Source of the DNA: Oscillospiraceae bacterium
Lineage (GTDB): Bacteria; Bacillota; Clostridia; Oscillospirales; Oscillospiraceae
Reading direction: 5' to 3'
Length of the DNA: 54,640 nucleotides
Assembly: GCA_017548065.1 (NCBI GenBank)
Contig: JAFYNQ010000055.1
Location: 1-54,640, forward strand
Shown here: positions 1 through 54,640 of the stretch, one piece after another
How positions within the stretch are numbered: position 1 is the stretch's first letter
Layout: every line of letters begins with the position of its first letter
Notes under the pieces: model-generated
What the model saw: only the letters and a program-made list of their open reading frames with translations
The model's database searches: none
What the model was told of the DNA's origin: nothing
Program-made: the position numbers and the translations under genes

Positions 1-341
1 CCCAGGGTGATACCAGCGTGAGAGAAGCCCAGCTTGACGTTCAGCTTGGGGTAGCACACACCGTTGCGGATCTGATCGTAGGAACGGCCAGCAAATACCG
101 CAAAGGTAGAGCAGAAGGGAATCAGACCCATGGTGGAGGCACCGGCAGCCATATCAACCATGTTGGCTTCGGCGATGCCGCAGTCAAAGAAACGGTCGGG
201 GAAAGCCTTCTTGAAGGTGCCGGTCTTGGTAGCACCTGCCAGGTCAGCATCCAGAACCACAAGGTTATCATACTGTGCGCCCAGCTCGGTCAGAGCAGCG
301 CCATAGCTGTCACGGGTAGCAACTTTCTTCATTTCTGCCAT
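1..341 (-). CDS. Transketolase, C-terminal subunit (3' end cut by window edge)
   Basis: Only the first 113 codons are present, because the gene runs off the left edge. The reading begins MAEMKKVATRDSYGAALTEL and continues with FFDCGIAEANMVDMAAG, the E-A-N region of the pyrimidine-binding domain of the transketolase/DXS C-terminal half, which completes the thiamine-diphosphate active site with the N-terminal subunit. It lies 2 bp downstream of the N-terminal subunit gene, so the two are almost certainly translationally coupled and form one split transketolase of the non-oxidative pentose phosphate pathway. DXS is a less likely alternative, because the partner is a short separate N-terminal subunit. 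The protein is expected in the cytoplasm. Confidence 0.93.
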   Translation of the reverse strand, partial: MAEMKKVATRDSYGAALTELGAQYDNLVVLDADLAGATKTGTFKKAFPDRFFDCGIAEANMVDMAAGASTMGLIPFCSTFAVFAGRSYDQIRNGVCYPKLNVKLGFSHAGITL

Positions 342-343
342 AA

Positions 344-1186
344 TTATGCCTCCAATTCTGCCAGCTGAGCCTTCAGCTCGGTCATGGCCTGTGCGTACTC
401 GGCATCGTTGGGAGCCTTGCCGTGCCAGCCGGCATCGTTCTCCATGAAGGAAACGCCCTTGCCCTTAACGGTCTTGATGACGATGGCGCTGGGCTTGCCT
501 TCGGTAGCCTTTGCGTTGGCAAATGCTGCCTCAATGGCGTCAAAGTCGTGACCGTCAATAGCCTGAACGTAGAAGCCGAAGCTTTCCAGCTTGTCAACGA
601 TGGGGTAGGGACTCATAACGTCGGCAATATTGCCGTCGATCTGCAGACCGTTGTTGTCCACAACGATGCACAGGTTGTCCAGCTTGTAGTGGGCAGCAGC
701 CATGCATGCTTCCCAGACCTGGCCTTCCTGGATCTCGCCGTCACCCAGCAGGGAGTAGACACGGTTTGCTTTGCTGGTGTGCTTGGCAGCCAGTGCCATG
801 CCGGTAGCAACGGAAACACCCTGACCCAGAGAACCGGTGGACATGTCAACACCGGGAACGGTATTCATGTTGGGGTGACCCTGGAGGTAGCTGTCAATGT
901 GGCGGAAGGTGGGCAGATCTTCCACGGGGAAGTAGCCACGCAGAGCCAGAGCAGAGTACAGACCGGGGGTGGTGTGACCTTTACTCAGAACAAAGCGATC
1001 CCGGTCAGCCCACTTGGGGTTTGCGGGGTCAATGTTCATTTCCTTGAAGTAGAGGTAGGTGAAAACTTCCGCAGCGGACAGACTGCCGCCGGGGTGTCCT
1101 GCCTTGGCGCCATAGGTGGATTCAATTACACCCATACGGACCTTGCAGGCAGTGATTTGCAGTTGCTTCTTTTCACTGAGCGTCAT
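344..1186 (-). CDS. Transketolase, N-terminal (thiamine diphosphate-binding) subunit
   Basis: This 280-residue cytoplasmic protein is the usual length for the N-terminal half of a split transketolase. GHPGGSLSAAE (residues 30-40) is the conserved substrate/ThDP loop. The ThDP-Mg motif runs from GDGEIQEG (GDG at 148-150) to the paired Asn at 178-179. With the next gene it should transfer two-carbon ketol units between sugar phosphates. The start is fixed by AAAGGAGG just upstream of the ATG at 1186. A clear promoter lies at 1241-1269, and the C-terminal subunit follows after 2 bp. Confidence 0.95.
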   Translation of the reverse strand: MTLSEKKQLQITACKVRMGVIESTYGAKAGHPGGSLSAAEVFTYLYFKEMNIDPANPKWADRDRFVLSKGHTTPGLYSALALRGYFPVEDLPTFRHIDSYLQGHPNMNTVPGVDMSTGSLGQGVSVATGMALAAKHTSKANRVYSLLGDGEIQEGQVWEACMAAAHYKLDNLCIVVDNNGLQIDGNIADVMSPYPIVDKLESFGFYVQAIDGHDFDAIEAAFANAKATEGKPSAIVIKTVKGKGVSFMENDAGWHGKAPNDAEYAQAMTELKAQLAELEA

Positions 1187-1240
1187 AATGTGCCTCCTTT
1201 TTTATTGTCCGGCCACAAAATGGCCGCAGACATTTAGAAT

Positions 1241-1269
1241 ATAATACCATTAAATAATGTATCTTGCAA
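1241..1269 (-). promoter_or_regulatory. Putative sigma-A-type promoter of the transketolase operon
   Basis: On the minus strand, TTGCAA (1269-1264) and TATTAT (1246-1241) are separated by exactly 17 bp, about 55 bp before the start codon. The -35 box is the TTGCAA form seen repeatedly in this window. This was found by eye and is not experimentally supported. Confidence 0.6.
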
Positions 1270-1410
1270 GTATTTTGATCGTTTTTGAAAAAAAGTTTCG
1301 CAACCGGGCGAAGGATAGGGGAGGGGGTGTAGGGCGTGTCTTTGTGTCACGGTCAATGCACAAGTGTTTGTGTGCGGTAGAAAGAAAAAGACCGTTTGCA
1401 CAATTTTTTA

Positions 1411-1438
1411 TTGACGGCATCCTATTGCATATGATAAT
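1411..1438 (+). promoter_or_regulatory. Putative promoter of the redoxin lipoprotein cluster
   Basis: TTGACG (1411-1416) and GATAAT (1433-1438) are separated by 16 bp, about 75 bp before the ATG at 1512. The rest of the 325-bp gap between the transketolase and this gene shows only the divergent transketolase promoter and no further gene. Confidence 0.5.
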
Positions 1439-1511
1439 ATACACAAGATAATGAGATTAGTATGCGAAAGTATGCGAACACGACTCATTGAATAAAGAAT
1501 AGGAGAACATT

Positions 1512-4292
1512 ATGAGCAGAATGAAGAAGATTTTAGCGATGTTCCTTGCAGTGGCAACTGTGCTGTGTATGTGCGCAGGTCTTGCCGGCTGTAACAAGCA
1601 GAACGGCACCGATGCCACCGGCAGCGGTGAAGCAGGTGCTTACACCGTTACGGTCAAGTCTGCAGGCGGCCTGCCCCTGAAGGGCGTGGCAGTCTCTGTC
1701 TTTGCCGATGATACCCTTGCAGATATGAAGGGCTATGGCGAGACCAACGAAGAAGGTGTTGCCACCATCCAGCTGGATGGTAAGGATAACTATGCCATTA
1801 CCCTGTCCACCGTGCCCAAGGGCTACGAGGTGGCAAAGAGCTACAGCTTCAGCGGTACCAAGGCAGACATTACCTTGACCTCCTCTTTGATCACCGACGG
1901 CAACCTGGCAGACACCACCTTGGGTCTGGGTGATATCATGTATGATTTCACCGTCACCACCCCCATGGGCGAAGAGGTGAAGCTGTCCGAGATGCTGAAG
2001 GAAAAGAAGATGGTTCTTGTGAACTTCTGGTATACCAGCTGCAGCTGGTGTGTCACCGAGTTCCCCTTCATGGAGGAAGCTTACCAGATGTACAAGGATG
2101 ATGTGGGCATCATTGCAGTTGACCCCCTGGGCGAGTCTGACGAGGCCATTGCCGCATTCCCCGGCACCTACGGTCTGAACATGACCTTCCCTCTGGCAAG
2201 CTGCCCCACTACCTGGGCAAATACCTTCGGTATCCAGGGTTACCCCACCTCTGTGATCATTGACCGTTACGGCATGATCGTTCTGGTTGAGTCCGGCGCT
2301 ATCACCAGCCTGCGTCCCTTCACCAGTCTCTTTGAGACACTGTCTGCGGATGATTACGAGCAGAAGCTGTATGCCGGTGTGGGCGAGCTGGTTACCAACA
2401 TTAAGCCCACCTACGAGATGGCTTCCTCTGACGAGGTGGCTGCCATTGTGAAAAACGGCGACTATGAAGCTACCTTCCGTGCAGAAGAGGGCGAAAGCGG
2501 CGAGTACTCCTGGCCCTTTATTGAGGCTGAAAAGCTGGGCGAAAAGTGCCTGAAGGCATCCAACCAGGGTATTGACGATTCCTTTGCAATTCTGTACATT
2601 GACGTGACATTGAAGAAGGGTCAGGCCTTTGGCTTTGACTTCCTCCGTTCCTGCGAGGCAGGCGGCGATATGATGTACGTTATCGTTAACGACCAGGATA
2701 TTAACGCAATTTCCGGTATGCAGGACCCCGAGAAATGGGAAAGCTGCTACTCTGTTGTGGCAGAAGAGGATGGTGTTTACGAAGTCGCGCTGTGCTACAT
2801 TAAGGACAGCTCCACCTGCCTGGGTGATGACACCGTTTACGTGAAGAACATGCGTGTTGTTAACGAGGCTGACATTGAAGCAGAGTCCTACATTCCCCGT
2901 AAGGCCGCTGTTTCTGCTGATGGCTTCGAGTACACCTATGCAGAGCTGGTTTACAACAGCAAGGACGGCTACTACCATGTTGGCAGCGAGAACGGCCCCC
3001 TGCTGCTGGTGGACCTGATGAGCGCTACCGATTTCAACGAAGAAAATTCTCTGTGGCTTATGGCTTACGGCGGCGAGCTGGTATATGAGGGCAAGGACTA
3101 CGGCGCCGAGCTGGAGAACTATGCATTCTATGCCAACAACTCCAACCTGGTGGGTATCACCCCTGTGACCCAGGGGCTGTATGACCTGCTGCAGATCGTT
3201 GACAAGGCACTGGGCTTTGATGAGGCTGATGACAAGGAATGGATGAAGCTGTGTAAGTACTTCCAGGCCTACGGCACCGATAAGCAGCTGGAAGATCCCA
3301 TCAAGGGTCTGGCTACTTTCTCCGCTTATGAAGCAAAGCTGGGTAAGAACGTAGAAACCAACTTCTTCTACTACAACCGTACCATCGTTCCCAGAGGCTA
3401 CTATGCAAAGTTCGTTCCCGATAAGACCGGTGTTTACCGTATCACCTCCCGTAACGATTCCCGTGACGGCGTGGACGGCTGGATCTTTAACGAGGACAGA
3501 GAAATCATCTTTGATGCAGAAAAGGCTTTCGAGCGTACCTTCAACGAACCCGGTGAAGTCACCATGGTTTATGAGATGGAGGCAGGCAAGCCCTACTACA
3601 TCAATATTGCACTGAAGTCCACCAACGAGCAGATTGGCTACGTGTACTACGATATCGAGTACCTTGGCACTTCCTACAAGCAGTTCATCAGCGCTTCCCC
3701 CGGAGCATTCTCCTATGATACCGATGCTACCGGCAGCACTATGAACTACACCATCGCTCCCGGCATCAAGGCAGTTCTGGGCGAAGACGGTATCTACTAC
3801 CATGATCTGGGTAACGGCAAGAAGGGCAGCAAGCTGTATGCAGACTTCGTGAACTCCACCTCCAGCATCAGCACTCCCATTTGCTCTGCCGGTAATGTGA
3901 AGGGTCTTATTGAACTGGGCGCTTTTGACTTCAGCAAGGATGAGAACGATACCTTTATTATCACTGCAATGTCCTACAATGACAACGATCCCGAGAAGAC
4001 TAAGGAATACCTGAAGAAGCAGTGGGGCGAGGAATACGAGACCATGTACGAAATGTATAAGGTGGAGGACGTCCTCAACGGCATCTATCATGGCAAGGGC
4101 AAGGATTGCACCGAAATCATGAAGAAGTACGAGAAGCAGATCATCAACAGCGGCGCAAGCGAGTTGAAGGGCTGCGTTGTTGTGGATAAGGAGCTGGCAG
4201 AGATCCTGCAGCAGCTGATGGATAAGTACACCTTTGAGGGTGTTGAGACTTCCTGGCGTAAGATGTGCTACTACTACAAGCAGCTGGGCTAA
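1512..4292 (+). CDS. Large lipoprotein with SpaA/Cna-B-like domain and TlpA-type thioredoxin domain
   Basis: This 926-residue protein has a lipoprotein signal ending in the lipobox LAGC (Cys27), so it should be lipid-anchored on the outer face of the membrane. Residues about 42-125 form a Cna-B/SpaA-like beta domain (YTVTVKSAGGLPLKGVAVSV). About 140-280 form a TlpA/ResA-like redoxin domain with the active-site motif C177-S-W-C180 and the cis-proline segment GYPTSVIIDRYG. The remainder is beta-rich, including a NGPLLLVDL segment also found in the next two genes. AGGAG lies 6 nt before the ATG. The redoxin suggests extracellular thiol-disulfide exchange. The substrate is unknown and the C-terminal 600 residues match no family I recognise. 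Confidence 0.82.
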   Translation: MSRMKKILAMFLAVATVLCMCAGLAGCNKQNGTDATGSGEAGAYTVTVKSAGGLPLKGVAVSVFADDTLADMKGYGETNEEGVATIQLDGKDNYAITLSTVPKGYEVAKSYSFSGTKADITLTSSLITDGNLADTTLGLGDIMYDFTVTTPMGEEVKLSEMLKEKKMVLVNFWYTSCSWCVTEFPFMEEAYQMYKDDVGIIAVDPLGESDEAIAAFPGTYGLNMTFPLASCPTTWANTFGIQGYPTSVIIDRYGMIVLVESGAITSLRPFTSLFETLSADDYEQKLYAGVGELVTNIKPTYEMASSDEVAAIVKNGDYEATFRAEEGESGEYSWPFIEAEKLGEKCLKASNQGIDDSFAILYIDVTLKKGQAFGFDFLRSCEAGGDMMYVIVNDQDINAISGMQDPEKWESCYSVVAEEDGVYEVALCYIKDSSTCLGDDTVYVKNMRVVNEADIEAESYIPRKAAVSADGFEYTYAELVYNSKDGYYHVGSENGPLLLVDLMSATDFNEENSLWLMAYGGELVYEGKDYGAELENYAFYANNSNLVGITPVTQGLYDLLQIVDKALGFDEADDKEWMKLCKYFQAYGTDKQLEDPIKGLATFSAYEAKLGKNVETNFFYYNRTIVPRGYYAKFVPDKTGVYRITSRNDSRDGVDGWIFNEDREIIFDAEKAFERTFNEPGEVTMVYEMEAGKPYYINIALKSTNEQIGYVYYDIEYLGTSYKQFISASPGAFSYDTDATGSTMNYTIAPGIKAVLGEDGIYYHDLGNGKKGSKLYADFVNSTSSISTPICSAGNVKGLIELGAFDFSKDENDTFIITAMSYNDNDPEKTKEYLKKQWGEEYETMYEMYKVEDVLNGIYHGKGKDCTEIMKKYEKQIINSGASELKGCVVVDKELAEILQQLMDKYTFEGVETSWRKMCYYYKQLG

Positions 4293-4305
4293 TTGAGGTA
4301 TGAAT

Positions 4306-5538
4306 ATGAAGAATATGAAAAAGCTTATGGCACTGCTGTTGGCAGTGGTGCTGTGCGTAAGCGTGCTTGGCGCTTGCGGCGGCAGCGGCGAGGTGGCATA
4401 TCAGGTCGCGATCAAAGATGCAATGGGTAAGCCCATTACCTCCGGTGTTGTGGTAAAGTTCATGCAGAACGGCGCCCAGGCCGGTATGCAGGTTGTAAAT
4501 GAAAACGGTGTGGCAGAGAAAACTCTGCCCGCCGGTGATTACACCGTGGAGCTGCAGTTCACTGACTCCGAGGCCAACTACAAGTACGATGCTTCTGCAC
4601 TGAAGCTGACTGCAAAGGAAAAGGCAATTGAAGTGGTTTTGAACTACGGCCTTGGCGATAAGAAGCAGACCCTGACCGTTGGCGGTAAGGAATGCGAGGC
4701 TTACTATATCAATGTGGGCGCTACCGAAATCACCTTGGACAAGGAGAACAGAAGCTACTATCTGTTTGCTCCCACCGAAAGCGGTACTTATGAATTCTCC
4801 CTGGGCGGCAGCAGCGTAGCTATCGGCTACTACGGCGCTCCCCACTTTGTGCAGGAAGCATCTGCAGCAGAGGTAAAGGACAATAAGTTCACCATTTCCG
4901 TCCGTCCCGAAATGATTGGCACCAACAATACCGGTACTACCGTTCTGGTGTTGGGTGTGGATGCCGGTGAAGGCAATGCTGTTTTCGGCATTGAGCGTAT
5001 CGGCGAGCATGCATGGTCTGTTTCCGACGAGCCTTGGATCGTTTACAGCGCAAAGACTGCGCCCACCAGCTATACCCTGCCTGCCGGCGCAGCCATTGCC
5101 GAGTTTGACCTGACCAAGCCCACCGACAGCTACAAGCTGGTGCTTGACAGCAACGGCTATTTCCACCTGGATTCCGCAGAAGGTCCTCTGGTGCTGGTGC
5201 GCCTGGGCAAGAATGCCAAGGTCAAGTACCTGGATCCCTACGAAACCATCCTGGAGCATACCGGTGTGAACTGCTATTTCTATGATGCAGACGGCAACTT
5301 CCAGCGCAAGGAAAACTACACGGAATGTGTTGCAAAGTACATTGAGTGCGTAGACGAAGAGAGCGGCATGTACCCCCTCACCGAGGATCTGCAGTACATT
5401 ATCCAGAATAACGGCGCCCATAACGGCTGGTGGAAGCTGGATGGCAACTATATCTTCCGTAACGATAACGGTGAAAATGTTCCCGGCATCAACAGCGAGA
5501 TCGCATGGCTGTTCATGTGCTGCTATATCCAGGGTTAA
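4306..5538 (+). CDS. Lipoprotein with Cna-B-like domain, paralogous to the C-terminus of its downstream neighbour
   Basis: I chose the ATG at 4306 because GAGG (4295-4298) lies 7 nt before it; the in-frame ATG at 4300 is too close to that site. The protein is about 410 residues, with a lipobox LGAC near residue 24. A Cna-B/SpaA-like beta domain follows (YQVAIKDAMGKPITSGVVV), then a second beta region (RSYYLFAPTESGTYEFSLGG). The C-terminal module carries NGYFHL, GPLVLVRL, RKENYTECV, YPLTEDLQYI and a final AWLFMCCYIQ. The same order of modules makes up the last 400 residues of the gene at 5577. There is no redoxin motif. It is likely cotranscribed with the gene ending at 4292 and is a surface protein of unknown function. 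Confidence 0.78.
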   Translation: MKNMKKLMALLLAVVLCVSVLGACGGSGEVAYQVAIKDAMGKPITSGVVVKFMQNGAQAGMQVVNENGVAEKTLPAGDYTVELQFTDSEANYKYDASALKLTAKEKAIEVVLNYGLGDKKQTLTVGGKECEAYYINVGATEITLDKENRSYYLFAPTESGTYEFSLGGSSVAIGYYGAPHFVQEASAAEVKDNKFTISVRPEMIGTNNTGTTVLVLGVDAGEGNAVFGIERIGEHAWSVSDEPWIVYSAKTAPTSYTLPAGAAIAEFDLTKPTDSYKLVLDSNGYFHLDSAEGPLVLVRLGKNAKVKYLDPYETILEHTGVNCYFYDADGNFQRKENYTECVAKYIECVDEESGMYPLTEDLQYIIQNNGAHNGWWKLDGNYIFRNDNGENVPGINSEIAWLFMCCYIQG

Positions 5539-5576
5539 TCACAAGGCGCTTATTTTAATAAAAGGAGCGTGCAGGA

Positions 5577-8500
5577 ATGTCTAAAACAACAAAAGTTCTG
5601 TTGGCGGTAGGCGCTGTGCTGCTGGTCGTTGCAATCGGTGTGGTTCTGGCACTGGTGGCGCTGGGCGGTAACACGGGCTCCGGACAGCAGACAGGAGACA
5701 CTGCTACCTATACCATTGAGGTCAAATCCGCTTCCGGCATTCTGCTGAAGGATGTGGGGTTGTTTGTCTATGAAGACAAGACCATGAGTGAATTGGTGAC
5801 CTTTGTAAAAACAAATGAATCCGGCGCTGCATCCTTTACGGATGTGGCACGGAATACTTATGTTGCGGTGCTGGATAAAGTTCCCACCGGCTACGAGGCT
5901 GAAGAATACTATCCCCTTACCGGCGAACTGACAGAAATCGTTCTGCAGACCGGTAAAATGGACGCATCCAACATAGAAGAACTGACCTATAAGCTGGGCG
6001 ACGCTGTGATGGACTTCACAGTGACAGGCCCTGACGGCACAGAGTACACACTGTCCGAGCTGTTTAAGGGCAAAAAGGCAGTGGTGCTGAATTTCTTCTA
6101 TAATAACTGCCAGCCCTGTATGCTGGAGTTCCCCTTCCTGCAGGAGGCTTATGCCGAGTACAGTGATTCGATCGCCGTTCTGGCAATGAACCCCGTGGAC
6201 GGCAATAACGAATCTGTTGCTGCGTTGCAGAAGGAAATGGGTATTACCTTCCCCATGGTCAAGTGCGGCGAGGAGTGGGCAAAAATTATGCAGATCACTG
6301 CTTACCCCACCACCGTTATCATTGACCGTTTCGGCAATATTTGTCTGATGCACACCGGCAGCGTGCCGGATGCCAAGACCTTCAAGGATGCCTTTGCTTA
6401 TTTTGCAGCAGAGGAGTATGAGCAGAAGCTGATTACAGACATTGAAGAACTGAAGACAGAAGAGCCGGAGGGCACAAAGGAAAACCCTACTGAAGTCGGT
6501 GGTCAGGAAAGCTTTCAGGTTACTGTAGAGCCCGGTCAGGAGATTTACTATGACCTGTACAAGGTAATCAAAAAGTACCTGCAGATCGAAAGCGAGTACG
6601 CTTACGTCATCTACAACGGCGAGACCTACAAGCCCAAGAACGGCGTCATCAGCCTGATGGTTTCTGCCCCCGACACCTTTTCTCCCGCGAAAATTGTCAT
6701 TGGCAACACCTCCAAGGAAAAGCAGACCTTTACGGTCTACCTTGGCTCCCTGCGAGGCAGCTTTGACAATCCTTATGCCATGGAACTTGGCGACGTGAAA
6801 GTAAATGTATCTGCCGGCAACGAGCAGGGCGTTTACTATAACTATACCGCCAAGGAAGACGGTGTGCTGACACTGCAGTGCGTCAGTGTTACCAATGGCG
6901 TGAAGTACAGTTACTTCCTGTTTAACACGACCACCAGCGCCATGCGCAATCTGGAATCCGATTCCCAGACCGATGAAAACGGTGCGGTGACGGTTTCTGT
7001 GTCCGCAAAAAAAGGTCAGGTGGTGCAGATCTGTATCAGCACCCTTCCCGATGCCACCAACAGCTATCCTGCTGCAAACTTTACCTTCAAGGCGACTTTC
7101 GTTGCCGGTGAAGTAAAGGACCAGGAGGTGGTCATCAAGACCGACTTCACTGTGACGGTGCTGGATGATGCCAATCGGCCCATCCCCAATGTCAGCGTGA
7201 CGGTCAACCCCAAAGAGCCCCAGCAGGATCAGCCGGAGCAGCCCACCGGCTTCACCACCGATAAGGACGGTGTTGCCCATATTGCGCTGATTCCCGGTAC
7301 TTATGTGGGTAGTGTGATCGTTCCCGATGGCTATACTGCCGAGGTGACAGAGTTTGAACTGAAGGACGATGCACCCAATGTCACGTTGAAGCTTACAAAG
7401 ATCAAGAAGGCAGATTATACTGTTAAGGTTACCGCACCTGACGGCGCTGCTGTTCAGAATGTGTTCGTCCGTATCGGCACCGGCGCATGGCTGCGTACCA
7501 ATGCAGATGGCATCGTTACCGAAAATCTGGATATTGCTTCCTATGATGTGACTATCATGATCCCCGAGGGTTACTCCGGTGAGACGGCCTATGTCTTCCC
7601 CGAGGGTGCTACACAACTGGTGATCACCCTTGGCCATCCCGAGGGAAGCCAGCAGAATCCCAAGGAAGTAACAGAATATCCCTTCACGACCGAGAAGCTT
7701 TCCGGTGGTGAGGAGCGTTACTATCGTTTTGCACCTGCAGAAGGTGTTGTGGGCATTGCGATCCGCAATGCGGATGCCTATATCCGTGCAGGTGAGACCA
7801 CTTACGGCGCAGATGCCAAGGGCGTTGTTACCTATACCTTTGATCCGGCCAACGCAGAACCTGTGGTACTGGTGGTGGGCAACGGCGGCAGCGACCGTGA
7901 GAGCTACACTGTGGAGGCAGTACATACCCCCGGCAGCGAGCTGAATCCCTATGTTGTAGAGGCTTATCCTTACACAACCCCTGCCATTGCTGCAGGTGAG
8001 AGCATTTACGTACAGTTCAACAAGGTGGATAAGGTCACCGGCTTTACTGTGGCAGATGCTGCTGTGTCTGTGTTCTACGGCGAGACCGAAACCGCTCCTG
8101 CAGAGGGCGTGCTGACCTATAGCTTCATTGAGGCAAATTCTGTGCTGCTGGTGAAGAACAACGGCGCTGCAGAAAAGACCTTTACCTTTGAAGCGGTGAT
8201 GCCTCCCGTGGGTTCTGAAGAGAATCCCCAGGTGGTCACAAGCATGGGCAACCTGGCGCAGTTGAAGCTGTTGGCAGGAGATGAGGATGGCTATTACTAT
8301 AGCTACACAACATCGGTTTCCGGTACGTTGTCACTTCGTTTGATTCAGGCGGTTTCCAAACCCTATGAGATCGAGCTGTATACCAATAACCGCTATGCCT
8401 GCATGAGCGTGGACGGCGCAAGCCGAAAGGTTTCTATTGATATGGAAGCCGGTCAGACCGTTATTATTCATGCTTTTGCACTGGCGGATGAAACCACCGG

Positions 8501-9857
8501 AGAGATCCCTGCGGTGAATATGCGACCCAGCCTGTCTTTTGCAGAGGGCGAGGTTGCGCCTCTGCCTGACGAGCCGGAAGGCACAGATCCTTCTGTTCCC
8601 GAGTCCAGCGAGCCGGAGAACACCGAGCCCGAGGTGTCTGAACCTGTTCAGCCTGACGGCGAGTTTGCTTATACCGTTACTGTAACCGATATCTTCGGTG
8701 CAGGTCAGAACGGTATCGGCGTTATGTTCATGAAGGACGGCGCACCCGTGAAGGTGGTCAACACCAACAAGGACGGCGTGGCTGTCATGTACACCGACAC
8801 CAAGGAAGACTACACCGTAGAACTGGTGTTCAGTGGCAATGAGTATTATTACGACAAAGCTGCTGCAGTGCTGACCGGCGAAAACCGCAGCTTGACCATT
8901 AAGTTGACCGCCAATGTGAATACAGAAGACTTTAATGAGATCTATATTCTCAACGGCAACCCCGCTTACAACCTGTATGTCGGCGGCACCCGTGTGCAGA
9001 TCAGCAGCGGTAAGCCCAACTTCAGCGTGGAGTATGAGAACAACTGCTTCTTCACCTTCACACCCCAGGAGGCAGGTACTTACCAGATTTCCGTAGCGCC
9101 CAATGTGGCCTTGAGCTTCTGGGGAACAACGAACTTTATCAATAAGACCACGGATAGCGTAACGGATAACACCATTACCTTCTCCATTAACGGCAGTTCT
9201 GTAAAGAATACAACTTATGTATTCGGTCTGCGTGCTACGGCTACTCTAGTGGATGCAGTGGTGAACATTGCAAGAATCGGTGACCCCGAGTTCAGCATTG
9301 CAGATCAGCCCTGGACAGAATGGCAGACCGGTCTTACCCATACCGATGCCTGGAAGAACGAGGTGGGTCTGAAGGCTGCTACCGGTGATGCTTACTTCAC
9401 TTTGAGTAAGGCACATACCTACATTGACATTACGGCTGCCAGCGGTTCTTATGACCTGTGGTATGACGCCGCAAACGGCTATTACCGCCTTGGTCAGAAC
9501 GGTCCTATCGTGCTGGTTGACCTGAATGCCACCGGTCGCTTTGTATCTCTGTACGAGCGCCTCTACGGCAACGGTCAGTACGGCGGTACTTCCGTTACCG
9601 GTTACTTCTTCGACGAAACCGGTAAGTTTGTCAAGAAGGAAAACTACTCTGATTACTTGAGTCAGTGCTTCGCTTGTGTAAACCTGGATGCCAACAGCGA
9701 GCAGGGTTACCATCCGCTGACAAAGGACCTGATGTACGTGCTGCAAAACGGCTTCAGCCAGTGGTGGGATGCAACTTCCCCCAATTACCTGGAAGGCTTT
9801 GCAACTGCAAATCCCGAGTATGCCTGGATGTTTGCCTGCTGCTATGTGCAGAAATAA
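5577..9857 (+). CDS. Very large membrane-anchored redoxin / Cna-B repeat protein
   Basis: This 1426-residue protein has a single N-terminal membrane segment (residues about 6-31) and no lipobox, unlike its two upstream paralogues. A Cna-B-like domain (about 42-120) is followed by a TlpA-like redoxin with C178-Q-P-C181 and the cis-proline segment AYPTTVIIDRFG. Then come at least five domains that open with a G-S/T-x-x-N-P motif (near residues 299, 392, 690, 786, 879) and two further Cna-B-like domains (about 520 and 615). A Pro/Glu/Ser-rich linker (about 995-1025) leads to a C-terminal 400-residue unit equivalent to the whole mature protein encoded at 4306. GGAG lies 9 nt before the ATG. It probably acts outside the membrane; its partner is unknown. 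Confidence 0.8.
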   Translation: MSKTTKVLLAVGAVLLVVAIGVVLALVALGGNTGSGQQTGDTATYTIEVKSASGILLKDVGLFVYEDKTMSELVTFVKTNESGAASFTDVARNTYVAVLDKVPTGYEAEEYYPLTGELTEIVLQTGKMDASNIEELTYKLGDAVMDFTVTGPDGTEYTLSELFKGKKAVVLNFFYNNCQPCMLEFPFLQEAYAEYSDSIAVLAMNPVDGNNESVAALQKEMGITFPMVKCGEEWAKIMQITAYPTTVIIDRFGNICLMHTGSVPDAKTFKDAFAYFAAEEYEQKLITDIEELKTEEPEGTKENPTEVGGQESFQVTVEPGQEIYYDLYKVIKKYLQIESEYAYVIYNGETYKPKNGVISLMVSAPDTFSPAKIVIGNTSKEKQTFTVYLGSLRGSFDNPYAMELGDVKVNVSAGNEQGVYYNYTAKEDGVLTLQCVSVTNGVKYSYFLFNTTTSAMRNLESDSQTDENGAVTVSVSAKKGQVVQICISTLPDATNSYPAANFTFKATFVAGEVKDQEVVIKTDFTVTVLDDANRPIPNVSVTVNPKEPQQDQPEQPTGFTTDKDGVAHIALIPGTYVGSVIVPDGYTAEVTEFELKDDAPNVTLKLTKIKKADYTVKVTAPDGAAVQNVFVRIGTGAWLRTNADGIVTENLDIASYDVTIMIPEGYSGETAYVFPEGATQLVITLGHPEGSQQNPKEVTEYPFTTEKLSGGEERYYRFAPAEGVVGIAIRNADAYIRAGETTYGADAKGVVTYTFDPANAEPVVLVVGNGGSDRESYTVEAVHTPGSELNPYVVEAYPYTTPAIAAGESIYVQFNKVDKVTGFTVADAAVSVFYGETETAPAEGVLTYSFIEANSVLLVKNNGAAEKTFTFEAVMPPVGSEENPQVVTSMGNLAQLKLLAGDEDGYYYSYTTSVSGTLSLRLIQAVSKPYEIELYTNNRYACMSVDGASRKVSIDMEAGQTVIIHAFALADETTGEIPAVNMRPSLSFAEGEVAPLPDEPEGTDPSVPESSEPENTEPEVSEPVQPDGEFAYTVTVTDIFGAGQNGIGVMFMKDGAPVKVVNTNKDGVAVMYTDTKEDYTVELVFSGNEYYYDKAAAVLTGENRSLTIKLTANVNTEDFNEIYILNGNPAYNLYVGGTRVQISSGKPNFSVEYENNCFFTFTPQEAGTYQISVAPNVALSFWGTTNFINKTTDSVTDNTITFSINGSSVKNTTYVFGLRATATLVDAVVNIARIGDPEFSIADQPWTEWQTGLTHTDAWKNEVGLKAATGDAYFTLSKAHTYIDITAASGSYDLWYDAANGYYRLGQNGPIVLVDLNATGRFVSLYERLYGNGQYGGTSVTGYFFDETGKFVKKENYSDYLSQCFACVNLDANSEQGYHPLTKDLMYVLQNGFSQWWDATSPNYLEGFATANPEYAWMFACCYVQK

Positions 9858-9866
9858 AAATCATAA

Positions 9867-9903
9867 AAGAGCGGTGCAGCTTGCTGCGCCGCTCTTCTTT
9901 TTT
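9867..9903 (+). terminator. Rho-independent terminator after the redoxin cluster
   Basis: A 13-bp stem with one G-U type mismatch (arms 9867-9879 and 9884-9896) has a 4-nt loop and is followed by a T-rich tract to 9903. It ends the 1512-9857 transcription unit. Confidence 0.85.
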
Positions 9904-9939
9904 AAAATAGGCGAAAAACTGAAAAAGTTTTTGAATAAC

Positions 9940-9968
9940 TTGCAAAAAGGAAAATTATGTGGTAAACT
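9940..9968 (+). promoter_or_regulatory. Putative promoter of the small lipoprotein gene
   Basis: TTGCAA (9940-9945) and TAAACT (9963-9968) are separated by 17 bp, about 78 bp before the start codon at 10047 and just after the preceding terminator. Confidence 0.5.
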
Positions 9969-10046
9969 ATACAAGCTAAATTATGTGTCATAATAGGTCA
10001 TCTGTGCGACTAACCTGGATTATGGCATGGAAAAGGAGGAAAAACG

Positions 10047-10451
10047 ATGAATATGAAGGCTATTCTGGCATTTGTACTGGCACTTTGCATGGTGCTGTGT
10101 CTGTGCGCTTGCGGCAATGCTGCCGGCAATACCGAGACTACCCCTGCTACTACAGAAGCAGTTGCTACCACCGAGGCTACCGAAGCTGATGACGGCAAGG
10201 TGACCTATACCGTTAAGGTTGTGGACGAGGGCAATAACCCCGTTGCCGGCGCTATGGTGCAGCTGTGCAAGGAAACCTGTCTGCCCGGTGTTACCGGTGC
10301 TGACGGTGTCGCTGTGTTTAATGTTATGGAAGACAGCGAGTACAAGGTATCTTTCATGTCCCAGCCTGCAGGCTATGAAGGCATGGAGGAAGCTTACTAT
10401 TTTGAGGCCGGTTCTTACGAACTGACCATCACCCTGACGGCAGTATCTTAA
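10047..10451 (+). CDS. Small lipoprotein with a single Cna-B/SpaA-like domain
   Basis: This 134-residue protein has a lipoprotein signal with lipobox LCAC (Cys22). A Thr/Ala-rich spacer (TTPATTEAVATTEATEA) is followed by one beta domain of the Cna-B/carboxypeptidase-regulatory type (YTVKVVDEGNNPVAGAMVQL to YELTITLTAV). The domain resembles the first beta domain of the three large proteins upstream, so this is a minimal member of the same family. AAGGAGG precedes the ATG. It is expected on the outer face of the cell membrane. No enzymatic motif is visible and its function is unknown. Confidence 0.75.
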   Translation: MNMKAILAFVLALCMVLCLCACGNAAGNTETTPATTEAVATTEATEADDGKVTYTVKVVDEGNNPVAGAMVQLCKETCLPGVTGADGVAVFNVMEDSEYKVSFMSQPAGYEGMEEAYYFEAGSYELTITLTAVS

Positions 10452-10510
10452 TCTGTCAAAAGGGGAAAAGTTTTGAAAATCCCCGATGGATCACCGTGCG
10501 GCGAATAATC

Positions 10511-10617
10511 AGCAGGGCGGGACCTCGGTCCCGCCGGCATAAGGCGCGAAAAACTGCAAGCCCACAGCAGTACTGCGCCCAAATTCCGACGTGAGCGAGT
10601 TCTCACCCTGCTTTTTG
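10511..10617 (+). ncRNA. Unassigned multibranched structured RNA element ending in a U-run
   Basis: A closing helix AGCAGG (10511-10516) / CCTGCT (10607-10612) encloses three hairpins. The first is GCGGGACC (10517-10524) with GGTCCCGC (10527-10534). The second is GGCGC (10543-10547) with GCGCC (10575-10579), around a GCAGTACTGC palindrome. The third is GTGAG (10591-10595) with CTCAC (10602-10606). A T-run follows at 10612-10616. It could be a riboswitch-like leader of the gene at 10676, a small RNA, or an elaborate terminator for 10047-10451. I match it to no known family. Confidence 0.35.
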
Positions 10618-10627
10618 TTTTACGCAT

Positions 10628-10633
10628 TATAAT
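10628..10633 (+). promoter_or_regulatory. Possible -10 box upstream of the repeat protein gene
   Basis: A perfect TATAAT lies 42 bp before the ATG at 10676, but no good -35 box is present at 16-18 bp. If used, the transcript would start after the structured element at 10511-10617. Confidence 0.3.
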
Positions 10634-10675
10634 CTATCCCGGGTTTTTATAAATTTTACATAGGAGGAAACAAAT

Positions 10676-13600
10676 ATGAAACGTGCAATTTCCCTGTTGG
10701 TTGCTATCGTTATGGTCATTTCCATGATCCCCAACGTATTCGCAGCTGACGACGATGCCATTGTGCTGGATAGCATTGCCGAAATCGAAGTCGTGCTGAA
10801 TGCCGAAAACGGTTACTATGCTATGTACAGCTGGACTCCTTCCGAAGATGGCGAGCTGAACATTTATCAGTATACTGATAAGGAAATCGAAGTGATTATC
10901 ACCCAGGGTGATAACTCTGCCACCAACTACTTCGAAGATGAAGATGGTGTGTATTACGGCTTCTTTACCTGTCTGGGGCTGGTAGCTGATGAGGAAGTCA
11001 TCATCGAGTTTGCCAACTCTGTTGAAGAGGACGAGGCTTTCTATGCTTGGGGTGACTTCTTCGGTGAACCCGGCAAGAGCATCGACAACCCCGTTTATCT
11101 GGAGGATGTCGCCAACACCGTTTACAACGAGGGCACTATCTACTACGCTGGTTTCTACGGCGGAGCAGAGATTGTCATCACCGGTGAGGGTGCGTTCACT
11201 GTTACCGTAAATGAGGAAGTTCTGACTTCCGAGAACGGCGTCGTCACCTTCGCAGGTGTGGGCAAGACCGTTATCTTCTCCATTGAGGGCGAAGGCGAGT
11301 TCTCCATTGTTGCCAACTATCCCATGGGCACACAGATGAACCCTGAAATCCTGTTCCGTCCCGCAGCTATTTGGGTCAACATTGCCGAGGGCAATGACCA
11401 GGGCTACTACTACAAGTGGACTGCAATGGAAGCCGGTCAGCTGGTTCTGACCTGCCCCACCATTGAGGGTGTTGAGTACGATGTGACTCTGTACAACCTG
11501 AACACATGGGCAATGTCCAGCCTGTCCGAGAGTGAAGACGGCACTGTTGCTGTGAACGTGGGCTACGGTGATGAGGTGCAGATCCACATTGCGGCTCTGC
11601 CCGATGATCAGATGGCTTATCCCGCAGTCAGCACTACCCTGACCGGCGCACTGCTGCAGAATCTGGGTACTCGTGAGAATCCTGAGATCATCTTCAGCGC
11701 TGAAGAGATCGTTCTGGATATTCCCGAGGGCAGAAGCCAGGGTTACTACTATAAGTGGACCACTTTTGCTGACGGCACTCTGACTCTGGTTTGCCCCGAG
11801 GTCGAGGGTGTAGAGTACGATGTCATCCTGACCAACATGAGCACCTATGCACAGGCTTGGATGTCCGACAGCAACAACGGCACTGTCTCCATGGACGTCA
11901 AGTCCGGTGATGCTGTTATCATCGAGATCGGCATCTATCCCGATGCAAACTGGAATACTCCCGCTCTGGCTACTACTCTGACAGGTTCTTTCACCTATCC
12001 CATCGGTAGCTATGACAATCCTGAAATTATCTTCCGTCCCAATTACATTAGTGTCAACATCGCAGAAGGCGCTGCAGAGTACAACTACAAGTGGACTGCA
12101 AATGCTGACGGCGAGCTGGTTCTCACTTGCCCCACTGTTGAGGGTGTTGGCTACAATGTCATTCTGACCAACCAGTCTACCTATGACATGGCATGGCTGT
12201 CCGACAGCACTGACGGCACTGTGGCAATGGAAGTTTCTGCCGGCGACGAGGTCACTGTTGTTGTGGTGGTGGATCCTGACGAGTACTGGAACTATCCTGC
12301 ACTGGTCACTGCACTGACCGGCGAGTTCATCTTCCCCGTGGGCACACAGATGAACCCCGAAATTATCTTCCGTCCTGCTTACATCAATGTCAACATTGCT
12401 GAAGGCAACAACCAGGGCTACTACTACAAGTGGACTGCAAACGCTGACGGCGAGCTGAAGCTGACCTGCCCCACTGTTGAGGGTGTTGACTATGACGTTA
12501 ACATGATCAACCTGTCTACTTACAATCAGGTATGGCTGCAGGACAGCAATGACGGCACCATCTCTCTGGCTGTTTCTGCCGGCGATGAGATCATTATTCA
12601 GGTTTGTGCAATTCCCGACGCTTCTTGGAACATCCCTGCACTGCAGACTGCACTGACCGGCGAGTTCATCTTCCCCGTGGGCACCCAGATGAACCCCGAG
12701 ATTCTGTTCCGTCCTGCTTACATCAATGTCAACATTGCTGAAGGCAACAATCAGGGCTACTTCTACAAGTGGACCGCAAACACCAACGGCACACTGGTGC
12801 TGACTTGCCCCGAGGTTGAGGGTGTTGTGTATGACGTTAACATGATCAACCTGAGCACCTACGAGCAGGCATGGCTGCAGGATAGCACTGACGGCACCAT
12901 CGCTCTGGATATTAAGAGCGGCGATGAAGTCATTATTCAGGTTTGCGCAATTCCCGATGCTTCCTGGAATATTCCTGCCCTGAACACCGGCCTGTATGGT
13001 CAGATCATCCTCCCCATTGGCTCTGACATGAACCCCGAGATCATTGAGGAACTGTCTTGGTTCTACGGTAATGTTGCTCAGGAGCAGGGTGACTTTGATG
13101 GCTACTTCTATCAGTGGACTGCTGCTGAAGATGGCGTTGCCACCTTCTACTTCGGCTGGAACGAGCTGGAAGGCTACGAGTTGGACATCATGGTTACCAA
13201 TATGAACACCTACGCACAGTACAGCCTGCTGTCTGACGGTGTTGACAACTACGGTCTGGAGCTGCAGGTTCCCGTGAAGGCAGGCCAGCAGCTGATGATC
13301 AATGTGGCTGCAGTCAAGGACGCTGACGGCAACTACTACCCCGCTGCTGAAATGACCTGGTGCGGCAACTTTGCTGCTCCTGCAGGTTCTGAAAAGAACC
13401 CCATCTACATTGAGTTCAACTGGAACGATGCGTACAGCGCTGCTGATGCTACCGTTACTGTGGAAGCCGGCGCTACTGTTTACTTCTCCGCAAACGCAGG
13501 CATGATCCTGACTGTGAACGGTGAGGTTGTTGAGATGAACGCTGACGGCGTCTTCGCAATCACCAACAACACCGATGCTGCTGTTGAGTATGCAGTTGCA

Positions 13601-15088
13601 CTGGATACCCCCGTTGGCGCTTACAACAACCCCGAAGTTATTGAGACTCTGCCCTTCGAGGATGCAAATTCTCTGGCAGAGGGCGAGAGCTACAACTACA
13701 TCTGGACCGCTACCGAGGATGCTACTGTGGTTCTGAGCGTCACCGATGGTGCTAACATCGTCGCTGACCTGCTGACCTACGTGGAAGACTCCGAGTGGCC
13801 CATTTCCGAGCAGTTCGAGCTGGCAACTCCTGCTATCGACGAGAACTGGAACTACACCGGTTGGGATGTTGCAGAAAATCTGACAATCCAGGTCAAGGCC
13901 GGCCAGCAGCTGAAGATTCAGATCAATGGCCTGACTGATTGGGCAACATGGAAGACTCCTGCTATTGACTACACTCTGACCATTACTGCTGAAGTTGAGG
14001 AAAAGGGTATCGTAGCACAGCCCGAGAATGTCACCGCTAACTCCGGCGAAAGCGTACAGTTCTCCGTGGAGACTGTTGGCGAGGTCGTTTCCTACAAGTG
14101 GGAGTATCGTAAGATCTACAAGTGGTTTGACACCAACATGGAAGGCTACAATACTGACACCCTGACTGTTCCTGTTAACGGCGCACGTAACGGTTATGCC
14201 TACCGTTGCATCGTAACCTACGCTGATGGCACCGAGATCATCTCTGAAATTGCACAACTGACTGTCAACTCCACCATCGTGATCACCAGCCATCCCAACA
14301 ACCAGCTGGTTACTCTGGGCTGCAAGGGCCAGTTTACCGCTGCTGCTGAGGGCGACGGCATTGCCTATGCATGGCAGTACAGCCGTAACGGCGAGACCTG
14401 GGCATACACCCAGATGGAAGGCTACACCAAGCCCACCGTTATGATTGAGACCACTGCAGCTCGTGACGGTTATCTGTACCGTTGTGAGATCAAGGATGCA
14501 ACCGGCGCTGTTGAATACACCAGTGTTGCAACTTTGAATGTTCTGACCTTTACAAAGCAGCCTGAGAACATGCGTACCTCTGCAGGCAGCAAGGTTACCT
14601 TCTCTGTTGAGACCAACCAGGAGCCTGTAAGCTATCAGTGGCAGTACTCCAAGAACGGCGAGACCTGGACCAACACCACCATGAGCGGCTACAACACCGC
14701 TGCTCTGACCGTGGACGCTACCAGCGCACGTAATGGTTACCAGTATCGCTGTGTCATTACCGGTGCAAAGAACAGCAAGCTGGAGTCCAAGGCTGCAGTT
14801 CTGAACATTGGCGCTGCTGCTGAAATTACTGCACAGCCCGAGAGCGTGACTGCTGCCGCAGGTGCTACCGTTACCTTCGCTGTGGAGGCTGCAAATGTGT
14901 ACACCTACCAGTGGCAGTACTCCAAGAACGGCACTGATTGGTACACCACTACCATGCCCGGCGCAACCACCAACACTCTGAGCGTGGCTGTGACCGCTGG
15001 CCGTAACGGCTATCAGTACCGTTGCCAGATCCTTGGCACCGACGGCGAAGTCGTCTACACCAACGTGGCAACCCTGACTGTGGGCTAA
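10676..15088 (+). CDS. Secreted protein with ~113-residue tandem repeats and four C-terminal Ig-like repeats
   Basis: This 1470-residue protein has a classical signal peptide (MKRAISLLVAIVMVISM to VFA), predicted to be cleaved before the Asp-rich ADDDA. Nine segments contain a G-x-x-x-N-P motif; six of them form regular tandem repeats of 112-113 residues (11321-13351) with the pattern NPEIIFRP, NVNIAEG, YKWTA, LTCP, VEGV. About 360 residues of Ig-like repeats of roughly 90 residues follow (14005-15085), marked by YxWQYSKNGxxW and ARNGYxYRC. There is no LPXTG, SLH or choline-binding anchor, so it is released or held non-covalently. AGGAGG precedes the ATG. It is plausibly an adhesin or binding protein; the ligand is unknown. 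Confidence 0.82.
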   Translation: MKRAISLLVAIVMVISMIPNVFAADDDAIVLDSIAEIEVVLNAENGYYAMYSWTPSEDGELNIYQYTDKEIEVIITQGDNSATNYFEDEDGVYYGFFTCLGLVADEEVIIEFANSVEEDEAFYAWGDFFGEPGKSIDNPVYLEDVANTVYNEGTIYYAGFYGGAEIVITGEGAFTVTVNEEVLTSENGVVTFAGVGKTVIFSIEGEGEFSIVANYPMGTQMNPEILFRPAAIWVNIAEGNDQGYYYKWTAMEAGQLVLTCPTIEGVEYDVTLYNLNTWAMSSLSESEDGTVAVNVGYGDEVQIHIAALPDDQMAYPAVSTTLTGALLQNLGTRENPEIIFSAEEIVLDIPEGRSQGYYYKWTTFADGTLTLVCPEVEGVEYDVILTNMSTYAQAWMSDSNNGTVSMDVKSGDAVIIEIGIYPDANWNTPALATTLTGSFTYPIGSYDNPEIIFRPNYISVNIAEGAAEYNYKWTANADGELVLTCPTVEGVGYNVILTNQSTYDMAWLSDSTDGTVAMEVSAGDEVTVVVVVDPDEYWNYPALVTALTGEFIFPVGTQMNPEIIFRPAYINVNIAEGNNQGYYYKWTANADGELKLTCPTVEGVDYDVNMINLSTYNQVWLQDSNDGTISLAVSAGDEIIIQVCAIPDASWNIPALQTALTGEFIFPVGTQMNPEILFRPAYINVNIAEGNNQGYFYKWTANTNGTLVLTCPEVEGVVYDVNMINLSTYEQAWLQDSTDGTIALDIKSGDEVIIQVCAIPDASWNIPALNTGLYGQIILPIGSDMNPEIIEELSWFYGNVAQEQGDFDGYFYQWTAAEDGVATFYFGWNELEGYELDIMVTNMNTYAQYSLLSDGVDNYGLELQVPVKAGQQLMINVAAVKDADGNYYPAAEMTWCGNFAAPAGSEKNPIYIEFNWNDAYSAADATVTVEAGATVYFSANAGMILTVNGEVVEMNADGVFAITNNTDAAVEYAVALDTPVGAYNNPEVIETLPFEDANSLAEGESYNYIWTATEDATVVLSVTDGANIVADLLTYVEDSEWPISEQFELATPAIDENWNYTGWDVAENLTIQVKAGQQLKIQINGLTDWATWKTPAIDYTLTITAEVEEKGIVAQPENVTANSGESVQFSVETVGEVVSYKWEYRKIYKWFDTNMEGYNTDTLTVPVNGARNGYAYRCIVTYADGTEIISEIAQLTVNSTIVITSHPNNQLVTLGCKGQFTAAAEGDGIAYAWQYSRNGETWAYTQMEGYTKPTVMIETTAARDGYLYRCEIKDATGAVEYTSVATLNVLTFTKQPENMRTSAGSKVTFSVETNQEPVSYQWQYSKNGETWTNTTMSGYNTAALTVDATSARNGYQYRCVITGAKNSKLESKAAVLNIGAAAEITAQPESVTAAAGATVTFAVEAANVYTYQWQYSKNGTDWYTTTMPGATTNTLSVAVTAGRNGYQYRCQILGTDGEVVYTNVATLTVG
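11321..13351 (+). repeat. Six tandem ~339-bp coding repeats
   Basis: Unit starts are at 11321, 11660, 11999, 12335, 12674 and 13013, giving 336-339 bp spacing (112-113 codons). Units beginning at 12335 and 12674 are nearly identical at the DNA level over long stretches, while the others are more diverged. More divergent copies follow from about 13379 and 13610. Confidence 0.88.
14005..15085 (+). repeat. Four tandem Ig-like coding repeats (~270 bp each)
   Basis: Units begin near 14005, 14275, 14547 and 14820. Each encodes a Q/H-P-E/N-x strand, a central YxWQYSKNG-like strand with Trp, and a C-terminal R-x-G-Y-x-Y-R-C strand. This is the layout of Ig-like/I-set domains in bacterial surface proteins. 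Confidence 0.75.
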
Positions 15089-15111
15089 TACAGTAATCGC
15101 ATAAACCTCAG

Positions 15112-15143
15112 GAGAGGGCACCCTTCGGTGCCCTCTCTTTTTA
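15112..15143 (+). terminator. Terminator after the repeat protein gene
   Basis: A perfect 11-bp stem (15112-15122 with 15127-15137) has loop CTTC and is followed by a T-run. Confidence 0.9.
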
Positions 15144-15145
15144 TA

Positions 15146-15175
15146 TAAAAAAGGCGGTGCCGTTTTGGCACCGCC
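15146..15175 (-). terminator. Terminator of threonine synthase gene
   Basis: A 9-bp perfect stem GGCGGTGCC (15153-15161) / GGCACCGCC (15167-15175) has, on the minus strand, a T-run beyond it (A-run 15146-15152 on the plus strand). It lies 14 bp after the thrC stop codon. Confidence 0.85.
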
Positions 15176-15189
15176 ATTTGCTTTTTTAT

Positions 15190-16647
15190 TTACAGCGCAG
15201 TAACAAAGGGAAGCATTTCTTCCTTGGGGATCACGGTGGTGTGCAGCTCCTTCTTTGTCTGCAGACCCTGGAGATTCTTGGGAACGGGAACACCGGTCAG
15301 TGCTTCCAGTCGCTCCATCTGCGCCCACTCATCCATGCCGTCAGCATTTTCCAGAGCGGAAAGCACGGCAGCAGGGAATTTGTAGGGAGACGCGGTGGAG
15401 AGAACCACCATGGGACGGGTGTCGCCGGTTTTTTCGGTGTATTCCTCGGCAACAGCCCAGCCTGCAGCGGTGTGGGTGTCGCAAAGGTAGTTCTGCTCAC
15501 GGAATACCTTGGCAATGGTCTTTCTTGCCTGGGCATCATCGCAGCAGCCTGCCCAGAATTCCGCATCAATGGCAGCCTTCAGGTCTTCGGGAACGGTATA
15601 GAAGCCGTCCTTGTTCAGCTGACCCATGAGACTTGCCACCAGCTCGGTGTCGCCGGACAGCAGATACAGAAGCCGCTCCAGATTGGAGGAGACCAGAATA
15701 TCCATGGAAGGGGAGATGGTCTTCAGCAGGGGACGGCGGCGATCGTAGGTGCCGGTCTGAATAAAGTCGGTCAGCACGTTGTTGGCATTGGAAGCGCAGA
15801 TCAGCTTGCCCACGGGAAGACCTAGCTTCTTGGCAAGATAGCCTGCCAGGATATCGCCAAAGTTGCCGGTGGGAACAGAGAAATTCACCTGCTCGCCCAT
15901 TTTGATCACGCCACGGTGCAGAAGATCCGCATAGGCCTTGAAATAATAGGTTACCTGGGGCGCCAGTCTGCCGATGTTGATGGAGTTGGCGGTGGAAAGT
16001 CTGTGACCCTTGCCACCGGGCAGTACGCCGTTTTCTGCGGCTGCGAAGATGTTCTTTACGCCGGTCTGGGCATCGTCAAAGTTACCTTCCACAGCGCAGA
16101 CATATACGTTGTTGCCCTCCTGGGTCACCATCTGGGCGCGCTGCACCTTGGAAACGCCGCCGTCGGGGTAGAACACACAGATGCGCACGCCGTCCACATT
16201 GCAGAAGCCTGCCAGGGCAGCCTTGCCGGTGTCGCCGGAGGTGGCGGTGAGGATCAGGATGTCCTCCTTCTGTCCCTTCACTGTCTTTGCCTTGGTCAGC
16301 AGCTGGGGCAGCATGCAAAGTGCCACATCCTTAAATGCAGAGGTGGGGCCACGGAACAGCTCCAGCACAGTGAACTTACCGGTGTCCACGGTGGGGGTCA
16401 GCTCTTCGGTTTCAAACTTGCCGGTGTAAGCCTTCTTTACCAGTGTATCCATTTCCGGAATGTCCGGCAGGAATGCGCCGATGATGTCGGTAGCCATGTC
16501 CATAGTGCTGCCCTTGAGGCAGGCAGCCACATCCAGCGTGGGCAGGGAAGCGGGGACATACAGACCGCCATCGGGAGCAAGACCGTTAAGCACCGCCTGG
16601 GCGCTGTCGGCAGTGTAAGACTTACTGCGGGTGGAATGGTAAAGCAT
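15190..16647 (-). CDS. thrC: Threonine synthase
   Basis: This 485-residue PLP enzyme converts O-phospho-L-homoserine to L-threonine in the cytoplasm. The start at 16647 follows AAAGGAG at good spacing; an upstream in-frame extension to 16692 is not supported by a ribosome site. The N-terminus MLYHSTRSKS and APDGGLYVP are typical of the longer, yeast/E. coli-like threonine synthase class. GPTSAFKD places the PLP lysine at K106, and TATSGDTGKAA (about 135-144) is the phosphate-binding loop. The gene diverges from hom-lysC-asd, so the whole threonine branch apart from homoserine kinase is present here. Confidence 0.96.
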   Translation of the reverse strand: MLYHSTRSKSYTADSAQAVLNGLAPDGGLYVPASLPTLDVAACLKGSTMDMATDIIGAFLPDIPEMDTLVKKAYTGKFETEELTPTVDTGKFTVLELFRGPTSAFKDVALCMLPQLLTKAKTVKGQKEDILILTATSGDTGKAALAGFCNVDGVRICVFYPDGGVSKVQRAQMVTQEGNNVYVCAVEGNFDDAQTGVKNIFAAAENGVLPGGKGHRLSTANSINIGRLAPQVTYYFKAYADLLHRGVIKMGEQVNFSVPTGNFGDILAGYLAKKLGLPVGKLICASNANNVLTDFIQTGTYDRRRPLLKTISPSMDILVSSNLERLLYLLSGDTELVASLMGQLNKDGFYTVPEDLKAAIDAEFWAGCCDDAQARKTIAKVFREQNYLCDTHTAAGWAVAEEYTEKTGDTRPMVVLSTASPYKFPAAVLSALENADGMDEWAQMERLEALTGVPVPKNLQGLQTKKELHTTVIPKEEMLPFVTAL

Positions 16648-16712
16648 AATGGATTCTCCTTTAAATGCGACAAGGAAAAAACAGAAAAACAAATCTTGTT
16701 ATTTTGTCGCTA

Positions 16713-16741
16713 TTGCATTTTTTATAGCTATATGATATACT
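16713..16741 (+). promoter_or_regulatory. Putative promoter of hom-lysC-asd operon
   Basis: TTGCAT (16713-16718) and TATACT (16736-16741) are separated by 17 bp, 64 bp before the hom start. Its -10 region overlaps the -10 region of the divergent thrC promoter. Upstream lies a 7-bp inverted repeat GCGACAA (16667-16673) / TTGTCGC (16704-16710) that may be an operator. Confidence 0.6.
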
Positions 16742-16760
16742 GTAATGAATAAAAAGGCAA
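16732..16760 (-). promoter_or_regulatory. Putative thrC promoter, overlapping the hom promoter
   Basis: On the minus strand, TTGCCT (16760-16755) and TATCAT (16737-16732) are separated by 17 bp. The two divergent -10 boxes share positions 16736-16737, so simultaneous occupancy by two polymerases is unlikely. Confidence 0.5.
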
Positions 16761-16805
16761 GTGTTTTCTTTTTGAGGACACTTCTTAAAATATGGAGGCA
16801 TAATT

Positions 16806-17921
16806 ATGAAGATTGGTCTGTTGGGCTTCGGTGTCGTGGGACGTGGTGTCTATGACCTGACGGCTGACCGTGATGACATTCAGGTTGCAAAGGTTGTCTG
16901 CCTTGAAGATGTGCAGCTTCCCGATGCAGAGGTGACAAAGGACTTCCAGTCTGTGCTGAATGACACGGAAATCGATACAGTGGTGGAGGCTATGGGTGGT
17001 CTGCATCCTGCTTATGAATTTGTGCGTGCCGCTATTTTGGCAGGTAAGAATATTGTCACATCCAACAAGGCTCTGGTGGCAACCTTCTATGATGACCTGA
17101 TTCCTCTGGCCATTGAGAAGGGTGTGCTGTTCCGCTGCACCGCTGCTGTGGGCGGCGGTATCGGCTGGCTGTCCGAGCTGGAGCGTTCCCGTCGCAGCCA
17201 GACCATTGAGTCTGTGGGCGGCATCATGAACGGTACCTGCAATTACATACTGGACTCCATGACCCGTTTGGGCCTGGGCTACGATGAGGCTCTTTCCCAG
17301 GCACAGGCACTGGGCTACGCAGAAGCAAATCCCTCCACCGACGTGGACGGCATTGATACTTGGCATAAGCTGATTCTCTCTTCCAACGTGGCATTCGGTG
17401 TCAGCGTGGAGCCGGAATCCGTGCCTGCTGCCGGTATCCGTCATATTACTGCCCAGGATGTGGAGCAGTTCAAGGCACACGGCCTTGTATGTAAGCTGGT
17501 TTCCACCGGCATTATGGAAGATGGCAAGCTCTCTGCTTTCGTGCAGCCCACGCTGTTTGCTGCCGGTGAGCCGGAGGCTGCTGTTTCCCTGAACTACAAC
17601 CTGATTACCCTGGTGGGCGCCGCTTCCGGCCGCATGAGCTTCTACGGTCAGGGCGCAGGTCGCTATCCCACTGCGTATAATGTGGTGCAGGACTGCACTG
17701 ATGTGCTGCTTGGCAACGGCTACTACAGCCCCTACGGCGGCAAGGTAGCAGCAGACAATTCCTGCCTGCGCAGCTACTATGTCCGTGGCGAAGCCGATGC
17801 ATGGCTGCAGGAAAACACCCAGGAGACCTGGGGCGAGGCTGTGATCACAAAGCCCGTGTCCGTGAAGGCTATGCACGATTGGCTGAAGGCACACCCCGGT
17901 GCATTTATTGCCGCAAAATAA
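16806..17921 (+). CDS. hom: Homoserine dehydrogenase (short form without ACT domain)
   Basis: This 371-residue cytoplasmic enzyme reduces L-aspartate 4-semialdehyde to homoserine with NAD(P)H. The Rossmann motif GFGVVGRG is at residues 7-14, the conserved SNKAL at 86-90, and the catalytic-domain segments AVGGGIGW and GIMNGTCNYIL follow. Typical bacterial monofunctional enzymes of about 430 residues end in an ACT domain that senses threonine. This one stops after the catalytic domain (HPGAFIAAK), so that feedback site is absent. GGAGG precedes the ATG. It is first in a tight operon with aspartate kinase (25-bp gap) and aspartate-semialdehyde dehydrogenase. Confidence 0.95.
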   Translation: MKIGLLGFGVVGRGVYDLTADRDDIQVAKVVCLEDVQLPDAEVTKDFQSVLNDTEIDTVVEAMGGLHPAYEFVRAAILAGKNIVTSNKALVATFYDDLIPLAIEKGVLFRCTAAVGGGIGWLSELERSRRSQTIESVGGIMNGTCNYILDSMTRLGLGYDEALSQAQALGYAEANPSTDVDGIDTWHKLILSSNVAFGVSVEPESVPAAGIRHITAQDVEQFKAHGLVCKLVSTGIMEDGKLSAFVQPTLFAAGEPEAAVSLNYNLITLVGAASGRMSFYGQGAGRYPTAYNVVQDCTDVLLGNGYYSPYGGKVAADNSCLRSYYVRGEADAWLQENTQETWGEAVITKPVSVKAMHDWLKAHPGAFIAAK

Positions 17922-17946
17922 TCCATCCCCTGAAAGAGGTATCAGT

Positions 17947-19266
17947 ATGCTGAAAGTAACGAAATTCGGCGGTTCTTCCATGGCAGATGCCGGCCAGTAC
18001 CGCAAAGTAAAAGATATCATTTTTGCTGACAGAGAGCGCCGTGTGGTGATCGTCTCTGCAGCGGGCAAGCGCTTCAGCGGTGACCACAAGCTGACAGATC
18101 TTCTGTATCTGTGCCATGCCCACATTCAGTACGGTGTGGCTTGCGACACCGTGTTTGAAATGATCACTTCCCGTTATATTGAGATCCGTGATGCGTTGAA
18201 TCTGCAGCTGGATCTGGAGAGCGAGTTTGCACAGCTGAAGCAGCGCCTGGAGGCAAAGAAGGTCTCCCAGGATGAGCTGGTAAGCCGTGGTGAATATTTC
18301 TCCGCCAAGCTGATGGCTGCCTACCTGGGCTTCCAGTTCCTGGATGCCTCCGAGTGGGTAAAGTTCAACCTGGACGGCTCTGTGGATCAGGAAGTCTCCT
18401 ATGCCCTGCTGAAGGAAAAGGCAGATCTGTCCAAGGGTGTTGTGACCCCCGGTTTCTACGGTGTCATGCCCAACGGCACAGTGAAGACATTCTCCCGTGG
18501 CGGCAGTGATATCACCGGCGCCCTGGCAGCTGCTGCTCTGGATGCCGATGTTTATGAGAACTGGACAGACGTTTCCGGCATCCTGATGGCCGACCCCCGG
18601 ATCGTCAACGATCCCCAGCCCATCCCCGAGGTGACCTATGACGAGCTGCGTGAGCTGAGCTACTCCGGCGCTCAGGTGCTGCACGAGGGTACGATCTTCC
18701 CCGTCCGTGAGAAGAATATCCCTCTGAATATCCGTAACACCAACGCACCCGAGGATCCCGGCACGCTGATCAAGGAAAGCTTTGCCACAGAGTCCGACCC
18801 CAACCGCTTCATCACCGGTATCACCGGCAAGAAGGACTACACCATTATCTCCATGTCCAAGCGTGGCATGGGCAATGAGGTGGGAACCCTGCGTAAAGTC
18901 CTCTCCGTGCTGGAGCGTCACAACATTTCTGTGGACTACGTGCCCAACGGCATTGATAATGTTTCTGTTGTTATGTCAACCGAGTCTGTGGAGCCTTGCC
19001 TTTACAATGTTCTCTCCGAGATCCAGCGTGATGCAAAGCCCGACAGCCTGCAGGTGCATGACAAGATCGCTGTTGTTGCCGCTGTCGGTCGCCGCATGGC
19101 ATTCCGTCCCGGTGTTTCCGGTAAGGTCTTTGCCGCACTGGGCGAGGCAGGCATCAATATCCGTATGATCAATCAGGGTCCCGATGAGCTGAACATTATC
19201 TTCGGTGTGGATAACCGTGATTTTGCCGAGGCCATCCGTGTGCTGTATAATAGCTTTGTAAAATAA
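17947..19266 (+). CDS. lysC: Aspartate kinase
   Basis: This 439-residue monofunctional enzyme phosphorylates L-aspartate at the first step of the lysine/threonine/methionine pathway. KFGGSS (6-11) is the ATP-binding signature, and the catalytic domain includes FSRGGSDITGALAAAALDA. Two C-terminal ACT domains follow (about 300-439; GNEVGTLRKVLSVLERHNI and GKVFAALGEAGINIRMI), which normally bind lysine and/or threonine. The start at 17947 follows AAGAGGT; upstream in-frame codons overlap the end of hom. The regulated ACT domains here may compensate for the lack of one in the adjacent homoserine dehydrogenase. Confidence 0.95.
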   Translation: MLKVTKFGGSSMADAGQYRKVKDIIFADRERRVVIVSAAGKRFSGDHKLTDLLYLCHAHIQYGVACDTVFEMITSRYIEIRDALNLQLDLESEFAQLKQRLEAKKVSQDELVSRGEYFSAKLMAAYLGFQFLDASEWVKFNLDGSVDQEVSYALLKEKADLSKGVVTPGFYGVMPNGTVKTFSRGGSDITGALAAAALDADVYENWTDVSGILMADPRIVNDPQPIPEVTYDELRELSYSGAQVLHEGTIFPVREKNIPLNIRNTNAPEDPGTLIKESFATESDPNRFITGITGKKDYTIISMSKRGMGNEVGTLRKVLSVLERHNISVDYVPNGIDNVSVVMSTESVEPCLYNVLSEIQRDAKPDSLQVHDKIAVVAAVGRRMAFRPGVSGKVFAALGEAGINIRMINQGPDELNIIFGVDNRDFAEAIRVLYNSFVK

Positions 19267-19279
19267 GGAAGTGTTTGGT

Positions 19280-20284
19280 ATGAAGAAACTGTATACTGTA
19301 GCTGTCCTGGGTGCCACCGGTGCCGTAGGTCAGGAAATGATGAGCATTCTGGAGGAGCGCAACTTCCCTGTAGGTAAGCTGATTCCTCTGGCCAGCGCAC
19401 GCAGCGCAGGCAAAAAGCTGATGTTCAAGGGTGAAGAGGTCACCATTCAGGAGGCCTGCGATGAGGCTTTTGCCGGTGTGGATATCGTTCTGGGCGCTGC
19501 TGAAAACGACATTGCACAGAAGTTTGCACCTGCCATCGTGGCTGCCGGTGCTGTGTTCGTGGATAACTCCTCGGCTTTCCGTATGGACCCCAAGGTGCCC
19601 CTGGTGGTGCCCGAGGTGAACCCCGAGGATGTGAAGTGGCACAACGGCATTATCTCCAACCCCAACTGCTCCACCATCATCACTGTTACCGCAGTCAATG
19701 CGCTTAACAAGCTGTCTCCCATCAAGTCCATGGTGGCTTCTACCTACCAGGCTGTTTCCGGCGCAGGCGCCGGCGGCCCCATTGAGCTGATGAGCGAGGT
19801 GGAGGCGCTGGCCAAGGGTGAGACCTATGAGCCCAAGGTGTTCCCTTATCAGATCGCTTACAACCTGATCCCCCAGATCGGCGGCGAAGCTTTTGAGGGC
19901 TATACCAGCGAGGAAATGAAGATGCAGAACGAGGGCAGAAAGATCATGCATCTGCCGGAGCTGAAGGTCACCTGCACCTGCATCCGTGTTCCCGTCGTTC
20001 GCAGCCACTCTATTTCCGTCACCTGCCGCTTTGATCGCCACGTGACTGTGGAAGAGGTCAGAGAGATGATCGCGCAGGCTCCCGGCTGTAAGCTGGTGGA
20101 TGACCTGGCAAGCAAGCAGTATCCCATGCCCCTGGAGACCAGCGGTCAGGATATTGTTTACGTGGGCAGAATCCGTCCCGACCTCACCGATGACAATGCC
20201 ATTGCGCTGTGGTGCTGTGGCGACCAGGTTCGTAAGGGCGCTGCTACCAACTGCATCCAGATCGCTGAGCTGCTGGTAAAATAA
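19280..20284 (+). CDS. asd: Aspartate-semialdehyde dehydrogenase
   Basis: This 334-residue cytoplasmic enzyme makes L-aspartate 4-semialdehyde from aspartyl phosphate with NADPH. The nucleotide-binding motif GATGAVGQ is near residue 11. The catalytic cysteine is C130 in SNPNCSTI, and the GAGAGGPIEL segment follows. I chose the ATG at 19280 (AAGGAAG about 8 nt upstream) over the GTG at 19271. It is third in the hom-lysC-asd operon, 13 bp after lysC, and its transcript probably continues into the lipoprotein gene at 20311. Confidence 0.95.
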   Translation: MKKLYTVAVLGATGAVGQEMMSILEERNFPVGKLIPLASARSAGKKLMFKGEEVTIQEACDEAFAGVDIVLGAAENDIAQKFAPAIVAAGAVFVDNSSAFRMDPKVPLVVPEVNPEDVKWHNGIISNPNCSTIITVTAVNALNKLSPIKSMVASTYQAVSGAGAGGPIELMSEVEALAKGETYEPKVFPYQIAYNLIPQIGGEAFEGYTSEEMKMQNEGRKIMHLPELKVTCTCIRVPVVRSHSISVTCRFDRHVTVEEVREMIAQAPGCKLVDDLASKQYPMPLETSGQDIVYVGRIRPDLTDDNAIALWCCGDQVRKGAATNCIQIAELLVK

Positions 20285-20310
20285 TAGAAAGTACAAAGGA
20301 GGACCTCACT

Positions 20311-21345
20311 ATGCGTAATACCTTGAAAAAGATTTTCGCACTGCTTTTATCCTCGCTGATGATTTTAGGTATGTTTACTGCTTGTAACAAAGAGACTACT
20401 CCCGAGACTGTACCCGGACCCACCGAGCCTGCGGAAGAGGCAAAGGTGCTGAAGGTGCTGACCCTGGGTCACTCCCTGGCCGTGGACTGCGGTCACATGA
20501 TGAACCTGATCCTTTCCACCGAAGGCATCGGTGAATATGAGGAAGTCAAGGTCGCCACATTGTACTACTCCGGCTGCCCTCTGCATAAGCACGTGAAGTT
20601 CATGACAGAGAATGCTCCCGAGTATAATCTGTATGTCAGCAGCACGGCTACTCCCGACAGCCCTCCGCAGATCATGCAGGATGTGACCATGCTGGATTCC
20701 CTGAAGTATGACTACTGGGATATCATCATTATGCAGGGCGGCGTTTTTGAGATCGCAAGAGAGGCAACGTTCCAGGACGGCAACATTCAGCTGATTCAGA
20801 ACTATGTCAATGAGAACAAGCTGAACCCCCTGGCATACTTCGCATGGCATATGGCATGGGCAACACCCGTGGATAACACCCTGCGTGATAAGTACCCCTA
20901 TGAAAACAACTCTTACTATACCAGCTACGAGATCTACGACCATCAGCGTTCCGGCTTCTATGGCGGTATTGCACAGTGTGTCAAGGACTATATCGCAACG
21001 GATGAGACCTTCAAGTTTATCATTCCTGCCGGCACTGCCATTGAAAACGCACTGTCCAGCTACCTGGAGGAGGCAGATCTCCACCGTGACTATGCCCACG
21101 CAAGTGATCTGGGCCGAGTTGTCGCTTCCTACACCTGGTACTGCAGACTGATGGGTGTGGAAAAGCTGGAAGAGATCAAGCTGGATGCCATTCCCAAGGC
21201 ATTTTTGAAGTCTACCGAGGATAAGACCCAGGACAGAGTTATTACCGAGGCAGAAAAGGCCATCATTCTGGAGGCTGTAAACAATGCTTTGGCAAATCCC
21301 CTGGAGATGACCCAATCTCAGTACACCGAAGCGCCTGCACAATAA
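20311..21345 (+). CDS. DUF4886-like SGNH-family lipoprotein (paralogue 1 of 4)
   Basis: This 344-residue protein has lipobox FTAC (Cys25) and a Pro/Glu/Thr-rich spacer. It then has the SGNH-type start VLTLGHSLAVD, in which the Ser of G-H-S is the expected nucleophile. ATLYYSGCPLHKHVKF matches the hallmark region of DUF4886 proteins. LHRDYAHASD supplies the D-x-x-H pair that would complete a catalytic triad. The C-terminus ends TQSQYTEAPAQ. AAAGGAGG precedes the ATG. The gene starts 26 bp after asd with no terminator or promoter between, so it is the last gene of the amino-acid operon. It is probably an extracellular esterase or deacetylase; the substrate is unknown. Confidence 0.82.
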   Translation: MRNTLKKIFALLLSSLMILGMFTACNKETTPETVPGPTEPAEEAKVLKVLTLGHSLAVDCGHMMNLILSTEGIGEYEEVKVATLYYSGCPLHKHVKFMTENAPEYNLYVSSTATPDSPPQIMQDVTMLDSLKYDYWDIIIMQGGVFEIAREATFQDGNIQLIQNYVNENKLNPLAYFAWHMAWATPVDNTLRDKYPYENNSYYTSYEIYDHQRSGFYGGIAQCVKDYIATDETFKFIIPAGTAIENALSSYLEEADLHRDYAHASDLGRVVASYTWYCRLMGVEKLEEIKLDAIPKAFLKSTEDKTQDRVITEAEKAIILEAVNNALANPLEMTQSQYTEAPAQ

Positions 21346-21351
21346 ATTCTC

Positions 21352-21383
21352 ACCCGGTGCTGCCGATGCAGCACCGGGTTTTT
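21352..21383 (+). terminator. Terminator after DUF4886 paralogue 1 (end of hom operon)
   Basis: A 12-bp perfect stem (21352-21363 with 21368-21379) has loop CGAT and is followed by T-run 21379-21383. Confidence 0.9.
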
Positions 21384-21393
21384 GCTTTAAAGA

Positions 21394-21422
21394 TTGCAAT
21401 CTTACGGCGGCTCTGTTATAAT
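21394..21422 (+). promoter_or_regulatory. Promoter of DUF4886 paralogues 2-3, -35 inside a palindrome
   Basis: TTGCAA (21394-21399) and perfect TATAAT (21417-21422) are separated by 17 bp. The -35 box is the centre of the 12-bp palindrome AGATTGCAATCT (21391-21402). The same arrangement recurs before paralogue 4. Confidence 0.75.
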
Positions 21423-21451
21423 GTTTTTATCCAATAAAGGAGGGGACGATT

Positions 21452-22474
21452 ATGTTGAAAAGATTGTTGACCCTAATGCTTGTATTTGTGATTTGCTTTG
21501 GCGTGTTCTCCGGCTGTGGCGCAACTGCGCCTGCAGAGACAACTGCGCCTGCGCTCACCGAGCCTGCGGAAGAGGCAAAGGTGCTGAAGGTGCTGACTTT
21601 GGGACACTCCCTGGCGGTGGACTCCAACCATATGATCAATCTGGTGGCGGCTACGGAAGGCATTGGCGATTATGAGGAAATTCTCATTGGCACACTGTAT
21701 TACTCCGGCTGTAAGCTGTCCCAGCACGTGTCCTTTATCAAGAGCGGTGAGGCTGCCTATAACCTGTACCTGAGCAGTACCGCAACCCCTGATAAGAAGC
21801 CTCAGATCCTGGATAGCGTTACCATGGCACAGGCTTTGACCTTTGAGTACTGGGATATTATCGTCATGATGGGCAACCCCTGGGAGGTTGATGATGCCGG
21901 TGCTTTTGAAAACGGCAATATTCAGTTTATCCAGAAATTTGTGAACGAGCATAAATTGAGCCCCACTGCAATTTTTGCATGGCACATGCCCTGGGCAGCG
22001 CCTATGGATGAGGCGCTTCTAAATCTGTACCCCCACAGCCCCAATTCTCACTATAACAACGCTGTTGCCTACGGACTTAACAAGAGCGCCCATTTTGATG
22101 CAATGACCCGCTGTGTGGAGCAATATATTCTGAAAGATGAGACTTTCCAATTTGTGATTCCCACCGGCACAGCCATCCAAAATGCCTGGTCCAGCTATAT
22201 GGAAGAAAAGGATTTGCACCGTGACTATTTCCACGCAACGGATTACGGTCGTGCCATGACCTCCTATGTGTGGTACTGTAAGCTCATGGGCATTGAGAAG
22301 CTGGAGGAGATCAAACTGGATGCCATCCCCAAGGAATTTTTGAAATCTACCGAGGATAAGACGCAGGACAGAGTCATTACCGAGGCAGAAAAGGCGGTTA
22401 TGCTGGAGTCTGTCAATAATGCTCTGGCAAATCCCTACAAGATGACCCAGTCCCAGTATACAGAAAAACCTTAA
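21452..22474 (+). CDS. DUF4886-like SGNH-family lipoprotein (paralogue 2 of 4)
   Basis: This 340-residue protein has lipobox FSGC (Cys22) and an Ala/Pro/Thr spacer, then VLTLGHSLAVDSNHMINL with the likely nucleophilic Ser. IGTLYYSGCKLSQH is the DUF4886 hallmark, and LHRDYFHATD gives the D-x-x-H pair. AAAGGAGG precedes the ATG. It has its own promoter and forms a two-gene unit with paralogue 3 (12-bp gap). It is expected to be lipid-anchored outside the membrane. The enzymatic role is inferred from family motifs only. Confidence 0.82.
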   Translation: MLKRLLTLMLVFVICFGVFSGCGATAPAETTAPALTEPAEEAKVLKVLTLGHSLAVDSNHMINLVAATEGIGDYEEILIGTLYYSGCKLSQHVSFIKSGEAAYNLYLSSTATPDKKPQILDSVTMAQALTFEYWDIIVMMGNPWEVDDAGAFENGNIQFIQKFVNEHKLSPTAIFAWHMPWAAPMDEALLNLYPHSPNSHYNNAVAYGLNKSAHFDAMTRCVEQYILKDETFQFVIPTGTAIQNAWSSYMEEKDLHRDYFHATDYGRAMTSYVWYCKLMGIEKLEEIKLDAIPKEFLKSTEDKTQDRVITEAEKAVMLESVNNALANPYKMTQSQYTEKP

Positions 22475-22486
22475 GGGGGGATTCTT

Positions 22487-23518
22487 ATGCGTACATGGAA
22501 AAAGCTTTTGTGTCTTTTGCTGGCAACCTTTATGACCTTAATGAGCTTGTCCGCCTGCGGCGGTGAGGCGGCAGAACCTACAGAGCCTGTGGTAACTGAG
22601 CCGGAAAGGGAGGTAAAAGCATTGAAAGTGTTGACGTTAGGACATTCTCTGGCGGTGGACACGAATCATATGATCAATCTGATAGCTTCCACGGAAGGTA
22701 TGGGCGATTATGAAGAGATCGTCATCGGTACATTGTACTATTCCGGCTGCAGACTATCTCAACACGTGAAGTTTTTGCAGAATAACAGCCCTGAGTATGT
22801 GTTGTACCTCAGCAGCACCGCTACCCCGGATAAGCCTCCGCAGACGATGAGTGACGTTACAATGCGGGATGCGCTTAAATTTGATTACTGGGATATCATC
22901 GTGATGCAGGGCAACCGTTGGGAGCTTTTGGCAAATGGTGGTTATACAAACGGAAATATCCAAACGATCCAGAATTTCGTAAATGAGAACAAGCTGAATC
23001 CTCTGGCATATTTCGCATGGCACGCAGCTTGGGCGCCTCCTACAGACGAGGCACTTTTGGATATGTATCCCTATGAGCCCAATCCTAACAAGACGAATTA
23101 CCAAAAGTACGGCAATAGTCGTGAAAACCTGTTCAATGCCATGTGCCAAGGTGTTGCGGATCATATTATGACAGATGAAACCTTCCGATTTGTGATCCCT
23201 ACCGGCGCAGCAATGCAAAATGCCTGGTCTAGTTATCTGACGGAAAAGGATCTGCACCGTGATTATGGTCACGCTACGGATATGGCTCGGGCAATGACCG
23301 CCTATGTGTGGTACTGCAAGCTGATGGGTATTGAGAAGCTGGAGGCAATCAAGCTGGATGCGATTCCGAAAGCGTTCCTGAAGTCTACGCAGGATAAGAC
23401 CCAGGATAGGGTGCTGACGGAAATGGAAAAAGCGATTATTCTGGAGTCTGTGAACAATGCACTGGCAAATCCTCTGCAGATGACCCAATCTCAGTACACC
23501 GAAGCGCCTGCACAATAA
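22487..23518 (+). CDS. DUF4886-like SGNH-family lipoprotein (paralogue 3 of 4)
   Basis: This 343-residue protein has lipobox LSAC (Cys24). It has the same core as its neighbours: VLTLGHSLAVDTNHMINL, IGTLYYSGCRLSQH and LHRDYGHATD. Its final 12 codons and stop are nearly base-identical to those of paralogue 1, although the middle of the gene uses different synonymous codons. AGGGGGG precedes the ATG. It is cotranscribed with paralogue 2 and ends at the hairpin 23526-23553. Confidence 0.82.
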   Translation: MRTWKKLLCLLLATFMTLMSLSACGGEAAEPTEPVVTEPEREVKALKVLTLGHSLAVDTNHMINLIASTEGMGDYEEIVIGTLYYSGCRLSQHVKFLQNNSPEYVLYLSSTATPDKPPQTMSDVTMRDALKFDYWDIIVMQGNRWELLANGGYTNGNIQTIQNFVNENKLNPLAYFAWHAAWAPPTDEALLDMYPYEPNPNKTNYQKYGNSRENLFNAMCQGVADHIMTDETFRFVIPTGAAMQNAWSSYLTEKDLHRDYGHATDMARAMTAYVWYCKLMGIEKLEAIKLDAIPKAFLKSTQDKTQDRVLTEMEKAIILESVNNALANPLQMTQSQYTEAPAQ

Positions 23519-23525
23519 AATCCGT

Positions 23526-23560
23526 CCCCCGGTGTTCACCGAAACACCGGGGGCGTTATT
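23526..23560 (+). terminator. Terminator after DUF4886 paralogue 3
   Basis: An 11-bp perfect stem (23526-23536 with 23543-23553) has a 6-nt loop and a short interrupted T stretch. It lies directly before the promoter of paralogue 4. Confidence 0.75.
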
Positions 23561-23565
23561 TGTGA

Positions 23566-23594
23566 TTGCAATCTTTCTTCTGCTTTGCTATAAT
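23566..23594 (+). promoter_or_regulatory. Promoter of DUF4886 paralogue 4, copy of the paralogue 2 promoter
   Basis: TTGCAA (23566-23571) and TATAAT (23589-23594) are separated by 17 bp. The -35 box again lies within the palindrome GATTGCAATC (23564-23573), and similar leader sequence follows (ATCCAACAAAGGAGG against ATCCAATAAAGGAGG). Confidence 0.75.
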
Positions 23595-23622
23595 GAAATT
23601 ATCCAACAAAGGAGGGCATTGT

Positions 23623-24651
23623 ATGCTGAAAAGATTATTGACCCTGACCATGGCAATTTTATTGACCCTTGGCATGTTTTCCGGCTGCGGCACTGCAGCA
23701 CCGGAGGAGACTACATTACCTGCAGTAACAGAACCTGAAGAGGAGGCAAAAATCTTGAAAATACTGACCTTGGGAAGCTCGTCTTCTGTGGATTCCAATC
23801 ACATGATCAACCTGGTGGCTGCGGCAGAGGGTATTGGCGATTATGAGGAAGTTGTGATCGGCACACTGTACTACTCCGGCTGTAAGCTGTCCCAGCACGT
23901 GAAGTTCCTGCGGGAAAACAGCAACGTGTACGTTTTGTATATCAGCAGCACCGCAACACCGGAGCAGCCGCCCAAGACCATGAGTGACGTGACCATGTAC
24001 GATGCGCTGAAGTTTGATTACTGGGATGTAATTATGCTCCAGGCCAGCGGCAACGAGCATATGACCGACGATGCTTTTACAAACGGCGACATTCAGACCA
24101 TCCGTAACTACGTGGAAGAGCATAGACTGAATCCCCTGGCTGTCTACGGCTGGCATGCCATCGGTGTCAGCAGCACCGACCCAGACTTGATCGCCATGTA
24201 TCCCTATACGCCCAATGGCTATGAGACCACTGCCTCCAAGTATAATTATGACCGTAATTTGATGCTGACAGAGCGTACCGACCGCCTGGCTCGTTACATT
24301 ATGACTGACCCCTCTTATGTGTACGTCGTACCCAGCTGCACGGCAGTGGAAAACGCCATTACCAGCTACATTGGTCAGAAGGGCATCAAGCGTGATTATA
24401 CCCACCTGACCGACGTAGGCCGTCTGATCGCATCCTATGTATGGTACTGCAAGCTCTTCGGCGTGGAGCAGCTGCAGGAAATCAAGGTGGATGTGATCCC
24501 TAAGGCATTTTTGAAGTCTGCAATTGATAAGACCCAGGACAAAGTGCTGACAGAAGGGGAGAAGGCAGTCATTCTGGAAGCTGTAAACAACACCCTGAAA
24601 GAACCCCTGAAGATCACCCCCTCTCAGTACACCGTAGACCCTGGTCAATAA
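23623..24651 (+). CDS. DUF4886-like SGNH-family lipoprotein (paralogue 4 of 4)
   Basis: This 342-residue protein starts at 23623 after AAAGGAGGG; an in-frame extension upstream would run through the promoter. The lipobox is FSGC (Cys22). It is the most diverged copy: the motif is TLGSSSSVD instead of TLGHSLAVD, but the G-x-S nucleophile position is kept. IGTLYYSGCKLSQH is conserved, and the C-terminal motif reads IKRDYTHLTD, keeping D-x-x-H. The altered oxyanion/nucleophile segment could mean a different substrate. It is monocistronic, between its own promoter and the hairpin at 24658. Confidence 0.82.
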   Translation: MLKRLLTLTMAILLTLGMFSGCGTAAPEETTLPAVTEPEEEAKILKILTLGSSSSVDSNHMINLVAAAEGIGDYEEVVIGTLYYSGCKLSQHVKFLRENSNVYVLYISSTATPEQPPKTMSDVTMYDALKFDYWDVIMLQASGNEHMTDDAFTNGDIQTIRNYVEEHRLNPLAVYGWHAIGVSSTDPDLIAMYPYTPNGYETTASKYNYDRNLMLTERTDRLARYIMTDPSYVYVVPSCTAVENAITSYIGQKGIKRDYTHLTDVGRLIASYVWYCKLFGVEQLQEIKVDVIPKAFLKSAIDKTQDKVLTEGEKAVILEAVNNTLKEPLKITPSQYTVDPGQ

Positions 24652-24657
24652 AAAATT

Positions 24658-24693
24658 ACCCGATGTCGCACGTGATGTGCGGCATCGGGTTTT
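24658..24693. terminator. Bidirectional terminator between paralogue 4 and the PsiE-like gene
   Basis: An imperfect 13-14-bp stem (24658-24671 with 24677-24690) has loop GTGAT, with T-rich sequence on the right and A-rich on the left. It serves both convergent genes. Confidence 0.8.
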
Positions 24694-24696
24694 CTG

Positions 24697-25158
24697 TTAT
24701 TCCATTTCCACCATTTCTTCCTTCAGTTCGTTGCGACGGACCAGGAAGCGACGGATGGCAAAGAGACCGGCAATGCAGGCAATGCAGGCTACCAGACTCC
24801 AGGAGTCATTGTGGCTCAGAACCACATGACGGGTGATAGCCACGGTGAGCACCTCCAAAATGTTGGCAGGTGTGGTGTCAATGAGCATTCGCACAAACTC
24901 CAGTCCCACCACGATGGTAAGTACATTGTTTAAATAGTGGCTGATGTCGGTGAAGTAATCCATACCGGCGGTGCAGGCATGGTAGATTTCACGACCCAGT
25001 GCGATCAAAAGAATGATCAGTGTGATGGATGCGATGATCCGTTCAATGGTGTGCAGGATACGGCGGAAAACATGTTCCACTTTGTGGTCATGCTTGTCCA
25101 GCTTTTCCATGCGCTCCTTCAGTTTGGGGTCCAAATTCTTGGGGGTAGGGCTGCTCAT
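24697..25158 (-). CDS. PsiE-like small membrane protein
   Basis: This 153-residue integral membrane protein has a charged N-terminus (PKLKERMEKLDKHDHKVEHV) and about four hydrophobic segments (roughly residues 37-60, 70-92, 98-112, 118-138). The pattern LTIVVGLEFVRMLI followed by VLTVAITRHVVL resembles the phosphate-starvation-inducible PsiE family, whose molecular function is not established. AAAGGAGG precedes the ATG. It is monocistronic and divergent from the SGNH gene at 25282. Any phosphate link is inferred from the family name only. Confidence 0.65.
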   Translation of the reverse strand: MSSPTPKNLDPKLKERMEKLDKHDHKVEHVFRRILHTIERIIASITLIILLIALGREIYHACTAGMDYFTDISHYLNNVLTIVVGLEFVRMLIDTTPANILEVLTVAITRHVVLSHNDSWSLVACIACIAGLFAIRRFLVRRNELKEEMVEME

Positions 25159-25186
25159 AGCGAAACCTCCTTTTTGTAATGCAGCT

Positions 25187-25192
25187 ATTATA
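25187..25192 (-). promoter_or_regulatory. -10 box of the PsiE-like gene
   Basis: A perfect TATAAT lies on the minus strand (25192-25187), 29 bp before the start codon. The -35 region is poor (T-rich). Confidence 0.4.
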
Positions 25193-25225
25193 TACCATTT
25201 TTGGAAAAAAGAAAAGACCTTTCTG

Positions 25226-25253
25226 TTGTATTTGTGCGTTTCTGTGCTATAAT
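25226..25253 (+). promoter_or_regulatory. Putative promoter of the SGNH gene pair 25282-27290
   Basis: TTGTAT (25226-25231) and TATAAT (25248-25253) are separated by 16 bp, 28 bp before the start at 25282. Confidence 0.55.
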
Positions 25254-25281
25254 GCTATTACATGACAAGGGGATGGTGGCT

Positions 25282-26331
25282 ATGAGCGAGATCAATATTG
25301 CAAAAATAGATAAAAACTTTGCTGTGCCGGCAACAGTGGACAAGGCGGATATCGTGTTCCGTAATGTGGAAAATGCGCCTTTTCAGGTCTTGGGTGTTGC
25401 TTACGACGGTGAGCGCTATCGCAGACTCCCGGAGGCGGTGGCAGCTTCTGTCAGTGACCGTATCCATACCTTAAGCGCCCATACTGCAGGCGGCAGAGTC
25501 CGTTTTGCTACAAACAGCAGCTATGTGGCCATCCGTGCGGTGATGCCCCACGTGGGCAGAATGGCGCACTTTGCCCTTTCCGGCTCCTCCGGTTTTGATC
25601 TGTATGCAGACGGAAAATACATAAGAACCTTTGTTCCCTCTGTGAAAATGCAGGGCGGCTACGAAAGCGTCATTGATTTTGGCAGCGCACAAATGCGCAA
25701 TATTACCGTCAATTTCCCTTTGTACAGCTCCGTTGCCTCGTTGGAGATCGGTTTGCAGGAAACGGCAGAAATTGCACGGCATCCTGACTATAGGATCAAA
25801 CAGCCGGTGGTGTTCTACGGCTCTTCCATTACCCAGGGCGGCTGCGCATCTCGCCCCGGTAATTGCTATACCGCTATTTTGGCACGGAAGCTGGACTTTG
25901 ACCATGTGAACCTGGGCTTCTCAGGCAGCGGCAAGGCAGAAAAGGAGATCGCAGAATATATTGCAGGTCTTTCTATGTCGGTATTTGTGTATGACTATGA
26001 CCACAATGCCCCGGACACCGACCACCTGGAGGCGACCCATGAGCGGATGTTCCGTATCATCCGTGAAAAACAGCCGAACCTTCCCATCGTGATCTTACCA
26101 AGACCCAAATATACGCTGTCTGCGGATGAGCAGAAGCGGCTGGAAATCATAAAAGCTACCTACACCCGGGCGAAAGAAGCCGGGGATGAGAATGTGTATT
26201 TTGTGGATGGCCTCAGCCTTATGGCTATGGCAGAAGGGGAGGGCACGGTTGACAGCGTCCACCCCAATGACCTGGGCTTTGCTTCCATGGCAAAGGCGCT
26301 GCTGCCGCTAATGGAAGCGCTTTTGAAATGA
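25282..26331 (+). CDS. Cytoplasmic SGNH/GDSL hydrolase with GxDLY N-terminal domain
   Basis: This 349-residue protein has no signal peptide. The start at 25282 has AAGGGGA about 8 nt upstream. The N-terminal beta domain contains GFDLY, the signature of the GxDLY domain. The C-terminal half is a GDSL_3-type lipase/esterase domain: YGSSITQGGC carries the nucleophilic Ser, GFSGSGKAE is the block II Gly region, and DSVHPNDLGF supplies the D-x-x-H pair. Relatives are often carbohydrate esterases. It overlaps no neighbour and is followed after 14 bp by a second, exported SGNH protein, so the pair may deacylate related substrates inside and outside the cell (inference). Confidence 0.85.
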   Translation: MSEINIAKIDKNFAVPATVDKADIVFRNVENAPFQVLGVAYDGERYRRLPEAVAASVSDRIHTLSAHTAGGRVRFATNSSYVAIRAVMPHVGRMAHFALSGSSGFDLYADGKYIRTFVPSVKMQGGYESVIDFGSAQMRNITVNFPLYSSVASLEIGLQETAEIARHPDYRIKQPVVFYGSSITQGGCASRPGNCYTAILARKLDFDHVNLGFSGSGKAEKEIAEYIAGLSMSVFVYDYDHNAPDTDHLEATHERMFRIIREKQPNLPIVILPRPKYTLSADEQKRLEIIKATYTRAKEAGDENVYFVDGLSLMAMAEGEGTVDSVHPNDLGFASMAKALLPLMEALLK

Positions 26332-26345
26332 ATAGGGGAAAACAT

Positions 26346-27290
26346 ATGAAAAAATTGCTATGCTTATTGCTGGTGCTCCTGCTGCTGACAGGCTGCAGCA
26401 CCGGCACAGAGGGGGAAACACAGATGGAAGACAGAAGCCTGGACGGAAAGCGTGTGCTGTTTGTGGGCGATTCCTTTTTGTTCACGGGACGGGCAGTGCT
26501 GCTGAACAAAGAGGTCACCGAAGAGGGACGCCGCTATGACACCGGTTATTTCTACCAGCTGTGCAAGGCAAAAGGCGCAGAGGTGGCAGTGACCAACTGG
26601 ACTTACGGCGGCACGGGAATTGGTACGATCATGGAGTCCTACATTCCGCTTTTCAAAGAGTATTCCTATGACTATGTGATCCTCTCCGGCGGCAGAAACT
26701 CCGCCAACACCTTTGCAACGCTGAGTAAGACTCTGGATGAATACCTGACACTTTTCCGTGGGGCAAATCCCAATGTGAAGCTGTTTTACCTTGTGACCTC
26801 CGGCGCTCATAATATCTCTGTGAAAGAGAGCTTTTCCATGGATGTGCTGAACAACCTGGAGAAAATTGAGGAGAAGGGCATTACGGTGCTGGATTGGGGC
26901 AAAATGGTGGCGGATATTATCCGTGGGGAAGTAGAAGTTCCCGGCGCAACGTTGCCCTATGATAAATATTCCTTTGTCCATAACAAAAGCTTGACCGACG
27001 GCTTCCATCCCAATCAGCTGTCCGGTTATATTGTCTCTTTGTTTGTATATTGCGCCATCACCGGGGAGAGCGCAGTGGGTCTGCCCTATGATTTTTGGAA
27101 CAAGGGGGAACTGCACAAGCAGTTTGATCCTGTCAGCTACCTGACCTACGGTTATGCCCTTGGCCCCACCAACTATCAGGAGATTTTTGCCTCCCCCACA
27201 GACATGGAAGGTCTCCAAAAACTGGTAGACCAATACATGGCAGAAAAAGCCTACCTGACCTACAACTTCACTGAAGTTCCACAAAACTAA
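26346..27290 (+). CDS. SGNH-family lipoprotein
   Basis: This 314-residue protein starts at 26346 (GGGG about 7 nt before); the in-frame ATG at 26328 overlaps the previous gene and lacks spacing. The lipobox is LTGC (Cys17). KRVLFVGDSFLF carries the nucleophilic Ser, and DGFHPNQLSGY carries the D-x-x-H pair. It is colinear from end to end with the C-terminal 285 residues of the giant protein at 28450 (shared FRGANPNVK, VTSGxHNISVKE, ADIIRGE, ESAVGLPYDFW, YNFTEVPxN), including a 30-bp identical DNA block. It is an exported esterase-like enzyme; the substrate is unknown. Confidence 0.8.
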   Translation: MKKLLCLLLVLLLLTGCSTGTEGETQMEDRSLDGKRVLFVGDSFLFTGRAVLLNKEVTEEGRRYDTGYFYQLCKAKGAEVAVTNWTYGGTGIGTIMESYIPLFKEYSYDYVILSGGRNSANTFATLSKTLDEYLTLFRGANPNVKLFYLVTSGAHNISVKESFSMDVLNNLEKIEEKGITVLDWGKMVADIIRGEVEVPGATLPYDKYSFVHNKSLTDGFHPNQLSGYIVSLFVYCAITGESAVGLPYDFWNKGELHKQFDPVSYLTYGYALGPTNYQEIFASPTDMEGLQKLVDQYMAEKAYLTYNFTEVPQN

Positions 27291-27336
27291 AAAGCGATCC
27301 TATGGCAGAATCATTATTCTGCCATAGGATCGCTTT
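27291..27336. terminator. Strong bidirectional terminator
   Basis: A perfect 21-bp stem (27291-27311 with 27316-27336) has loop CATT. It begins directly after the SGNH stop codon and lies 6 bp from the end of the convergent AraC gene. Confidence 0.85.
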
Positions 27337-27341
27337 GCTTA

Positions 27342-28175
27342 TCATTTGCTTTTGTCGGTGCGCCGTTTGCGGCTGGCTTTGCGGTACTGATTGGGTGTCA
27401 TACCGATTTGTTTCCGGAATTTATGACAGAAATAGTTAGGTGTGGAAAAACCGCACCGGGCAGATACCTCGCTGATGGACAGATCCTCGGAGACCAGAAT
27501 GCTCAATGCGGCTTGAAGTCGGTGTATCATAAGCTGCTCTGACGGCGTCTTGCCGAAGGCTGCGGTAAACAGCTTGTGAAAATAGGTGGGATGCAAACCA
27601 CTGTCATGTGCAAGCTGTTTCAGATTCACATCATCCTGCAAATGATTGCGCAGATATTCATTGGCGGCAAGCAGTGCGGACTGATGCCGGTATACCTTGC
27701 AATCGGCTACGTTGGCAAAGGAATAGGTGTTGCGAAAGAGAATGCTCAAAACGGCGCAGATGCACCCCTCTACCAGCAGGATTCCACACAGTTCATTGCG
27801 CTGCCGTTCCTGGAACATGGCGGAACAAAGGGCAAGGATCTGCTCTGTCTCCGCCATAGGCCCGTAGGTGGGTAGCTGATCCAAAGCTGCCTGGAGTGTC
27901 GGGTCCTGGGTGGCAATGTTGAAGAAGTAACATTCATGGGGAAGTACCATCTTTCGGCGCTGTCCGGGCTTGCAGCAAGTAAAGAACCCCCGTCGGGCAG
28001 GAAAATGGACACCTTCTATCGTCAGACCGCCGGTGCCGTCTACGTAATAAAATTCCAGCTCGTAGTAGCCGGCGTTGGGGCCAAAATCGTCAGCATGGTT
28101 CATAAGTCTTTGGGCAGTATGGTCGTTGGATTGAAAACGGCCGAAGCGGACCACAGAGAATTCCGGGAATTTCAT
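27342..28175 (-). CDS. AraC-family transcriptional regulator
   Basis: This 277-residue protein starts at 28175, with AAGGAGG 6 nt upstream; a longer frame to 28199 is unsupported. The N-terminal part is a cupin-like sensing domain (about 1-110), and the C-terminal 100 residues are a two-helix-turn-helix AraC domain: DDVNLKQLAHDSGLHPTYFH, then LSISEVSARCGFSTPNYFCH and KFRKQIGMTPNQYRK. It is convergent with the SGNH pair and divergent from the beta-helix/SGNH giant at 28450, so control of that gene is plausible. It is likely to sense a sugar, as is common in the family (inference). Confidence 0.9.
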   Translation of the reverse strand: MKFPEFSVVRFGRFQSNDHTAQRLMNHADDFGPNAGYYELEFYYVDGTGGLTIEGVHFPARRGFFTCCKPGQRRKMVLPHECYFFNIATQDPTLQAALDQLPTYGPMAETEQILALCSAMFQERQRNELCGILLVEGCICAVLSILFRNTYSFANVADCKVYRHQSALLAANEYLRNHLQDDVNLKQLAHDSGLHPTYFHKLFTAAFGKTPSEQLMIHRLQAALSILVSEDLSISEVSARCGFSTPNYFCHKFRKQIGMTPNQYRKASRKRRTDKSK

Positions 28176-28212
28176 ACAGCGCCTCCTTGGAAAAAGCATA
28201 CAATTCTAAAAT

Positions 28213-28241
28213 ATTATACAGTAAAAATGTGAAAATTGCAA
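28213..28241 (-). promoter_or_regulatory. Putative promoter of the AraC regulator at 27342
   Basis: On the minus strand, TTGCAA (28241-28236) and perfect TATAAT (28218-28213) are separated by 17 bp, 37 bp before the start codon. Confidence 0.65.
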
Positions 28242-28293
28242 CACAACGTAATTTTAAAAGATATAGAAGAATGTTTTTTGAAAAAAGGGATGC

Positions 28294-28299
28294 TATAAT
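28294..28299 (+). promoter_or_regulatory. -10 box of the beta-helix/MBL/SGNH gene
   Basis: A perfect TATAAT lies at 28294-28299; the -35 region is poor, which would fit activator dependence. It lies immediately before the structured leader at 28313-28421 and divergent from the AraC gene. Confidence 0.45.
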
Positions 28300-28312
28300 A
28301 AATTCATAATAG

Positions 28313-28421
28313 GCAAAAGACCGTGCGCCGTGGTGGGCTTGACCGGAAATCTTTTGGGAGCATTTCTTGTGAAGCATCCAACCCAAAGACTGCGGCCTTC
28401 CGCCCGGCTGCGGTCTTTTGC
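28313..28421 (+). promoter_or_regulatory. Structured 5' leader of the giant beta-helix protein gene
   Basis: GCAAAAGACCG (28313-28323) pairs perfectly over 11 bp with CGGTCTTTTGC (28411-28421). Inside lie a GCGG-CCTT-CCGC hairpin, a GAAAT/ATTTC helix and a possible GCTT/AAGC helix. The element starts right after the likely transcription start and ends 28 nt before the ATG. The size and closed multi-helix form resemble a riboswitch or cis-acting RNA, but it matches no class I know. Confidence 0.4.
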
Positions 28422-28449
28422 TTACCATTACGCAGGAAGGAATGATACC

Positions 28450-31400
28450 ATGAAAAAAAGAATCACAAGCTTTTTCCTGGCATTGTTATTACTGGCCTCC
28501 ATGGTGGTAGTGCCGGCAAATGCCGTGACAACTGCATTGACGGAGACAACGCTGCCGGAGGTTTGTCCTTGCGGTTGCGGCGAGGCATTTGACCAGCTGC
28601 AGTGGCGTGTGTGGAATCCCAACAACGGTCAGCATGTGTCCAACGGACACTATTACCTGGAGAATAACTATGTCCAGGACGAGCAGTTCGGCATTTCTGC
28701 CGGCGAAAAGATCGTGCTGGATCTGCGTGGTTATGAACTGTCCGGCGCAGACTATGGACGTCTTTTCCTGGATAACGGCTACCTGGCTGTGGTGGACACA
28801 GTAGGTGGCGGTAAAATGAGCGCCAAAACAGCCGGCAACGGCTTTGGCGGTCTGCTGCTGATGCAGACCGATGGCACTTTTGAACTTTACGGCGGCACGG
28901 TTACCGTGGATGTCGATAACAAGGCCAGCCGTCGTGGCGGCCTGATCTCCGTCGGTACAAGATGCACCTTCAATATGTACGGCGGCATGGTCATGGGCGG
29001 CAACTCCGATGGCACTACGGCCGAAGAGGGAGGTTGTATCGCTTCTGCTACCAGCAGCGCAACCATTCAAATTCTGGGCGGTACGGTTATGGGCGGCTAT
29101 TCTCCCAAGCATGGCGGTAATATCTACAGTAAGGGTACACTGATCCTGAAAAACTGTAAGGTCATGGGCGGTACAGCAGACGGCTACGGCGGCAATATCT
29201 ACCAGTCCGGCGGCAGCATCACCGTGGAAAACTGCGAAATTTCCCACGGTGTGTCCAATGGCACAGCTACCACAGTGACCGGCGGCGGTAACATCTGTGC
29301 CGTCAGCTCTGCCAAGGTCACTGTGAAAGATACCAAGATCCACAACGGTTATGCCGCATCTTACGGCGGCAACGTCTATGCCGGCAGTGGCAGCCAAAGC
29401 TTTGAAAATGTTACCATAACTGCCGGTGTCAGTGGAAAAGAAGGCGGCAACATCCGCATTGCGGCCAGTGCTGTAGAGACCCTTACGGATTGCACCATTG
29501 ACGGTGACGTTTCCGGCGCCGGCACATTGACACTGGCAGGAAAGACAAAGATCGGCCTTCGTAACACCGGTCTTTCCCTGACAGGCTCTTTGTCGGCAAA
29601 AGACCTGTGTGACGGTGCAGAAATTTACATTTCCGCAGAAGGCGCATTGCCGGATGCCAAGGCAGAATATTTTAAGCCTGCCATCCGTACAGTGCTGACA
29701 GAAAATGAAAACGGTCTTGTGGCAACAACGGCGGCAGACGGCGAGATTGCCGGTTACTGCCCTCACTGCAATACCCGTGTTGCATGGACTGCTTGCGGCA
29801 ACACTGCATTTTCTGCAGACGGTCACTACTATCTGTCTGCCACTCAATCCTCCTACGGGCAGAAAACCATCAATAATGATATTGTCCTTGACCTGAACGG
29901 CTTTAACCTCACCGGCACTTCCCGTGCTTTCTTTGCAAAAGAGGGTTCTGCCCTTGCACTGCTGGACAGTGTGGGCGGCAGTACCGTTACTATGACCGGT
30001 GCAGCAGACGGTCACGGCGGCATTATTCGTAATGACAAAGGTAACCTGAAGATCTTCGGCGGTAAATACGTGCTGAAGGCCGGCAGGAACGTGCGTTGCG
30101 GCGGTATTATCTACACCTCCGGCAAGACCAATATTGCAGGCGGTGTTTTTGACGCAAGTGTTTATGAGAACACCGCAGACAACGGCGCAAATATTTATCA
30201 GCTCAGTGGCGCAGCTTATTCTTTGAATATTTCTGCCGGTTATTTTATGGGCGGCAGAACCAATTACGGCGGCGCGCTTTACATGGGCTATAACGTAAAA
30301 ACAAATATTACCGGCGGTCACTTCACCGGCGGCAGCGCAGCTACCACCGGCGGCAATCTTTACGTGGAAGGCAAAAGCAGCTACAAAACCGGTACATTGC
30401 AGATCCATGATGTTGCCATCACAAACGGTCATGCAGACACCTCCGGCGGCAATGTGAGCATTACCTATTATGAAACGGTGAGCGTTGCAGATTCTTACAT
30501 TGCCAAAGGCTCTGCCACCAAGTATGGCGGTAATATCCACGCAAATACAAACAGCACCTTTGCCCGGTACGAAAACTGCGTTATTTACGGCGGCAGTTCC
30601 CAGCGTGGCGGTAACGTGTATGACGGTGCTTTGGGCGGTCGTATCAGACTCACAAACTGTGAAATTTTGGAAGGCGCAGCATCTGCTGCCGGCGGCAATA
30701 TTTGTGTAAACCACGGCTATGTGGAGATCAAGGGCGGCACTGTGGCTTACGGCACAGCGGCAGAAGACGGTGGCAATATCTACTCCGCTGCCGGCTCCTC
30801 CAATGAAGACGGCGCAAAGAATTACCTGAAGCTTCTGCAAGACAGTAACGGCAATGCGCCGATGCTCCTGGGCGGTGTAGCAGGCGATAGCGGCGGCAAT
30901 ATCTATTTCTACGGCGTGTGCCACCTGACCGATGCCCATATCCAAAACGGCAGAGCCAAAACTTCCGGCGCAGACCTGTATCGTGGCAAAGGCTCTTTGC
31001 AGAATGTTCTCTCCGTGGGAGAAGGCGTTACCGGCAATATCAGCATTTTTGTCAATTCCGGTCTCCTGGGTAGCCCCGTGTACGGTCAGGAAGTTGTCGG
31101 CGCTACCGCAGAGACATTAAAGGCGACCATCACCCTGGAGGGTGACTACGGCATGCCTCAGCTTTGTGCCAAGGACGGCGCACTGGTAGTGGCAGGCGCT
31201 GTGCTGGTGGGCGGCGAGACCGTGGAGGGCTACGCAGTTGCCACCGATGCCGCAGCGGACTGCAAGGAGGGTCAGTATGTAAAGCTCTTCACCGATGCTG
31301 TGCTGACACTGAACAAAGATGCCACCGTTGACCTCAATGGCTTCACAGCCAATGTCAGCGGCAACGGCGCACTTTTGGGCATGGACAGTGCAGGCGGCGG

Positions 31401-33783
31401 CAAGGCTGTGTGGGAAACTGCTGCCAATACGGCAGAGGTGACCTTCGCTCCCGACGGCAAGCACTATGTTGCCGTCCAAAACGGCGCAGAGGCCACATAC
31501 CACCTGCTGGATATGGCCATCACCGGTGTTGCCATCCGTCCCTCTGAAGACGGCATGTACTATACCGGCAAATGGAACTGCGACGAAGCGCTGCTTGCCC
31601 AGCTGGACAGCTACGGCGTGGCAGTGGATACTGTGGCAGAACCCGGCAACGATTTTGTTACAAACGAAACGACCCTGTGGACAGAATTTGAAGCGTCTAC
31701 CATGGTTTCCGGCGAGAGCAAGACCGGCGCAATTATCAGCGGCATTATGAAGCAGGAGCGGAAAGCTGCCCTGAACGATGCTTACGGCAAAATGCCCGTG
31801 TTTGCAGCAGCCTATGTGAAGCTGAAGTCCGGCACTACCATTGTCAGCGACAGTGTTGGCTACAGCCTGCACTCTGTGATGCAGAGCCTGGAGACCCTGG
31901 TGGAGCAGAATCCTGCTACCTACGGCAAATATATGTACAATGCCGGTGCGTTCTACCGTCAGTGGAAGGCAAACGGCATGGGCTCCTGGGACTTTAACAG
32001 AATTTCCATTGATCCTCTCTGCCCCTGGAACTACAATGTGGTGGAAAAGGCTGTGCAGAGCGGCGAAATGCACTATTACTTCATGTCCGGCGAATGGCAT
32101 GCTTACAGCGGCGGCAATTCCGAGCCGGAAAAGTGGGGCGATAGCTGCCTGATCGTATTCCTCGATGGACAGACCATGCTTATTGACACCGGCGTGACCC
32201 AGTACGGGCCTATCCTGGTGGAAAATCTCAAGCGTATGGGTGTAACAAAAATTGATCATCTGGTCATCTCCCACCCCCATAGTGACCACCAGAACGGTGC
32301 ATTCAGCAACAAAAATAACACATCGGGAGTCGGCCTTCTGGATCAGTTTGCCATCGGTCAGGTTTACCACCGTGGCGGCTATGATTCTCAAAACCTGGTA
32401 AGCAGCCAGCTTGTGGAGACAGTTTGCGCAGAGAGAAATCTGCCCTTGCAGATCCTGGAAATGGGCGACACATTGCAGATCGGTGAGGTGGCCATTCAGG
32501 TGCTGTGGCCTAAGGTGGGCACCAGTGAGAAGGACACCACCGGTGTAAATGCGGCGGCTACCAATAATACTTCTGTGGTTATGCGTTTTGATTACAAGAA
32601 CCATTCTTCTTTGTTTACCGGCGACTTGTATACAGAACGTGAGGCAGAGCTTATCAAGACCTATGAAGCCGACGTGCTGGATGTGGATCTTTTGAAAGCA
32701 CCCCACCACGGCAACGGCATAACCTCCAACAGCGAGGCGTTTGTCAATGCAGTTTCTCCCGAAATTGCGGTTGCTACCGGCTTTGAAGCAATTTCCGCCA
32801 GCACCGAGCTGTATTATTCCAATGCAGGCGCAACCCTTTTGGGTGACCGTACCTATGGCTATATTCATGTGACCACCGACGGTGAGACCATGGATTACGA
32901 AACCTCCCGTACCTCTGCCTTCACAGAAGGTCTGGACGGAAAGCGTGTGCTGTTTGTGGGCAACTCCTTCATGCACTACGGAAAAGCGGTTCTGTATAAT
33001 TACACCTCCACCGAGGAGGCTCGCCACAACGACGCAGGCTATTTCTACCAGCTGTGTAAGTCCCAGGGCGCAGAGGTGGATGTGGTAAACTGGACTTACA
33101 GTGGCTTGTCCCTGCAAAATATTATGGATCAGCATATCCCCGATTTTCAGGACTACAATTACGATTATGTGATTTTGAACTGCGACAGAAGCTCTACCCA
33201 TACCATTGAAAGCTATGAGAAGCTGATGGAGCAGTACATCCAAGTCTTCCGTGGTGCGAATCCCAACGTGAAAATGTATCTGCTGGTGACCTCCGGCACC
33301 CACAACATTTCCGTGAAAGAGACGTTCCCTATGGATCTTCTGAACAATCTGGACAGAATCGAGGCTATGGATATCCGTGTCCTGGACTGGGGTAAGCTGG
33401 TGGCAGATATCATCCGTGGCGAAACCCAGGTTCCCGGTGCCACAAAGGAATATAACAAGTATTCCTTCATCCACAATGCAACGGCAGAGGATGGCTACCA
33501 TCCCAACCAGCTGACCGGCTATATTATTTCCATGTTTGTGTACAGCGCCCTCACCGGCGAGAGTGCTGTGGGTCTTCCTTATGATTTCTGGTGCGACAGC
33601 AGCATCAGCGACCAGTTTGACCCCCAAAGCTACCTGGAGTTTGGCTATCAGTACGGTCCTACCAACTACCAGGAGATCTTTAACTCTCCTGCAGACATGG
33701 CAGGTCTCCAGCAGCTGGTAGACCGGTACATTGCAGAAAAAGCCTACCTGGACTATAATTTTACGGAAGTTCCCAAAAACTAA
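28450..33783 (+). CDS. Giant secreted beta-helix protein with metallo-beta-lactamase and SGNH domains
   Basis: This 1777-residue protein starts at 28450 after AGGAAGG; an in-frame extension runs into the structured leader. The signal peptide is residues 1-25 (PANA). Cys-rich caps C39-P-C-G-C43 and C437-P-H-C440 each open a right-handed beta-helix block with recurrent GGN(I/V)Y turns. A connector domain (about 1019-1190) is shared with the protein at 43604. A ComEC-like metallo-beta-lactamase domain (about 1228-1490) has HPHSDH at about 1275. The C-terminal SGNH domain has Ser1506 in VGNSF and D1681/H1684 in DGYHPNQ. No cell-wall anchor is visible. It is probably a surface or released hydrolase acting on glycans or phosphoesters; the substrate is unknown. 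Confidence 0.83.
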   Translation: MKKRITSFFLALLLLASMVVVPANAVTTALTETTLPEVCPCGCGEAFDQLQWRVWNPNNGQHVSNGHYYLENNYVQDEQFGISAGEKIVLDLRGYELSGADYGRLFLDNGYLAVVDTVGGGKMSAKTAGNGFGGLLLMQTDGTFELYGGTVTVDVDNKASRRGGLISVGTRCTFNMYGGMVMGGNSDGTTAEEGGCIASATSSATIQILGGTVMGGYSPKHGGNIYSKGTLILKNCKVMGGTADGYGGNIYQSGGSITVENCEISHGVSNGTATTVTGGGNICAVSSAKVTVKDTKIHNGYAASYGGNVYAGSGSQSFENVTITAGVSGKEGGNIRIAASAVETLTDCTIDGDVSGAGTLTLAGKTKIGLRNTGLSLTGSLSAKDLCDGAEIYISAEGALPDAKAEYFKPAIRTVLTENENGLVATTAADGEIAGYCPHCNTRVAWTACGNTAFSADGHYYLSATQSSYGQKTINNDIVLDLNGFNLTGTSRAFFAKEGSALALLDSVGGSTVTMTGAADGHGGIIRNDKGNLKIFGGKYVLKAGRNVRCGGIIYTSGKTNIAGGVFDASVYENTADNGANIYQLSGAAYSLNISAGYFMGGRTNYGGALYMGYNVKTNITGGHFTGGSAATTGGNLYVEGKSSYKTGTLQIHDVAITNGHADTSGGNVSITYYETVSVADSYIAKGSATKYGGNIHANTNSTFARYENCVIYGGSSQRGGNVYDGALGGRIRLTNCEILEGAASAAGGNICVNHGYVEIKGGTVAYGTAAEDGGNIYSAAGSSNEDGAKNYLKLLQDSNGNAPMLLGGVAGDSGGNIYFYGVCHLTDAHIQNGRAKTSGADLYRGKGSLQNVLSVGEGVTGNISIFVNSGLLGSPVYGQEVVGATAETLKATITLEGDYGMPQLCAKDGALVVAGAVLVGGETVEGYAVATDAAADCKEGQYVKLFTDAVLTLNKDATVDLNGFTANVSGNGALLGMDSAGGGKAVWETAANTAEVTFAPDGKHYVAVQNGAEATYHLLDMAITGVAIRPSEDGMYYTGKWNCDEALLAQLDSYGVAVDTVAEPGNDFVTNETTLWTEFEASTMVSGESKTGAIISGIMKQERKAALNDAYGKMPVFAAAYVKLKSGTTIVSDSVGYSLHSVMQSLETLVEQNPATYGKYMYNAGAFYRQWKANGMGSWDFNRISIDPLCPWNYNVVEKAVQSGEMHYYFMSGEWHAYSGGNSEPEKWGDSCLIVFLDGQTMLIDTGVTQYGPILVENLKRMGVTKIDHLVISHPHSDHQNGAFSNKNNTSGVGLLDQFAIGQVYHRGGYDSQNLVSSQLVETVCAERNLPLQILEMGDTLQIGEVAIQVLWPKVGTSEKDTTGVNAAATNNTSVVMRFDYKNHSSLFTGDLYTEREAELIKTYEADVLDVDLLKAPHHGNGITSNSEAFVNAVSPEIAVATGFEAISASTELYYSNAGATLLGDRTYGYIHVTTDGETMDYETSRTSAFTEGLDGKRVLFVGNSFMHYGKAVLYNYTSTEEARHNDAGYFYQLCKSQGAEVDVVNWTYSGLSLQNIMDQHIPDFQDYNYDYVILNCDRSSTHTIESYEKLMEQYIQVFRGANPNVKMYLLVTSGTHNISVKETFPMDLLNNLDRIEAMDIRVLDWGKLVADIIRGETQVPGATKEYNKYSFIHNATAEDGYHPNQLTGYIISMFVYSALTGESAVGLPYDFWCDSSISDQFDPQSYLEFGYQYGPTNYQEIFNSPADMAGLQQLVDRYIAEKAYLDYNFTEVPKN

Positions 33784-33790
33784 ATTTCGG

Positions 33791-33819
33791 TTGACTTTTG
33801 GTGAGAAAACGAGTATCAT
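33791..33819 (+). promoter_or_regulatory. Putative promoter of the glpP operon
   Basis: TTGACT (33791-33796) and TATCAT (33814-33819) are separated by 17 bp. Transcription would begin at about 33826, at the first base of the conserved leader motif. Confidence 0.65.
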
Positions 33820-33825
33820 AATAAA

Positions 33826-33889
33826 AGAGATTTGGAGAAACGGAAAAACTGCAGGTGGCGACACCTGCAGCTTTGCCGTTTCTTTTTTT
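33826..33889 (+). promoter_or_regulatory. glpP leader: putative GlpP target overlapping a terminator
   Basis: AGAGATTTGGAGAAA (33826-33840) is identical to the motif in the leader at 34475. It overlaps the rising arm of a terminator: outer arms GAAACGG (33837-33843) / CCGTTTC (33876-33882), inner arms CTGCAGGTG (33849-33857) / CACCTGCAG (33862-33870), then T-run 33883-33889. Binding of GlpP to the shared motif would block the terminator and autoregulate glpP (inference). Confidence 0.7.
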
Positions 33890-33900
33890 GGAGGGGTTGT

Positions 33901-34455
33901 ATGCGGGAAATCATGGATTGCCTGGAGCAGGATCCCGTGATCGCAGCTGTGGGCAATGACAAGTGGCAAAAGGCATTGGAGAGTCCCGCCAAAGTGATTT
34001 TCTATATGTCTGCCGACCTTTTGACCCTGGAAGAGAGGGTAAAGCAGGCGCACAGCACCGGGAAATATATCATGGTGCATATGGACATGGCTGACGGCAT
34101 CGGACGTGACCGCACGGGACTTCGCTTCCTGAAAAATTGCGGCGTGGACGGTGTGATCTCCACAAAAGGTCAGCTGATCCGTGGCGCAAAGGAGCTGGGT
34201 CTGTTTACGGTGCAGCGCTTCTTTGCGGTGGACTCCGCCGGTGTGGAAAGCCTGGGAGAAATGCTTCGCAGTACCATGCCGGATGTGATGGAGATCATGC
34301 CCGGTGTTGTGACCAAGGTGATCGCACGGTTTGCCGCCACCGGCATCCCGGTGATCGCAGGCGGACTGATTCAGACGAAAAACGAAGTTACCGATGCTCT
34401 GGGGGCAGGCGCTACCGCCGTTTCCACGGGACAGCCGGAACTTTGGTATATGTAA
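33901..34455 (+). CDS. glpP: Glycerol uptake operon antiterminator, GlpP family
   Basis: This 184-residue cytoplasmic protein is the usual length for GlpP. The TIM-barrel-like pattern VHMDMADGIGRD, GVDGVISTKGQLIRGAKELG, VQRFFAVDSAG and MEIMPGV, then PVIAGGLIQTKNEV, is diagnostic. GlpP family members bind leader RNA in response to glycerol 3-phosphate and prevent early termination of glp genes. The start at 33901 is preceded by GGAGGGG, which lies just after the leader terminator. The adjacent flavoprotein operon is the expected target and carries the same leader motif. Confidence 0.93.
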   Translation: MREIMDCLEQDPVIAAVGNDKWQKALESPAKVIFYMSADLLTLEERVKQAHSTGKYIMVHMDMADGIGRDRTGLRFLKNCGVDGVISTKGQLIRGAKELGLFTVQRFFAVDSAGVESLGEMLRSTMPDVMEIMPGVVTKVIARFAATGIPVIAGGLIQTKNEVTDALGAGATAVSTGQPELWYM

Positions 34456-34474
34456 AAACATAATAATTACTTGC

Positions 34475-34540
34475 AGAGATTTGGAGAAAGCAGGAGCATT
34501 GCGACACGGAAAACCGTGCCGCTGCTTCCTGCTTTTTTTT
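34475..34540 (+). promoter_or_regulatory. Leader of the glp flavoprotein operon: putative GlpP target plus terminator
   Basis: AGAGATTTGGAGAAA (34475-34489) repeats the glpP leader motif exactly. Its last bases are the start of the terminator arm AAAGCAGGA (34487-34495), which pairs with TCCTGCTTT (34527-34535); an inner helix CACGG/CCGTG lies between, and the T-run extends to 34540. Both leaders also contain GCGACAC. No clear promoter was found between glpP and this leader, so the terminator probably gates read-through from the glpP promoter. Confidence 0.7.
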
Positions 34541-34553
34541 AGGGAGGAAATGT

Positions 34554-35990
34554 ATGAAATTTGATGTTGTGATCGTAGGTGCCGGTGTCACCGGCGCCAT
34601 GCTGGCAAGAAACCTGAGCCGCTATCAGCTGTCCGTCTGCCTTTTGGAAAAGGAAAATGACGTGGCAATGGGCGCCAGCAAAGCCAATTCCGGCATTGTC
34701 CACGGCGGCTATGACCCGGAGCCGGGAACCATGAAGGCACTGCTGAACACCCGTGGTGTGGCGCTTTTGTACCGTGCCGCAGAGGAACTGAACGTGCCTT
34801 GCATCCGCAACGGATCTATGGTCTGCGCTTTCTCCCAGGCAGAAGAGGCGCATTTGGAGGCGCTGCTGCGCCGTGGTGCGGAAAACAATATCAGCGGCCT
34901 TTCCATTCTGTCCGGTGATGAGGCAAGAAAAATAGAGCCCCATTTGTCCGGGGAGGTGACGAAAGTCCTCCATGTGCCCAATGCCGGCATTATCAGTCCC
35001 TATGAGCTGACCATCGCCGCTGTGGGAAATGCTATGGACAACGGTGTGAGCCTTTGCCGGAACTTTGCTGTCAGCGCCATTGCAAAAACGGAGGAGGGCT
35101 TTGTTGTTACGGCAGAGAGCGGTGAAACGGTTACGGGAAGCTACCTTGTTAACTGCGCAGGCGGCAATGCAGACAAGATCGCTGCCCTGGCAGGCGACGG
35201 CTTTTTTACCCTCATTCCTCGTGCCGGTGAGTATATGCTGCTGGACAAGGCAGAGGGATATAAAGCAAAGCATACGCTGTTCCAGTGCCCCTCTGAAAAG
35301 GGTAAGGGAATTCTGGTATCGCCCACTGTGCATGGCAACCTGCTCATTGGGCCTACCGCTATCCCTGTGGAAACGGAGAACAGCCGTGACACCACCCCGG
35401 AGGGTCTTGCAGAGGTGGTGGAGCTGTCTCTGCGCACTGTACCCTCTGTGGACACCCGTCAGGTGATCACCTCCTTTACCGGCGTTCGTGCATCGGAAAA
35501 GAGCGGCGATTTTATCCTGCAGGAATCCAAGACCGTGCCGGGGCTGATCCATGCAGCAGCCATTGATTCTCCGGGTCTGACATGCTGTGTTGCCATTGCT
35601 GAGTGTCTCACCGCCCTTTTGGCGCAGGCAGGACTGTCCTTGCAGGAAAAAGAGAGCTGGGACGGCACAAGAGAGGATATCTGTGCATTCCGGGAAATGA
35701 AAGACAGCGAAAAGGATGCCTACATCAAAGAAAATCCTGCCTATGGCAAGATCGTCTGCCGCTGTGAGACTGTGAGCGAGGGTGAGATATTGCGTGCCAT
35801 TCACCAAAACCCCGGCGCAAGAGATATAGACGGCGTGAAGCGCCGTACCCGCAGCGGCATGGGTCGCTGTCAGGGCGGCTTCTGCGGACCGTATATTATG
35901 CAGCTTTTAAGTCGGGAACTGGGCATCCCCATGGAGCAGGTGACAAAGTCCGGCGAAGGCTCCCAAATGCTGATAGGAGAGTTGAACTGA
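34554..35990 (+). CDS. glpA: FAD-dependent glycerol-3-phosphate dehydrogenase, GlpA-like, with BFD-type [2Fe-2S] domain
   Basis: This 478-residue protein has an N-terminal Rossmann FAD motif (VVIVGAGVTGAMLA), and ASKANSGIVHGGYD is the DAO-fold signature of GlpA/GlpO-like proteins. The last 90 residues form a BFD-like [2Fe-2S] domain with CRCETV and CQGGFC. It should oxidise glycerol 3-phosphate to dihydroxyacetone phosphate with the next two gene products as electron-transfer partners. Lhgo-type 2-hydroxyglutarate oxidases share the fold, but the GlpP context favours glycerol phosphate. GGGAGG precedes the ATG. Its stop overlaps the next start by 1 base. Confidence 0.88.
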   Translation: MKFDVVIVGAGVTGAMLARNLSRYQLSVCLLEKENDVAMGASKANSGIVHGGYDPEPGTMKALLNTRGVALLYRAAEELNVPCIRNGSMVCAFSQAEEAHLEALLRRGAENNISGLSILSGDEARKIEPHLSGEVTKVLHVPNAGIISPYELTIAAVGNAMDNGVSLCRNFAVSAIAKTEEGFVVTAESGETVTGSYLVNCAGGNADKIAALAGDGFFTLIPRAGEYMLLDKAEGYKAKHTLFQCPSEKGKGILVSPTVHGNLLIGPTAIPVETENSRDTTPEGLAEVVELSLRTVPSVDTRQVITSFTGVRASEKSGDFILQESKTVPGLIHAAAIDSPGLTCCVAIAECLTALLAQAGLSLQEKESWDGTREDICAFREMKDSEKDAYIKENPAYGKIVCRCETVSEGEILRAIHQNPGARDIDGVKRRTRSGMGRCQGGFCGPYIMQLLSRELGIPMEQVTKSGEGSQMLIGELN

Positions 35991-37231
35991 TGACAAATCA
36001 TGATATTGTAGTGGTCGGTGGCGGCCCTGCAGGTATGGCAGCGGCTGTGGCAGCCTATGACGCAGGCTGCACCGATGTGGTAATATTGGAAAGAGAGCCG
36101 TCCATTGGCGGCATTTTGATGCAGTGCATTCACAACGGCTTCGGTCTGCATAAGCTGGGTCAGGAACTGACAGGCCCGGAGTATGCAGCGGTGTATGCAA
36201 AAGAGGTTGCAAAAAGAGGCATAAAGGTTTATACTGAAACTACTGTGACCAAGGTCACCGAAGAGAAGGAGATCACCGCCCAAAATCGGGAGGGTATCCT
36301 GAAGATCAAGGCAAAGGCCGTGATCCTTGCTATGGGCTGCCGTGAGCGCAGCCGTGGCGCACTGAATATCTGCGGCTCCCGTCCTGCCGGTGTGTACAGC
36401 GCCGGTACTGCCCAGAAGCTGGTGAATTGCTTTGGTTACCAGGTGGGCAAAAAGGCTGTGATCCTTGGCTCCGGCGATATCGGACTGATCATGGCTCGCC
36501 GTATGTCCCTGGAGGGAGCAAAGGTGGAGGCCGTGTGTGAGGTCATGCCCTACAGCGGCGGTCTTACCCGAAATATCGTTCAGTGCCTGGAGGACTTCGG
36601 CATTCCGCTGTACTTAAGTACCACGGTGGTACGCATCCACGGCGAAAAGCGCCTGGAGGGTGTTACCATTGCCCAGGTGGACGAAAAGCGCCAGCCGGTG
36701 GAAGGCACCCAGCGCTATATCCCTTGTGATACCTTGCTGCTGTCTGTGGGTCTTATCCCGGAAAACGAACTGACAAGACTGGCAGGCATCCCCATTGACC
36801 CGATTACAAACGGTGCGATCGTGGATGAAAACTGTCAGACAGCTGTCCCCGGCATCTTTGCCTGCGGCAACGTGCTGCAGGTGCATGACCTGGTGGACTA
36901 TGTGTCCGAGGAGGCAGAGCGTGCAGGCAGAGCCGCTGCCTGCCTGACTACCGATACCCAAAGCATCGCCCTGGAAACAAAGGCGGGCTACGGTGTCCGC
37001 TATGTGATCCCCCAGGTGATCCGCAGCCGGGAAGCCGGCGCTGAGCTGTTCCTGCGTGTGACGGCACCCTTCGGAAAGGTGCGCTTTGTGGTCACCGACG
37101 GTGAAAAGGTGCTGCACACCGCAAAACGGTTGAAGGCTGCGCCCGGTGAGATGGAAAAGCTTACCCTGAAGCCGGAAATGCTGAAAGCTGCAACCGGCCC
37201 CATCACAGTTTCTTTGGAGGTGATGGCATGA
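35990..37231 (+). CDS. FAD/NAD(P)-dependent oxidoreductase subunit, GlpB-like
   Basis: This 413-residue pyridine nucleotide-disulfide oxidoreductase-type flavoprotein has an FAD motif (VVVGGGPAGMAAAVAA) near the N-terminus, a second dinucleotide motif (AVILGSGDIGLIMARRM, about 158-174), and the C-terminal FAD-binding segment GIFACGNV. A segment CIHNGFGLH lies near residue 45. The start overlaps the previous stop (TGATG). It probably passes electrons from the GlpA-like subunit. Its order with the GlpA-like and DUF1667 genes is the common clostridial arrangement. The position replaces classical GlpB, but the sequence is a Pyr_redox_2 protein, so I give no symbol. Confidence 0.85.
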   Translation: MTNHDIVVVGGGPAGMAAAVAAYDAGCTDVVILEREPSIGGILMQCIHNGFGLHKLGQELTGPEYAAVYAKEVAKRGIKVYTETTVTKVTEEKEITAQNREGILKIKAKAVILAMGCRERSRGALNICGSRPAGVYSAGTAQKLVNCFGYQVGKKAVILGSGDIGLIMARRMSLEGAKVEAVCEVMPYSGGLTRNIVQCLEDFGIPLYLSTTVVRIHGEKRLEGVTIAQVDEKRQPVEGTQRYIPCDTLLLSVGLIPENELTRLAGIPIDPITNGAIVDENCQTAVPGIFACGNVLQVHDLVDYVSEEAERAGRAAACLTTDTQSIALETKAGYGVRYVIPQVIRSREAGAELFLRVTAPFGKVRFVVTDGEKVLHTAKRLKAAPGEMEKLTLKPEMLKAATGPITVSLEVMA

Positions 37232-37575
37232 AGCGTCAGCTGACTTGTATTATTTGTCCCCGGGGCTGCGCCCTGGAAGCCACTGTGCAGGACGGTCAGG
37301 TCACCGTCACCGGTAATGCCTGCCAAAGAGGCGCCGAGTATGCGGTAAGTGAGTGCCTGCACCCGGTGCGCACAGTTACCACCATTGTAAAGGTGGCAAA
37401 CAGAGAAAACACCATGGTATCCGTGAAGACGGAGACACCCGTACCCAAGGAAAGCATGGCAGAGGTGGTTGCCGCTCTGCGGAAGCTTTCTGTGGCGGCT
37501 CCCGTGGCAGTGGGAGACGTGATCGCTGAAAATGTTTGCGGCAGCAGAATCGTTGCCACAAAAGATATAACCTAG
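37228..37575 (+). CDS. DUF1667 family protein, Cys-rich partner of the glp flavoproteins
   Basis: This 115-residue protein has an N-terminal CIICPRGC motif and a later NACQRGAEYA segment, giving four closely spaced cysteines suited to metal or Fe-S binding, as in DUF1667 proteins. A start overlapping the previous stop by 4 bp (ATGA) implies coupled translation. In clostridial genomes this family commonly follows the two flavoproteins, so it is likely the third, small electron-transfer subunit of the glycerol-3-phosphate dehydrogenase. Its biochemical role is inferred from context. Confidence 0.85.
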   Translation: MKRQLTCIICPRGCALEATVQDGQVTVTGNACQRGAEYAVSECLHPVRTVTTIVKVANRENTMVSVKTETPVPKESMAEVVAALRKLSVAAPVAVGDVIAENVCGSRIVATKDIT

Positions 37576-37584
37576 GAGGCTATT

Positions 37585-38373
37585 ATGAAGATTTCGGATA
37601 TGCAGCTGTTTTTGTTTGATATGGACGGTACGCTGTACCTGGGAGACCGACTGTTTACCTTCACAAAGGAACTGCTGGAAACCTTGAAAAAGAAGGGCAA
37701 AAAGTACTTGTTCATGACAAACAACTCCTCCAAAAGCGTGGAGGACTATGTGAAAAAGCTGGAGAAGCTGGGCATTGCCGCCACCCGTGAGGACTTTATG
37801 ACCTCTTCCCAGGCAACGGCCTACTATCTGCATATCCATCACGAGGGACAGAGACTGTACGTCTGCGGTACGGAATCTTTGAAAGCAGAGCTGCGCCGTG
37901 AGGGCTTTACAGTAACGGAAAAGGTGGAGGAGACTGATTGCATCGTTATGGGCTTTGATACAGAGCTTACCTTCCAGAAGCTGCATGACGTAAGTTATCT
38001 GCTGCTGACCCGTAAGGATATCCCTTACATTGCCACCAATCCCGACCTTGTATGTCCCACAGAGTTTGGTAGCGTGCCGGATTGCGGCAGCGTATGCGCC
38101 GCTGTGAAAAATGCCACCGGCAGACTGCCTGTGGTCATTGGCAAGCCTGCGCCTTTGATGCCCCAGCTGGCAATGGATAAGCTGGGCATCCCCAAGGAAC
38201 AGACCTGCGTCATCGGTGACCGTATTTATACAGATATCAAGTCCGGATTGAATGCCGGTGCCATGGGGATCCTGGTGCTCTCCGGCGAGACCACCAAAGA
38301 GATCCTGGCAGAAAGCCCCGACAAGCCTCACCTGGTGCTGCAGGATGCCGGTGAGCTGTTGGGAATGCTGTAA
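37585..38373 (+). CDS. HAD-superfamily class IIA phosphatase (NagD/Pho13-like)
   Basis: This 262-residue cytoplasmic protein has motif I DMDGTLYLGD (nucleophile Asp near residue 13), motif II FMTNNSSKS, the class IIA cap region, and motif IV GDRIYTDIKSGLNAG. Relatives dephosphorylate glycolate 2-phosphate, glycerol 3-phosphate or related small molecules. The position 9 bp after the glp flavoprotein operon makes glycerol 3-phosphate or another C2/C3 phosphate a reasonable substrate guess. AGGAGG precedes the ATG. No terminator separates it from the operon. Confidence 0.88.
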   Translation: MKISDMQLFLFDMDGTLYLGDRLFTFTKELLETLKKKGKKYLFMTNNSSKSVEDYVKKLEKLGIAATREDFMTSSQATAYYLHIHHEGQRLYVCGTESLKAELRREGFTVTEKVEETDCIVMGFDTELTFQKLHDVSYLLLTRKDIPYIATNPDLVCPTEFGSVPDCGSVCAAVKNATGRLPVVIGKPAPLMPQLAMDKLGIPKEQTCVIGDRIYTDIKSGLNAGAMGILVLSGETTKEILAESPDKPHLVLQDAGELLGML

Positions 38374-38381
38374 CCGGAAGC

Positions 38382-38410
38382 TTGCAAATGGCGTTTAAAG
38401 GGTGTATAAT
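38382..38410 (+). promoter_or_regulatory. Putative promoter of the histidine phosphatase-GDPD pair
   Basis: TTGCAA (38382-38387) and perfect TATAAT (38405-38410) are separated by 17 bp, 25 bp before the start at 38436. Confidence 0.7.
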
Positions 38411-38435
38411 AGGGAAAACACCTGGAGGTAATTTT

Positions 38436-39038
38436 ATGCGTCTTTATCTTATTCGCCATGGACAGACGGCGGCCAATCGGGACAAATTCTTTTATAACGA
38501 TGCGGATGATATTCCGTTGACCGAAAAGGGTCGGGAGCAGGCAATGCGCATCCGCCCACTTTTGGAAAAATTCAAATTTGACAGAGTTTACTGCAGTGAT
38601 TACTTAAGAGCCATCCAGACCCAGCAGCTGGCGCTCCCAGATGCGGAGAACGTGATCATCACACCCCTGGTGCATGAGATCAGCGCCGGTGAATTGAGCG
38701 GCAAGCCGCACGCCTTTGTCTATGACCATCTTGAAAACTTCAACGGCTGGACTCCGGTGTGCGACAACCGTGCTTACGGCGAGTTTGGCGGCGAGAGCAT
38801 GGAAATGGTAGGCCAGCGCCTGCGTAAATTCCTGAAGATGCTGGAGGAAGACCCCTGCGACCGTGTGGCGGTTTTTGCCCACGGTGCAGTGATGGCTTGC
38901 CTTTTGCGTGTGGTTTTGCAGGCGGATGATTTTTGCCGTGGCGCTGTTGTCAGCAGCAATTGCGCAATTCATATTTTTGAGTTTGATGGAAAACGTTGGA
39001 AGCTTTTGGCGTGGAATTACGGCGCAGAAATGGATTAA
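38436..39038 (+). CDS. Histidine phosphatase family protein
   Basis: This 200-residue protein starts at 38436 (GGAGG upstream, directly after the promoter). LIRHGQT is the catalytic RHG motif with the phosphorylated His near residue 8. Tyr/Ser-rich YCSDYLRAIQTQQ and the later FAHGAVMACLLR supply the second catalytic His. It is a small-molecule phosphatase of the phosphoglycerate-mutase superfamily; the substrate cannot be read from sequence. It lies 10 bp before the glycerophosphodiesterase gene, so the two are cotranscribed. Confidence 0.9.
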   Translation: MRLYLIRHGQTAANRDKFFYNDADDIPLTEKGREQAMRIRPLLEKFKFDRVYCSDYLRAIQTQQLALPDAENVIITPLVHEISAGELSGKPHAFVYDHLENFNGWTPVCDNRAYGEFGGESMEMVGQRLRKFLKMLEEDPCDRVAVFAHGAVMACLLRVVLQADDFCRGAVVSSNCAIHIFEFDGKRWKLLAWNYGAEMD

Positions 39039-39048
39039 GGAGTAACCT

Positions 39049-39768
39049 ATGAATACCATTAAATTTGAAAAAGGAAACGTACAGATCGTTGCCCACAGAG
39101 GTCTGTCCGGTCTTGAAAAGGAGAACACCAATTCTGCTTTTGTGGCAGCCGGTAACCGTAGCTATTTCGGTATTGAGACCGATGTGCGCAAGACTGCTGA
39201 CGGCTACTTTATTTTGAATCACGATGCTCACTTTAAGCGTGTGGCAGGGGAGAACCTGGTGATCGCAGAATCCTCTCTGGCACTGGTGCAGAGCGTTGTG
39301 CTGAAGGACGTGGATGACACCAAGAACCGTGCAGACCTGCGCCCCGGCACACTGCAGAATTATATTTCTATCTGTAAGAAATACGAGAAGACCTGCGTGC
39401 TGGAGTTGAAGGATGAACTTACCCGTGAAGACCTGGAGGAAATGATTGAAATCATCAAGGGCTTTGATTACCTGGAGCATGTGGTGTTCATTTCCTTTGA
39501 GTATGCAAACCTGACAATGCTGCGCTCCATCCTGCCCAACCAGAGCGCCCAGTTCCTGGACTTTACCCTGGACGAGGCACTGATTGAAAAGGCAGCCGCT
39601 GATAAGCTGGACCTGGATATCCGTTTCACCGCACTGACCCCGGAACTGATTGAAAAGGCGCACGCTGCCGGCTTGAAGGTCAACTGCTGGACAGTCAACA
39701 CTAAAGAAGACGGTGAGCGCCTTGTCTCCTGGGGCGTTGACTATATTACAACCAATATTCTTGAGTAA
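39049..39768 (+). CDS. Glycerophosphodiester phosphodiesterase
   Basis: This 239-residue protein has no signal peptide, so it is cytoplasmic and UgpQ-like. VAHRG (H16), the metal-binding GIETDV (E43, D45) and NHDAH (H58) form the GDPD active site, and LELKDE is the third metal-ligand region. WTVNTKEDGERLVSWGVDYITT is the typical C-terminal pattern, showing the complete TIM barrel. It releases glycerol 3-phosphate from glycerophosphodiesters and so feeds the glp dehydrogenase encoded just upstream. AAGGAG precedes the ATG. Confidence 0.92.
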   Translation: MNTIKFEKGNVQIVAHRGLSGLEKENTNSAFVAAGNRSYFGIETDVRKTADGYFILNHDAHFKRVAGENLVIAESSLALVQSVVLKDVDDTKNRADLRPGTLQNYISICKKYEKTCVLELKDELTREDLEEMIEIIKGFDYLEHVVFISFEYANLTMLRSILPNQSAQFLDFTLDEALIEKAAADKLDLDIRFTALTPELIEKAHAAGLKVNCWTVNTKEDGERLVSWGVDYITTNILE

Positions 39769-39769
39769 A

Positions 39770-39807
39770 AAATGGGACAGACCGCAATGAAACGGTCTGT
39801 CCCATTT
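39770..39807 (+). terminator. Terminator-like hairpin after the GDPD gene
   Basis: A perfect 15-bp stem (39770-39784 with 39793-39807) has an 8-nt loop. The stem base is A/T-rich but the following T-run is short. Confidence 0.7.
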
Positions 39808-39816
39808 GAACATATA

Positions 39817-39845
39817 TTGCGAAATGCTTGTATTTGTGCTATACT
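39817..39845 (+). promoter_or_regulatory. Putative promoter of the M42 peptidase operon
   Basis: TTGCGA (39817-39822) and TATACT (39840-39845) are separated by 17 bp, 27 bp before the ATG at 39873. Confidence 0.6.
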
Positions 39846-39872
39846 GATAAAAAATGTTTTGGAGGCATCAAT

Positions 39873-40913
39873 ATGTTGGAACGGAAATATGCAGATTTTG
39901 CCTGGGAGCAGACAGCGGCACTTTTGGCGGTGGATTCTCCCACCGGCTTTACGGGTGCAGCAGCTCAGTGGGTGCAAAATGCTTTTGCGGAGCTGGGCTT
40001 TGCAGCAAAGCTGACCACCAAGGGCGGTGTGCTGGTGGACCTGGGCGGCGAGGCAGAGGACGATGCGCTGCTGCTGGCTGCCCACGCAGACACCCTGGGC
40101 GCTATGGTCTCCCGAATCAAGGGCAACGGACGATTGACAGTGACAGCGCTGGGTGGCATGAATGCCAATAACGCAGAGGCAGAGAATGTCCGTGTTTACA
40201 CAAGAGACGGTAACGTCCTGGAAGGCACGCTGCAGCTGTGCGATGCTTCTGTCCATGTGAATGCCAAATACAATGACACAAAGCGTGACTTTACCACAAC
40301 GGAAATCGTTTTGGACGAGGCTGTGGATTCTGCAGACGATGCAAAAAAGCTGGGCATCCAGGTGGGCGATATTGTCTGCTTTGATCCCCGTACCCGTCGC
40401 ACAGCCTCCGGCTACCTGAAGAGCCGCTTCCTGGATGATAAGCTGTCTGTAGGCATTCTCCTGGGCTTTGCCAAATACCTGAAGGACAATAAGATCACCC
40501 CCAAGCGGAAAATCTATGTCCATGTGACGGTTTATGAAGAGGTAGGTCACGGCGGCTCCGGCTCTGTGCCTGACGGTGTTACAGAGGCGATCTCTGTGGA
40601 TATGGGTTGCGTAGGTGACGGTCTTTCCTGCACCGAGCGCCAGGTGAGCATCTGCACCAAGGATTCCGGCGGACCTTACTCTTATGAGGTGGTTGGCAAG
40701 CTGATCGAAGCTGCAAAGAAGAGTGGCGCTGACTATGCAGTGGACGTATATCCCATGTACGGCTCCGATGTGGAGGCAACGCTGCGCAGCGGCTATGATA
40801 TCCGTCACGGACTGATCGGCGCCGGTGTCTACGCCAGCCACGGCTACGAGCGTAGCCATATTGACGGTGTCTATAACACCCTGAAGCTGCTTGGCGCATA
40901 TGTGGAGGCATAA
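39873..40913 (+). CDS. M42 family metallopeptidase (tetrahedral aminopeptidase type)
   Basis: This 346-residue cytoplasmic protein starts at 39873 after GGAGG. The metal ligands fit the M42 pattern: HADT (H71, D73), the bridging Asp in FLDDKLSVG, Glu-Glu in YEEVGHGGSG, Asp in SVDMG, and a late His in YASHGYERSH. Such enzymes form large oligomers and trim N-terminal residues from peptides; some relatives are annotated as endoglucanases. It is cotranscribed with the fusion protein that starts 2 bp after its stop, whose ribosome site lies inside the end of this gene. Confidence 0.9.
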   Translation: MLERKYADFAWEQTAALLAVDSPTGFTGAAAQWVQNAFAELGFAAKLTTKGGVLVDLGGEAEDDALLLAAHADTLGAMVSRIKGNGRLTVTALGGMNANNAEAENVRVYTRDGNVLEGTLQLCDASVHVNAKYNDTKRDFTTTEIVLDEAVDSADDAKKLGIQVGDIVCFDPRTRRTASGYLKSRFLDDKLSVGILLGFAKYLKDNKITPKRKIYVHVTVYEEVGHGGSGSVPDGVTEAISVDMGCVGDGLSCTERQVSICTKDSGGPYSYEVVGKLIEAAKKSGADYAVDVYPMYGSDVEATLRSGYDIRHGLIGAGVYASHGYERSHIDGVYNTLKLLGAYVEA

Positions 40914-40915
40914 AA

Positions 40916-42514
40916 ATGATTGGTGTATCTCTTCCTTTTAAATGGTTTACCGACGGCACAGATACGGAAGGGGTTCTGTCCCTTTTGAAAGCCCAGGGGG
41001 TGGGCAGCGTGGAGCTGCGGACGGTCAAGCCTGACCATGCGCCGGAGGCAGTGCTGCAGGCGGCAGAATACCTTTGGGAAAACGGTTTTCAGATCACAGT
41101 CCACGGCAGTGTCAAAACCCTGGAAACTGCGGTGGCGGACGTGTTTGCGCCTTTGGTGCAGCTGTTGCCCCGACTGCGGCAGGAGAAGCTGAATGTGACG
41201 GTGCATCCCATTGTGGGGGATAACTGCGCCATGGTCACAGCACTGTCTGATCATATTTTGGAGAAGAATTATCCCGTTACCATCGCCCTGGAGAATAACC
41301 GCCGCTTGCCGGATAAGACCGAGGGCGACAGCGTGGCGCTGGTGCTGGAGGCAGTGACAAAGGCAGACCGTGAAAACGTGGGTATCTGCTTTGACATGGG
41401 TCACTATGCCTATTACATCAAGAAAAATTGTCCCGATAATCCGGACCTGCTGCCCGGAAAGGAATTTTGGAAACGAGTGATCCATACCCATATCCATGGA
41501 CTAAACGAGCTGCGCACCCATTTTCCTCTGGGCGTGTATGAGCTGCCCCTGAAGGAATATCTGGACAAGCTTTCCTGCGGATACTTCGGTGTCTATAACC
41601 TGGAGCTGGATTTTCCCCGCATTGTCCCGGTGTGGACACCGGAGACGGCACTGGAACAGTCTATCCCTGTGCTTCGTGACAGCTTGCATTACTGTGCCAA
41701 GCTGTATGATACCGTCCGTGAGAATTTTGACGGCTGGTTTTCCTCTGCACTGAAATGCTGGGAAACGGAAGAGGAGGGAACGACCTTCTCACTCATCCAT
41801 TCCACCAGCTATTTATTCTCCACCAACGGCACGAAATGGGGCATGGACATTGCCTTCCGCAATGCAAGAGTCCTGGCAAAAAGCCCTGCAGAGGCGGCGA
41901 AGCTTTTGCAGGACATGGACTTCATGGTGCTGACCCACGGACATCGGGATCACTTTGAAGAAAGCACCATCCAATGCCTGGCAGAGAATAAGACGGTGTT
42001 TGTTGTGCCGGACTTTTTGAAGGAGCGGATCCTGGGACTGGGCGTAGATCCCCGGAAGGTGATCACAGCCATCCCCGGAGGAACGATCTCTCTGTTCGGC
42101 GTGGACATCCTGCCCTTTGAAAGCTCCCACTTCCGTCCTGACGGAAAGGGCGTGCTGGAGTATGGCTACTATATCACTGCCCCCGGTTGTCCCTCTATGG
42201 CATTTCCCGGGGATATCCGTGATTTCTCCAAGAAAGAGGAGCTTCCCATGGCGGACTACTGCTTTGCCCATGTGTGGCTGAAGGACAACAGCGCCGATAG
42301 AGATGCCTGGGAGCCGGTGACTATGCCCTGGGCAGACTATATGCTGCGCTTCTCCGATAAGAATATTTTCCTCGCCCATCTTTACGAGGACGGACGTCCC
42401 GATAACCGCATGTGGAGAGGGGAGCATGCAGAGGCTGTCAGCCAGGCGATCCGCATGTTAAGCCCCCAGACCAATATCCGCATCCCCCAGCGTGGCGAAT
42501 GCATAAAGCTTTGA
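40916..42514 (+). CDS. Fusion of sugar-isomerase-type TIM barrel and metallo-beta-lactamase fold
   Basis: In this 532-residue cytoplasmic protein, residues 1 to about 275 resemble AP-endonuclease-2/xylose-isomerase-like barrels (ENNRRLP, ICFDMGHYAYY, IHTHIHGLNE). Residues about 300-520 resemble a metallo-beta-lactamase fold with HGHRDH (H341, H343, D345, H346), SSHFRPDG, FPGDIRDF and a late LAHLYEDGR. The frame is continuous, with no stop or shift at the junction (about 275-300). Both halves keep metal-binding residues, so two successive reactions on one substrate are possible. The peptidase upstream is coupled in translation. I recognise each domain but not the combination. Confidence 0.82.
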   Translation: MIGVSLPFKWFTDGTDTEGVLSLLKAQGVGSVELRTVKPDHAPEAVLQAAEYLWENGFQITVHGSVKTLETAVADVFAPLVQLLPRLRQEKLNVTVHPIVGDNCAMVTALSDHILEKNYPVTIALENNRRLPDKTEGDSVALVLEAVTKADRENVGICFDMGHYAYYIKKNCPDNPDLLPGKEFWKRVIHTHIHGLNELRTHFPLGVYELPLKEYLDKLSCGYFGVYNLELDFPRIVPVWTPETALEQSIPVLRDSLHYCAKLYDTVRENFDGWFSSALKCWETEEEGTTFSLIHSTSYLFSTNGTKWGMDIAFRNARVLAKSPAEAAKLLQDMDFMVLTHGHRDHFEESTIQCLAENKTVFVVPDFLKERILGLGVDPRKVITAIPGGTISLFGVDILPFESSHFRPDGKGVLEYGYYITAPGCPSMAFPGDIRDFSKKEELPMADYCFAHVWLKDNSADRDAWEPVTMPWADYMLRFSDKNIFLAHLYEDGRPDNRMWRGEHAEAVSQAIRMLSPQTNIRIPQRGECIKL

Positions 42515-42516
42515 TA

Positions 42517-42554
42517 AAACCCCGGTGCTGTAAATTTGTACAGCCCCGGGGTTT
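42517..42554. terminator. Bidirectional terminator between the fusion gene and AraC gene
   Basis: Arms AAACCCCGG+GCTGTA (42517-42532) and TACAGC+CCGGGGTTT (42539-42554) pair with one mismatch. The flanks suit both convergent genes. Confidence 0.8.
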
Positions 42555-42555
42555 G

Positions 42556-43320
42556 TTATTTGCTGTTTTTGGGAATGAAGACTGCAGGACTTTTTCCAAA
42601 GTGCTTTTTGAACATTTTGGAAAAATTGGCGGCATCGGGGTAGCCTACGAGCCGAGCAGTCTCTTTGACACTGAAGCCATGCTGGAGGTGAAGGGTAGCG
42701 GCCTCCATGCGGACGGTGATCAGGTGCTGCTGAATGGATTGCCCGGTCTCTTGCTTAAACAGCCAAGACAGATACCGGCGATCCAGGTTAAACTGGTTGG
42801 CAATGTCTTCCACACGCAGAGGCAGCATATAGGAGGTCTGAATATAATTCTGCACCTTCTGCACATAGGGGTTGCCAACACCCTTCCGGGAAAACAGACG
42901 GGCATACAGCTTAAACAGCTCCGCAGCAATGCGATACTCTGCAACAGAGGGGTCGTCTGCTACCTCCAGCATTTTTTGCAGAATGGTCTCCGGTAAGGGA
43001 AATACCGGTGGAAGCGTGGCAAAATGGGTGGACAGCCTACCGTCAAAGCCGATCCAGCGGTAATGCCAGGGGTCGTTACTGTCGGCACGGTAGTTGGCGA
43101 CCACACCGGGCAGGATCAAAAAAGCCTCTCCTGCCTTTACGGGATAGGCTTGCCCTCCCACATAAAACATACCCTTGCCGCTGATGACGGAGTGGATCAG
43201 TACGTAATTGCGTCGCTGGGGCTTCGTGCCATGCTCCGGGTCACAGATGTGCTCGCCGGCGATCAGCGGATTCAAGTCGGCCAGTTGCCGGTTGGTAAGA
43301 AAAAGATTATAGGCATTCAA
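42556..43320 (-). CDS. AraC-family transcriptional regulator with cupin sensor domain
   Basis: This protein is about 254 residues. The frame opens further upstream to 43377, but that first codon is the -35 box of the likely promoter (43348-43377), so the start must be internal. I prefer the TTG at 43320, with AAAGG 12 nt upstream; the true start is uncertain. The N-terminal cupin (YVLIHSVISGKGMFYVGG, AGEAFLILPG, WHYRWIGFDG) is typical of sugar-sensing members. The C-terminal helices are LRVEDIANQFNLDRRYLSWL and FSVKETARLVGYPDAANFSK, ending FGKSPAVF. It is divergent from the giant gene at 43604, a likely target. Confidence 0.88.
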   Translation of the reverse strand: MNAYNLFLTNRQLADLNPLIAGEHICDPEHGTKPQRRNYVLIHSVISGKGMFYVGGQAYPVKAGEAFLILPGVVANYRADSNDPWHYRWIGFDGRLSTHFATLPPVFPLPETILQKMLEVADDPSVAEYRIAAELFKLYARLFSRKGVGNPYVQKVQNYIQTSYMLPLRVEDIANQFNLDRRYLSWLFKQETGQSIQQHLITVRMEAATLHLQHGFSVKETARLVGYPDAANFSKMFKKHFGKSPAVFIPKNSK

Positions 43321-43347
43321 ATATAACACCAGCCTTTGAAATATTAC

Positions 43348-43377
43348 ATTATGACATATACGTCTTACATTTTGCAA
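43348..43377 (-). promoter_or_regulatory. Putative promoter of the AraC regulator at 42556
   Basis: On the minus strand, TTGCAA (43377-43372) and CATAAT (43353-43348) are separated by 18 bp. A divergent TATAAT at 43400-43405 on the plus strand, with a poor -35 box, probably serves the gene at 43604. Confidence 0.5.
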
Positions 43378-43399
43378 TTCCTTTGGAGGGGGAATTTAT

Positions 43400-43558
43400 T
43401 ATAATATAACTGTGTTATTCTTGAAATGCAAGAGAATTATTCTGTGACATGGGGGAAACTGCGGTAAAAACAAGCATCCTTACGGCAAAAAACCACTTTG
43501 TCATGGAAAAAGAATTTCTCTTACATAATAACATAGGGTGACCTTGTAAGAGGCACCC
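43400..43558 (+). promoter_or_regulatory. -10 box and structured leader of the second giant beta-helix gene
   Basis: TATAAT (43400-43405) has no good -35 box. Downstream, nested helices AAGAGAA (43430-43436) / TTCTCTT (43516-43522), ATTCT (43439-43443) / AGAAT (43511-43515) and TGACA (43445-43449) / TGTCA (43499-43503) close a loop of about 50 nt. A second hairpin GGGTG-CCT / AGG-CACCC lies at 43536-43558. The leader of about 190 nt is unusually long for this window. Confidence 0.4.
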
Positions 43559-43603
43559 GAAGTAATCAAACAGAGCGATCTGTTAAAAATAGGAGGAAGG
43601 GTT

Positions 43604-46600
43604 ATGAAAAAAACCATTGCAATCGCATTGCTTACAGTAATCCTTATTGTGGCCTGCGTCGCCTTTGGCGTGTCTGCAGCCCAGGAAGGTGTTTACTGTC
43701 CGCACTGTGATACATATGTCACCGACTGGACAGAGTGGACAGCCTCGGCCAGCGGCAGCCATTCTCATACGGCTGGCGGACACTACTACCTTGCCAAAAA
43801 TTTTACGGGCATGGGTGGCCGTTACGGCATCAATACCGGAACGGAGACAGTGGTGCTTGACCTCCGTGGTCATGCTATTGAATCCACCAACAACCGTTGC
43901 TTCTTTGTCAGCGGTGGTACTTTGGCCATTATAGACTCCGAAGGCAGCGGCACTATGACCGGTGCCCGTGACGGCGACGGCAACCTGTACGTGGCTTCCG
44001 GCGCTACCATTGATATGTATGGCGGTACTGCAAAAACCTCCCGTACCAGCATTTCCTCCACCGGCAGCTGCGGCAGCGTGTTGTACGTGCTGAAGGGCGG
44101 TACATTCAATCTGCATGGCGGCACCCTGGACGGCAGTGCCATCACCACCAGAAACACAATGAGTGGCACAGCTTGCGTTAAGGGCACAATGAATATTTAC
44201 GGCGGCACCATCTCCGGCGGTAATTCCACATACGGTGGTAATGTCTACCTGGATGGCGGCACGCTGAATATGACCGGTGGCACCATCACTGGCGGTCAGG
44301 CTGTGAATGGCGGTAATATCTACACAAAAAATGCCGCAACCGTTACTATCGGCTGCGACACTGCAAGGAATACGGTTGCCATGGTTACCAAGGGCCATGC
44401 AACCACCACCAGTGGTCTAGGCGGCAACCTCTGCGTCAACGGCGGTTCTACTGTGAACCTTTATGGAGGTAAGATCACAGACGGCATCAGTGATGCTCGT
44501 GGTGGCAACATCTCCAACGGTGGCGCAAACACCTATAACATCACCTCCGGCGAGATGACCGGCGGCTCTGCCGGTACAGACGGCGCCAACATGTTTGTAA
44601 ACAACGGTTCTGTTGCCCTGAATATCAGCGGTGGCTATATTGATGGCGGTATGGATATCCGCCTGACACCCAATATCAGCCTTTCCGGCGCTCCCGTGAT
44701 CACCGACAATAAGGGCGGTCTTGTGCTGAATCTGGGTACTACCCATGCAAAGCTGCAACTGGGCGAATTGAAGGACGGCGCAGAGATCTATGTCTCTGCC
44801 TCCGGCGCTTTTACCGATGCGCTGGAAAATGCCGAGAGTTACTTGCAGTATATCAAACCCGGCAATAACGCATTGCAGCTGGCAGCTCAGGACAATAAGC
44901 TGGTGGCAGGTATTGTCTGTCCCCACTGTGACAAGATCGTGGAATGGGTGGCTTGCCCCCTGACCAACGGTGGCGCAGACTATGCCATCCGCGAGGATGC
45001 CCACTACTACCTGACACAGGATCTGACCAAGGTCTCCTCCCAGTTCTATATCGGCGTGAAGGATGAAGCCACACCTGATGTGGTCATTGACCTGCGTGGA
45101 CATAAGGTGCAGTCCACTTCCCGTGCCTTCTACGTGCGTCCCAATGCGAAGCTTTCTGTGGTAGATACCGCAGCCGGCGGTAAGATCACCACCACCCATA
45201 ATAAGACCGGCGGTCTTGCTTACGTGGAAAAGAACGGAAGCATCTCTGTTTACGGCGGCACGTTCTATTCCAACGGAACATCTGCGGAAGCCACATGGTA
45301 CGGCGGTGTGATCTATGCAGAGACCGGCGGCACCGTGAACATTGCAGGCGGTGAACTGTATGGCGCAAAGACCACCCACGGCGGTGTCATCTATGCGGCT
45401 TACCAGAACACCGTGAACATCACCGGCGGCAAGATCTACGGCGGCGAAGTTGCCACCGCAGGTGGCGCAGTCTATATCTACGGTGGCACACTGAATATGT
45501 CCGGCGGCACAGTTACCGGCGGTAGCGCCAACAACGGTGGCAACCTGTATATCAACAAAGCTGTGGCAAATCTCACCGGCGGTACTGTAAGTAACGGTTC
45601 CGGCAGCTACGGCGGCAACATCGGTGTCACGGAGAACGGAAGCTGCCTGAACCTGGGCGCTTGTAACGTTACCGGCGGCTCTGCCACCGGTAGCGGTCTG
45701 GACATCTATCTGTCCGGCACCGGCGCACTGAAGGTGCTGAAGACCTTTGCAGGCAATGCTTCTGTGGGTGTGAATACTGCCCATCTTACAGATAAGAACC
45801 CCGGCGCAGCTCTGAACACAGCGCTTGACAGCGCAGAGGGCTGCTTCCCCGGCATCCTGACTCTGGAATCCATCAGCACAAAGCCCCAGCTTTGCGGCGC
45901 TGACGGTGAGACCGGTTTGTACATTGCCTCTGCCGCGTTGGCGGATGCAAACCTGAATCTGACCTGGTATGCCAACAATAAGTCCGCTGTGGCAAATTAC
46001 GGCAGCGCTGTCTGCCTGCTGCCTGCAGCCGGTGACCTGGAACTGACCGGCGGTAACTACCTGGTAGATGTGGGCGGCAAGACCATTGCCATCACCGGCA
46101 CCGGCAACGTGACCTGCTTTGATAGCAGCAACGATACATTTGAAACCTTCGGCACTGTTACCGTAAACGGCCCTGCGCTGCAAAACCAGGCGCTGACCAA
46201 TGTGGGCGGCAAAGACTATGTGACACTGAATGAAAGCGGAACTTTGAGCTTCCACAGACTGGAAATGGGCATCCACGGTGTGACACTTCGTCCCTCTGTG
46301 GCAGGCTTCTACTATACCGGTCTGTGGCAGATGGATGACTACCTGGCAACAAAGGCCTACGGCTTTGGTGTGGCAGTAAGCACAGCCGGCGCACCCACAG
46401 TGGAACTGATGGCGCAGGATCAGGTGCTTTGGACTGCCTTTAAGGGCGAAGACCTGAAAAACGGCACACCCATCACCGGCGCATTGATCGCCAATGTGCT
46501 GAAGGAGGGCGAGCGCTTTAACGATGTCCGTGGCAGAACCTCGGTGTTCGGCGCTACCTACCTGGCGCTGGCAGACGGCACTGTTTTGTTGAGCGAGGAC

Positions 46601-48955
46601 AGCGTGAACTACAGCCTCTACGATGTAATGCAGGCGCTGGACGAGACAGCCTATGCGCAGAATGCCGACGCACTGAACGCTTTCTACAACACCTGGAAGG
46701 ACGTTCTCTCCGGCTGGCAGCTGCAGAACATCGGCAAGACCCTTTTGGAGAAAAACGGCATCCCCTATATTATGGGTGATGTGCTTTACGAATCCGATTT
46801 TGAAGAAGACACAGTGGGACAGCTTCCTGAAGGCTGGTCCGCAGGTCTTTATGGAGGTACCGGCAATGCCGGTACCTCTTTCGGCTGGACCGGCAGCGGT
46901 GGTACGGCATCTGCGCAGGTGACGGAGTTTGGGGAATATGGTAAGGTCTATCAGGTGCAGTCTTCCAATGCGGATGCCTTCACGGCTATGCCTGCTATTC
47001 ACAGCGCCGATTACTTCTATGAGGCAGAGCTTTATATCATCCGCAAGGGCGGCATCGGTCTTGCCAATAACTTCTATGCACCTACCTACGATGCCACCGG
47101 CGTCATGTTTACCTCCATGTACCCCGGCACCACCAATGCCTGCAAGTATACCTACAAGGGACAGCCGCTCAACAAGAGTACTGAATGGGAAAACAGTGAA
47201 AATCCCACTGTTGGCGAGGTGGTAAAGCTGCAGATATTAAGTGTCAGCGGCAAGAACTACATTTTCAACAACGGCAAGGTAGCAGCGATCTGCGACAGCC
47301 GTGCCGGCGGAAATGGTGTTGACTATCCCGGTTTTTATACCTGCGGCGGCAGCGCTTATGTGCTGAATGTAAAAGTAACCGAGATACTCTCTGCTAAGGT
47401 GGAGGTGGACTCCGCAAAGCTGGGATTGGGTGAAAATACCGCCCTTATGGAACTGAATATCAGCGCTGCCACTGACCAGCCCTTCTACCGTTACTATATG
47501 GCGCAGAAATTTGCATCTGTGAAATTTGGCGCCATCCTTCTGGTGGCAGACACGGATGCTTCTGCTACTTTGGATAAGGCTGTGGCAGGTGCAGAAGAAC
47601 TGATTTTTGACCTGAGCAAGGTCACGGTTACAGAAGAATGCATGCGTTTTACTGCAGCGTTGCCCATTCCTGCAGAAAATTATGAAAAGTGGTACTGTGT
47701 CCGTCCCTTTGTGGAGGCAGACGGTACCCGGATCTACAGCGACGGCGCTGCGTATATGCCGGTGGAGCTGGCAAACAGCGCATATTATAATGCGCCCACC
47801 CAGGAACTGAAGGCGTTGATTAAGAATCAGTTTGGTGCGCTTCCCGGTTTCCGTGCGGAGGAAAATGCCAAGGCGCTGACCTTCACGCTGTTCTCTGATT
47901 TTCATTATAAGGCAGGTATGTATGCCTCCACAATTGCAGACCTGAACACTATTTTGAAGCGTGCAGATGATACAAATTCCGCATTTGTCCTCTCTGCCGG
48001 TGACCTTACCAATGATGCGCTGGGTTCACCCGAACTGTTTAAGGCTTTCCTGAACTATGAGACTGCTGAGGGCAGTATTCTGCCTGCCTATAACATCTAC
48101 GGAAACCACGAGCTGGAAGCAGCCAACACCATGACCTATATGACACCCCGACTGACCAATGACGAAAATGTGTTTTGGGGTACTGCCGACGGCAGCTATG
48201 CCGAGGGCATCGGTTATTATTGCTTTGAGAGTCAGGGCTTCCGTGTGATCTGCCTGGACTCTGAGTATTCCTTTAATCCTTCCACCAACCAGTGGGAGCA
48301 TAACAAGTCCGGCAGCAGCGGCTGGCCTTCCGGCAACACCAAGGGTGGCTCCCTGGGTCCGCAGCAGCTGGCATGGCTGGAAGCTGTGCTGATGGATGCT
48401 GCAAGTAACGATATTCCTTGCGTCGTAGTGGCACACGATGGCTTTACCGGTATGAAATGGGCAAATACGTCCCCCGATTCCGATGCGGTCCGTGCGTTGT
48501 ATGCCAAGGCGAATAAGGCAAACCCCGGTACTGTGCTGATGTCCATCAACGGTCACATCCACACAAATCACCAGGGCTGGAATGATGGTGTATTCTATTT
48601 TGATACCAACACTGTCCGCAATGCATGGTGGCAGGAGACGGCGGTAGACCATTACACTGCAGAGCATACCTTTATGTACGAAGAGTATGACGATGAGGGC
48701 AATCTTATTGATACCTACCTGAAGCCTCTCAGTGAGCTGTCCATGGCAAAGAAGACCTGGTTCAGTGAAGATCCCCTCAGCTGTGTCATCACTGTCAGCA
48801 CGGATGGCATGGTGAAGGTGGACGGAGCCAAGTCCGACTGGGCATACGGCATTGCACCCACAACCACCGCAGACGGTGTTATGTGCGAGATCACCTCCGG
48901 CACCTTCTGGGATTGCGACCGCCTGGGTCACCTGGAAACTTGTGAGCATAACTAA
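43604..48955 (+). CDS. Giant secreted beta-helix protein with calcineurin-type phosphoesterase domain
   Basis: This 1783-residue protein has a signal peptide at 1-25 (GVSA). Caps C32-P-H-C35 and C439-P-H-C442 each introduce a beta-helix block with many GG(N/T)(I/V/L) turns. A connector (about 886-1050; MGIHGVTLRPSVAGFYYTG) is paralogous to that of the protein at 28450. A beta-sandwich of about 200 residues follows (from about 1065, DFEEDTVGQLPEGW). The C-terminal metallophosphoesterase domain has D1432/H1434 (SDFHY), D1467 (GDLTND), N1501/H1502 (GNHE), AHDG, and H1651/H1653 (NGHIH), a complete two-metal site. There is no wall-sorting signal. AGGAGGAAG precedes the ATG. It is probably an extracellular phosphoesterase; the substrate is unknown. 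Confidence 0.85.
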   Translation: MKKTIAIALLTVILIVACVAFGVSAAQEGVYCPHCDTYVTDWTEWTASASGSHSHTAGGHYYLAKNFTGMGGRYGINTGTETVVLDLRGHAIESTNNRCFFVSGGTLAIIDSEGSGTMTGARDGDGNLYVASGATIDMYGGTAKTSRTSISSTGSCGSVLYVLKGGTFNLHGGTLDGSAITTRNTMSGTACVKGTMNIYGGTISGGNSTYGGNVYLDGGTLNMTGGTITGGQAVNGGNIYTKNAATVTIGCDTARNTVAMVTKGHATTTSGLGGNLCVNGGSTVNLYGGKITDGISDARGGNISNGGANTYNITSGEMTGGSAGTDGANMFVNNGSVALNISGGYIDGGMDIRLTPNISLSGAPVITDNKGGLVLNLGTTHAKLQLGELKDGAEIYVSASGAFTDALENAESYLQYIKPGNNALQLAAQDNKLVAGIVCPHCDKIVEWVACPLTNGGADYAIREDAHYYLTQDLTKVSSQFYIGVKDEATPDVVIDLRGHKVQSTSRAFYVRPNAKLSVVDTAAGGKITTTHNKTGGLAYVEKNGSISVYGGTFYSNGTSAEATWYGGVIYAETGGTVNIAGGELYGAKTTHGGVIYAAYQNTVNITGGKIYGGEVATAGGAVYIYGGTLNMSGGTVTGGSANNGGNLYINKAVANLTGGTVSNGSGSYGGNIGVTENGSCLNLGACNVTGGSATGSGLDIYLSGTGALKVLKTFAGNASVGVNTAHLTDKNPGAALNTALDSAEGCFPGILTLESISTKPQLCGADGETGLYIASAALADANLNLTWYANNKSAVANYGSAVCLLPAAGDLELTGGNYLVDVGGKTIAITGTGNVTCFDSSNDTFETFGTVTVNGPALQNQALTNVGGKDYVTLNESGTLSFHRLEMGIHGVTLRPSVAGFYYTGLWQMDDYLATKAYGFGVAVSTAGAPTVELMAQDQVLWTAFKGEDLKNGTPITGALIANVLKEGERFNDVRGRTSVFGATYLALADGTVLLSEDSVNYSLYDVMQALDETAYAQNADALNAFYNTWKDVLSGWQLQNIGKTLLEKNGIPYIMGDVLYESDFEEDTVGQLPEGWSAGLYGGTGNAGTSFGWTGSGGTASAQVTEFGEYGKVYQVQSSNADAFTAMPAIHSADYFYEAELYIIRKGGIGLANNFYAPTYDATGVMFTSMYPGTTNACKYTYKGQPLNKSTEWENSENPTVGEVVKLQILSVSGKNYIFNNGKVAAICDSRAGGNGVDYPGFYTCGGSAYVLNVKVTEILSAKVEVDSAKLGLGENTALMELNISAATDQPFYRYYMAQKFASVKFGAILLVADTDASATLDKAVAGAEELIFDLSKVTVTEECMRFTAALPIPAENYEKWYCVRPFVEADGTRIYSDGAAYMPVELANSAYYNAPTQELKALIKNQFGALPGFRAEENAKALTFTLFSDFHYKAGMYASTIADLNTILKRADDTNSAFVLSAGDLTNDALGSPELFKAFLNYETAEGSILPAYNIYGNHELEAANTMTYMTPRLTNDENVFWGTADGSYAEGIGYYCFESQGFRVICLDSEYSFNPSTNQWEHNKSGSSGWPSGNTKGGSLGPQQLAWLEAVLMDAASNDIPCVVVAHDGFTGMKWANTSPDSDAVRALYAKANKANPGTVLMSINGHIHTNHQGWNDGVFYFDTNTVRNAWWQETAVDHYTAEHTFMYEEYDDEGNLIDTYLKPLSELSMAKKTWFSEDPLSCVITVSTDGMVKVDGAKSDWAYGIAPTTTADGVMCEITSGTFWDCDRLGHLETCEHN

Positions 48956-48957
48956 AT

Positions 48958-48990
48958 AAAAAAGCGTTGTCCGTTGGACAACGCTTTTTT
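48958..48990. terminator. Bidirectional terminator
   Basis: A6-GCGTTGTCC (48958-48972) pairs with GGACAACGC-T6 (48976-48990), loop GTT. It ends both the giant gene and the convergent SIS gene. Confidence 0.93.
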
Positions 48991-48991
48991 A

Positions 48992-49693
48992 TTACAAATG
49001 CTTCACACGACCTAAATACAGATCCTCCAGCACAATGTTGTGGTCTCTGCCGCCTTCCACATTGCCGCTGATATAAATGGGCGGCTTCACGCCCTCGGAC
49101 AGTGCCAGCTTGGCACCTTCAATCAGGCAGGAGTTCAAAATGAAACAGTTGGTGGCGGTGGACAGACCGCCCATAGCCACATCGCCTACGGGAATGCAGG
49201 CATCGCCGTAAGGCACTTTGCAGTCAATGGCAATGTCTACATTTTCGTGAAGCTTACCGCCCCGGTCATAATAAGAAGAGGAGGAAATACCCACTGTGGG
49301 AATGCCGTGGGCGGTGGCAGTCTGTGCCATTTCCACGGGAACCTGGTTCTTGCCGGAGGCGGAGAAAACGAAAAGCATGTCCTTGTCAGTCAGGGAATAG
49401 CGACGGAACACCTCCTGGGCAATGCCGGACATCTTCTCCATGCGGCTGGATTTGGCGGCGCCGTTGTGCAGCATCAGGTCGGTGTCCAGCATGGGGGAGA
49501 CGTTGGCAAGTCCGCCGGCACGGTAGAATGCATCCAGCCCCGGCAGATGGGAGTGACCGCAACCAAAGGTGTAAACAAGACCGCCCTTTTTTATGGTATC
49601 AGCCACCAGACGGGAAGCCTGGGCAAGCTTCTGTGCTTCTTCTGCTTCGATCCGCTGCAGAACGGAAATGATCTCCTGTAAGTACTGACTCAT
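48992..49693 (-). CDS. SIS-domain sugar-phosphate-binding protein
   Basis: This 233-residue cytoplasmic protein starts at 49693 after AGGAGGT. The SIS (sugar isomerase) fold shows FGCGHSHLPGLDAFYRAGG and FVFSASGKNQVPVEMAQTA, the second being the phosphosugar-binding SxSGxN-type loop, and IPTVGISSS. It is similar to UPF0309-type SIS proteins found beside amino-sugar genes. It is divergent from a kinase-like gene, so a shared pathway for an amino sugar or sugar phosphate is likely. Whether it is an isomerase, etherase or deaminase is not resolved. Confidence 0.87.
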   Translation of the reverse strand: MSQYLQEIISVLQRIEAEEAQKLAQASRLVADTIKKGGLVYTFGCGHSHLPGLDAFYRAGGLANVSPMLDTDLMLHNGAAKSSRMEKMSGIAQEVFRRYSLTDKDMLFVFSASGKNQVPVEMAQTATAHGIPTVGISSSSYYDRGGKLHENVDIAIDCKVPYGDACIPVGDVAMGGLSTATNCFILNSCLIEGAKLALSEGVKPPIYISGNVEGGRDHNIVLEDLYLGRVKHL

Positions 49694-49718
49694 AAGAATT
49701 ACCTCCTGTTTTTTTATG

Positions 49719-49747
49719 AGTATAACACAAAAGACAGCCGTTTTCAA
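49719..49747 (-). promoter_or_regulatory. Putative promoter of the SIS gene
   Basis: On the minus strand, TTGAAA (49747-49742) and TATACT (49724-49719) are separated by 17 bp, 26 bp before the start. Confidence 0.65.
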
Positions 49748-49758
49748 CGGAAAATCGG

Positions 49759-49787
49759 TTGACCCCGGGAGAAAAACGTGGTATAAT
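49759..49787 (+). promoter_or_regulatory. Putative promoter of the ASKHA kinase-like gene
   Basis: TTGACC (49759-49764) and TATAAT (49782-49787) are separated by 17 bp, 35 bp before the ATG. Confidence 0.7.
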
Positions 49788-49822
49788 GCAAGCAAATTTT
49801 TGTTCCCAAGGAGGCAAAGTTC

Positions 49823-51202
49823 ATGAATCATCTTGGCGTTGAATTGAATGTTAAGAACAGCCCCGTGCTGGATGCGGGTTTTATGCCCATCGGCCTTTTC
49901 AATAAGGCATACCTGGCAGGCGCGAAGAAGCCCGTTGCCTTTGCGGTGGAGCGTTCCTGCGGTCAGATGGCTGTGACCCGTACCTTTATCCACGGCACAG
50001 AGGAAATGGCAGAGGCAGATGCTTACTATGCAAACCGCCTGGTGAAGCAGCTTCTGTGGATGCAGGGCGGATTTAAGGTCTATGTCAGCGGTGACGAGAA
50101 GATCTATGAGAGCCTGAAGGCAGCTTATGCCACCGGCGGCTCCCGTGGCTTTGATGCTGATTTTATGGCAAGTGTTTATGAGAAGCCCTTTGAGGTGGTG
50201 CTGGTTGACCAGGTGCCCGAAGAGAAGGGCGCTTCCCAGGCTGTAGGTCGCCATTTGGGTGGCTGCCGCATCGGCTTTGATGCCGGCGGTAGTGACCGTA
50301 AGGTCTCCGCTGTCATTGACGGCGAGCCGGTGTTCTCCGAGGAAGTGGTTTGGTTCCCCAAGACCACCGAGGATCCCGACTACCACTATAATGGCATCGT
50401 GGCAGCCTTGAAGGCAGCAGCGGAAAAAATGCCTCGTGTGGATGCTGTGGGTGTTTCCTCTGCAGGTATTTATATTGATAACCGTACCATGGTGGCATCC
50501 TTGTTCCTGAAGGTGCCCAAAGATCAGTTTGAGGCAAAGGTGAAGGATATTTATATCCGTGCTGTGAAAGATACCTTCGGCCCCAATGTTCCCCTGGTGG
50601 TATGCAATGACGGCGACGTTACCGCACTGGCAGGCGCTATGGGTCTGGGTGAAAATGAGGTGCTGGGCATTGCTATGGGTACCAGTGAAGCTGTGGGCTT
50701 TGTGGATGACCAGGGCAATATCACCGGCTGGCTCAATGAGCTTGCATTCATGCCCGTGGATGCAAATCCCGAGGCGATGGAGGACGAGTGGTCCGGCGAC
50801 ATCGGCTGCGGTGTAAAGTATTTCTCCCAGGACGGCGTGATCAAGCTGGCACCCCGTGCCGGTATTGAACTGGACGAGAGCCTTTCTCCTGCCGAAAAAC
50901 TGAAGGTAGTACAGAAGTTGATGGAAGAGGGCAGCGAGGCTGCTGCCAAGGTCTATGAATCCATCGGTACTTACCTGGGTCATACCCTGGCTTACTACTA
51001 CGAGCTGTACCACTGCAAGCATGTGCTGCTGCTGGGTCGTGTCATGTCCGGCAAGGGCGGTGACCTGATCCTGGAGGAGGCAAAGCGTGTGCTGGCTGAC
51101 GAATATCCCCAGTACAACGGCAAGCTGCTGCCTGCGCTGCCCGATGAAAAGTCCCGCCGTGTAGGTCAGTCCGTAGCCGCCGCTTCTCTGCCTGAACTTT
51201 AA
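49823..51202 (+). CDS. Sugar kinase-like protein of the ASKHA superfamily (ROK/BadF type)
   Basis: This 459-residue cytoplasmic protein has an N-terminal extension of about 145 residues, then a phosphate-binding loop GFDAGGSDRKVSAVIDG (about 153-169). VGVSSAGIYIDN, VCNDGDVTALAGA, IAMGTSEAVGF and LLLGRVMSGKGGD fit the ASKHA ATPase fold of glucokinase/GlcNAc-kinase-like proteins. It likely phosphorylates a hexose or amino sugar that the divergent SIS protein then handles. AAGGAGG precedes the ATG. BadF/BadG-type ATPase is an alternative label. Confidence 0.82.
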   Translation: MNHLGVELNVKNSPVLDAGFMPIGLFNKAYLAGAKKPVAFAVERSCGQMAVTRTFIHGTEEMAEADAYYANRLVKQLLWMQGGFKVYVSGDEKIYESLKAAYATGGSRGFDADFMASVYEKPFEVVLVDQVPEEKGASQAVGRHLGGCRIGFDAGGSDRKVSAVIDGEPVFSEEVVWFPKTTEDPDYHYNGIVAALKAAAEKMPRVDAVGVSSAGIYIDNRTMVASLFLKVPKDQFEAKVKDIYIRAVKDTFGPNVPLVVCNDGDVTALAGAMGLGENEVLGIAMGTSEAVGFVDDQGNITGWLNELAFMPVDANPEAMEDEWSGDIGCGVKYFSQDGVIKLAPRAGIELDESLSPAEKLKVVQKLMEEGSEAAAKVYESIGTYLGHTLAYYYELYHCKHVLLLGRVMSGKGGDLILEEAKRVLADEYPQYNGKLLPALPDEKSRRVGQSVAAASLPEL

Positions 51203-51208
51203 ATACAT

Positions 51209-51242
51209 AAAAGGGTGTTGCAATAGCTTGCAACACCCTTTT
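51209..51242. terminator. Bidirectional terminator
   Basis: A perfect 15-bp stem (51209-51223 with 51228-51242) has loop TAGC and A and T runs at its ends. It serves the kinase gene and the convergent TetR gene. Confidence 0.93.
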
Positions 51243-51248
51243 GTTGGT

Positions 51249-51800
51249 TTAAACAGATAGGAAAAAGTAATTTGCGATTTCCTCCGGGGACTCTTTCGTG
51301 CCGTTTTCAATCCACCAGCGCAGGGTTTGCACAAAGGTAGCGGCAATGTGATCAATCCAAAAATCCTCCGGCAGCTCCGGGGCTTTCCGATGGGAAAAAA
51401 CCGAAAGCTGACTCTGTGCCAGTCGTGCCAGCTCTTTTTTAAAATACTCCAGAAACAAGCCGTTGCTTTGGCAGGACAGCAGATCCAGAATGTGGTTGTC
51501 ATTATGCTGCAGATGCCGAAACAGATGGGTAAAAACCGTGGCGGTATTGTCGCAGTCAAAAATATGGGTGTGGGCGTTGTGGTCACCACGGTCGGCTTCA
51601 AAGATGTGGTCAAAAAGCTCCTGGCACAGCGCCTTTAAAAGATACTCCTTCGTTTCAAAATGGGCATAAAAGGTGGCTCTGCCGATATCCGCAGCGGCGA
51701 TGATCTGCCCCACGGTGATTTTGTCGTAGGTACTTTTGGAAAGCAACCCGATGAATGCATCAAAAATGGCATTTCTTGTTTTTCTTTGCCGTCTGTCCAT
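51249..51800 (-). CDS. TetR-family transcriptional regulator
   Basis: This 183-residue protein starts at 51800 after GGAGG; an in-frame extension to 51851 crosses the likely -10 box. The N-terminal helix-turn-helix (TRNAIFDAFIGLLSK, YDKITVGQIIAAADIGRATF) and YAHFETKEYLL are characteristic of the family. The C-terminal ligand domain is of the DhaS/YsiA-like group with C-terminal W-x-x-E pattern, and the ligand is unknown. It is divergent from the CDF exporter, with repeated operator-like sequences between, so it probably represses itself and the exporter. Confidence 0.9.
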   Translation of the reverse strand: MDRRQRKTRNAIFDAFIGLLSKSTYDKITVGQIIAAADIGRATFYAHFETKEYLLKALCQELFDHIFEADRGDHNAHTHIFDCDNTATVFTHLFRHLQHNDNHILDLLSCQSNGLFLEYFKKELARLAQSQLSVFSHRKAPELPEDFWIDHIAATFVQTLRWWIENGTKESPEEIANYFFLSV

Positions 51801-51833
51801 GGTAACCTCCGTACATTTTTTGAAATTTGTTCC

Positions 51834-51931
51834 GTATTGTACATCGGACATATCTTGGCTGTTGCCTGTGATAACCTTCCGTTATAAAATAATGCTGAAC
51901 AAGATGTATGGTATTGTACATAGTATACATC
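51834..51931. promoter_or_regulatory. Operator region between tetR and the CDF exporter
   Basis: GTATTGTACAT occurs twice (51834-51844 and 51911-51921). The first copy contains the likely -10 box of tetR (TACAAT on the minus strand, 51842-51837). The second lies inside the inverted repeat GATGTAT (51903-51909) / ATACATC (51925-51931), downstream of the exporter promoter, as expected of a repressor site. Confidence 0.6.
51862..51890 (+). promoter_or_regulatory. Putative promoter of the CDF exporter gene
   Basis: TTGCCT (51862-51867) and TAAAAT (51885-51890) are separated by 17 bp, 72 bp before the ATG. The second operator copy lies in the early transcribed region. Confidence 0.45.
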
Positions 51932-51962
51932 AATATGGCTTTTGCGTCAATCAGGAGGTCTT

Positions 51963-52847
51963 ATGAAAACGGAACGAAATATTTTGGTGGCATTTCTTTT
52001 GAATATGCTGTTTTCGGTATTTGAACTGGTAGGTGGTATCTATACCGGAAGTGTGGCGATTCTGTCCGATTCCCTCCATGACCTTGGGGATGCCTTGAGC
52101 ATCGGCGCCGCATGGCTGCTGGAGCGGAAGAGTAAGCGAAGCCCCGACGATACCCACACCTATGGCTACGGCAGATATTCTGTGCTGGGCAGCATTTTTA
52201 CCTCAGTGATCCTGCTGCTGGGCTCTGCGGCGGTGATCTACAATGCTGCTTGCCGCTTGCTTGTGCCCACGGATATTGATTACAACGGCATGATCCTCTT
52301 TGCAGTGGTGGGCGTTGTGGTGAACCTTGTTGCCGCCTTTGTGACCCGGGAGGGAGACTCCATGAACCAGCGTGCAGTAAATTTGCATATGCTGGAGGAT
52401 GTGCTGGGTTGGCTGGTGGTGTTAGCAGGCGCTGTGATCATGCGTTTTACCGATTTGCGTGTGCTGGATCCGATTTTGTCCATCGGAGTGGCGGTGTTTA
52501 TTCTGGTGCATGCCGGTAAGAACCTGCAGGAGGCAGTGACGCTGTTTTTGGAAAAGACACCCAAGGGGGTGGATATGGATGCGCTGCGGAAGCAGCTGAC
52601 TGCCATTGAAGGTGTCACCTCCGTGCATCATATCCACGTCCGCAGCCTGGACGGTGTGCGACATTGCGCTAGCCTGCATGCGGTGATCTCTGGGGATGCC
52701 CATGGGATAAAGGATGCCATTCGCCACCGGATGGAAGCTTTTGGCATTGTCCATGTGACCATAGAAACCGAAGCTCCGGGGGAGCATTGCCATGAAGAAG
52801 CATGCACCTTATCCGGTGCAGAGCATCATCACCACCATCATCATTAA
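51963..52847 (+). CDS. Cation diffusion facilitator family metal exporter
   Basis: This 294-residue membrane protein starts at 51963 after AGGAGG. It has six transmembrane segments. The metal-site motif in segment 2 is H39-D-L-G-D43, and HMLED (H-x-x-x-D) in segment 5 matches zinc-type CDF transporters. The C-terminal cytoplasmic domain (KGVDMDALRKQLTAIEGV, HHIHVRSLDG) has the usual ferredoxin-like dimer fold. The chain ends in a His-rich tail with CHEEAC and seven consecutive His, which could buffer or sense metal. It exports Zn2+ or a similar divalent cation by proton antiport and is controlled by the divergent TetR regulator. Confidence 0.93.
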   Translation: MKTERNILVAFLLNMLFSVFELVGGIYTGSVAILSDSLHDLGDALSIGAAWLLERKSKRSPDDTHTYGYGRYSVLGSIFTSVILLLGSAAVIYNAACRLLVPTDIDYNGMILFAVVGVVVNLVAAFVTREGDSMNQRAVNLHMLEDVLGWLVVLAGAVIMRFTDLRVLDPILSIGVAVFILVHAGKNLQEAVTLFLEKTPKGVDMDALRKQLTAIEGVTSVHHIHVRSLDGVRHCASLHAVISGDAHGIKDAIRHRMEAFGIVHVTIETEAPGEHCHEEACTLSGAEHHHHHHH

Positions 52848-52883
52848 AAAAGTGCTGCTTCCTTTTGGGAAGCAGCACTTTTT
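52848..52883. terminator. Bidirectional terminator
   Basis: A perfect 15-bp stem (52848-52862 with 52868-52882) has loop TTTTG. It starts at the CDF stop codon and lies just before the end of the convergent ECF gene. Confidence 0.92.
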
Positions 52884-52884
52884 G

Positions 52885-53463
52885 TTATTCCAGGGAAAGC
52901 TTTGCAGCCTTCAGGGCCTTGGAAATGGCCACCGCCAGCAGGGGAGCGGCGACAATGGCAACGGCCATGTTGAAGGTGGTGGCAGGCAGCTTATCCAAAG
53001 TTCCCCACAAAGCACCCTCCAGGGTCAGACCTTTCATCAGCATGCCGCTGTAGAAGCATGTTTTGGAAAGATACAAAAATGCGTATGTAAGTGCGCCTGC
53101 AATGGTGGCAAGCAAAGCGCGGAGATATTTTTTTGTTGAGGCATGCCAATTGGTGTGGAAGCCGTAAGCAACAAGACCGGCTACCAGACCATAAGCGCCT
53201 TTTGTCAGCAAGGTGATCCAGCTTTCGGAAATGTAGGCAGGGTCCAGCAAAATATCATAGAGTGCAGAACCAAGGCCGGAAGCAAGACCGCCCAGCCAGG
53301 GGCCCAGCAAAATGCCGGACAATGCGCACATGATGTTACCCAGGTGGAAGGCAGATGTTCCGACAATAGAGGGGACTTTGATGCGCAAAGCAGAACCGGC
53401 TACGGTCAATGCTGCCATCAGTGCAGTCATAACGATCCTTTTGGTGGTAAAATGCTTATTCAT
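52885..53463 (-). CDS. ECF transporter S component (vitamin/precursor uptake)
   Basis: This 192-residue membrane protein has about six hydrophobic segments. The N-terminal RIVMTALMAALTVAGSALRI and the region HLGNIMCALSGILLGPWLGG are typical of S components that bind a vitamin or precursor and dock to the EcfAA'T module, which is not encoded in this window. The A-x-x-x-A pattern in the first helix supports this. AGGAGG precedes the ATG. The substrate is not readable; folate-, thiamine- or pyrimidine-type S components are all possible. No vitamin riboswitch was recognised upstream. Confidence 0.82.
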   Translation of the reverse strand: MNKHFTTKRIVMTALMAALTVAGSALRIKVPSIVGTSAFHLGNIMCALSGILLGPWLGGLASGLGSALYDILLDPAYISESWITLLTKGAYGLVAGLVAYGFHTNWHASTKKYLRALLATIAGALTYAFLYLSKTCFYSGMLMKGLTLEGALWGTLDKLPATTFNMAVAIVAAPLLAVAISKALKAAKLSLE

Positions 53464-53492
53464 AAAATTGCCTCCTTGGATGTGATGGGGCT

Positions 53493-53498
53493 ATTGTA
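53493..53498 (-). promoter_or_regulatory. -10 box of the ECF S component gene
   Basis: TACAAT lies on the minus strand (53498-53493), 30 bp before the start codon, with a T-rich but non-consensus -35 region. A small inverted repeat TGGCA / TGCCA lies just upstream (about 53507-53526). Confidence 0.35.
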
Positions 53499-53571
53499 GC
53501 ACAAAGTGGCAATAAAAACAGTGCCAAAACATAATCAAAAAATAAGGCCAGAAAAGTTTTGTAACTTATGG

Positions 53572-53601
53572 TTTACAGAGCATATGGGACTGTGGTATTA
53601 T
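53572..53601 (+). promoter_or_regulatory. Putative promoter of the exonuclease gene
   Basis: TTTACA (53572-53577) and TATTAT (53596-53601) are separated by 18 bp, 34 bp before the ATG at 53636. Confidence 0.5.
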
Positions 53602-53635
53602 ATAAGACAGTGAAAATGAAACAGAGGTTATGACA

Positions 53636-54607
53636 ATGGATTACATTGTGTTGGATATGGAGTGGAATCAGCCCTGGCCCGGCTCTCCCTCCGCAAGAAA
53701 GGTTCTGCCGGTGCAGATCCGTGGTGAAATTATTCAGATCGGCGCAGTCCGTGTGACCGAGGATCAGCAGGTGGCAGATGAATTCCAGGTGCTGATCCTG
53801 CCCAAGTATTACCGCCGCTTGAACCGCCGTGTCAGCAAGCTTACGGGCATCAAGGAATCCCAGCTGAAGGAAAACGGCGTGCCTATGGAGGAAGCAATGG
53901 CAGCCTTCCGTGAATGGTGCGGTGAAGATGTGGTTTTTCTGACCTGGGGATTTGACGATATTACCATTCTCCGTGAGAATCTGCGGCTCTACGGTCTGGA
54001 GGAAAATTGGGTCAGCCGCTGGTTTAATGCGCAGATGATCTTTAATGCGCAGACCGACGGCTCCACAGCGCAGAAGTCCTTGAAGTCTGCCATGGAGATC
54101 TTCGGCATTGAGGCCACAAGACCTGCCCATGATGCGTTGGGCGATGCCTACCATACGGCGCTGATCTGCGCAAAGCTGGACTTGCAGAAGGGAACGGCAG
54201 AATACGGTGATGCCCTGAAGAGCCATGTTAACGGCTTCCACGGCGCAGAACTGCCCGGCTGCCTGGATCGTAAGGTGTTCTATGACTATGCAGATAAGCG
54301 TGCCGCCCTGACAGCAATGTCCGGCAAGGAAAACAAATGCCCCACCTGCGGACGACAGATGCTTGGCTCCCGTTGGTTTGCCCAGCCGGGAAGACGGTAT
54401 ATGGATCTTGCCGCTTGCCCCGATCACGGAAAGTTCCTGATCCGAGTCCGCTTGTCCGAGCAGGCAGACGGCACAGTTCGTGTCAGCCGCCTGACTTATG
54501 AAGCTACTTCGGAAGCCGCGCAGACCTATGCCCGCCGCGCAGAAAAGGCAGATCCCGAAGATCCCCGTCCCAGTTCCCGTCGCAGACGTATCCGCAAGCC
54601 GGAGTAA
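53636..54607 (+). CDS. DEDDh-type 3'-5' exonuclease with C-terminal Cys-rich region
   Basis: This 323-residue cytoplasmic protein starts at 53636, because AGAGGT lies 7-8 nt upstream; the ATG at 53630 is too close. Exo I is VLDMEWNQP (Asp-x-Glu), Exo II includes TWGFDDITIL, and Exo III is RPAHDALGDAYHTALI with H-x-x-x-x-D, giving a full DEDDh catalytic set. It resembles KapD/ERI-1-type exonucleases that trim RNA or DNA 3' ends. Residues about 228-262 contain CPTCG and a later CPDH, a possible zinc ribbon. The tail is Arg/Pro-rich (SSRRRRIRKPE), suiting nucleic-acid binding. No terminator is visible before the window ends. Confidence 0.88.
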   Translation: MDYIVLDMEWNQPWPGSPSARKVLPVQIRGEIIQIGAVRVTEDQQVADEFQVLILPKYYRRLNRRVSKLTGIKESQLKENGVPMEEAMAAFREWCGEDVVFLTWGFDDITILRENLRLYGLEENWVSRWFNAQMIFNAQTDGSTAQKSLKSAMEIFGIEATRPAHDALGDAYHTALICAKLDLQKGTAEYGDALKSHVNGFHGAELPGCLDRKVFYDYADKRAALTAMSGKENKCPTCGRQMLGSRWFAQPGRRYMDLAACPDHGKFLIRVRLSEQADGTVRVSRLTYEATSEAAQTYARRAEKADPEDPRPSSRRRRIRKPE

Positions 54608-54640
54608 TCTTATACCTGGCAGGGGCCGATGACCACATCG

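Follow-up and report, generated by a model that had tools for sequence, protein, structure and literature searches.

Giant protein families built from beta-helix and Ig-like domains are already known from gut methanogens, and cellulosomes are known as enzyme complexes organized by a shared module. Cellulosomal hydrolases of many unrelated kinds have a small module in common and are docked to a scaffoldin. Bacterial glycosidases carry FN3- or Ig-like linkers, and metallo-beta-lactamase (MBL) domains occur in ComEC and in the pneumococcal phosphorylcholine esterase CbpE/Pce, which we take to be held by choline-binding repeats. The adhesin-like proteins (ALPs) of Methanobrevibacter smithii and Methanosphaera stadtmanae, as described in one account, number more than 40 per genome, occupy more than 10% of the genome, and combine right-handed beta-helices with Ig-like domains; their few enzymes are transglutaminase-like or papain (PMC11532034). 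The DUF4886 hydrolases (PF16227) are reported to have no member of known function (PMC9487903). In the open-licence literature that was searched, we found no account of the connector domain described below combined with many hydrolase families.

The window is a stretch of 54,640 nucleotides, contig 34 of the 126 contigs in a 2.46-Mb metagenome-assembled genome (MAG) that is 88.9% complete. The genus is probably Faecousia, because the aspartokinase of the window resembles loci that include one of Candidatus Faecousia excrementigallinarum at 81%. Two giant genes, P0001 and P0002, lie in the window (Table 1). We consider it moderately probable that they are among about 48 giants of a lineage-specific, shuffling modular platform that displays putative extracellular hydrolases.

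A first-pass annotation of this DNA described both genes as having the same order of parts, from a signal peptide through two caps and two beta-helix blocks to a connector, and both reading frames and this order were recovered. BLASTP aligns the two proteins in two main blocks. The first (31% identity, 762 columns, E 4e-64) runs from residue 1 through the second cap into the second repeat block, and the other (31%, 556 columns, E 3e-43) spans the connector and ends at P0001 residue 1185. Among the matches listed, none shows similarity past the connector, and the third alignment corresponds to the caps. The second caps do sit at nearly the same residue. In cap 1 of P0001, the motif is CPCGC and not CPHC. 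The connector comprises about 170 to 180 residues and includes the pattern G-V-x-(I/L)-R-P-S-x-x-G-x-Y-Y-T-G in both proteins. A search of the whole genome that took the P0001 connector as query recovered that of P0002 at E 1.6e-27 with 42% identity, so the proposed kinship of the two connectors is significant.

Table 1. Features of the two loci, in window positions
Feature	Coordinates	Strand	Basis or remark
Four tandem free-standing SGNH lipoproteins	20311..24651	+	50-67% identical to giant-protein heads on contig C83
Free-standing SGNH lipoprotein (lipobox by eye)	26328..27290	+	65% over 283 aa to P0001 SGNH head
AraC-family regulator, divergent to P0001	27342..28199	-	HTH_18 at 27378-27614
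P0001: signal peptide, cap 1, repeat block, cap 2, repeat block, connector, MBL head, SGNH head	28450..33783	+	1777 aa, ATG start
P0001 cap 1, residues ~32-140	28543..28869	+	cap profile
P0001 cap 2, CPHC at residue 437	29734..30042	+	cap profile (seed = this cap)
P0001 connector, predicted Ig/FN3-like sandwich and two C-terminal helices	31453..32004	+	profile, AF2, Foldseek
P0001 head 1, metallo-beta-lactamase fold, ComEC/CbpE-like	32017..32922	+	HPHSDH at residue 1275
P0001 head 2, SGNH hydrolase, DUF4886-like	32944..33756	+	GNS at 1504, DGYHP at 1681
AraC-family regulator with AraC_binding domain, divergent to P0002	42556..43377	-	profile match
P0002: signal peptide, cap 1, repeat block, cap 2, repeat block, connector, phosphoesterase-like cassette	43604..48955	+	1783 aa, ATG start
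P0002 cap 1	43679..43981	+	cap profile
P0002 cap 2, CPHC at residue 439	44915..45232	+	cap profile
P0002 connector	46208..46732	+	nearest in tree is headless L046 (64% identity, SH-aLRT 100)
P0002 cassette with calcineurin-type motifs	46757..48937	+	59% identical, 737 columns, to pre-connector cassette of L235

No Pfam family names the connector. Searches with 43 connectors matched 17 families, each of them through a single connector (best E 7e-4), there was no FN3 or Big-family match at E 0.1, and the best PDB match by sequence had E 0.21. Structure prediction gave a confident and compact AlphaFold model (pLDDT 94.4, pTM 0.87), in which strands forming an Ig/FN3-like sandwich are followed by two helices. 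As modelled, the connector forms a separate domain. Foldseek matches the model to FN3 and C2 chains with high probability, the best E being 3.8e-3 and none below 1e-3; an FN3 chain near the top is 5dft_A (probability 1.00, TM by target 0.60). The connector is thus like the FN3/Ig-like linkers of glycosidases in its predicted sandwich, but differs from them in having no FN3 sequence match and two extra C-terminal helices.

The glycine-rich repeat blocks are predicted to form a beta-helix-like rod. An AF2 model covering cap 2, the repeat block and the connector (760 residues, built from 19 rows) has a mean pLDDT of 91.8 and a pTM of 0.79. Viewed as secondary structure alone, it is a ladder of many short strands running into the connector. 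Foldseek gives this model PDB neighbours at E > 0.04 only, among them tailspikes, alginate lyases, and UpaB, an autotransporter.

Connectors are abundant in the source MAG. A single connector sequence used as query finds 46 matching places and a 102-row profile finds 50, some of these being pieces at contig ends. In all, 48 connector-containing open reading frames were recovered, and together they amount to 195 kb, or 7.9% of the bases. Some are arranged in arrays, with six on contig C83 and five on contig C43. The proteins resemble ALPs in being dozens of giant, repetitive, putatively exported proteins with a large share of the genome; they differ in having another Ig-like domain, a bacterial host, and no recognised membrane anchor.

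The heads of P0001 largely bear out the proposed MBL and SGNH domains. Lactamase_B matches the first head at E 3e-9 (37.6 bits, Pfam cut-off 22.7), and the MBL fold is indicated both by this profile and by HxHxDH. The best NCBIfam match is ComEC/Rec2, below its cut-off, and PDB sequence relatives are 9ic4 (E 1e-9) and 1wra (E 5e-5). This head is therefore a sequence relative of the MBL domains of CbpE/Pce and ComEC, set among caps, repeats, and connector where CbpE has choline-binding repeats. The second head matches DUF4886 at E 5.7e-5 with 22.7 bits, below the cut-off of 26.7. Its closest relative among the sequences compared is the lipoprotein encoded 1.2 kb upstream of P0001.

The proposed calcineurin-type phosphoesterase of P0002 rests on the order of its motifs: SDFH at residue 1431, GDLTND at 1466, GNHE at 1500, VAH at 1609, and GHIH at 1650, read against what we take to be the calcineurin-type motif set. 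For this head, Pfam gave no match at E 0.05, and the PDB gave nothing useful by sequence. In NCBIfam it matches the metallophosphoesterase TIGR03767 at E 2e-4 with 20.2 bits, far under the cut-off of 330.75.

Across 14 genomes, 134 open reading frames with connectors were collected. Six with fewer than 140 model positions were dropped, five at contig ends and one weak, and the remaining 128 nearly full copies were used for counts. Polypeptides of at least 120 residues follow the connector in 71 copies, one has 60 to 120 residues, and 56 end within 60 residues. The most frequent downstream label is DUF4886-type SGNH, found alone in 22 and with a DCSG domain, presumably NlpC/P60-like by its motif, in one more. 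Others are ceramidase-like (11), GDSL_2 (five), metallophosphoesterase (three, P0002 included), CehA/McbA-type PHP (three), DCSG (three), GH43 (two), MBL (two alone and one with SGNH), and a second SGNH type, an alpha/beta esterase, DUF2927, and GH66 (one each); 15 are unlabelled. Pfam was run on 40 of the 72 post-connector segments of at least 120 residues taken alone, on that of P0001 within the whole protein, and on a piece of that of L249. The remaining segments were labelled by profiles built from the Pfam-scanned heads, a procedure that is circular for the seeds.

Eight families exceed their Pfam cut-offs downstream: DUF4886, Lactamase_B, GDSL_2, Metallophos, GH66 (E 4e-150), esterase, GH43, and DUF2927. 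They represent seven superfamilies, since DUF4886 and GDSL_2 both belong to SGNH. The first-pass annotation held that a connector found between beta-helices and many unrelated hydrolase types would speak for a modular system, and this breadth across the 14 genomes, together with cassettes that switch side and partner, agrees with it. Within the source MAG, only Lactamase_B and DUF4886 pass downstream, and the wider range comes from relatives. DUF4886 matches extend to E 2e-59, with 117 bits in L034 and 201 bits in L238 (cut-off 26.7), and a loosely defined pattern finds the Ser and Asp-His signatures in 22 of 25 downstream SGNH heads. Assignments are weak or sub-threshold for P0002, for the ceramidase-like group (well under the Pfam cut-off), for CehA/McbA (just under the NCBIfam cut-off), and for DCSG; the metallophosphoesterase alignment and the DCSG domain gave nothing useful against the PDB by sequence. 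Some domains, such as GH43 in L264 and Metallophos in L259, lie several hundred residues past the connector. GH20b in L211, GH127M in L263, and LamG/Flg_new_2 pieces also exceeded their cut-offs, but were not counted as heads because they are marginal, have no stretch that passes alone, or are non-catalytic.

Domains preceding the connector were searched in seven proteins. They include an M14 peptidase over the cut-off in L048 and under it in L042, GDPD in L255, LamG and Metallophos in L204, and LRR_5 in L202. Against Pfam, L050 gave nothing and L244 gave only short, meaningless matches.

Comparisons among these proteins indicate that cassettes move across the connector. A 737-column stretch of the P0002 cassette aligns at 58.8% identity with residues 369-1098 of L235 in genome G135, where it precedes the connector (residues 1225-1416), and the connector regions of these two proteins are only 33% identical. 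In L041, a DUF4886-type domain lies before the second cap and the connector is C-terminal; L238 has a head after its connector to which this domain is 44% identical. In a quick tree without bootstrap, the connectors of P0001 and L035 form a sister pair (SH-aLRT 96). An MBL domain separates connector from SGNH in P0001 but is absent from L035. It shares about 44% identity with the MBL domains of L052 and L044, whose connectors are located elsewhere in the tree. The SGNH head of P0001 shares 65% identity with the free-standing lipoprotein nearby and 39% with the head of L035.

The connector tree also speaks to how often heads are exchanged. With 57 labelled heads of 14 kinds, 20 changes are required, compared with a minimum of 13 and a shuffled mean of 32.8 (lowest 28). 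This suggests that heads are mostly inherited with their connector and are repeatedly replaced. For the 25 heads of the source MAG alone, eight changes compare with a shuffled mean of 9.9 (lowest eight), which is not clearly different.

On the preferred reading, a modular display platform, the giant proteins would be exported, as their signal-peptide-like N-termini suggest. A stiff rod would be made up of between one and six caps, with a glycine-rich repeat block of predicted beta-helix structure after each, and this rod might bind or lie along a polymeric substrate or keep the enzyme off the cell. The connector would be an autonomous Ig/FN3-like domain. Because its two predicted terminal helices end in a natural boundary, cassettes could perhaps be fused either after or before it. 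Since the cassettes resemble esterases, phosphoesterases, and glycosidases, the platform would most likely remove acyl esters and phosphoesters in the gut and break open complex glycans or polymers of the teichoic type there. Diversity would arise by duplication and cassette exchange; given their identity to heads, the free-standing lipoprotein enzymes encoded nearby are likely to have donated or received cassettes. This arrangement is unlike a cellulosome in that enzymes and rods are fused in one chain and no dockerin match is found in the source MAG. It also differs from what is described for DUF4886 hydrolases in that the DUF4886-type domain is fused to caps, repeats, and a connector.

The annotation had proposed an exported scaffold with exchangeable heads. 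Its exchangeable domains are supported, but the scaffold is not universally capped and the domain is not strictly a connector. Both window proteins are capped, but only 70 of the 134 open reading frames have a recognisable cap; in the source MAG, caps are found in 34 of the 44 nearly full copies, and at least two are present in 22 of the 27 copies with long downstream parts. The supposed position between other parts applies to many copies, but the connector is the last domain in the 56 of 128 that end shortly after it, 17 of them among the 44 of the source MAG, and is near the N-terminus in L057, L233, and L249. With so many headless copies, and with the upstream Pfam scan covering seven proteins, many of these proteins may carry no enzyme.

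The frequent C-terminal location makes the connector a candidate anchor. Perhaps its main role is in anchoring, docking, or the sorting of secreted proteins, like that of dockerin, SLH, or the type 9 C-terminal domain, so that it would keep exported proteins at the surface or within a complex. Terminal connectors do follow varied upstream parts, including caps and the M14 peptidase of L048, and the usual means of attachment are not found. In the source MAG, there are no matches to dockerin (PF00404; control matched in 2 of 14), sortase (PF04203; control in 3 of 14), or SLH (PF00395; control in 4 of 14). None of the 134 open reading frames has an LPxTG-type motif in its last 60 residues or passes a simple test for a hydrophobic C-terminus, although N-terminal signal sequences are present. 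Some other anchor is therefore needed if the proteins are held at the surface. However, the 71 copies with long downstream parts and the three with the connector near the N-terminus are not arranged as an anchor of this kind would be expected to be, and an anchor gene could be missing from an assembly of this completeness. We regard a primarily anchoring role as rather unlikely, though worth keeping in view. A bolder proposal, which seems to us still more doubtful, is that the connector, as one undescribed Ig-like module, founds a genus-specific system of surface assembly and takes the place of sortase, SLH, and dockerin anchoring. Unrelated hydrolases would be displayed by the dozen on beta-helix rods, and the connector would serve as a shuffling point across which cassettes are constantly gained, lost, and moved, so that species would differ mainly in their extracellular enzyme arsenal.

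The proteins could also be giant surface adhesins that have expanded in this lineage, with the connector as a mere spacer and the enzyme fusions as incidental. Methanogen ALPs are of the same scale (PMC11532034). However, 27 of the 44 nearly full copies in the source MAG have at least 120 downstream residues and 25 of the 44 have heads labelled hydrolase-like, whereas enzymes are few among ALPs in that account. An adhesin expansion is consequently improbable.

The distribution of the connector is narrow. A 43-row profile matches 14 of 136 same-genus genomes, the source MAG included, and nearly full copies number 44 in the source MAG, 31 in G033, 25 in G138, eight in G135, seven in G117, two in G107, and 11 in the others. 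Only one of 40 good-quality genomes of the genus (at least 90% complete, at most 5% contaminated) has a match, and the three connector-rich genomes are incomplete MAGs (71-89% complete). Patchiness is thus real among the better genomes, although the rich side consists of draft MAGs. In draws that overlap one another, the 102-row profile matches one of 400 genomes from the family and one of 398 from the phylum (the source MAG in both cases) and three of 391 from the class (the source MAG and two weak matches); four of 394 genomes from the order match, being the source MAG and three weak partial cases.

Weak partial matches in other Clostridia (G199, G225, G254, G999, and G1023; E 1e-3 to 8e-6) may be distant kin of the connector. 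Several centre on A-x-AY-x-L-x-DG-T, and in L283 of G1023 a cap match stands directly before the weak connector match, which suggests that distant kin may exist. A tblastn search of plasmids and phages with one connector gave no match. Among IMG/VR contigs, 48 pattern matches were obtained and none was confirmed, and a contig scan with a ten-sequence connector alignment gave 35 pattern matches, again with none confirmed.

This patchiness, with most copies in incomplete MAGs, is what would be seen if the giant genes came from another organism through faulty binning. However, P0001 and P0002 share their 54.6-kb contig with an aspartokinase of Oscillospiraceae/Clostridia type. This enzyme is 70-82% identical to the best 80 of 323 relatives, which are mostly labelled Oscillospiraceae, Clostridia, Clostridiales, Eubacteriales, or Bacillota. 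Moreover, three separate genomes of the genus each have two dozen or more connector copies, and a binning artefact is very improbable. As a separate observation, many of the aspartokinase relatives have ruminant-gut sample names.

A system like polymorphic toxins, with a constant exported trunk and exchangeable C-terminal toxin tips, would fit the constant front, the variable back, and the resemblance of heads to free-standing genes, but it is scarcely credible, given that the matches of the tips are to hydrolase families, that a given cassette can occur on either side of the connector, and that the genes after P0001 (G3P_antiterm) and P0002 (ROK, the nearest annotated) are not evident immunity genes.

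One unannotated domain therefore marks about 8% of a genome and tags many likely extracellular enzymes, many of them of the DUF4886 type. If the display platform is real, a connector profile would pick out such enzymes at once. The proteins would also be a natural experiment in domain shuffling, with the same cassette on either side of a joint, and would suggest a joint for protein engineering that tolerates many partners. They further raise the question of how, if at all, the proteins are retained at the surface when no sortase, SLH, or dockerin is found in the source MAG.

Each giant gene was said to adjoin an AraC gene, which is true of both window genes but does not extend to most others. 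A divergent AraC gene is directly upstream of eight of the 48 connector open reading frames in the source MAG, both window genes included, whereas 0.56 would be expected if the 48 AraC matches in that genome were placed uniformly. Thus, the pairing is enriched, but is not a rule. An AraC gene is within 2 kb on some side of 15 of the 48, and 17 are on contigs that have no AraC gene at all. Between the two giants (33832-39768) are genes for a G3P-responsive antiterminator, FAD oxidoreductases, HAD and histidine phosphatases, and GDPD. Together with the CbpE-like MBL of P0001 and the motifs of P0002, this neighbourhood suggests, as a guess, that the two proteins act on phosphodiester- or teichoic-type polymers.

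Pieces of the connector, the predicted Ig/FN3-like domain shared by the giant proteins, were found by profile search at the ends of several contigs of the window's own genome (C66, C92, C76, C80 and C52). The assembly therefore breaks at connector repeats, and the number of connector copies in this genome is probably undercounted. On another of its contigs (C96), two large proteins carry nearly identical connectors near the N-terminus, and in one of them the connector is followed by long repeats with Cys-rich caps. A minus-strand ORF (L283) of a distant Clostridia genome matches a cap and, directly after it, part of the connector. Its product is a possible relative outside the genus.

The four tandem lipoproteins at 20311-24651 share 50-67% identity with enzyme-like heads borne by giant proteins of contig C83, which carries an array of connector ORFs. 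The gene set that follows the first giant comprises a glycerol-3-phosphate (G3P) antiterminator, DAO and Pyr_redox enzymes, HAD, a histidine phosphatase and GDPD; after it come an M42 peptidase and a protein that fuses AP_endonuc_2 and Lactamase_B_2. The three other large exported proteins listed below are without a connector match. By eye, the CxxC segments of two of these read SCSWCVTEFPF and NCQPCMLEFPF.

Features accompanying the two giant genes in the window
Position	Feature	Basis
1512-4292 and 5577-9857	Pair of large exported proteins, each containing a thioredoxin-like CxxC segment within a long sequence	By eye
10676-15088	Exported 1470-aa protein with repeated units and Ig-like repeats at the end	By eye
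20311-24651	Four paralogous SGNH (DUF4886-like) lipoproteins in tandem	
33832-42514	G3P/glycerophosphodiester gene set, then further genes, between the two giants	

A contig titled Spirochaetaceae (L196) encodes an aspartokinase 70% identical to that of the window's Oscillospiraceae bacterium, and it probably represents a mislabelled or mis-binned MAG.
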